IMG/VR virus record: IMGVR_UViG_3300020200_000129 | Coordinates: 1-29,319 of that record | Origin: a virus | DNA length: 29,319 bases | Direction: 5' to 3' (one strand) | Part shown: in pieces, positions 1 through 29,319 of the stretch | How positions within the stretch are numbered: the first letter of the stretch is position 1 | How the letters are laid out: the number at the start of each line of letters is the position of its first letter | The notes under the pieces: model-generated | Database searches by the model: none | Seen by the model: the letters and a program-made list of their open reading frames with translations, nothing else | Told to the model about the DNA's origin: nothing | Program-made: the position numbers and the translations under genes

Positions 1-155
1 TTACCCTCACCACCATCACCACCACCATAATCATCATAATCTTCAAGCAACAACTCTTGGTAAGCAGAGTTAACTTCTTCTTCAATAACCTGAAGAAGAA
101 TCTCTATTTTTTTCTCGTTCAGTTTCTGCTTGTAATAATCTTTCTTTGCCACCAT
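1..155 (-). CDS. Partial hypothetical acidic protein, runs off left edge
   Basis: Reading leftwards from an ATG at 155-153, a frame stays open to the window edge (51 codons seen). It encodes a lysine-rich, probably helical start (MVAKKDYYKQKLNEKK), then a Glu/Leu-rich helix (EILLQVIEEEVNSAYQELL) and a Gly/Asp-rich tail. The codon just before the ATG is TAA, so the frame cannot begin further upstream. AGGGA lies about ten bases before the ATG and could be a weak ribosome-binding site. It overlaps the last 74 bases of the 82-450 gene in another frame, so it is either an overlapping downstream gene or the product of a +1 frameshift. I do not recognise the family. Confidence 0.5.
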   Translation of the reverse strand, partial: MVAKKDYYKQKLNEKKIEILLQVIEEEVNSAYQELLLEDYDDYGGGDGGEG

Positions 156-450
156 TTAAAGCCCATCCCTTCGGCCTACTAACCCAACTGGAGTCATGTA
201 ATCTACTTGGGTCAATCCATAGCTTAACACCTGTAATTAGTTCCCAGTATGCTATCACTTCTTTGTCCGTATCATTCAAAATCATTTTCTTTGTGCTGCG
301 GTGACGCTTTGATAAACCAACAGCCTTTCTATATTGTCCCGGTATAGCTTGCAGGATTATTCGTTTCAATAAAAACCAATCGGTAACGTTGCCTTGAACA
401 TATGAAGCAACGTAATCAAGTTGTTCTTTAACGTAATCTGGCAATGACAT
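82..450 (-). CDS. Hypothetical protein, 122 aa
   Basis: A complete minus-strand frame with an ATG at 450, divergent from the portal gene. The first 100 or so residues look like a compact globular protein (MSLPDYVKEQLDYVASYV, then a segment with WFLLKRIIL, and later GVKLWIDPSRLHDSSW). The last 20 are charged and low in complexity, and overlap the start of the next minus-strand gene, where the alternative frame looks more protein-like. No clear ribosome-binding site precedes the ATG. I do not recognise the family and assign no function. It may belong to a minus-strand operon extending beyond the window, separate from the virion module. Confidence 0.6.
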   Translation of the reverse strand: MSLPDYVKEQLDYVASYVQGNVTDWFLLKRIILQAIPGQYRKAVGLSKRHRSTKKMILNDTDKEVIAYWELITGVKLWIDPSRLHDSSWVSRPKGWALNGGKERLLQAETEREKNRDSSSGY

Positions 451-538
451 AAACGATCAGTATATAGTTAGCTACTTGTATTTGTCATTTTTCATTTGTA
501 GTTAGAATACTTAAGCTTTATTAACACAAGGTTAATCA
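451..538. promoter_or_regulatory. Divergent intergenic region between the left minus-strand genes and portal
   Basis: These 88 AT-rich bases separate two divergently read genes, so both must be transcribed from here or from outside. CTTTATTAAC at 516-525 is a loose match to the CTATTTA box found upstream of other genes and ends 13 bases before the portal ATG. AAGGTTA at 529-535 is the probable portal ribosome-binding site. On the minus strand, CTATATACTG lies just ahead of the 450 start. No terminator is seen. Confidence 0.35.
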
Positions 539-3500
539 ATGGCTAAAAAAGAAAAGAGCTTTTATCAGCGGCTAACACGATTGTTTCGTAGTGGTCCAGC
601 AATACGTAGAAAGATTCGTGGTCAAGATTATAAAAACTTCTATGACAATCAAGTAGTTCAAAACAACCTTGGCTACTATGGTGCCGCTGGATTTAAACGT
701 GAAGCATCTCCGTTTTCTGTAATGGGTGCATACGGCATTCTAGATCGTATGAGCCGTTATGCTGAGTTTGCTTCCATGGAAGAAACAGCTGATATCGCAA
801 CAGCATTAAACGTTTATGCTGATGAATCTTGCGCCTCGGACGAAAACGGTAGAACTTTTCACATTTATAGCGATAACCCACAAGTTCAACGTGCATTAGA
901 AGAACTTTTCTATGATGTAATGAATATTGAGTTTAATGCAAGACGTATGGTTCGTAACCTTGTAAAGAATGGTGACTACTTCATGTACATTGAAGTTGTA
1001 CCAGATTACGGTGTAATCAACGTAGAACCTCTTCCAGTAAACGAAGTAGAACGTGAAGAAGGATTTGACAAGCACGATCCTTATGCCGTCAGGTTCCGTC
1101 TTATAACAAGAGGCGGCAAGTATCTTGAAAACTGGCAGATGCTTCACTTTCGTATCCTTGGTAACGATCTCTTTCTTCCATATGGTACAAGTTTTCTAGA
1201 GTCTGCACGCAGGCCATGGAGGCAGCTGTGTGTTGCAAAAGGCACACCAGTTTGGGTGAAAGAACATGGCCATCAAGCCATTGAAGATATTGTTCCCGGC
1301 GACACTGTTTATTGTTTTGACTCAGATTGTTCTCGTCTTGTTGAGACAAAGGTTAAGCATATAATGACTATGGGTACACAAGACGTAGTAACAGTGTCAA
1401 CGAAACATAGATCGATCACTGTGACGCCCAATCACGGAATGTTGATCAAGGATAATGCAGGAGCAATATACAAGAAGAAGGCAGAAGAATTAACGAAAGA
1501 AGATAGTCTAATATTGCCAATCGTTGAAGATTGCTTGTTCGATATAGCTGATACTATACACGTTAAATCTGAACCCTATGCCTTTAAAGCTACAATGCCA
1601 ATAAATTACGAACCAAAAGGAATATTGGCAAAACTATCGGCACTCGGAATCAATAAAGTTCATTTAAAGAACGCTCATTGGTTTTTACGTGGTCATAGAA
1701 AAATATCATATGAACTGCTAACTTTGTTGCGTAAAGGTTTTGAGATACCAGATTCATCTGTCCAAGCATTTTGGAGGCACTCAAACAAAAAGGCCATGTT
1801 TGCAACAACAAGGGATGGTGTAGGTTTTGATTATGTACCTAATGAAGACTTCATGCGGTTTCTGGGTTTTATGTACGGTGATGGTTGGGTGCATAAGAAC
1901 ATCATTGGCTTTGCTCTTGGTGTTTATGAATCGCAAAATCAGTATTATATCGATCTGGCCAATAAACTATTTCCGAATACCAAAGCGTACAGATGCCAAA
2001 CTGGCATAAAAGGCTCTAGAGGTGGTTCTGTAAAAATCGATTCAACAGAAACAGCAGAGTTGTTGCGGGCCGCTGGATTTAAGACCGGATTTGCCAATAA
2101 GTTTATTCCTCCTTGGGTATTCCGTTGCCCCAGAAAGTTTAAACAGCAATTTATTAGAGGTTTGTTTGATGCAGATGGCTGTAAATCAACCGGTGTAATA
2201 ACGTTTGCAAACAAGCAACTAATTACTGATTTGGAACAATTGTGTCATCAAGTTGGGATTCACACAGGAAGGATTCGTCATACTTGTAAAGAGGGAATCT
2301 ACAACGATAAAAAAGCAAAGAAACCTGTTCATAGAAACAATGCATATAGCTTATGGTTAAACATTACCAACATTGACAAACCAAACAATCTTCTTTTTGA
2401 AAAATTAAGTTCCGTTACAAAAGCCGGAACGAGTATGACATATGATCTGGAAGTAGAGCATTCGGGTCATAATTTTATTGCAGCGTCGGTACCAGTTTCT
2501 AACACCATGATGGAGGACTCAATGCTGGTATATCGTCTTGTACGCTCTCCAGAACGCAGAGTGTTTTATGTAGACGTATCAGCAGTGCATCCCAATGACA
2601 TTCCAAGCTATATGGAAGCTGTTAAAGAGTCTATGCGTGGAGCAAGTGTTATCGAACAACAAACAGGCCGTCAAGATTTCCGCTATAATCCTCTTGCTAT
2701 TGATGAAGACTATTTCTTGCCAACCAGACCAAACAATCAAACCAAGATTGAATCATTGGCTGGAGGTCAGAACGCAACAGCTATCGAAGACGTAGAGTAT
2801 ATTCATAAAAAACTTATTGCTGCATTGATGGTACCAAAGGCTTATCTAACATACGACGAAGCTATTAGTTCTAAAGCAACTCTAGCACAAGAAGATATTC
2901 GTTTCTCCAGAACTGTAGGTCAGTTGCAAAAGATTCTTGTTGCTGAACTTAACAAGCTTGCAATGATTCATCTTTATGCACTTGGATTTTCTGGAGATGA
3001 TTTGTTGAACTTTGATATCAAGTTTTCAAATCCATCAACTGTTGCAGTGCAACAAAAACTTGCTCTTATATCCAGCAAACTTGAGATTGCTGGCAAAGCT
3101 TTGGAGCTCTCAAAAGAAACAGGTTTGTTAAGTTTCAACTACATTCAAACTGAGATTCTTGGTTTGCGTCAAGAACAAATCAACATAATCAAACAAGAAG
3201 CTCGACAAGATCAAGTTGCTATGGCAGAGCTTAAAAAGATTGCAGAGAATCCACCGTTTGATAAAAGCATTGACAGCAACATTGATATCTTTGACAAAAG
3301 CAACTATGAAGTTCCTACTTCACCTTATGCGCCAGATAAAAAAGAACTTCGTAAGGTTGAGATTCAAAACCAAGAAGAAGAACAAGAATATCAGGCTAAA
3401 CGAGCAAAAGAACGTGAAGAAAAGTCTGGGAACAATAGCGGAGCACCTATACGTTTTAGTCCAACACCCAACCTCGATAAGAGCTTTAGAAAATCTAGAA

Positions 3501-3832
3501 GAAGCAAGGCATTCACAGGAGACAGAGCTCTTGTTATGCCAGACTTTAAAAAGATGTTGGATATCACAAACAATCGTTATTCCAAAGATCCATTTGACAC
3601 AGAATCAATTCGTAAGTTTGTGTTAGAAGAAGCCGAGATGGAAAAAGATCTTTTTGGTTCAAGCAATCGTTTGCCATTTGGTTTATCAAAAGAAATGCAA
3701 ACATCACTTCGTAAACTAAACGAAGCTTTGTATTCAACAAGCGTGATTACAAACACTGAAGTTGTTAACAGTAACAAAGATGAAGTTAATGATGAACTAT
3801 TCCTTATAGAAAAAGAGTTGAAAACAGAATAG
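539..3832 (+). CDS. 20: Portal protein (gp20-like) interrupted by an intein
   Basis: T4 gp20-type portal, the dodecameric ring at the unique head vertex through which DNA is packaged and to which the neck attaches. The precursor is 1097 residues. Residues 1-230 and 656-1097 are the portal halves; residues 231-655 are an intein, leaving a mature protein of about 672 residues. The portal call rests on the region after the splice point (TMMEDSMLVYRL, then RSPERRVFYVDV), which is typical of T4-like portals, and on the N-terminal SRYAEFASMEETADIA segment. The C-terminal 150 residues are charged, low-complexity helix. AAGGTTA gives a ribosome-binding site before the ATG. It is the first gene of the head module. 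Portal identity is well supported. Confidence 0.93.
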   Translation: MAKKEKSFYQRLTRLFRSGPAIRRKIRGQDYKNFYDNQVVQNNLGYYGAAGFKREASPFSVMGAYGILDRMSRYAEFASMEETADIATALNVYADESCASDENGRTFHIYSDNPQVQRALEELFYDVMNIEFNARRMVRNLVKNGDYFMYIEVVPDYGVINVEPLPVNEVEREEGFDKHDPYAVRFRLITRGGKYLENWQMLHFRILGNDLFLPYGTSFLESARRPWRQLCVAKGTPVWVKEHGHQAIEDIVPGDTVYCFDSDCSRLVETKVKHIMTMGTQDVVTVSTKHRSITVTPNHGMLIKDNAGAIYKKKAEELTKEDSLILPIVEDCLFDIADTIHVKSEPYAFKATMPINYEPKGILAKLSALGINKVHLKNAHWFLRGHRKISYELLTLLRKGFEIPDSSVQAFWRHSNKKAMFATTRDGVGFDYVPNEDFMRFLGFMYGDGWVHKNIIGFALGVYESQNQYYIDLANKLFPNTKAYRCQTGIKGSRGGSVKIDSTETAELLRAAGFKTGFANKFIPPWVFRCPRKFKQQFIRGLFDADGCKSTGVITFANKQLITDLEQLCHQVGIHTGRIRHTCKEGIYNDKKAKKPVHRNNAYSLWLNITNIDKPNNLLFEKLSSVTKAGTSMTYDLEVEHSGHNFIAASVPVSNTMMEDSMLVYRLVRSPERRVFYVDVSAVHPNDIPSYMEAVKESMRGASVIEQQTGRQDFRYNPLAIDEDYFLPTRPNNQTKIESLAGGQNATAIEDVEYIHKKLIAALMVPKAYLTYDEAISSKATLAQEDIRFSRTVGQLQKILVAELNKLAMIHLYALGFSGDDLLNFDIKFSNPSTVAVQQKLALISSKLEIAGKALELSKETGLLSFNYIQTEILGLRQEQINIIKQEARQDQVAMAELKKIAENPPFDKSIDSNIDIFDKSNYEVPTSPYAPDKKELRKVEIQNQEEEQEYQAKRAKEREEKSGNNSGAPIRFSPTPNLDKSFRKSRRSKAFTGDRALVMPDFKKMLDITNNRYSKDPFDTESIRKFVLEEAEMEKDLFGSSNRLPFGLSKEMQTSLRKLNEALYSTSVITNTEVVNSNKDEVNDELFLIEKELKTE
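1229..2503 (+). other. Intein with LAGLIDADG homing endonuclease inside the portal
   Basis: In-frame 425-residue protein intron, residues 231-655 of the precursor. It starts with Cys231 in CVAKGTPVWV (block A), has TVTPNHGML (block B, with the TxxH signature), two LAGLIDADG-type motifs (LGFMYGDGW at 442-450 and GLFDADGC at 541-548), then YDLEVEHSGHNF (block F), and ends at Asn655 followed by Thr656 as the first extein residue. The expected splice joins WRQL to TMMED. The residue before the terminal Asn is Ser rather than the usual His, a known but less common state. Both endonuclease motifs keep their acidic residue, so homing activity is plausible. Confidence 0.92.
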
Positions 3833-3837
3833 TTGTT

Positions 3838-3846
3838 CTATTTATC
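3838..3846 (+). promoter_or_regulatory. CTATTTATC box, candidate late promoter
   Basis: CTATTTATC begins six bases after the portal stop and 60 bases before the next start codon. The same nine bases occur upstream of the second sheath gene at 25620. It is one of seven exact CTATTTA boxes found between genes in this window. Promoter function is inferred from recurrence and position only. Confidence 0.4.
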
Positions 3847-3897
3847 AAACAGCTAGCGGCAAGCAGCTATCTAATATATCTGTAAGCAAGGTAAAAA

Positions 3898-4770
3898 ATG
3901 CAAAAGCTAAAACACAACAAGAAACGAAATACTGGGTTGCTTTATGAATTCTTTGCACGTTATATCGGTAAAGCCATTTTAGAAGGCAGAGATTCCGATA
4001 TAAGCAAAGCAAAAACGTTGCTTAAAAAACATTTCAACAAAGGAACAGACACCTATAAAGAGCTTAAGCTTTTTAAAGCATTGTCTGAAAGTAACGTTAC
4101 CAATAGAGATCAAGCGTTGTATCTGATGAGCAGAGTTCGTGATTCAGTAAAACTTCAAAGTCAAGCAAGACTTGATCTAGAAAAAACAAGTTTGATTCAT
4201 GAAGTTAATGCAAATCTAAACTCGGATCTTTTCTTCGAAGAAACAATCCCAGAATACAAAAAACTTGCAACCATTCAAGTGCTATTAAACACTTGGAGAG
4301 ATGAAACACTTAAAGAAGCTGTTTCAGAAACCGTGCAACTTGAAGAACGTCTTGTTGAGTTTATGCTGGAGAAACGTATCTCCGCAGAACAAGCTAATGA
4401 AGCCGCTAAAATGACCAACGAAGATGTTGATCGTCTTGTTGTTAACATCATGACAGAAAAAGTTAACAAAAAGTATACCAACCTTAACTTAGAACAAAAA
4501 GACATTATTCGTTTGTTTGTGTTTAGCAAAGATGATCCAACAGCTAAAACTCAACTAGTAGAAAGTTTGGAAAAACTTAAGAAACGTTTTGTTGGAACTG
4601 TGGCTGCACACACACATGAGTTTTCTGGTGACAATGTTTTGTTAAACAAGCTAAATGAAATACGTGGTACACTTCAAAAAGACTACAACGATACTTCAGT
4701 TATTACTGAAGAACTTGTAACCTTCTATCTTGGCTTATCAAAACTAGAAGGAGAGGTTAAAGCAAAATGA
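3898..4770 (+). CDS. Conserved head-module protein between portal and protease
   Basis: A 290-residue, strongly helical, charged protein (MQKLKHNKKRNTGLLYEFF at the start) with no transmembrane segment, signal peptide or cysteine. It sits between portal and prohead protease, where T4 has the small prohead core genes 67 and 68, but it is much longer than those and I see no direct sequence match. Its stop overlaps the protease start by four bases (ATGA), so the two are probably translationally coupled. AAGGT precedes the ATG by five to six bases. A role in prohead assembly is inferred from position; the product itself is of unknown function. Confidence 0.8.
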   Translation: MQKLKHNKKRNTGLLYEFFARYIGKAILEGRDSDISKAKTLLKKHFNKGTDTYKELKLFKALSESNVTNRDQALYLMSRVRDSVKLQSQARLDLEKTSLIHEVNANLNSDLFFEETIPEYKKLATIQVLLNTWRDETLKEAVSETVQLEERLVEFMLEKRISAEQANEAAKMTNEDVDRLVVNIMTEKVNKKYTNLNLEQKDIIRLFVFSKDDPTAKTQLVESLEKLKKRFVGTVAAHTHEFSGDNVLLNKLNEIRGTLQKDYNDTSVITEELVTFYLGLSKLEGEVKAK

Positions 4771-5396
4771 GCGACAAAAAATTTCTTCTCAAAGAGTTTA
4801 CAGCCTTTGAGTACAACGACGAAGATGCAAGCAAGTACGAAGAAGGTAAACCATTAATCCTAAATGGCATTCTTCAAAAAGCAAACACACTAAACCAAAA
4901 CGGTCGTGTATATCCTCGTCACATTCTTGAACGTGAAATTCGTAACTACGAAAAACTTATTCGTGAGAACCGTGCATTTGGTGAACTAGATCATGCTAAC
5001 GACCCAATCGTTAACATGAAAAATATCTCACACGTTATTCGTGAGATTTGGATGGAAGGCGAAGTAGTGTATGGAAAAGTAGAAATCCTACCAACTCCTT
5101 CTGGAAAGATTATCGAAGCTCTTATCACTCGTAAGTGTAAACCCGGTATCTCCAGCAGAGCATTAGGTTCCCTTCAAAGAGAAAACAATGTTAACGTTGT
5201 TCAAGATGACTTACAGATTATTTGTTGGGACTTCGTGAGTGAGCCAAGCACACCCGGAGCCTTTATGGCATTATCAGAAGCAAAGCTAATTGACACCGAA
5301 ACAGCTCGAAAAGCCTTTAAAAAGAATGATTTTGTTGAAAGAGCAGCCAACGAAATCTTGGATTTGATAAAAAATAAGAGTCCAGAACACCCCTGA
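4767..5396 (+). CDS. 21: Prohead core protease (gp21-like)
   Basis: Serine protease that matures the T4-type prohead by cleaving scaffold, capsid and internal proteins, then itself. Length is 209 residues, close to T4 gp21 (212). Family signatures are clear: NGRVYPRHILEREI at about 46-59, GELDHAND with the likely catalytic His76, SHVIREIWMEG and VYGKVEIL, and GISSRALGS with the likely catalytic Ser129 or Ser130. T4 gp21 cuts after (Leu/Ile)-x-Glu, relevant to the candidate cleavage sites in neighbouring proteins. The ribosome-binding site AGGAGAGGT lies inside the preceding gene, whose stop overlaps this start. Confidence 0.95.
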   Translation: MSDKKFLLKEFTAFEYNDEDASKYEEGKPLILNGILQKANTLNQNGRVYPRHILEREIRNYEKLIRENRAFGELDHANDPIVNMKNISHVIREIWMEGEVVYGKVEILPTPSGKIIEALITRKCKPGISSRALGSLQRENNVNVVQDDLQIICWDFVSEPSTPGAFMALSEAKLIDTETARKAFKKNDFVERAANEILDLIKNKSPEHP

Positions 5397-5453
5397 AACC
5401 ACCCTGCGACTAATACAAAATCCCAAAGAGTACCAAATAAGAAGTAATATACC

Positions 5454-5987
5454 ATGAAGATACAAAAAACAGAGTTCAAAACAATCGTTAAAGAATGCCT
5501 TAAAGAGTTGGTTGCTGAAGGTGCATTAGATCATATGGTTGGTGGACTGCTTGCTGAACGTTCAAACGTTTTACAGCAACAAGCTGTTATGCAAGATCCA
5601 AGAATAAAGATGGCTGCTGCTGGCAATCCTGTTATGGAACAAATATTTGCTGACACAGCTGTTACTTCACTTCCAATGCAACAACAAGGTATTATGCCCA
5701 ATGGAATGACTCTTCCAGCTGGAATTAATCTTGCAATGCTTGGAGAAAATACAACACCTTCGTCTCCCTCTTTTGGTTATGTTCCACAAGGACGTAATCC
5801 TCTTCCCCCAAGAGATCCACAAGCCGTTGCTGCACTTCAACAACAATATTCACAACAACAGCAACAAAATCCTGCATCAACTTGGGCACGTTTAGCTTTT
5901 AACTCACCAATAAGCAATCGTCCCGGTGGTCCAAGAGGCACAAGTGAAGGTCATCTTCCCGGTGCTAAAAAAGGTAGTTTCGAATAA
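5454..5987 (+). CDS. Small head-region protein with capsid-targeting-like N-terminus
   Basis: A 177-residue protein. The first 23 residues form a basic amphipathic segment (MKIQKTEFKTIVKECLKE, then LVAEG) that recurs in other proteins of this window. The rest is rich in Gln, Pro and Met, with a Gln-rich stretch near 125-138 and two more conserved-looking blocks: NPVMEQIFADTA at about 58-69 and TWARLAFNSP near 142-151. Position next to the protease and before the scaffold suggests a prohead core or internal protein that gp21 cleaves (LVAE/G and LLAE/R are candidate sites). I recall related proteins in marine T4-like phages but cannot name a function. Confidence 0.75.
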   Translation: MKIQKTEFKTIVKECLKELVAEGALDHMVGGLLAERSNVLQQQAVMQDPRIKMAAAGNPVMEQIFADTAVTSLPMQQQGIMPNGMTLPAGINLAMLGENTTPSSPSFGYVPQGRNPLPPRDPQAVAALQQQYSQQQQQNPASTWARLAFNSPISNRPGGPRGTSEGHLPGAKKGSFE

Positions 5988-6021
5988 TCTCTTCTAAAAT
6001 ATAACTTGGTCTATAATTATT

Positions 6022-6044
6022 CTTGTAGAAACAACTACAAGGAG
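6022..6044 (+). promoter_or_regulatory. Hairpin overlapping the ribosome-binding site
   Basis: CTTGTAG (6022-6028) pairs perfectly with CTACAAG (6035-6041) around an AAACAA loop. The right arm contains the first bases of AAGGAG (6039-6044), the ribosome-binding site for the start at 6053. Folding would partly mask it. Whether this regulates translation is not known. Confidence 0.4.
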
Positions 6045-6052
6045 AATAGATC

Positions 6053-6682
6053 ATGCCAACAACAAGATACGAATCTACAGAAGCACCTACCGGAAGAAGA
6101 GTATACGGAGCAGGCACATTAGGCCAACGAGATTCTGCCGGTCTGGCTGCTGCATTCACACGCCCGCCGCTGCCGTCTGGAGTCTCTGACGCTCTGACCT
6201 ACGCAATACAAAATATGGAAAACATTGGTACCGGTACTGGTGAAGAGCCTAACCTAATGTTTCCACAATATCGTAGAAACTTTGTTCCGGCTGGAGGAAC
6301 CCTTACGCAAGAATATGTACTTGTCAGAGATAAAACCACTGTTACCCCCGCCGCCGGTACAGGTCTTGGAACAGCATACTCTCCAACTATTGCTTCTCCC
6401 GGTGAAGGCGAAGGCATAAACCCTGCCCGCCTTCGATTTGTTGCAGGTGCAGTAACAGCTGTATTGCTTGATGCAACAGACTCTAATGGTCCAAATCCAC
6501 TATATAACCCAACTAACGAAGCTCACAAAACCAGAAGCGATGCAGGATCAATTGATAATACTGGTGGAGTGCGTAGATTCAAGCTTGGTATTGCTTCATC
6601 AACACAAACAACGCTAACAGAAAATAATAACCGTGGTCAGTTCCCCGGTCAACCAATTGGTCCTACACCACCAACAACCTGA
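6053..6682 (+). CDS. Hypothetical head-module protein, 209 aa
   Basis: A 209-residue protein with a low-complexity composition rich in Thr, Gly, Pro and Asn, and no cysteine, signal peptide or membrane segment. The N-terminus (MPTTRYESTEAPTGRRVYG) and the Pro/Thr-rich C-terminal tail look disordered; a middle segment (AARLR-type strands near 120-140, with ARLRFVAGAVTAVLL) may fold. AAGGAG lies eight bases before the ATG. It lies between a probable core protein and the scaffold, so a minor structural or internal role is a reasonable guess from context alone. I do not recognise the family. Confidence 0.7.
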   Translation: MPTTRYESTEAPTGRRVYGAGTLGQRDSAGLAAAFTRPPLPSGVSDALTYAIQNMENIGTGTGEEPNLMFPQYRRNFVPAGGTLTQEYVLVRDKTTVTPAAGTGLGTAYSPTIASPGEGEGINPARLRFVAGAVTAVLLDATDSNGPNPLYNPTNEAHKTRSDAGSIDNTGGVRRFKLGIASSTQTTLTENNNRGQFPGQPIGPTPPTT

Positions 6683-6689
6683 TAAATGT

Positions 6690-6707
6690 GCAAAAACCGG
6701 TTTGTGC
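6690..6707. other. Short dyad between genes
   Basis: GCAAAAACC is followed directly by GGTTTGTGC, a near-perfect 9+9 inverted repeat with one mismatch and no loop, eight bases after the preceding stop. It has no T-run, so it is unlikely to be an intrinsic terminator. TATATATAAG follows at about 6709-6718. Confidence 0.25.
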
Positions 6708-6747
6708 GTATATATAAGATTAAGTAAGTTTTTAGGAGTTTAACGAT

Positions 6748-9027
6748 ATGTCAACACCCTTGTACCAAGAAGCACTTATTGAAGCAAAAAAGCTTCGTGA
6801 AGCAGCAGCATCAGAAGCAAAGAATGCAGTATTAGAAGCAGTTCAACCATTAATCAAACAAATGATTGATAAAGAAATCTCTGGGATTATCTTGGAACAA
6901 GAGGAACCACCTCCTGCACCCGAATCTTCTGCTGATGCACCTCCACCCGCTCCCCCAGTGCCATCACCAGATGCAGGATCAACAGGTCCAATTGACGCTG
7001 CTCCTGCAAGCGGTGCTGAAGTTAAGCCACCAATGCCGGGAATGACACCAGCAGTTTCTGCTGCTGCTCCACCTATTAAATCTCCCGGTACAGATGTTAT
7101 CGGCAAGATCGATCTTGGCCCAGCTGGAGAACAACAAATCGTTATTCCTGTGGATGCTCTTTTCCAAAAAGAAACAACACCAGCATCAACAGGAACCGTA
7201 GAAACACCAACGGAAACAACTCCTGCTCCCGAAGCGGCACCTGCCCCAGAAGCATCTCCAGCTGTCCCAGCACCAGAAGCAGAAACAATGCCCCCACCAG
7301 ATTCTCTTACAGAGATTTATCGTGCGGTACAAAAACTGTTGAGTGAACAAGCTGCTCCACCAGCTGCTCCTGCGGCTCCTATGCCACCAGCAGACCCAGC
7401 AGCTGCCGCAGCACCTCCCGCTGCTCCTATGCCACCAGCAGACCCAGCAGCTGCCGCAGCACCTCCCGCTGCTCCAACTCCTGCTGCACCCGCTGCAACT
7501 CCACCAGCAGCGCCTCCAGCCCCAGATGCCGCAGCTGCAACTCCACCAGCCGGTGATTTAAATGCTGCCGCTGGTGCTGCTCCTGCTGCTCCTGCTGCTC
7601 CTGCTGCTCCTGCTGCACCAACTCCTCCTGCAATGCCAGTAGCTGCTGATGCACCTCCACCAGCACCAACAGGCGCAGCAGCCCCACCTGTAACACCAGC
7701 TCCAGTAGCTGCGGGTACTCCCCAAACTGTTGCAGAATATAAGAACTTTAAAACAAGTTTAGACCGTACAGAAGGTTTGGTTGAAGCACTACGTAGCAAG
7801 ACTAGTGAAAATGTAACGTTTCTAAAAGAAGCGTATGAAAAACAACTTTTTTCACTATACAACAACTTGCTTGGTTTAAAGGCAAAAAATGCAATATCCC
7901 CTAGACTATTTTCTTTCAATGAAGACAGATTGGGATTGCTATACGAAAATCTAAACGTAATCACTAGTTATAAGCAAAATCCACTAGCAAAGGGTAATAA
8001 AATGGCAAACAAGAATTCATTGAAAGATTTAGTTCGTGCGCTTTTTGAAGGCGCAGAAGGTTTTGAAGACGCAGTAGGCAAGGTTGATCCTGCTGGTGAT
8101 TCAGAAGGCGGTTCAGCAGAACACGCTCACAAAGTTTCAGGTAACCCAAAGGGTGTTAAAGCAGAAGCAGAATCTGCTCCATTCCCAACCAAACAAAAGA
8201 AAGAATGGCCCGGTAAACCATCACCAGAATCTCTTCTTGAACAACTAGAAGAAGAAATTGGTGAGCTCATGGCAGAAATGGGTTCAGAAGAAGGTATGCA
8301 AGAAGAAGCAGAAGATGAAATTGTTCTTGAGCTAGCTGATGAAGAAGTAATGATGGAAGCCCGCAAGGCCCGTACTCGTCTCAAAGCTCTTCGTGAACAA
8401 GCCGAAGACAAACTTTCACTCACCATCGATCTAGATGGTGTTTCTGGTGAAAATGTCCAAAACGTCAACGTCTCACTTGATGGTGAAGAACTTGAAGTTG
8501 AAATGGACGAAGAAGGTTCAGAAGAAGATTCAGAAGATATGGAAATGTCTGGTGAAGAAGAAGACTCAGAAGATATGGAAATGTCTGGTGAAGAAGAAGA
8601 CTCAGAAGATATGGAAATGTCTGGTGAAGAAGAAGATTCAGAAGGCTCAGAAGAAGCTCTTATGGAATCACGCAAACTTGTTCGCAAGGCTGTGAATGAA
8701 ACCAAGACTCTTCGTGGTCAACTTCATGAAACTCAACTTCTCACCGCACGCTCATTGTATGTTAACAAGCTTTTCGTGAGGGACGAATTGACCGGGACAC
8801 AAAAACGCAAAATCGTTGAGTATCTCGACAGTGCCAACACAATTGCAGAAGCAAAAGAAATCTATAACCGTATTGTTCGTGTACTAAACGCTGGAAAGAA
8901 AAACGGTGCAATGATTAAAGAATCTGCACAACGTCCAGCTCGTATGCTAACAGAAGGATTTGTAGAGCCAAGCTTCGATACTTCTCGCTGGCAAATCCTT
9001 GCTGGCATGAAGAGAAACGCAAAGTAA
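6748..9027 (+). CDS. Prohead scaffold/core protein, long Pro/Ala-rich form (gp22-like position)
   Basis: Predicted internal scaffold of the prohead, lying directly between the protease and capsid genes as gene 22 does in T4. At 759 residues it is far longer than T4 gp22 (269). Parts in order: an N-terminal coiled coil (about 1-50, EALIEAKKLREAAASEAK); a disordered Pro/Ala region (about 50-330) with tandem repeats; a helical domain (about 330-415); a second half starting at Met419 with a basic amphipathic helix (SLKDLVRALFEGAE); acidic helices with three DMEMSGEEEDSE repeats at 597-632; and a helical C-terminus. Leu-x-Glu sites that gp21 could cut are frequent. AGGAG precedes the start. Met419 may start a second product. 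Confidence 0.8.
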   Translation: MSTPLYQEALIEAKKLREAAASEAKNAVLEAVQPLIKQMIDKEISGIILEQEEPPPAPESSADAPPPAPPVPSPDAGSTGPIDAAPASGAEVKPPMPGMTPAVSAAAPPIKSPGTDVIGKIDLGPAGEQQIVIPVDALFQKETTPASTGTVETPTETTPAPEAAPAPEASPAVPAPEAETMPPPDSLTEIYRAVQKLLSEQAAPPAAPAAPMPPADPAAAAAPPAAPMPPADPAAAAAPPAAPTPAAPAATPPAAPPAPDAAAATPPAGDLNAAAGAAPAAPAAPAAPAAPTPPAMPVAADAPPPAPTGAAAPPVTPAPVAAGTPQTVAEYKNFKTSLDRTEGLVEALRSKTSENVTFLKEAYEKQLFSLYNNLLGLKAKNAISPRLFSFNEDRLGLLYENLNVITSYKQNPLAKGNKMANKNSLKDLVRALFEGAEGFEDAVGKVDPAGDSEGGSAEHAHKVSGNPKGVKAEAESAPFPTKQKKEWPGKPSPESLLEQLEEEIGELMAEMGSEEGMQEEAEDEIVLELADEEVMMEARKARTRLKALREQAEDKLSLTIDLDGVSGENVQNVNVSLDGEELEVEMDEEGSEEDSEDMEMSGEEEDSEDMEMSGEEEDSEDMEMSGEEEDSEGSEEALMESRKLVRKAVNETKTLRGQLHETQLLTARSLYVNKLFVRDELTGTQKRKIVEYLDSANTIAEAKEIYNRIVRVLNAGKKNGAMIKESAQRPARMLTEGFVEPSFDTSRWQILAGMKRNAK
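7375..7470 (+). repeat. Two 48-bp tandem repeats in the scaffold gene
   Basis: Two identical 48-base units at 7375-7422 and 7423-7470 each encode a 16-residue Pro/Ala block (core PMPPADPAAAAAPPA). The repeat is in frame and identical at the nucleotide level, which points to a recent duplication or active copy-number change. Confidence 0.85.
7576..7620 (+). repeat. 9-bp tandem repeats encoding Ala-Ala-Pro
   Basis: Four perfect GCTGCTCCT units at 7576-7611 and a fifth diverged unit (GCTGCACCA) to 7620, in frame, encode an Ala-Ala-Pro run. This is simple-sequence expansion within the disordered linker of the scaffold. Confidence 0.85.
8002..9027 (+). other. Possible second scaffold product from an internal start
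   Basis: Met419 of the scaffold frame (ATG at 8002-8004) has AAAGGG seven bases upstream (7989-7994), a better-placed ribosome-binding site than several genes here have. Translation from it would give a 341-residue protein starting MANKNSLKDLVRALFEGAE, which looks like a natural N-terminus and resembles the putative capsid-targeting segments of other proteins. The long and short forms would share the acidic repeats and helical C-terminus. Nested in-frame scaffold genes are known in other phages (lambda Nu3 within C). This is an inference. Confidence 0.4.
8536..8643 (+). repeat. Three 36-bp tandem repeats, acidic
   Basis: Three 36-base units starting at 8536, 8572 and 8608 each encode DMEMSGEEEDSE. 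The first two are identical and the third differs by one C-to-T change in a serine/aspartate-rich codon stretch. They lengthen the negatively charged part of the scaffold. Confidence 0.9.
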
Positions 9028-9091
9028 GTGCATAGTTAGAGATAAGTTACCATTTAGGTACTAGAAAAACAACGAATAAGGAGATATTCAA

Positions 9092-11050
9092 ATGTCAAAA
9101 ACACTAACCCTATCACAACTCGCTGAAGGTGTTCAACGCACAGCAGCAACCGCAGGCGATGAACGCATTGTCGGTAAATGGTCACGCACAGGTCTTCTAG
9201 AAGGTCTTTCAGCAGCAGGCAAGCAAAAAATGGCTCGCCTTCTTGAAAACCAAGCTGTAGAAGTTCTCAGGGGTGGCTCTTCAATGCTAAACGAAAGCCT
9301 TTCACTTTCAACAGGTGGTGCATCACTCACAACATCTAATCAAGTGGCTGGTTTCACCAACGTAGCATTCCCAATCGTTCGCCGTGTATTCGCTGGCCTC
9401 GTTGCCAACGAAATCGTAAGCGTTCAACCAATGAGCCTTCCATCAGGTCTACTCTTCTACTTAGACTACACCTACGGCTCATACGTCGGTGGTGACGCTG
9501 GTACAAGCGGTAACCAATATGCAGTTGGTTCTGATCCCGGTGCTGCAACATATGCTCGTGGCCAATCAATATACACCAACCCATCAGGTTCAGTAATCCG
9601 CACAAGCGGTTCACTAGCTGCTGGTGGTCAATACAACCTCATTGGCTCAGGTTATTCAAAGGTTCACGTACAAGGTCAACTCGCAACAGGCGTAGTTGCT
9701 CTTGGTGCATGGACCGGTGGAACAGCATGGCTCACAGGATCTTCAGTGTCAGCATCAGCAGGTTTCGTTGGTTACAACGCACGCTTCGCTGACTACGATC
9801 CAACACTTTCAACAGACGTTGAAAACAGCGTGCTCGACTACACCTTCCTAGTTGTTTCAGCTTCACAACTCACAACAGCAATTAATGGTGCAGATCTAAC
9901 CTCAATTGAACAAATCGCAGTTACAGGTCTTGGTGCTTCTGGTTCAGCATTCACAGCACCACCACAAACTTACCAACAAGGCGAAGCAGTTCTCAACTTC
10001 CGTCGCTTCACCAAGCGTGGTAACTGGACCGATTCTGGCACAAGCTCAACATTTACACCAGATCCATTCAATGGTTCACACCTTCTCTTCGTAATGGGTC
10101 TTTCAAACACACAAACCGTTGGTTCAGTCGTGCTCGGTAGCGCAAACACACTTGTAACAGCTTCAGCACCTATCGCTGACAAACTCTCAATAGACTCAAC
10201 AAACGGTTCAGCTCTCACAATCCCAAGCTTTGAATCAAACTTCGCAGTTGATTCAAGCCCACGTATTCCAGACGTAGACATCAAGATTGATTCAGTTGCA
10301 GTAACAGCAACAACCCGTAAGCTCCGTGCTCGCTGGTCACCAGAAATGGCTCAAGACCTCACAGCATTCTACTCAATGGACGTAGAAGCAGAGCTCACAA
10401 ACATTCTCTCAGAGATGATCACTCTCGATATCGACCGTGAAATCCTTAACGACCTACTCACACAAGCTCAAGCAGCTAACTACTTCTGGAGCCGTGCCCC
10501 CGGTCGCTTCGTTAACAAGTACACAGGTACCGAAGTTGCTCGTACCAGTACCGTTTACCCCGGACCACAATTCACAGGCAATGTCCGTGAATGGTACGAA
10601 ACACTTATCGAAACCATCACAGACGCAGCCAACGTCATCCACAAGAAGACTCTTCGTGGCTCAGGTAACTTCATCGTGTGCTCACCAGAAGTGGGTACCA
10701 TTCTTGAAGCAACAGTTGCTTACCGTGCCAACTACAAGATCGACGGCGACGGCCAAGTTCGTGACAACATGAGCATTGGTGCAGAAGCTGTAGGTACAGT
10801 AAACGGTCGCTACTCAGTGTTCGTTGACCCATACTTCCCAGTAAACAAGATCCTTATCGGTCTTAAGGGTTCAACCTTCCTTGAAAGCGGTTATATCTAC
10901 GCTCCATACGTACCACTCATCCTTACCCCCGTAATCTACGGACAAGAAGACTTCACTCCACGTAAGGGCATCATGACCCGCTACGGTAAGAAAATGGTAC
11001 GTGCAGACTTCTACGCAACCGTGACATGCTTGGACATGAGCGTAATTTGA
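9092..11050 (+). CDS. 23: Major capsid protein (gp23-like)
   Basis: Main hexamer subunit of the head shell, 652 residues (T4 gp23 is 521). The C-terminal third is diagnostic: WSPEMAQDLTAFYSMDVEAE, then ILSEMITLDIDREI, GSGNFIVCSPEV, and near the end YAPYVPLILTPVIYG followed by FTPRKGIMTRYGKKMV. The N-terminal 60 residues hold Leu-x-Glu sites (LLEGL, LLENQ) where gp21 would be expected to remove a delta peptide, as in T4. A Ser/Thr/Gly-rich insertion around 140-330 explains the extra length. AAGGAGATATT precedes the ATG and a strong terminator follows the stop. Codons are visibly richer in C-ending forms than those of the neighbouring genes, as expected for very high expression. Confidence 0.96.
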   Translation: MSKTLTLSQLAEGVQRTAATAGDERIVGKWSRTGLLEGLSAAGKQKMARLLENQAVEVLRGGSSMLNESLSLSTGGASLTTSNQVAGFTNVAFPIVRRVFAGLVANEIVSVQPMSLPSGLLFYLDYTYGSYVGGDAGTSGNQYAVGSDPGAATYARGQSIYTNPSGSVIRTSGSLAAGGQYNLIGSGYSKVHVQGQLATGVVALGAWTGGTAWLTGSSVSASAGFVGYNARFADYDPTLSTDVENSVLDYTFLVVSASQLTTAINGADLTSIEQIAVTGLGASGSAFTAPPQTYQQGEAVLNFRRFTKRGNWTDSGTSSTFTPDPFNGSHLLFVMGLSNTQTVGSVVLGSANTLVTASAPIADKLSIDSTNGSALTIPSFESNFAVDSSPRIPDVDIKIDSVAVTATTRKLRARWSPEMAQDLTAFYSMDVEAELTNILSEMITLDIDREILNDLLTQAQAANYFWSRAPGRFVNKYTGTEVARTSTVYPGPQFTGNVREWYETLIETITDAANVIHKKTLRGSGNFIVCSPEVGTILEATVAYRANYKIDGDGQVRDNMSIGAEAVGTVNGRYSVFVDPYFPVNKILIGLKGSTFLESGYIYAPYVPLILTPVIYGQEDFTPRKGIMTRYGKKMVRADFYATVTCLDMSVI

Positions 11051-11057
11051 TTTGCCT

Positions 11058-11065
11058 TATAAATA
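11058..11065 (+). promoter_or_regulatory. TATAAATA, identical to the T4 late promoter core
   Basis: TATAAATA lies eight bases after the capsid stop and just before the capsid terminator. It is the exact T4 late promoter sequence, but a transcript starting here on the + strand would meet the terminator at once. Read on the minus strand it is the CTATTTATA-type box seen upstream of other genes, so it could drive antisense RNA. It may also be chance. Confidence 0.25.
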
Positions 11066-11077
11066 GGTAGTTCAAAG

Positions 11078-11105
11078 GAAAGGCAGGCTGAAAAGCCTGC
11101 CTTTT
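11078..11105 (+). terminator. Intrinsic terminator of the capsid gene
   Basis: AAAGGCAGGC at about 11079-11088 pairs with GCCTGCCTTT (11095-11104) around a TGAAAA loop and ends in a T-run. It is a ten-pair, GC-rich stem placed 28 bases after the capsid stop, and would isolate the capsid transcript from the endonuclease gene that follows. Confidence 0.85.
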
Positions 11106-11165
11106 CGCATTTATACACTCTAAGAGAAATATAAACCCATATCCAAAAATGCCTTTGTGTGTTAG

Positions 11166-11187
11166 TATATATCAAGAGGTATATATG
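11166..11187 (+). promoter_or_regulatory. Weak hairpin with the ribosome-binding site in its loop
   Basis: TATATA (11166-11171) can pair with TATATA (11180-11185), leaving AAGAGG in the eight-base loop and the A of the ATG in the stem. Six A-U pairs make a weak structure. It matters mainly because the other two endonuclease genes also have hairpins over their starts. Confidence 0.3.
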
Positions 11188-12081
11188 AAGTTTGTGTTTT
11201 TTGATAAAGGCAACGAAGGCGGGATTTATAAAATCATTAATATCGATAACGGCAGGATTTATATTGGATCAACCAGTAGATTCAAGACAAGAGCTTACAG
11301 TCATTCGAATAATTTAAAAGCAAACAGGCATCTAAACAAGTTCATGCAAAGCGACTTCAACAAAACAGGGGCAGATTCGTTTTTGTTTGAAGTTTTGGAA
11401 GTTGTGGTGGGGGACAAACAAGAAAGATTGGATCGTGAACAGTTTTATATTGATCAGTGGTATGACAACCAAAAAAACTGTTATAACTTGGCCAAAGAAG
11501 CTAAAGATACCCGTGGTGGAACTCGCAACAAAAAACAAATCGACCACACAACAGATGGTCGCTGTAAACCTTTTACAGAAGAACGTCTTGCTCAACATTC
11601 AGCTAAACTGAAAGAAACATGGCAAGACCCAGTATTAAAAGAATCTTCCAGACAAAACGCTATAAAACAGTGGAGTAAACATTCTGCAAACATAACTGTA
11701 ACCAATAAAACTACAGGTGAGAAAGTTGTTATAGACGGTTCTATTAGGCAGTTTTGTTTGGACAAAGGATTGAGCTATAAAGCTTTTCATCAGCTTGTAA
11801 AAGGCAAGATAAAGAGTTCTGGAGGGTGGTTTATAGGAGAAACAGAGCCAGAGTATATTAGTCAAAAAGGTCAAGTTAGAAAGCCTTTAAGTAAAGAGCA
11901 CAGGGAAAAGATAGCTGGTGGAAGATACATGGGCATAAAACTTGTTAACGAACAAGGTGCAGAGATTATTTTGGGTAACAATATCAAGCAACAATGTCGT
12001 GAGTTAGGTTTATGTTACTCTACACTTCTTAAAGTATTGAATGGTATATGTTATTCGGTTTCGGGTTATACTAGAGACTAA
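11185..12081 (+). CDS. GIY-YIG homing endonuclease (Seg-like), first copy
   Basis: Free-standing homing endonuclease of 298 residues. The GIY-YIG nuclease domain occupies about 12-105: GIYKI (13-17), GRIYIGS (23-29), Arg36, His40, and the likely metal-binding Glu85. The C-terminal half carries two similar helix-turn-helix-like modules (IRQFCLDKGLSYKAF and IKQQCRELGLCYSTL) of the kind that bind DNA in NUMOD-type endonucleases. I start it at 11185 because AAGAGG lies just upstream; a 12-residue extension to 11149 is possible but has no such site and reads unlike the family. It lies between two strong terminators as a self-contained insert. Its nuclease domain is close to that of the copy at 18063. 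Confidence 0.9.
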   Translation: MKFVFFDKGNEGGIYKIINIDNGRIYIGSTSRFKTRAYSHSNNLKANRHLNKFMQSDFNKTGADSFLFEVLEVVVGDKQERLDREQFYIDQWYDNQKNCYNLAKEAKDTRGGTRNKKQIDHTTDGRCKPFTEERLAQHSAKLKETWQDPVLKESSRQNAIKQWSKHSANITVTNKTTGEKVVIDGSIRQFCLDKGLSYKAFHQLVKGKIKSSGGWFIGETEPEYISQKGQVRKPLSKEHREKIAGGRYMGIKLVNEQGAEIILGNNIKQQCRELGLCYSTLLKVLNGICYSVSGYTRD

Positions 12082-12088
12082 GTAAAAG

Positions 12089-12124
12089 GAAGGGGAGCCC
12101 TAAAAAGGCTCCCCTTCTGCTTTT
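12089..12124 (+). terminator. Intrinsic terminator after the first GIY-YIG gene
   Basis: GAAGGGGAGCC (12089-12099) pairs with GGCTCCCCTTC (12107-12117) around a CTAAAAA loop, eleven base pairs, followed by TGCTTTTG. It begins seven bases after the stop. Confidence 0.8.
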
Positions 12125-12127
12125 GTA

Positions 12128-12134
12128 CTATTTA
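12128..12134 (+). promoter_or_regulatory. CTATTTA box upstream of the HNH gene
   Basis: Exact CTATTTA 27 bases before the HNH start, directly after a terminator, so the HNH gene needs its own promoter. The spacing matches the boxes at 12963 (24 bases) and 19077 (26 bases). Confidence 0.45.
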
Positions 12135-12135
12135 C

Positions 12136-12156
12136 ATCTTGGAGATATACCAAGAT
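12136..12156 (+). promoter_or_regulatory. Hairpin masking the HNH ribosome-binding site and start codon
   Basis: ATCTTGG (12136-12142) is a perfect complement of CCAAGAT (12150-12156) around an AGATATA loop. The left arm holds the first two bases of GGAG and the right arm holds the A and T of the start codon at 12155. Folding would block translation initiation. Confidence 0.5.
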
Positions 12157-12514
12157 GCTTACACGCCTTTATAAAGCCATTAAGGAAGCCGTTAAAGGTA
12201 AACCACTAAAGCTACGTTCACCTCGTTGGGATGACGTACGTAAAATCCATTTAAAATCGTTTCCAGCTTGTGCGGCTTGTGGTTCAGAAACGAATTTACA
12301 AGTTCATCATATAAAGCCGTTTCATTTATATCCAGAGCTTGAGCTTGACGAAGAAAATCTTATAACGTTATGTGAAACAAAAGCTCACAAGTGTCATTTT
12401 AAGATTGGTCATTTAAATAACTGGAGGAGGGAGAATCCAAATGTTGCAGAAGATGCTGTAGAATATAGCACTAAAAATCAGAATGCCTTGGAGAACATCC
12501 CCAAGGCACCCTAA
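12155..12514 (+). CDS. HNH endonuclease
   Basis: A 119-residue HNH nuclease. The basic N-terminus (about 1-30) is followed by CAAC (Cys39, Cys42), VHHIKPFHLYPEL (His51, His52), EENLITLC with the HNH asparagine at 68, and a second metal-binding set CHFKIGH (Cys80, His81, His86). This is a compact zinc-stabilised HNH fold of the kind found in T4-like free-standing homing endonucleases and in packaging-associated nucleases. No separate DNA-binding domain is seen. Its position within a cluster of endonuclease genes favours a mobile homing role, though a role in head or packaging functions is possible. Confidence 0.88.
   Translation: MLTRLYKAIKEAVKGKPLKLRSPRWDDVRKIHLKSFPACAACGSETNLQVHHIKPFHLYPELELDEENLITLCETKAHKCHFKIGHLNNWRRENPNVAEDAVEYSTKNQNALENIPKAP
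12485..12507 (-). terminator. Possible terminator hairpin for the minus-strand 108-aa gene
   Basis: GCCTTGG (12485-12491) and CCAAGGC (12501-12507) form a seven-pair stem at the end of the HNH gene. On the minus strand it lies 34 bases after the 12541 stop and is followed by ATTCTGATTTTT. On the + strand no T-run follows. Support is weak. Confidence 0.3.
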
Positions 12515-12540
12515 AGGTAATTAGTTGTTATTGAGAAAGA

Positions 12541-12867
12541 TTATTTCTTTTTGCTGACTGATTTTGTTACTTGTTCAGTTGTTGATGAGGTTTCTGTTGT
12601 TGTGCTTACTTCGACGGGTTTAGGTGATTCAGGTTTTTCTTCCTTGATTGTTTCCAGTGCCTTAGCTAGTTGGTTAACGGAAGAGTGCATACATTGTTCT
12701 TGCAGACGAGAAACTGTTTCTTGCAAAGAAACAACCTTGCCTTCAAGTTCGCAAAGTTTTTCAAGAATAGCTTCACTGTTTAAGCCTTCGATGCTCAAGT
12801 CACCTTTAATGCAGATTGATTGTTTGCCACCGGCACCTGCATATGTACCATTTAATACTGCTTTCAT
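12541..12867 (-). CDS. Small coiled-coil protein, 108 aa
   Basis: Minus-strand gene with a good ribosome-binding site (AAAGGAG) ahead of the ATG at 867. Residues 1-28 include a Gly-rich start (MKAVLNGTYAGAGGKQSICI). Residues about 30-75 form a heptad-like helix (ILEKLCELEGKVVSLQETVSRL). The tail is Pro/Ser/Thr-rich and disordered, ending in SKKK. It sits convergent with the HNH gene and divergent from the fusion enzyme. I do not recognise it; an oligomeric accessory protein is the most that can be said. Confidence 0.7.
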   Translation of the reverse strand: MKAVLNGTYAGAGGKQSICIKGDLSIEGLNSEAILEKLCELEGKVVSLQETVSRLQEQCMHSSVNQLAKALETIKEEKPESPKPVEVSTTTETSSTTEQVTKSVSKKK

Positions 12868-12895
12868 TTCATTTCACTCCTTTTGGTGTTAAGTA

Positions 12896-12916
12896 TTGAT
12901 TATATATATATATCAA
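12896..12916. promoter_or_regulatory. AT-rich dyad in a divergent intergenic region
   Basis: TTGAT (12896-12900) and ATCAA (12912-12916) flank an alternating TATATATATAT core between two divergent genes. It could be an operator or a bidirectional promoter element, or simple sequence. No stronger evidence is visible. Confidence 0.25.
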
Positions 12917-12962
12917 GCCAGAATCATTGTTCAAAGCGATTGCTCAAGTTAGCTTAATCGAA

Positions 12963-12969
12963 CTATTTA
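12963..12969 (+). promoter_or_regulatory. CTATTTA box upstream of the fusion enzyme
   Basis: Exact CTATTTA 24 bases before the ATG at 12987. Its presence inside the open frame that extends to 12927 supports 12987 as the true start. Confidence 0.45.
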
Positions 12970-12986
12970 GAAAACAGGAGTGTTGT

Positions 12987-15740
12987 ATGGTGTTAAATGA
13001 GGGTGGCAATATTTTTAAGGACAAGAAAACAGGAGAAGTTTTCACACAAAGAATCAACAGGGATGATGTTGAGCCAACTCTTCGTTGGTTGGAAGGCAAT
13101 CTTGGTCTTGACCTTGTTAGTAACACTCTTGGAACCACGGGAAGAAAAGCAACAAGTGGTGACCTTGATATTGCAGTGGATGAAAGCTCAATATCAAAAG
13201 AAGAATTGATATCAAAGTTGTTGGGTATTGAGGGAACTACAAAAGACGACGTTAAAAAAGGTGGCATCAACGTACACTTTAAAACACCAATCAAGGGAGA
13301 TAGTAGCAATGGATTTGTTCAAACAGACTTTATGTTTGGCAGTCCAGAGTGGTTAAAGTTTTCAATGCAAGGTGGTGTTGAACATTCTGAGTATTCTGGC
13401 AAACACAAACACGTTTTACTTGCAAGCATTGCGAAAGCAACAAAAACACCAGAATACCCAGAAGGTCTTAAGTGGTCACACACAGAAGGACTTGTTGATC
13501 GAGCATCAAACGATTCAATATCAAAGAATCCAGAGGAAGTCGCAAGTATTCTTTTAGGTAAAGGATTTAAAGGTTCTGATCTTTCAAACGTTGAAAGTAT
13601 TGTAAATGCAATAAAAAATCGGAATAATTTTGATGAACTTGTTAGCAATGCAAATCAAACTTTTGCAACCAACAAATCTTTTGCTGCACCACCCATAACA
13701 AAACTATTAAAAGAAGCTTTAGAAACAAGAATACAACATCCAGAAGACATGATTTACTGGGAAGGTTCTGTAGGTGCTCAGAAGGCTGTAAACGGCTTAT
13801 TAGAGCTTGCGGAGAACGCAACCAGCACAACTACTATCAAATGGGATGGATCGCCTGCAATCGTGTTTGGAGTGGATAAGGAAGGTAAATTTATTCTAAC
13901 GGACAAAGGTGGATTTAGCGTTAAGAGTTACAAGGGAAGAACAGAATCTCCAGATGAACTTGAAAGTATGATTAAAGCTCGTGGAGAAAAAGCTGACAAA
14001 GATTATTCACAATTTGCTTTGGATATGAGAAACATATTTGTTCCATTCAAACAAGCACTTAAAAAAATCAACAAGCAACCCGATGAAGGAGTATTCTTTA
14101 AAGGTGATTTGCTTTATATGAGCAAACCAAAGATTGTTGGAAACGAGTTTGAGTTTAAGCCAAACGTTGTCACATACAAAGTTCCTGTTAAAACAGAGCT
14201 AGGTGACAAGATAAAACAAAGTAATGTTGGAATTGTTCTTCATGGAATCATGAGAGAGGATTCAAGCGGTAATGTTGTGGAAGAGTCTCTTGAAGAATTA
14301 ACAAGCTACTTTAATGGCAGTTTGTCTTCTGGTGGTTTGCTTGCTGGAACAGTGTTAATCTTTTCTCCAGTGTTTGTTAATGAAACTCCAAAGTTTGAAA
14401 TGGATATGGTTAAGCTTGCAGAAAAACTTCAATCAAAAGTTGAAGCTAGCACAGCAAAAATTGATTCAATATTTCAAGAACAAGTTTTAACAGCAAAAAA
14501 GATTAAAGATTTACCGGAAGTTCTTTACTCTTATGCAAATGCATCAGCAGGAAATTTTTCTTCAGTTTCTGTTGATGATTTTTCTAACTGGGCTAGCAGC
14601 AATCCAAAACTGTCAAAACAAAAAGTTAGCAACTTACTGGCTTATGTGAGTGAAAAATCAAGTAACTTCAAAGCACTGTTTGAGATTGTTAAAAGTATTG
14701 AAACATTGAAAAACAAAATTGTGTCACAGTTTGACCAGCAAAACACAGCTGTTAAATCTTTTATTGGAGATACTGCTGGTGGTGAAGGTTATGTTGCTAA
14801 AAGTTCTCATGGACTTTTCAAACTAGTCAGAAGAGGCGGTGGGTTTTCGGTAGCTCATGCTAAACAATATGTAAAAGAAGAAACAGTGAAAGAAAAACTA
14901 AAAATTGGATATTATCCGGGGTCTTTTAAGCCTTTTCATCGTGGACATTATGAAAGTATTTTGGCTACAAGAGAACTTGTTGATGAATTGAATGTTATTG
15001 CATCAGCAAGTGATAGAGTTCGTCCAAACGAGTTTCCATTAAGCGGTCAAGCATCAAAAGTGTATCTTGAAAAATACATCAAGCCAGCATTAGAAGCTCA
15101 AGGTATCAACCTTATTGTTTCTTCTGGTTCCCCAGTAACAGACGTTTATAAGTTAATAGAAGAGCAAACAAACAGCAACGCTTATGTTTACTTGTTTGCT
15201 GGACCAGATGATTTAGATAGATTTAGACCAGAAACCATAAAAAGAACCTTTCCAGAATTATCTGAAAAGGGAAGAATAAAGGTTGAACCAACAACTGTTA
15301 TTATGGGTGGTGACGGCGGAGAGCGTATTTCTGGAACAGCTGCAAGACAGGCTTTAGAGAACGATGATTTTGGTGGTTTCAAAGCAATGCTTCCAAATGT
15401 TCCTGCTATTCAAAAAGACGCAAAAAAGATTATGGACATGTTTAAGCAAGCTGGTGAAAAACTTGCTGAAGAGCAAGCGGCAAAAGAAGCGGCTAAGAAA
15501 ACAAAATCAGTTAAGAAAACTGCAAAAGAGTCTGTACTATATGAATGCATCATGTTGTTGTTAAAAGAGCATTTTATTTCGGAGAAGAAAAAGCGTAAGG
15601 GCAAAATTCATTTTCCACCTGAAATAGAAAAGATTATCAAAAAAGAACTTAAGCCACGTTATGGTGACAATGATGCTGCGATATACGGCACAGCAACAAA
15701 AATCATGAAAGTAATGAGTTTACAGAAAGTTTCGAAATAG
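12987..15740 (+). CDS. Three-module nucleotidyl-transfer enzyme (NTase + ligase-like + HxGH nucleotidylyltransferase)
   Basis: A 917-residue protein with three predicted catalytic modules. First (about 5-180), a polymerase-beta-type nucleotidyltransferase: TGRKATSGDLDIAVD (Asp59, Asp61) with a third acid in VQTDFMF (Asp114). Second (about 245-620), a covalent nucleotidyltransferase of the ligase/capping type, as in DUF6267 proteins: motif I IKWDGSPA with Lys285, then FFKGDLLY (370-377), EGYVAK (600-605) and FKLVRR. Third (about 636-800), a cytidylyltransferase/NadM-like domain: GYYPGSFKPFHRGH (HxGH at 651-654) and ISGTAAR (781-787). A Lys/Ala-rich linker and a basic helical tail (KIHFPPEIEKII) follow. 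CAGGAG sets the start at 12987. Catalytic residues look intact; substrates are unknown. Confidence 0.85.
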   Translation: MVLNEGGNIFKDKKTGEVFTQRINRDDVEPTLRWLEGNLGLDLVSNTLGTTGRKATSGDLDIAVDESSISKEELISKLLGIEGTTKDDVKKGGINVHFKTPIKGDSSNGFVQTDFMFGSPEWLKFSMQGGVEHSEYSGKHKHVLLASIAKATKTPEYPEGLKWSHTEGLVDRASNDSISKNPEEVASILLGKGFKGSDLSNVESIVNAIKNRNNFDELVSNANQTFATNKSFAAPPITKLLKEALETRIQHPEDMIYWEGSVGAQKAVNGLLELAENATSTTTIKWDGSPAIVFGVDKEGKFILTDKGGFSVKSYKGRTESPDELESMIKARGEKADKDYSQFALDMRNIFVPFKQALKKINKQPDEGVFFKGDLLYMSKPKIVGNEFEFKPNVVTYKVPVKTELGDKIKQSNVGIVLHGIMREDSSGNVVEESLEELTSYFNGSLSSGGLLAGTVLIFSPVFVNETPKFEMDMVKLAEKLQSKVEASTAKIDSIFQEQVLTAKKIKDLPEVLYSYANASAGNFSSVSVDDFSNWASSNPKLSKQKVSNLLAYVSEKSSNFKALFEIVKSIETLKNKIVSQFDQQNTAVKSFIGDTAGGEGYVAKSSHGLFKLVRRGGGFSVAHAKQYVKEETVKEKLKIGYYPGSFKPFHRGHYESILATRELVDELNVIASASDRVRPNEFPLSGQASKVYLEKYIKPALEAQGINLIVSSGSPVTDVYKLIEEQTNSNAYVYLFAGPDDLDRFRPETIKRTFPELSEKGRIKVEPTTVIMGGDGGERISGTAARQALENDDFGGFKAMLPNVPAIQKDAKKIMDMFKQAGEKLAEEQAAKEAAKKTKSVKKTAKESVLYECIMLLLKEHFISEKKKRKGKIHFPPEIEKIIKKELKPRYGDNDAAIYGTATKIMKVMSLQKVSK

Positions 15741-15786
15741 TATATTACTTATAGGCATGGCTAATGTTGCCGAAGGAGAATGTATA

Positions 15787-15969
15787 ATGAAGGTTACAGT
15801 AAAACAACTCAAGGCATTGATTCGTGAAGCTGCTGAAGAAGCAATGGACGAAATGAAGCAAGAAGATGTAGGTGTGGATGACATGGAAGAAGCTGCTCTT
15901 CATGAAGCCGTTACCAAGGCATTTCGTGCAGGTTATCAACGTGGTGTTAGAGCAGGTCGTAGACGCTGA
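15787..15969 (+). CDS. Small basic protein with capsid-targeting-like N-terminus, 60 aa
   Basis: The first half is MKVTVKQLKALIREAAEE, a close match to the N-terminal segments of the products at 5454, 19103 and 16681. An acidic middle (DVGVDDMEEAA) follows, then a helix ending in an arginine-rich tail (GYQRGVRAGRRR). I start it at 15787 because GAAGGAG lies nine bases upstream; an extension to 15757 lacks a ribosome-binding site. It follows the fusion enzyme by 46 bases and is closed by a strong terminator. A small DNA-binding internal head protein, like T4 IP proteins, would fit. Function is inferred. Confidence 0.65.
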   Translation: MKVTVKQLKALIREAAEEAMDEMKQEDVGVDDMEEAALHEAVTKAFRAGYQRGVRAGRRR

Positions 15970-15990
15970 TCAAATAACGTGGTCGATAAG

Positions 15991-16026
15991 CAAAGGGCTT
16001 GCATTATGCAAGCCCTTTGTGTTTTT
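15991..16026 (+). terminator. Strong intrinsic terminator
   Basis: CAAAGGGCTTGCA (15991-16003) pairs perfectly with TGCAAGCCCTTTG (16007-16019) around TTA, then TGTTTTTA. It closes the transcript of the fusion enzyme and the 60-residue protein, and ends just before the convergent HAD gene's stop. Confidence 0.85.
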
Positions 16027-16027
16027 A

Positions 16028-16681
16028 TCAAGGTGCTTTGATTATTCTGGAGCGAACTCTTAGATTGGTACCAAACTTTGATTTAAGATCTAGATCGTTG
16101 TTTAAGTTTACAACAGCTTCGACGTTTAAAGGGCTGTCATCAAAGAACTCGATATGAGGAATATTATGAGACAACATCGTATCCTTTATCCAGTTGCTTT
16201 TAAGTTCTGGTACTGATTTTTCAAGTGTTATAACAGGAATATCGATATCAAATGACCGTAAGAAGTTGGCAATGTTTTTATTTGCATTATGACCTCTTGC
16301 TGTTAGAATAACAGCTGGAGATGAGGAATCTTCTCTTAGTTTTCTTACAACATTGCGAAGTATATCAAATGTAAAGTCAATAATTTTTGGATTGATAACT
16401 TCCTCGAACTCACGATAATCGTACTTGTATTCTTTTTCTGGGTGTTTGCTAGCAACGTTTGTTTTAAACACGGCATACTCTGCCGGAGTGATTGGGTACT
16501 CCTCTTCAAGTTGTTTTCCAGAATCTTTATCGAACTCTGTTACCCAAACTCTTGAGTTTGTTTTTGCTAAAGTATCATCAAAATCGAACACACGTAACGT
16601 TCTCATTCCAGTGCGTGTTGACACAACCCCAAGTTCTTCAAAGATTATCGATTTGATAATATATTTTAACTCTTGTTTCAT
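16028..16681 (-). CDS. HAD-superfamily phosphatase with N-terminal targeting-like segment
   Basis: A 217-residue HAD hydrolase. Motif I is RVFDFDDTLAK with Asp33 and Asp35 (nucleophile and general acid); VILTARG (124-130) fits motif II; Lys residues in the ELKSNW segment (159-164) could supply motif III; FFDDSPLNV (Asp181, Asp182) is motif IV. This set resembles polynucleotide 3'-phosphatase and 5'-nucleotidase-type HAD enzymes, but the substrate cannot be read from sequence. The HAD domain begins near residue 27, preceded by MKQELKYIIKSIIFEELG, which resembles the N-termini of other small proteins here. It is read against its neighbours and divergent from the neck gene. The ribosome-binding site is weak. 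Confidence 0.85.
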   Translation of the reverse strand: MKQELKYIIKSIIFEELGVVSTRTGMRTLRVFDFDDTLAKTNSRVWVTEFDKDSGKQLEEEYPITPAEYAVFKTNVASKHPEKEYKYDYREFEEVINPKIIDFTFDILRNVVRKLREDSSSPAVILTARGHNANKNIANFLRSFDIDIPVITLEKSVPELKSNWIKDTMLSHNIPHIEFFDDSPLNVEAVVNLNNDLDLKSKFGTNLRVRSRIIKAP

Positions 16682-16744
16682 GATCTTATCTTCTTGTCAC
16701 CAACGTTACAACTTCTTTGAGTGATGTTAGATGTTGCCATAATA

Positions 16745-16751
16745 CTTATTT
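16745..16751 (+). promoter_or_regulatory. CTTATTT box 13 bases before a start codon
   Basis: CTTATTT, a variant of the CTATTTA box, starts 13 bases before the ATG at 16758, and no ribosome-binding site is visible. If it is a -10-type element, the transcript would be leaderless or nearly so. Confidence 0.3.
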
Positions 16752-16757
16752 GTTATA

Positions 16758-18014
16758 ATGTCAACTTTTTTAACGACACTTCATCCAACTTCTTTTGGTT
16801 TCTATGATAAATATCAGTTGTTTCAGCAAGACGCTGACAATATGGTTACCTTTGTTCTTAGATTTCTTGGTGAAGACGTTTTATCTGTTGAACTAACCAA
16901 ACGTCAAATCTGGGATAACTTCGAGCAAGCTACCCGTGAGTTTAATGGCAAAATGATTGAATACCAAAACGTATCCAATCTTTCTAATCTACTTGGCTCT
17001 CCAACAGGCAGCATCGATGCCAACGGCAATCCTTCTATTAATGTTACAGATATGTACGTGCAACCAAACTTGGAGTATCTACTAACTCTAGCTGCACCAT
17101 ACGCAGGCGTTGTTGGTTATGCTCAAGACGAACAAACATATCTTGGTTATATCACAATGGTTAATACCAAACAAGAGTATGACCTTTATACAGATCTTGT
17201 TGACGAAGATGGTACTCCAGTATGGAACTTGCAACCAAGTGGTTCTGTGGGAAGTATGCAAGTTGTTGAAGTATTTCACAATGCACCCGTTCAATATGTG
17301 TTTAACTCAAACCTTGCTTCGAATTTTGTTGCAACAGGTCTTCCTGTCGAATCATATATTCCAGACACACGCTTTTATGTTCTTCCATTGTTTGAAGATG
17401 TGTTAAGAGCTGGAATGTTGGAAGCTGCTCAAAGAGTTCGTCGTTCACATTATAGCTACAAGATTTCTGGCCGTAGTATAAGAATATATCCAACACCAAA
17501 CAGTCTTGTTCCCGGTTATAACAACCGTGTTTGGATTCGTGTTAGATTTACAAGACAACCTTTTCCAACTCTAGCAAACACTATTGTTAACAGTGGCTCC
17601 GCTTATTCTCCTGTTGGTTCTGGTTCTGCTGGAGCATATGAACAAGATAAAATCTATGGTGTTAACGGTCCATTTACCGCTCCCTTTGGTCCATTAAACT
17701 ATAACAGCTTGAATATGTGGTGCAGAAACTGGATTGCTCAAATGACTTTAGCTCTTTGTACCATCCAGCTTGGACGTATCAGAAGCAAGTTTAAGAGTAT
17801 GCCCATTCCCGGTGCTGATCTTACTCTTAACGGTGAGGATTTAGTTACTAGCGGCAAAGAAGACAAAGAAAAACTTATGACTTCTCTTAAGGAAACTTTG
17901 GACAACTTAACTTATGACAAGATTGCAGAACGTGAAGCAGCCAAAGCAGAAAACGCTGTAAAACAACTAGCGTTTATTCCAATGCCTCCTAAATACGCAA
18001 TTTTTACAAGTTGA
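16758..18014 (+). CDS. Neck / head-tail connector protein (gp13-like position)
   Basis: A 418-residue virion protein of a family found in T4-like marine phages at the head-tail connector locus. Recognisable parts are the start (LHPTSFGFYDKYQLF), the helix VELTKRQIWDNFEQATREF, TRFYVLPLFEDVLRAGMLE, a strand-rich block RVRRSHYSYKISGRSIRIYP, and the C-terminal PIPGADLTLNGEDLVTSGKE followed by a charged helix. It is longer than T4 gp13 (309), and the gp13 label comes from position and my recollection of the family, not from residue-level identity. The start fits the family, though there is no ribosome-binding site. Expected to join the portal to the tail. Confidence 0.75.
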   Translation: MSTFLTTLHPTSFGFYDKYQLFQQDADNMVTFVLRFLGEDVLSVELTKRQIWDNFEQATREFNGKMIEYQNVSNLSNLLGSPTGSIDANGNPSINVTDMYVQPNLEYLLTLAAPYAGVVGYAQDEQTYLGYITMVNTKQEYDLYTDLVDEDGTPVWNLQPSGSVGSMQVVEVFHNAPVQYVFNSNLASNFVATGLPVESYIPDTRFYVLPLFEDVLRAGMLEAAQRVRRSHYSYKISGRSIRIYPTPNSLVPGYNNRVWIRVRFTRQPFPTLANTIVNSGSAYSPVGSGSAGAYEQDKIYGVNGPFTAPFGPLNYNSLNMWCRNWIAQMTLALCTIQLGRIRSKFKSMPIPGADLTLNGEDLVTSGKEDKEKLMTSLKETLDNLTYDKIAEREAAKAENAVKQLAFIPMPPKYAIFTS

Positions 18015-18016
18015 CT

Positions 18017-18038
18017 TGTAAAACGTTACCTCCTTACT
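18017..18038 (+). repeat. 22-bp direct repeat, left copy
   Basis: TGTAAAACGTTACCTCC followed by TTACT, identical to 19029-19050. It lies just after the neck protein stop and overlaps the hairpin ahead of the GIY-YIG gene. With the right copy it brackets the endonuclease gene. Confidence 0.9.
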
Positions 18039-18060
18039 ATATACTATTAGGAGAGGTAAC
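18025..18060 (+). promoter_or_regulatory. Hairpin sequestering the GIY-YIG ribosome-binding site
   Basis: GTTACCTC (18025-18032) pairs with GAGGTAAC (18053-18060), eight perfect pairs, and the ribosome-binding site AGGAGAGGT (18049-18057) lies largely in the right arm. The loop holds CTATATACTA at 18037-18046, 26 bases before the start codon, the same spacing as other candidate promoter boxes. A transcript starting within the loop would lack the left arm and leave the site open. Confidence 0.6.
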
Positions 18061-18062
18061 AT

Positions 18063-19028
18063 ATGGAATACAAATACGATGGCCATTCACTTAAATCTGG
18101 AATCTATAAAATCACAAACAAGATAAATGGTAGGATTTATATTGGTTCTGCGAAACTTTTCAAGGTTCGTTGGAGTCAACATTCATCATCTCTTCGTAGT
18201 CAAAAACACAATAATAAGTTTCTTCAAGCTGATTTTAACAAGTGCGGAGAAGAAGCTTTTGTGTTTGAAGTTATTGAGGTTACAGAAGGTAAGAGTAAAG
18301 AAGAACGTTTGCTGATTGAAGAAGGCTATATCAAGCAGCATTACGATTCCGGTGATATGTGTTATAATCTTTGCAGCAAAGCTATCTCACGGGAAGGCTA
18401 TCCAAGCAAAAACCCAGAAGAAACAAAACGCAAGATATCTGCGGCCACAAAAAAGAGGTGGCAAGACCCAGAGAAAGCAGCAAGTATACGCAACTCTATA
18501 AAGAGTGCGCTATCAGACCCAGAGACAGCCAAGCGTCATCAAGAGGGTCGCATTCGTTCATGGGAAAACAATGAAGAACGACGTGCCGCTGCTTCGCAAC
18601 GTATGTCTGAGCGCATGACAAACAGTACCACAGAAACAGAAAAGATTATAGAAGCCTTAAAGGTATCTCAACCCAAAGGAAGAGACACTTTTAGGAAACG
18701 AATGAAAGAAGATACAAAGCTTCGACAAACTTATGTTGATATCGCAAAAAAGAAAGCTGAGAATCTAAACGAGAGATACAAGAATGATGCTGAGTATAAA
18801 GCGATGATGGATAAAAAGTCTATAGAGAACATCAAAGCATATAACGAAAAACAAGCACAAAGTATACCAGTCAAAGCTCCTTTGATATCACCAGATGGAA
18901 GAGTTTATTCAGATATTCGTAGTTTGAATGCGTTTGCCAAAGAGCATGGTTTAGATTCAAGTTCTCTTTACAAGCTTTATTCTGGTAAGTTAACCGAAGT
19001 AAAAGGTTGGAAGCTATTTATAGAATAG
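18063..19028 (+). CDS. GIY-YIG homing endonuclease, second copy
   Basis: Free-standing homing endonuclease of 321 residues. The nuclease domain spans about 12-105: GIYKI (13-17), GRIYIGS (23-29), Arg36, His40 and a likely catalytic Glu in LIEEGYI (86 or 87). It is very similar to the copy at 11185 over this domain. The linker is long, charged and helical, with short modules such as RWQDPEKAASIRNSI that fit NUMOD3-type DNA-binding repeats. A C-terminal helix-turn-helix-like unit (IRSLNAFAKEHGLDSSSLY) follows. A strong but hairpin-masked ribosome-binding site precedes the ATG. The gene is bracketed by a 22-bp direct repeat, which marks it as a recent insertion between neck-region genes. Confidence 0.9.
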   Translation: MEYKYDGHSLKSGIYKITNKINGRIYIGSAKLFKVRWSQHSSSLRSQKHNNKFLQADFNKCGEEAFVFEVIEVTEGKSKEERLLIEEGYIKQHYDSGDMCYNLCSKAISREGYPSKNPEETKRKISAATKKRWQDPEKAASIRNSIKSALSDPETAKRHQEGRIRSWENNEERRAAASQRMSERMTNSTTETEKIIEALKVSQPKGRDTFRKRMKEDTKLRQTYVDIAKKKAENLNERYKNDAEYKAMMDKKSIENIKAYNEKQAQSIPVKAPLISPDGRVYSDIRSLNAFAKEHGLDSSSLYKLYSGKLTEVKGWKLFIE

Positions 19029-19050
19029 TGTAAAACGTTACCTCCTTACT
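19029..19050 (+). repeat. 22-bp direct repeat, right copy
   Basis: Identical to 18017-18038 and beginning directly after the endonuclease stop codon. The 1012-base spacing between the copies corresponds to the endonuclease gene plus its leader. Confidence 0.9.
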
Positions 19051-19076
19051 TGTGTGCGAATTAAACCACAAACAAG

Positions 19077-19083
19077 CTATTTA
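19077..19083 (+). promoter_or_regulatory. CTATTTA box upstream of the 98-aa gene
   Basis: Exact CTATTTA 26 bases before the GTG start at 19103. A further CTATTTATAG lies at 19014-19023, within the end of the endonuclease gene. Confidence 0.4.
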
Positions 19084-19102
19084 AAGCAAAGGATAAGATG
19101 TT

Positions 19103-19399
19103 GTGAAAAAAGTATTAAGAGAATCACTTAAAACCATTATCAAACAAGTTTTGACAGAGATGAATTTGCAAGCAATGTTAAGTTTTGCTGGTTTTGATGA
19201 AAAAGTTAAAACACGAATGCTTAATGATATTGAAAACTTACGTGTCACAGACCCAGATGAATACAAAAAGCGTCAAGCTGAAATAAAGAAAGATGTTGCA
19301 ACCATTCTGCTTGATCTTATGAGTAAAGAAAGTTCACCATCTGGAGAGATTCGCCCAGCTGCTCGTACACCAGCGCAAAGACGTGCAATCGGAAATTAA
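19103..19399 (+). CDS. Small protein with capsid-targeting-like N-terminus, 98 aa
   Basis: A GTG-started gene of 98 residues; the nearby ATG at 19098 runs into a stop after two codons, and AAAGG lies about ten bases before the GTG. It begins MKKVLRESLKTIIKQVLTEM, a match to the N-termini at 5454, 15787 and 16681. LTE/M would suit gp21 cleavage. A helical middle (DEYKKRQAEIKKDVATIL) and a short Pro/Arg-rich tail (RPAARTPAQRR) follow. I do not know its function. A small packaged or core protein would fit both the N-terminus and the setting within virion genes. Confidence 0.7.
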   Translation: MKKVLRESLKTIIKQVLTEMNLQAMLSFAGFDEKVKTRMLNDIENLRVTDPDEYKKRQAEIKKDVATILLDLMSKESSPSGEIRPAARTPAQRRAIGN

Positions 19400-19457
19400 T
19401 TCTTTGAATCTTATGCCTCTTGTAAAAAGCTTGTTTTTGTGAAATAGCCGTATATCT

Positions 19458-19464
19458 CTATTTA
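19458..19464 (+). promoter_or_regulatory. CTATTTA box 12 bases before a start codon
   Basis: Exact CTATTTA starting 12 bases before the ATG at 19470, with no ribosome-binding site between. The arrangement is the same as at 16745 and 21123 and suggests a leaderless or nearly leaderless message. Confidence 0.35.
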
Positions 19465-19469
19465 ACAAC

Positions 19470-20369
19470 ATGACAACAATAGCAACACAACTAGCCACAA
19501 AACTTGTTAACGAAACTCCAAGCAACCTTTACCTTGATGTGGAACACATTGACAATGATTTAATTTTTATAACATATCGTTACAAAAACGAATCGCTTCA
19601 AAGCGTTAGTCTAACTGATGTAATGTATAGAGATACAACAAAGCCAACAAAGGTTGAAAAAATAAAAGGTGAGTTGATTGCAAGGTTGGCAACTTCGTCA
19701 GGGCAAGCAGATAAAGCAAAAGGTTCATGCAATGGTTCATATGTTGTTGAATATGTTGTTGTAGATCCTCCCGGTGGTGGCTGGGGCAGACTTCTTTATT
19801 ACGTTGCAATGCACTTTGCTAAAGATAAAGGTTTGATAGCTGACAGAATCAAAAGTTCTGGTGATGCTGTTGCAACATGGAACAAGCTTTGGAATGATCC
19901 CGAGATTAACAAAACCAAGCAGCTTGACGATGTATACGATCCAAAAACACCTACAAGAAGTGATGATTGCAACTTGGCTTCTTCTGGTGTTTACAATGAA
20001 AAAGAAGATGACAAAAATCTTGAAAGAAAAGAATATTCAAGAGAATCTCATAAATGGAATCCTCTTCTTAGAGGCAAGAAGCCTGATGCAAACGAACAAG
20101 ATGATGAAGAATACGACAAAGATCCTGTTGCGGCAAAGGAAAGAGCTGACAAGTATAAACTAGAAAAAGCTAGCAAAGTTAACTACACATACATTGCAGA
20201 CTCAAAAGAAGCAATCAACATTCTAAGTAACGCTGGCAGAATAGCTTACGATGGTAAATTTCCACAAAAACCATCAGCAACTTTAGCTTCTGTTACTGCT
20301 CGTCCCGATGTTCCTAGACCACTAGAAGAAAACCATGTGTTTCTTTATGGCATCTTGTTTGGAGATTAA
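19470..20369 (+). CDS. GNAT-like acetyltransferase in the neck region
   Basis: A 299-residue protein whose first 150 residues look like a GNAT fold: strands up to YVVEYVVVDPPGGGWGRLL (near 91-109), where the Gly-rich loop would hold the acetyl-CoA pyrophosphate, then the helix YYVAMHFAKDKGLI and RIKSSGDAVATWNKLW. I recall similar proteins within virion gene clusters of marine T4-like phages. The second half is charged (KEDDKNLERKEYSRES and an Asp/Glu-rich run) with a C-terminal block ending LYGILFGD. The acceptor substrate is unknown; it might modify a virion or host protein. Its stop codon is the only interruption between this frame and the next gene, which is in the same frame. Confidence 0.6.
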   Translation: MTTIATQLATKLVNETPSNLYLDVEHIDNDLIFITYRYKNESLQSVSLTDVMYRDTTKPTKVEKIKGELIARLATSSGQADKAKGSCNGSYVVEYVVVDPPGGGWGRLLYYVAMHFAKDKGLIADRIKSSGDAVATWNKLWNDPEINKTKQLDDVYDPKTPTRSDDCNLASSGVYNEKEDDKNLERKEYSRESHKWNPLLRGKKPDANEQDDEEYDKDPVAAKERADKYKLEKASKVNYTYIADSKEAINILSNAGRIAYDGKFPQKPSATLASVTARPDVPRPLEENHVFLYGILFGD

Positions 20370-20396
20370 ATAAACAAAGAAAAGGCGGGTAGCTAT

Positions 20397-21116
20397 ATTT
20401 CTAGGCTTTTTATCGGTTTAAGAGAAGTACAGTTCATAAACGACTTAACGAAGGAGTTTATAAAGGATGTTGCAGGTCAAACAATAAACTATTTTCCTGT
20501 GTCTTCCATTAAAAGTTCTGTTCACAAGATATACAACGAGTCTGTGCAAAAGATTTTTGAGAATCCTATATCGATTCCTGCTCTTGTAGGAATCCCAGAA
20601 TACTCAAGCAAAACAACAAACTTTGGACCAGACATTGAAGCCAAGATCGAAGTGTTGGTTCAATACAAAGATTTACAAGACAAAGGTATTGTGTTAAGCG
20701 AAGGCGATTTCTTTTCTTATGATGATATCTTGTACGAGGTTCTTACTGTTGTGAATGCTGGCAAGAATATCTTTGGTTTGGCTGAATATAACACTGCATG
20801 GAAGATTACAGCACGCAGCGCAAGACTTAATCAAATCGACGTACCAAACCTTCCAAATCCAAGTCTTGCTCCAGAAGACATTCAAACTGTTTTTGAACAA
20901 CAACGTGGTTTACCATTAACAGATGATGGCAAGCAAACAGGAGATGTTCGTGAGATGAGAGAGCGTCTTGGACACGACATGGCTCCTATTGCTCTTGGTA
21001 CCGGTCAACGCAAAGTTGAACCAAACGTAGGAGAAGAAGGTGATTTTATTGAAGGTAAAACACCAAGCTTTAACAACGATCCATTGCCTGCTAAAAAAGG
21101 AATATATGATGAATGA
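20397..21116 (+). CDS. Virion neck/tail-completion protein (gp14-like position) with no standard start codon
   Basis: Structural protein of about 239 residues. The first conventional start in frame is GTG at 20499 (205 residues), but the frame is open from 20370 and clearly coding upstream of it: LREVQFINDLTKEFIKDVAG, then QTINYFPVSSIKSSVHKIYN, which continues into the FENPISIPALV and SEGDFFSYDDILYEV blocks typical of this family. No ATG, GTG or TTG lies in frame between the TAA at 20367 and 20499. ATT at 20397 with AAGG about eleven bases upstream is my preferred candidate; ATC 20412 and ATA 20436 are alternatives, as is stop readthrough from the preceding gene. The gp14-like label is by position. 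Confidence 0.7.
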   Translation: MSRLFIGLREVQFINDLTKEFIKDVAGQTINYFPVSSIKSSVHKIYNESVQKIFENPISIPALVGIPEYSSKTTNFGPDIEAKIEVLVQYKDLQDKGIVLSEGDFFSYDDILYEVLTVVNAGKNIFGLAEYNTAWKITARSARLNQIDVPNLPNPSLAPEDIQTVFEQQRGLPLTDDGKQTGDVREMRERLGHDMAPIALGTGQRKVEPNVGEEGDFIEGKTPSFNNDPLPAKKGIYDE

Positions 21117-21135
21117 TGTTGTCTAGTTATACAGC

Positions 21136-22344
21136 ATGACAACACGTTTTAATGTTCCTTATTTAGAAGGCAAAGAACAGCTAGATACTGGCTACGATCT
21201 TCAAAACAATGATCCTTCTACGTTTTATATACCTTCTTGTGGTATAGAAGATGTAGATGCAGCAATGCATTCATTGTTTGATAAAGATATTCCATTTCGA
21301 ACATATCAAATCAACACAAGCTACGAAAAAGAAATCAATCTCAAGAAACCTTTTGTGATCTTAGCAACAGGTGAAAGATTCGCTCTTGCAAAGCGTTTAA
21401 AGCCTTTTAGAGACAGGAACGGAGTTCTGCTGCTCCCAGCTATATCAATCCGTAGAACGACGATTGAACAGGCTTCTGGTGACACTTTTGTTGGTGAGCT
21501 AACAATCAAACGTAGATTGGATGAATCTGATAAAGATTATCAGTCATTGATTAATCGATTGCTTTTAAAGAATGTACCAAATCCTCCAGACACCTTGAGA
21601 GGAAATAAAGGTGAAAACGAAAACGATCCATCTGTACGTGAAGGAATGCTGTTAGATGATAGAACAAAACGCTTAAGAGCCGATCACATATACGAGATTA
21701 TTGCAATACCTTTTCCTCAGTTTTTTACGGTGACGTATGAAGTTGTGTTTTGGACCAACTATACACAACACATGAACTATATTTTGGAAACGATGTTGGC
21801 TAGCCAGATTGTTCCCGGCAAAGGTTTTTACTTAAAGTCTGAAAAAGGTTATTGGTTTTCTGCAACTGTTGACAGTGGATTAACAGCTCAAGATAACTTT
21901 GATGATATTACCGATCAAGAACGTTTGATTAAGTACAGTTGCAACATAAGTGTAAGAGGTTATTTGCTGGCACCAAACGCTCCCGGCCAAAGAGTTCCAT
22001 TTAAGCGTTATCTTTCAAACGTCAACATATCATTTGAAACATATGTTGCTGAAGGAAACGTGCTGCAACAACCTGATATCGATAGATACAACGAAACCAA
22101 AAACGATTTTACAAAAGAAAATCCTTTTATTCTAACTGATATTGAGCAAGATCCAGCAACCAAACAAAAGCCAACCGATCAAGAAAAACTTGTTTTTGAG
22201 CGAACTTATCGTGATCCAAACAATCAAAACATCAAGCAAACAAAGTATGTAAAGCAGATGGCTAACAATCAAAAGCAAGGTGAGACTATATATACCGCTT
22301 CTGATCAACAAGCTTTGTTTGATTTCTTTGTTGACAATAAATGA
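21136..22344 (+). CDS. Tail completion / sheath stabiliser protein (gp15-like position)
   Basis: A 402-residue virion protein. The N-terminus (MTTRFNVPYLEGKEQLDTG) fits a family that lies next to the sheath in T4-like phages. Conserved blocks: ILATGERFALAKRLKPFRD, LLLPAISIRRTTIEQ, FTVTYEVVFWTNYTQHMNYI, GKGFYLKSEKGYWFSAT and DQERLIKYSCNISVRGYLLA. The last 100 residues are hydrophilic. Position between a neck protein and the sheath fits T4 gp15, which caps the tail and stabilises the sheath, but gp15 is only 272 residues and I call it by context. No ribosome-binding site is seen; CTAGTTATA starts 13 bases before the ATG. Confidence 0.7.
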   Translation: MTTRFNVPYLEGKEQLDTGYDLQNNDPSTFYIPSCGIEDVDAAMHSLFDKDIPFRTYQINTSYEKEINLKKPFVILATGERFALAKRLKPFRDRNGVLLLPAISIRRTTIEQASGDTFVGELTIKRRLDESDKDYQSLINRLLLKNVPNPPDTLRGNKGENENDPSVREGMLLDDRTKRLRADHIYEIIAIPFPQFFTVTYEVVFWTNYTQHMNYILETMLASQIVPGKGFYLKSEKGYWFSATVDSGLTAQDNFDDITDQERLIKYSCNISVRGYLLAPNAPGQRVPFKRYLSNVNISFETYVAEGNVLQQPDIDRYNETKNDFTKENPFILTDIEQDPATKQKPTDQEKLVFERTYRDPNNQNIKQTKYVKQMANNQKQGETIYTASDQQALFDFFVDNK

Positions 22345-22369
22345 ACATAGGCAAACAGGTTTTCTGTAT

Positions 22370-22377
22370 CTATTTAT
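22370..22377 (+). promoter_or_regulatory. CTATTTAT box upstream of the first sheath
   Basis: Exact CTATTTAT 46 bases before the sheath ATG and after the stop of the preceding gene. One of the recurring boxes. Confidence 0.4.
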
Positions 22378-22415
22378 GCCGTAGAACTTTCACAACCGTA
22401 AAGTGAGGAAACATT

Positions 22416-25400
22416 ATGCCAGAAATAGTATTAAAAGCACCGAACTACTTTGACCGTGAGTTTGATTTAACCGAACGCACTATTCCTGTAGGTGGTACTC
22501 CTACAACCGTTATTGGTGGCGCAGAAAAAGGTCCAGCCTTCGTACCTGTAACTCTTGGAAGTTACACTGACTTTGCAAACAAGTTTGGTAACGTAAATCC
22601 AAAATTTGCTGGAATGTATGGGGTAAAAGCATTTTTGGATGCAAAAGGAAGCGAACTTGCTTCAGTTAACTATATTCGTGTTCTTGGAGGCGGGGCTAAC
22701 AGTAGCTCGGTCGATATATCAACAACAGAAACAGAAGGCACTGTAACAAATGCTGGTATGCGAGTTGTTGGCAATGGCACAACATTCGCTTCCGGGGCTC
22801 TTCAAGGCCGTGTACAATTTCTTGTCGGCAAACACTTTGTACAACCAAATGAAGTGTTTGGTATGCCAGACTTCACCAATAACTCTAGCTATACAGTTAG
22901 TGGTTTTACACCAGACAACGACACAGTAAATCTTGTTCGTGCGGTGTTGTTTACTACCCCAGACTCACGTTTCTTGGTATTAAGTGGCGCAGTAGACTCT
23001 GGTGGTGTTTATAGCAACACACTAGCTACTGCTGGTGGTGGTACAAACGAAGCTGCACAAGTAGGTACAGAAGGACCAATGGCTGGTCTATTCAAACTTG
23101 TTTTGTCATGTTCAGCAGGCTCTAGCTTTGCATCTGATGACAGCGTAGCTGGTCTTAAGATTTTCTCTGCTTCTTTAGATCCAACCTCAACACAATATGT
23201 TGGCAAAATCCTTAATACCAACCCAGAAGATTTTGCATCAAAGAAGCATCTTCTTTATCTAGATTGTTCTGTTGACTCAGAGGTTGCAACACTATCGTCA
23301 AGCAACTCTGTTGTAACAGTTGCAATTCTTTCTGGTTCAAGCAACACAAACAGTTTAAGTCACACCTTTGGTGAAGCATTTGGTTATTTCAACACACGCT
23401 ACACCGCACCGAAAACACCATTCTTTATCTCGCAACCTTTTGGTGGAATTGAATATGATCTTTTCTACGTAGAAAGTCGTGACGATGGTGAATATGCTAA
23501 CTCCAAATACAAGGTAAGCATTTCAAACCTACAAGCTTCGACTAATCCAGCTGTCAAGTATGGTTCATTTACACTCTCTATTAGAGCGTTTAACGATACC
23601 GATGCAGAACCACAAATCCTAGAACAGTTTAACAATCTTTCCCTTGATCCAAACAGTGCAAACTATGTGGTTAGAGCAATAGGTGATAAACGCACAAAGT
23701 TTAACTTTGATGAAATTGATTCAGATGACCGTGGTCTTATTATTCTTGGCAAGTATGGTAACCGCAGCAAATTTATTCGTGTTGTTCCAAGCTCACAACT
23801 AGAAAGCGATGAAGTGCCAGAACTAGCTCTTCCATTCGGTTTCCGTGGTCACAAAATGCTTCTTACCAACGTTGGTTTAACTGACCAAGTTGGTACAGTA
23901 GCACCAACTCTATCACGCATCACAGGTGTTTCTTCCAGTACTGTTGGTGGTGGCGCTCTTCTGTCAGGCTCTATTGTTCCTCCAGTGCCATTTCGTTTTA
24001 CCATTACACGCAACCCACTTGCAAACACTGGTACAACCTTCGGTGCTCCCGGCACACAAACAGTGCTTGATGGCCGCCTATATTGGGGTGTTAAGTTCGA
24101 ACGCAACAACAATAACGTTCTAAATACAAACGTTAATGCTGAGATTAATCCAATCGTTGAAAACTTTGCCAAATTTTCTGGTATTGAAAAACAAGAAGTA
24201 CTAACCACAGGTTCCGCTTCTGACATTCTTAACGATAACAAGTTCTCTCTTGCAAGAGTTGCTTTGAATGTAACCTCAATGGCAACAGTTGCCTCAACAG
24301 ATGTGCCAACTCTAATGAAGTCAGCTGCATATCTTCGTAATGCTGCAATCGATCCAGCAACATATGCTGCAACAAACTTTAGCAACCGTTTAACTTTTGC
24401 ATCGCTATTAAACAGTGGCAGTGCAGTACAGTTCAACAACTTCTCAAACTATGCTAAGTTTACCACATTCATGCAAGGTGGCTGGGACGGCGTAAACATC
24501 TTCGACAAGCAAGCTGCTAGATTCGCTGACCAATCAACTTCTACCGAAGCTGGTACAAGTGGTATTTATGGTCTTGCAAATTCAAGTTATGTTTCTCCCG
24601 GCGCTCCAACAGCAACAAACTACACAGGTGTAGGTTCTGCAAATCAAAACGTTGTTGCATATCGTACAGCTCTTGATATTGCAACCAACCCAAACATTGC
24701 AAACAACAATATTCTTGTGGCTCCCGGCCAACGTGATCCACTAGTAACAAACTACGCTCTAGAGAAAAACCTAGCATACGGCTTGAGTTTCTATCTTTTG
24801 GATATTCAACCATATGACAAAGATAGCGTTCGTATTTTTGATGGTGAATCAAACAAGTTTATCTCTGTCGGTAAAACAACAAACGCATTCATTAATCGTT
24901 CACTAGATAACAATGCTGGAGCTGCTTACTTCCCAAATATCGTTATCGACGACACAGTAAACACTCGCCGTGTGCAACTCCCAGCTTCTATCGCTGCGGT
25001 TTCTGCACTAAGCTACAACGACCGTGTTAAGTTCCCATGGTTTGCTCCAGCAGGGTTTGATCGTGGTTCTCTAAACTTTGTGCTTCTAACATCTATTAGA
25101 ATCAACCAAACAGATCGTAACACACTTTATGATGCCAACATTAACCCAATCGTGAAGTTCCCCGGTGCCAACTACGTGTTCTTCTCACAAAATACTCTGC
25201 AACAAGCTGAGAGTGCTTTGGAATCAATCAACGTTAAACGCATGGTTCTCGAAATCAAGCGTCAAATTGTTGCAATCGGCAATCGCTTGATCTTTGAACA
25301 AAACACTCCAGCACTTCGTACACGCTTCGTTACAGAATCTTCTTTGGTACTTGCAACTGTTCAACTTCAACAAGGTATCGAACAGTTTGCAATAATCTGT

Positions 25401-25535
25401 GATGATCGCAATAACTCACCAGAAGATGTAAATAGCAACCGTATGAATGCTCAAATCAGAGTGCTTCCAACAAGAGCAATTGAATATGTTGTTATGGACT
25501 TCGTTGTTCTACCCAGTGGAACAGGGATTTTGTGA
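22416..25535 (+). CDS. 18: Tail sheath protein, first paralogue (gp18-like)
   Basis: Contractile tail sheath subunit, 1039 residues against 659 in T4. The N-terminus (FDREFDLTERTIPVGGTP, then VIGGAEKGPAFVPVTLGS) matches the sheath N-terminal arm and first domain. The C-terminal domain is typical: PWFAPAGFDRGSLNFV, an INQTDRNTLYDANINPIV segment, NVKRMVLEIKRQIVAIGNRL, and IRVLPTRAIEYVVMDFVV at the very end. The middle (about 100-700) holds Ser/Thr/Gly-rich inserted domains that explain the extra length. GAGGA precedes the ATG. It is followed by its own terminator, so its level can differ from that of the second sheath. Confidence 0.92.
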   Translation: MPEIVLKAPNYFDREFDLTERTIPVGGTPTTVIGGAEKGPAFVPVTLGSYTDFANKFGNVNPKFAGMYGVKAFLDAKGSELASVNYIRVLGGGANSSSVDISTTETEGTVTNAGMRVVGNGTTFASGALQGRVQFLVGKHFVQPNEVFGMPDFTNNSSYTVSGFTPDNDTVNLVRAVLFTTPDSRFLVLSGAVDSGGVYSNTLATAGGGTNEAAQVGTEGPMAGLFKLVLSCSAGSSFASDDSVAGLKIFSASLDPTSTQYVGKILNTNPEDFASKKHLLYLDCSVDSEVATLSSSNSVVTVAILSGSSNTNSLSHTFGEAFGYFNTRYTAPKTPFFISQPFGGIEYDLFYVESRDDGEYANSKYKVSISNLQASTNPAVKYGSFTLSIRAFNDTDAEPQILEQFNNLSLDPNSANYVVRAIGDKRTKFNFDEIDSDDRGLIILGKYGNRSKFIRVVPSSQLESDEVPELALPFGFRGHKMLLTNVGLTDQVGTVAPTLSRITGVSSSTVGGGALLSGSIVPPVPFRFTITRNPLANTGTTFGAPGTQTVLDGRLYWGVKFERNNNNVLNTNVNAEINPIVENFAKFSGIEKQEVLTTGSASDILNDNKFSLARVALNVTSMATVASTDVPTLMKSAAYLRNAAIDPATYAATNFSNRLTFASLLNSGSAVQFNNFSNYAKFTTFMQGGWDGVNIFDKQAARFADQSTSTEAGTSGIYGLANSSYVSPGAPTATNYTGVGSANQNVVAYRTALDIATNPNIANNNILVAPGQRDPLVTNYALEKNLAYGLSFYLLDIQPYDKDSVRIFDGESNKFISVGKTTNAFINRSLDNNAGAAYFPNIVIDDTVNTRRVQLPASIAAVSALSYNDRVKFPWFAPAGFDRGSLNFVLLTSIRINQTDRNTLYDANINPIVKFPGANYVFFSQNTLQQAESALESINVKRMVLEIKRQIVAIGNRLIFEQNTPALRTRFVTESSLVLATVQLQQGIEQFAIICDDRNNSPEDVNSNRMNAQIRVLPTRAIEYVVMDFVVLPSGTGIL

Positions 25536-25577
25536 CATTTTAATCCTTAATCGAATATAAAAGTATATTTGCTGAAC

Positions 25578-25613
25578 AAAAAAACTGCTGCTGAAAGGTA
25601 GCAGTTTTTTTTT
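25578..25613 (+). terminator. Intrinsic terminator after the first sheath
   Basis: ACTGCT (25584-25589) pairs with AGCAGT (25600-25605) around a ten-base loop, extended by facing A and T runs, with nine Ts on the 3' side. It lies 43 bases after the sheath stop. Confidence 0.85.
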
Positions 25614-25619
25614 ATTCTT

Positions 25620-25628
25620 CTATTTATC
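25620..25628 (+). promoter_or_regulatory. CTATTTATC box upstream of the second sheath
   Basis: Same nine bases as at 3838-3846, placed between the sheath terminator and the second sheath gene, 37 bases before the ATG. Because a terminator lies just upstream, a promoter is needed here; this is the best candidate. Confidence 0.5.
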
Positions 25629-25656
25629 GATAACGTTTGATATACGGAGATAAAAC

Positions 25657-28600
25657 ATGGCACTACTAAGCCCCGGCACAGAAGCAAGAGAATTTGATAT
25701 CAGTCAACCAAAAACAGTGTCACCTTCTGGTGTACCTGCAATGGTGATTTCAACAACTGTGAAAGGACCAGCATTTGTACCTACCATGGTTACAACACTA
25801 TCACAATATGTGTCTGTATTTGGTGGAGTAAATGACAACACACCACTAGGAAATCTTTCTGCAAGGGAATGGTTTGGTAACACAGGCGTACCACTCATGC
25901 AAGTAAGAGCTCTTGGTGTCGGACAAGGTTTAGAACGAAATGCTAACGGAACCGTGACAGATGCAGGGTTTGTTGCTGGTGCTCAACAACCTGTGGAAGC
26001 TAGCGGTGGAGGATTAGGTAATAACCCATATGCAAACGCAACCGGCGTAACTGGTTCCGTGTATATGCTTGGTTGCTTTATGAGCGAATCAGTAGGATCA
26101 ACATATCTTTCTGATGCTGGGTTGCAAGTAAGTACAACAGCTGTACCAATCATTCGTGGTGTTTTGTTTGCTCCATCGGGTGTTGTTCTTCGTTTATCTT
26201 CAGCAGCTGCTCCTTCTGCCGCACCAGCTTCAAGTTTTGCTGCAACAGAATCAAGTTTCTCTGGTGCGTTTACTGGTTCAGTTGAACTAGCTTCTGGACA
26301 ACAAAGCTTTGTAGTACTTCTTAACGGTCACAAGGGAACAGATATACGCTATCCAAACGTAATCACAGCAAGTTTCGATCCACAAGCTGTTAACTATTTC
26401 TACAGTGTATTCAATACCGATCCACTTAAAACACAAGAAGCCGGACACTTGCTGTATGCAAACTTTGATGTTTATTCTGCTCTTGCAGTACCAACCGGTT
26501 CTGGTGTAATCGTAGCTGCTTCTGGTTCTGCATACGGAACAAAACAAAACATTGCGTTCCTTGTTCCTTCTTCTGGTTCAAATGCAACTCACACATCAAA
26601 TGTCGGTTCAAGCATTACACCAAACTTTGAAGGCTTCGAAGATCGATATGGTCATTCGTTCTCTCCTTGGGTTATCTCTCAAGGATTTGGTGGAGTACCA
26701 CAAAACTTGTTCAAGTTCTATCATCTTTCAGATGGTGAAGCAAGCAATGGTGATGTAAAAATCACTATAATCAATATTCAACCAGGAACAGGAACACAAC
26801 CATATGGTGTGTTTACAGTGCTCGTTAAAGCAATGAATGCGTTGGATAGTGATGGTGCTTTGGAAGCCTTTACAAACTGCTCGCTCGATCCAACGTCACC
26901 AAACTATATTGCAAGAAAAATCGGTAACACAAACACCTTCTTTAACTTTGACACAGATGTTGCTTCACAAAAAGTAACAACTGATGGATCATATACAAAC
27001 AACTCACGTTATGTTCGTGTTGAAGTGGCTGATGCAGTTGATGCAGGTGAAATCGATCCATCAGCAATCCCATTCGGTTTTCGTGGACCGCAACATCTTG
27101 TAACCCAAGGTTCAAGCTCGCTCTACAACATCAAACAAGGCGATTTACTAGCCCCAGCTTATCCATATTACTCAAGTCTTGCTGGTGGTTCTGGTGGTGG
27201 AGTACCTCTTTATAATGCATCACAACCACCTGTTCCAATGCGTTTAAACCTTAAGAAACTTGCAGCTTCTTCTGGTGTTGATACAAATCTTTGCTGGGGC
27301 GTGCAGTTCCAAAACGTAACAAGCGTTAGCGATCCAAACGGTAGCTCAATCTTCAACCCAAGCTTGCTTGGATACAGCAGATATTTTCCAAACCTTACTG
27401 GTTCAACAAATGTACAACCAGCAGTATTCGATAATGCTGGAGCAGCAACAACCACAGCAAACGGCATCATTGACTCCGATCTTTTCAACAAAAACCTTTT
27501 CTCTCTAGAAAAAGTTAAGATTGTCACGGGTTCTGGTGATCGTCCAAACACAAGTGCAACAGCACTACTAAGCTGGAGTTATGTGCGTGGTGGTGGTATC
27601 GCAGCTGACGAAGCAACAAAAACAAGAGCGTTGTCAGTTAATGACCTTGTAGAAAATGCTGCTTTGCAAAAACTTGCCAAGTTTAGCTTTTATCTAGAAC
27701 GTGGGTTTGATGGTACCAGAATCTTTAACTCAGATGCACGTTACCTTACAAATGCCGCTGTATCACAAGAAATCACACAAACAACTCGTGGCCTAACAAA
27801 TGGTCCAACAGTTAAAAGCTATATAAAAGCAATCGACATTATCTCTGATGTAAATGATGTAAGCATTCAACTTCTAACAATCCCCGGTGTTCGTGTTCGT
27901 TACGTAACAGATACAGCAATCAACGCTGTAGAAAACGATAGATTTGACTGTTTCTATATCATGGACCCAGAACAATATGATGTAAATGGTACATCTATCA
28001 CAGGTTCATATGAATCTGTTAACGTTTCACAAACAGCACAAGCTTTCGTTGATCGTGCAGTTAATAGCAGCTTTGCAGCAACTTACTTTCCAGATGTAAA
28101 CATCGTTGGACCAAGTGGAGTCGTTTATGAAAAGATGCCACCTTCTGTTGCAGTTCTTGGTGCATATGCTAAAAACGATACAGTTGGTCAACCATTCAAC
28201 GCCCCAGCAGGCTTTACAAGAGGCACACTATTAAATGTAACAGACTTTGCCGTTGCTCTCAATCAAGCCAACTCTGACACCCTTTATGTGGCAAGACTGA
28301 ACCTTCTACTTTCTAAACAAGGTGTTGGTCCAGTTGTGTGGGGCCAAAAAACTCTACTCAACAAAGACAGTTTGCTTAACAGAGTTAACGTAAGAAGACT
28401 CTTGATCGCAATCCGTCGTGATGTACGTCAAGTAGCAACACGCTTCTTGTTTGAACCAGCACAGCAATCAACACTTGCCGCATTCAATGCTGCGGTTCAA
28501 CCTATCATGGCACGTTACCAAGCTGCGGGCGGCGTAGAAAAATACAAGGTTGTTATTGATGCAACAACTACAACACAAGCAGATCTGGATAACAAAACTC

Positions 28601-28692
28601 TTCGTGGCAAAATTTTTCTAATCCCAACCACATCCCTAGAGTTCTTCACAATCGATTTCTTTGTAACCAATAGAGATAGTTTTGTCGGGTAA
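25657..28692 (+). CDS. Tail sheath protein, second paralogue (gp18-like)
   Basis: A second full-length sheath-type protein, 1011 residues. It shares the whole architecture with the first copy: GVPAMVISTTVKGPAFVPTM near the start, VISQGFGGVPQNLFKFY against FISQPFGGIEYDLFYVE, LDPTSPNYIARKIG against LDPNSANYVVRAIG, IPFGFRGPQ against LPFGFRGHK, NAPAGFTRGTLLNV against FAPAGFDRGSLNFV, and a matching C-terminal strand (FLIPTTSLEFFTIDFFV). The two are clearly diverged, so the duplication is old. Both keep the C-terminal polymerisation domain, so both could build sheath; alternatively one forms a specialised layer or collar. GGAG precedes the ATG. Confidence 0.9.
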   Translation: MALLSPGTEAREFDISQPKTVSPSGVPAMVISTTVKGPAFVPTMVTTLSQYVSVFGGVNDNTPLGNLSAREWFGNTGVPLMQVRALGVGQGLERNANGTVTDAGFVAGAQQPVEASGGGLGNNPYANATGVTGSVYMLGCFMSESVGSTYLSDAGLQVSTTAVPIIRGVLFAPSGVVLRLSSAAAPSAAPASSFAATESSFSGAFTGSVELASGQQSFVVLLNGHKGTDIRYPNVITASFDPQAVNYFYSVFNTDPLKTQEAGHLLYANFDVYSALAVPTGSGVIVAASGSAYGTKQNIAFLVPSSGSNATHTSNVGSSITPNFEGFEDRYGHSFSPWVISQGFGGVPQNLFKFYHLSDGEASNGDVKITIINIQPGTGTQPYGVFTVLVKAMNALDSDGALEAFTNCSLDPTSPNYIARKIGNTNTFFNFDTDVASQKVTTDGSYTNNSRYVRVEVADAVDAGEIDPSAIPFGFRGPQHLVTQGSSSLYNIKQGDLLAPAYPYYSSLAGGSGGGVPLYNASQPPVPMRLNLKKLAASSGVDTNLCWGVQFQNVTSVSDPNGSSIFNPSLLGYSRYFPNLTGSTNVQPAVFDNAGAATTTANGIIDSDLFNKNLFSLEKVKIVTGSGDRPNTSATALLSWSYVRGGGIAADEATKTRALSVNDLVENAALQKLAKFSFYLERGFDGTRIFNSDARYLTNAAVSQEITQTTRGLTNGPTVKSYIKAIDIISDVNDVSIQLLTIPGVRVRYVTDTAINAVENDRFDCFYIMDPEQYDVNGTSITGSYESVNVSQTAQAFVDRAVNSSFAATYFPDVNIVGPSGVVYEKMPPSVAVLGAYAKNDTVGQPFNAPAGFTRGTLLNVTDFAVALNQANSDTLYVARLNLLLSKQGVGPVVWGQKTLLNKDSLLNRVNVRRLLIAIRRDVRQVATRFLFEPAQQSTLAAFNAAVQPIMARYQAAGGVEKYKVVIDATTTTQADLDNKTLRGKIFLIPTTSLEFFTIDFFVTNRDSFVG

Positions 28693-28767
28693 AAAATACT
28701 ACCTCCTCATTACTAAAAACAATAAAGTTTCATATTTACTAGATAAGCAAACTAGGAGTTAACTAAA

Positions 28768-29259
28768 ATGGCACAAACACTATCAGTCACAGAAATGCTT
28801 CCGGCCAAGTTTACACCAATGATGAAACGTCAGTTCGTCTTCGCTATCGAAGGCATTGACGCATTCTTGGTAAAAACAGCCGCAAGACCAGAAATCACCA
28901 CCGAAGAAGTAACAATCAACTGGATTAACAGCACACGATACGTTGCCGGTAAAACAACTTTCGGTACTCTTGCTGTAACACTACACGATCCAATCGCTCC
29001 ATCCGGCGCACAACAAGTCATGGAATGGGTTCGCCTTTGCTTTGAATCAGTCTCAGGTCGTGCTGGTTATCCAGACTTCTATAAACGTGACATTCAACTC
29101 AAAATGCTTGATCCAGTAGGTACAGTTATTCAACTCTGGGATATCAAAGGAGCTTTCTGCACAACAGCAGGCTTCGGTGACCTCTCTTACGATAGCACCG
29201 CAGATATGGCAGAAATCTCACTCACTATTCGCTTCGATAACTGTGTCATGCAGTACTGA
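28768..29259 (+). CDS. 19: Tail tube protein (gp19-like)
   Basis: Subunit of the inner tail tube, 163 residues, the same length as T4 gp19. Typical features: MLPAKFTPMMKRQFVFAI near the start, a segment with ARPEITTEEVTINWINSTRY, GTLAVTLHDPIAPSGAQQVM, WVRLCFESVSGRAGYPDFYK and GFGDLSYDSTADMAEISLTI before the C-terminus RFDNCVMQY. It follows the sheath pair directly, as gene 19 follows gene 18 in T4. TAGGAG lies upstream of the ATG, and CATATTTACTAG at 28731 is a loose match to the recurring promoter box. A short copy of its C-terminal coding sequence follows its stop. Confidence 0.93.
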   Translation: MAQTLSVTEMLPAKFTPMMKRQFVFAIEGIDAFLVKTAARPEITTEEVTINWINSTRYVAGKTTFGTLAVTLHDPIAPSGAQQVMEWVRLCFESVSGRAGYPDFYKRDIQLKMLDPVGTVIQLWDIKGAFCTTAGFGDLSYDSTADMAEISLTIRFDNCVMQY

Positions 29260-29261
29260 CG

Positions 29262-29285
29262 GTTAACTTCGACAACTGCGTATAG
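29262..29285 (+). pseudogene. Remnant of a second tail tube C-terminus
   Basis: Eight codons reading VNFDNCV and a TAG stop follow the tube gene, which itself ends RFDNCVMQY. The shared stretch TTCGAyAACTGyGT (29233-29246 and 29268-29281) differs at two positions, both synonymous (GAT/GAC and TGT/TGC). That suggests the debris of a duplicated tube gene or a recombination scar. The stretch is short and chance cannot be excluded. Confidence 0.4.
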
Positions 29286-29319
29286 AAAACACAGTTATCA
29301 GTTTACAAAGTTAGAAACA

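Follow-up and report, generated by a model that had tools for sequence, protein, structure and literature searches.

The window analysed here, a 29,319-nucleotide stretch of viral DNA, carries a set of phage head genes together with several proteins that start with a similar N-terminus, hereafter the tag. The features are listed below; scores come from a position matrix trained on relatives, with a threshold of 9.6-11, and arrows mark cleavage-like positions.

4767..5396, plus strand: gp21 prohead protease (Peptidase_S77; PF03420, E=3.3e-26; phrog_207)
5454..5987, plus strand: candidate prohead core protein of 177 aa, immediately downstream of gp21 (47-protein cluster in relatives, same place)
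5454..5507, plus strand: tag of this ORF, MKIQKTEFKTIVKECLKE, then LVAE↓G, a second cleavage-like site; score 15.8
6748..9027, plus strand: gp22-like scaffold; possible internal start at 8002 (codon 419) and possible cleavage site LFE↓G
9092..11050, plus strand: gp23 major capsid protein (PF07068, E=1.4e-77)
9287..9295, plus strand: predicted cleavage site of the gp23 propeptide, L66-N67-E68↓S69; E68 conserved without exception in 83 relatives
15787..15969, plus strand: tagged protein of 60 aa
15787..15840, plus strand: tag of this ORF, MKVTVKQLKALIREAAEE; score 25.3
16028..16681, minus strand: HAD-family hydrolase resembling the phosphatase half of polynucleotide kinase (phrog_415, E=1.5e-4)
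16628..16681, minus strand: diverged tag of the HAD protein, MKQELKYIIKSIIFEELG; score -4.2, with orthologues reaching 16.1
19103..19399, plus strand: tagged protein of 98 aa
19103..19159, plus strand: tag of this ORF, MKKVLRESLKTIIKQVLTE, ending in LTE↓M; score 16.8
19470..20369, plus strand: protein of a tag-swapping family, start MTTIATQLATKLVNETPS, without tag A (defined below); its body matches relative G036 (E=3.8e-10)

A sequence-only reading of this DNA had proposed that four unrelated proteins and an internal scaffold product share a basic amphipathic N-terminus that targets them to the capsid, near a gp21-like protease. The ORFs were all present as described, and the protease was identified as a Peptidase_S77. 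The proteins starting at 5454, 15787 and 19103 are clear members; shuffled N-termini reached a score of 15.8 in 2e-5 of cases and 16.8 never. The family of the first is tagged in 36 relatives, with LxE at a fixed offset of 6 and a following G in 31 of the 36, while the protein itself had no match in Pfam or PHROG. For the 60-aa protein, the start at 15787 is preferable to that of a longer ORF at 15757 because AAGGAG lies nine bases upstream of 15787; no homologue of this ORF was found among the sampled relatives.

The fourth protein, the HAD hydrolase, is tagged in a weaker sense. Its low score results from fewer residues ahead of the core Leu, but its orthologues score 16.1, 11.8, 8.4 and 0.7 (MNKATYNALKRLIVEELRDLG and others), which makes it a diverged member. 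AlphaFold2 predicted a helix at residues 2-17, with pLDDT <50 and separate from the folded body. Fold comparison gave only a weak match to HAD proteins (best E=1.8e-3, TM ~0.34). The internal scaffold start at 8002 was rejected as a tag, given its score of -7.3 and the fact that the scaffold homologues in relatives are one ORF. Its LFE↓G does resemble a cleavage site.

Since the record of the window is only a 29-kb fragment, relatives were used for genome context. We searched about 80 related T4-like contigs for enriched gapped 4-mers without seeds and counted homologues once. This revealed a single motif, M-K-[IL]-T-x-x-Q-L-R-K-I-I-[RK]-E-E-[IV], hereafter tag A, which spans about 16-22 residues around a Q-L-R-K-I-I-R-E-E core. 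The top enriched pattern, L..II.E, occurred in 30 clusters compared to 1.6 in shuffled sequences. Tag A is present on 303 of 4430 genes (6.8%) from 180 body families in these contigs, so that one short N-terminal sequence stands on unrelated bodies. By comparison, internal Met positions gave 22 hits in 14,185, and random viral contigs 1 in 906 genes. A strict DNA pattern of the tag matched 31 viral stretches but nothing in bacterial and archaeal genomes totalling 257 Gb. The similarity thus exceeds chance and is far more widespread than had been noted. The description of the tagged proteins as small and basic did not hold in general: the tag has a net charge of +2.2, whereas the bodies average -2.5 per 100 aa. 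A small K-x-GDLV N-terminus from the same discovery run was set aside, as it resembles the start of a small domain and not a tag.

Behind the core Glu, the gp21 consensus [LI]xE is enriched at fixed offsets (2, 5, 6 and 11; z 5-16 over shuffles). At offset 6, 17 of the 28 L or I residues are followed by xE, and the residue after the site (P1') is A, G or S. The same consensus marks a further putative gp21 substrate of these phages, the gp23 propeptide, where it is present in all 72 parsed sites, with K or R at P2 in 64 and S or A at P1' in 57. Counting against cleavage, about half of the tagged families lack [LI]xE 2-12 residues behind the core, and in the small head-operon family 0 the downstream site is mostly missing. 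The periodic L and E of amphipathic helices may also inflate part of the LxE signal. The tag core I-I-[RK]-E contains an I-x-E of its own.

Tag and protease also occur together. S77 and gp23 were found in the same phage, including the window, and S77 was present in 18 of 19 relatives selected by gp23, compared to 0 of 50 random contigs. All ten viral records longer than 110 kb with tag B, another tag type, carry both gp23 and S77. Among contigs with tag A, 13 of 31 contain gp21 and/or gp23; a T4-like portal is present in two long ones that lack both. Within genomes, 66 of 320 genes in the gp21-gp23 interval are tagged compared to 65 of 2138 outside. Some phages with gp21 have few tags or none (MelJY01 and the RM378 part, 0; relatives G004 and G007, 1 each), which indicates that the system does not require tag A. 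The sequence-only reading would have failed had a profile scan hit mainly DNA metabolism; among recognisable replication, metabolism, shell and tail homologues, which act outside the head, 1 of 574 was tagged (borderline, score 11.3), where 39 were expected, and the reading was thus not refuted by this check. Two weakly 'tagged' DNA proteins (G020 124402, 11.3; LR756508 piece 23722, 14.3) were regarded as threshold false positives.

The recognised cargos include an Acb1-like anti-CBASS protein, a NUDIX protein, a HAD phosphatase, a 2H phosphoesterase and an RNase_T exonuclease. For some cargos with tag B, R, STS and EKE-like motifs (in L260:10278-10967) suggested an ADP-ribosyltransferase, which was not confirmed (AlphaFold2 pLDDT 34, no Pfam hit). 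The same cargo can carry different tags, as seen for HAD and for families 15, 72, 104 and 113. HAD homologues have tag A, tag C or none, and the family of 19470..20369 has tag A in relative G009 and tag B in G036. The putative tag types are QLRKIIREE, LLREYIRELLxE and WRKFLxE, together with FDLKKFLVENKLT in Flavobacterium phage immuto. This cultured phage (host LMO8) encodes 2 proteins with tag A and 4 with its own type (immuto 1803, 103806, 117631 and 118632). Replacement tags on homologous cargos likewise end in [LI]xE, and an N-terminal hydrophobic-[LI]xE was enriched in homologues without tag A (19/46 versus 260/2082, p=1.4e-6). Among isolates of the phage collection, none had a strong match to tag A or B, the sole match being the uncultured LR756508. 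Literature searches yielded neither the tags' sequence strings nor a virion proteome of a close tag-bearing relative; the study of Baltic Sea Flavobacterium phages (PMC7077304) includes no mass spectrometry of virions, and phage immuto does not appear in it.

Together, these data make it likely that the shared N-terminus is a capsid-targeting propeptide acting like that of the T4 internal proteins, and that it probably marks proteins loaded into the virus head and carried to the next bacterium. The amphipathic helix would bind the scaffold core during prohead assembly and draw the attached protein into the prohead, where the gp21-type S77 protease of the same genome would cut after the [LI]-x-E that lies at the helix or directly after it, so that the cargo is set free within the head. 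Those encoded between gp21 and gp22 may be core proteins, while many others (Acb1-like anti-CBASS, NUDIX, HAD phosphatase, 2H phosphoesterase) are probably effectors delivered with the DNA. Tag A is one of several lineage-specific types; on the same cargos, related phages use others, and every type ends in hydrophobic-[LI]-x-E. We infer core binding, cleavage, packaging and injection from sequence. The targeting claim of the sequence-only reading is partly supported, by the co-occurrence with gp21 and gp23, the position in their interval and the gp23-like [LI]xE, with the corrections that 8002 is no member, that the bodies are not especially basic and that the sequence is not that of T4.

An alternative that we consider rather unlikely, though it deserves some weight, is that the tag is a true prohead-core address whose cargos serve mostly as morphogenesis factors or as parts of the scaffold and end up degraded and expelled instead of injected. 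The genes of the two largest tagged families lie between gp21 and the scaffold gene, similar to those of T4 gp67 and gp68, which are located near gp21. Against this, the Acb1-like, NUDIX, HAD and RNase_T proteins have no obvious assembly role, and as many as 27 genes are tagged in one genome. This alternative is a narrower form of the capsid-targeting explanation and is compatible with its targeting step.

It is less probable still, and would surprise us, that the helix docks its cargos onto some other partner of phage or host origin (polymerase, membrane or takeover complex), with cargos gathered during infection and neither packaged nor cleaved. Many tagged genes do sit at a distance from the head genes, and an amphipathic helix considered without proteomics suits any docking role. 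Against this stand LxE at fixed spacing followed by A, G or S as in the gp23 site, the concentration in the gp21-gp23 interval, and exchange with other helices that retain [LI]xE.

Convergence of N-termini that are helical, of low complexity and abundant in K, I, L and E but share no function fits the simple, helix-forming composition but is refuted at the sequence level by the near absence of the tag from composition-preserving shuffles, internal Met positions and random viral contigs, and is very improbable. An equally negligible DNA-level element across the start codon (promoter, operator or recombination site), which would suit the frequent tandem arrays of tagged genes, was rejected by codon use, since all six Leu, six Arg, three Ile and both Glu codons occur at conserved positions, I/L/V and K/R interchange, and the constraint thus acts on the protein.

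If the capsid-targeting explanation is true, the genome would tell which proteins a large group of uncultured T4-like phages packages. More than 150 mostly unknown families would be candidates for host takeover or counter-defence, as the Acb1-like cargo illustrates, and the tags would offer new means of loading proteins into phage heads. It may further be speculated, with the balance about even, that large T4-like phages of uncultured bacteria possess a general virion-cargo address system, in which a few exchangeable tag types are decoded by the local scaffold and gp21, enzymes and counter-defence proteins, dozens of them in each genome, are preloaded and injected, and the full set of cargos is legible in the sequence.

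Prediction of injected phage proteins is difficult, as their bodies evolve fast and mostly lack known relatives; in T-even phages, a signal sequence revealed many of them (PMC12373910). The closest parallel is the N-terminal capsid targeting sequence of T4 IPI, IPII and IPIII with its [IL]-x-E for gp21 processing (PMC9026906). Both systems have a short N-terminal propeptide common to otherwise unrelated proteins, hydrophobic targeting positions, [IL]-x-E, and a genome that also encodes an S77 protease and a gp23 shell. The comparison of tag A with the T4 sequence MKTYQEFIAE was made by eye and covered the overall layout, namely MK, the spacing of hydrophobic residues and [IL]xE. In T4, a Glu-to-Asp change at P1 blocks the cut. 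Tag A is longer, differs in sequence, stands on far more proteins per genome and belongs to several types among related phages, and its processing is predicted. T4 Alt, too, is an enzyme that is packaged, and gp21 trims its ends at ITE and LTE (PMC5694885); unlike the tags, its N-terminal propeptide has six residues and is joined by a C-terminal one, and our analysis covered N-terminal tags. In phiKZ-like giant phages, a gp21-related protease likewise processes head proteins after x-E, with propeptides cut at S/A-x-E (PMC5694885, PMC9026906). There, in contrast, the protease belongs to family S80, P3 is S or A and not L or I, and shared N-termini occur on paralogues only, such as the identical ones of SPN3US gp53 and gp54.

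Relatives of the window phage were collected via the major capsid protein gp23, which gave at least about 600 stretches, of which 80 loci were kept (several at or near the full contig). After gene calling, protein bodies were clustered without their first 30 residues, and any gapped four-residue pattern within the first 25 residues was counted once per body cluster. This search without seeds, covering named relatives and the contigs that gp23 had led to, gave a single motif. Its top patterns were L..II.E (30 clusters compared to 1.6 in shuffled sequences), T...L..II, LR..I...I and T...L...I.E; after refinement the matrix gave M-K-[LI]-T-x-x-Q-L-R-K-I-I-[KR]-E-E-[IV] (tag A). In a set widened to more contigs, 303 genes out of 4430, from 180 body families, bore tag A, a rate that is no unbiased census because part of the contigs were found by the tag pattern itself. 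Of 14,185 internal methionines, 22 reached the same score, as did 1 of 906 genes from random viral contigs. When 56 unrelated tagged proteins were aligned, they gave the consensus MKITxxxLRxIIxEE, with nearly nothing conserved behind it. Tagged genes numbered 0-1 per genome in the relatives MelJY01, G004 and G007, and reached 21 of 154 in G009 and 27 of 341 in G036; a 50-kb piece of LR756508 had 19 among its 66 genes. About 41 clusters of untagged proteins in the relatives share another N-terminus, K-x-G-D-L-V, which has the appearance of the first part of a small domain, not of a tag.

The 29-kb viral window carries a T4-type head module of portal, gp21, scaffold and gp23.

Features of the window
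gp21 prohead protease: Peptidase_S77, 3.3e-26
gp23 major capsid protein: 1.4e-77
539-3832: portal gene; a large in-frame insertion splits two portal-matching parts, holds an endonuclease-like stretch (phrog_4645, residues 441-552) and is intein-like
11149-12081 and 18063-19028: two paralogous GIY-YIG homing endonuclease-like ORFs, in one body cluster
12155-12514: HNH-like ORF; this and the GIY-YIG-like pair lie directly after gp23 and a neck-like gene
12927-15740: protein of 917-937 aa, DUF6267 (PF19782) fused to a cytidylyltransferase-like domain (PF01467)

All ORFs for which the sequence-only reading had claimed a common N-terminus, proposed there as a capsid-targeting tag, are present (5454, 15787, 19103, the minus-strand gene at 16681 and the internal start at 8002). 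The likeness was borne out for 5454, 15787 and 19103, with matrix scores of 15.8, 25.3 and 16.8, respectively. The HAD gene at 16681 itself scores under the threshold, while a close orthologue reaches 16.1 and a distant one 11.8; AlphaFold2 predicted its residues 2-17 as a low-confidence helix separate from the better-predicted body. The internal start at 8002 was ruled out as a member by its score of -7.3 and the lack of support from relatives.

Among 574 homologues of recognisable genes (replication, nucleotide, chaperone, portal, shell, tail and sugar), the tag stood on one, with a borderline score, compared to 39 expected. Between gp21 and gp23, 66 of 320 genes were tagged versus 65 of 2138 elsewhere, an excess that comes mostly from two orthologous families, so that its p-value overstates the enrichment. 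The few identified cargos include NUDIX (5.3e-18), RNase_T exonuclease, phage lysozyme (two), LysM, HAD/PNK-phosphatase-like proteins and, by a weak match, a 2H phosphoesterase.

The strict DNA pattern of tag A matched 31 viral-contig stretches and had no match in bacterial and archaeal genomes totalling 257 Gb. Thirteen of these 31 contigs contain gp21 and/or gp23. Two long tag-A contigs lack both, yet carry a T4-like portal (G020, G028), and G028 stops just short of the expected gp21 location. At 15-79 kb, S77 proteases were found in 6 of 14 tag-A contigs versus none of 50 random viral contigs.

Homologues of tag-A cargos revealed a second type, tag B (M-x-L-L-R-E-Y-I-R-E-L-L-x-E). Its strict pattern occurs in 29 viral stretches, with up to four matches within one stretch, and in five stretches of metagenome-assembled genomes, one of which, being equal in length to a viral record, is probably the same contig. 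All 10 tag-B viral records longer than 110 kb contain both gp23 and S77. Tag B is borne by an Acb1-like anti-CBASS protein (3.9e-9) and by two proteins (L260:10278-10967, L242:1-600) whose R, STS and EKE-like motifs hint at ADP-ribosyltransferases, which would parallel T4 Alt. Homologous bodies bear different tags in different phages: where one phage has tag A, another has tag B or a W-x-[RK]-[FY]-[LI]-x-E tag (body families 15, 72 and 113 and the HAD family) or, for family 104, an unlike sequence that ends with [LI]xE. Homologues without tag A have an N-terminal hydrophobic-[LI]-x-E in 19 of 46 cases, part of them diverged tag A rather than another type, versus 260 of 2082 background clusters (p=1.4e-6); an internal control window of the same proteins had it in 2 of 45. 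The cultured Flavobacterium phage immuto has its own type, MENFDLKKFLVENKLT, on four otherwise different proteins and thus offers a testable model. Five proteins of G004 have very short starts (e.g. MKIKPLIFESN, MKLFNFLFESN), near in plan to T4 MKTYQEFIAE.

Proteins with other starts
immuto (L148/L149/L102), record positions 1803, 103806, 117631, 118632: start MENFDLKKFLVENKLTxNSxLLxE
G004 (L082-L091), contig positions 16094, 117561, 118869, 192684, 195751: short starts

Behind the core Glu of tag A, [LI]-x-E is enriched only at offsets 2, 5, 6 and 11 (z over shuffles 12.8, 6.7, 15.7 and 5.3), and such a motif lies 2-12 residues behind it in 50 of 91 families, compared to 13.6 expected. At offset 6, xE followed 17 of 28 L/I, while the figure for K/R at that place was about 3, which indicates that helix periodicity alone is insufficient. 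Half of the cases have A, G or S as the following residue. The gp23 propeptide site, which played no part in tag discovery, is an independent line: its Glu is invariant in these phages, all 72 parsed sites are [LI]xE, 64 have K/R at P2, and in 57 the Glu is followed by S or A. T4 gp21 cleaves behind [LI]-x-E-type motifs, and the T4 IPIII tag uses residues 4 and 7 for targeting and 8 and 10 for processing (PMC9026906).

These observations fit an N-terminal tag that would direct its protein to the prohead core and be taken off by the S77 protease, on the T4 model; we infer the steps of core binding, cleavage, packaging and injection. The tag probably acts like the T4 capsid targeting sequence, with no claim to full membership in that class. 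The concept is established, T-even internal proteins having been discovered through their signal sequence (PMC12373910); no earlier description of such a tag was found in the literature searched, which does not prove absence. The novelty lies in the tag itself, which differs from the T4 capsid targeting sequence in being longer, of other sequence and on many more proteins, in its match with the gp23 site and in the swapping of tag types.
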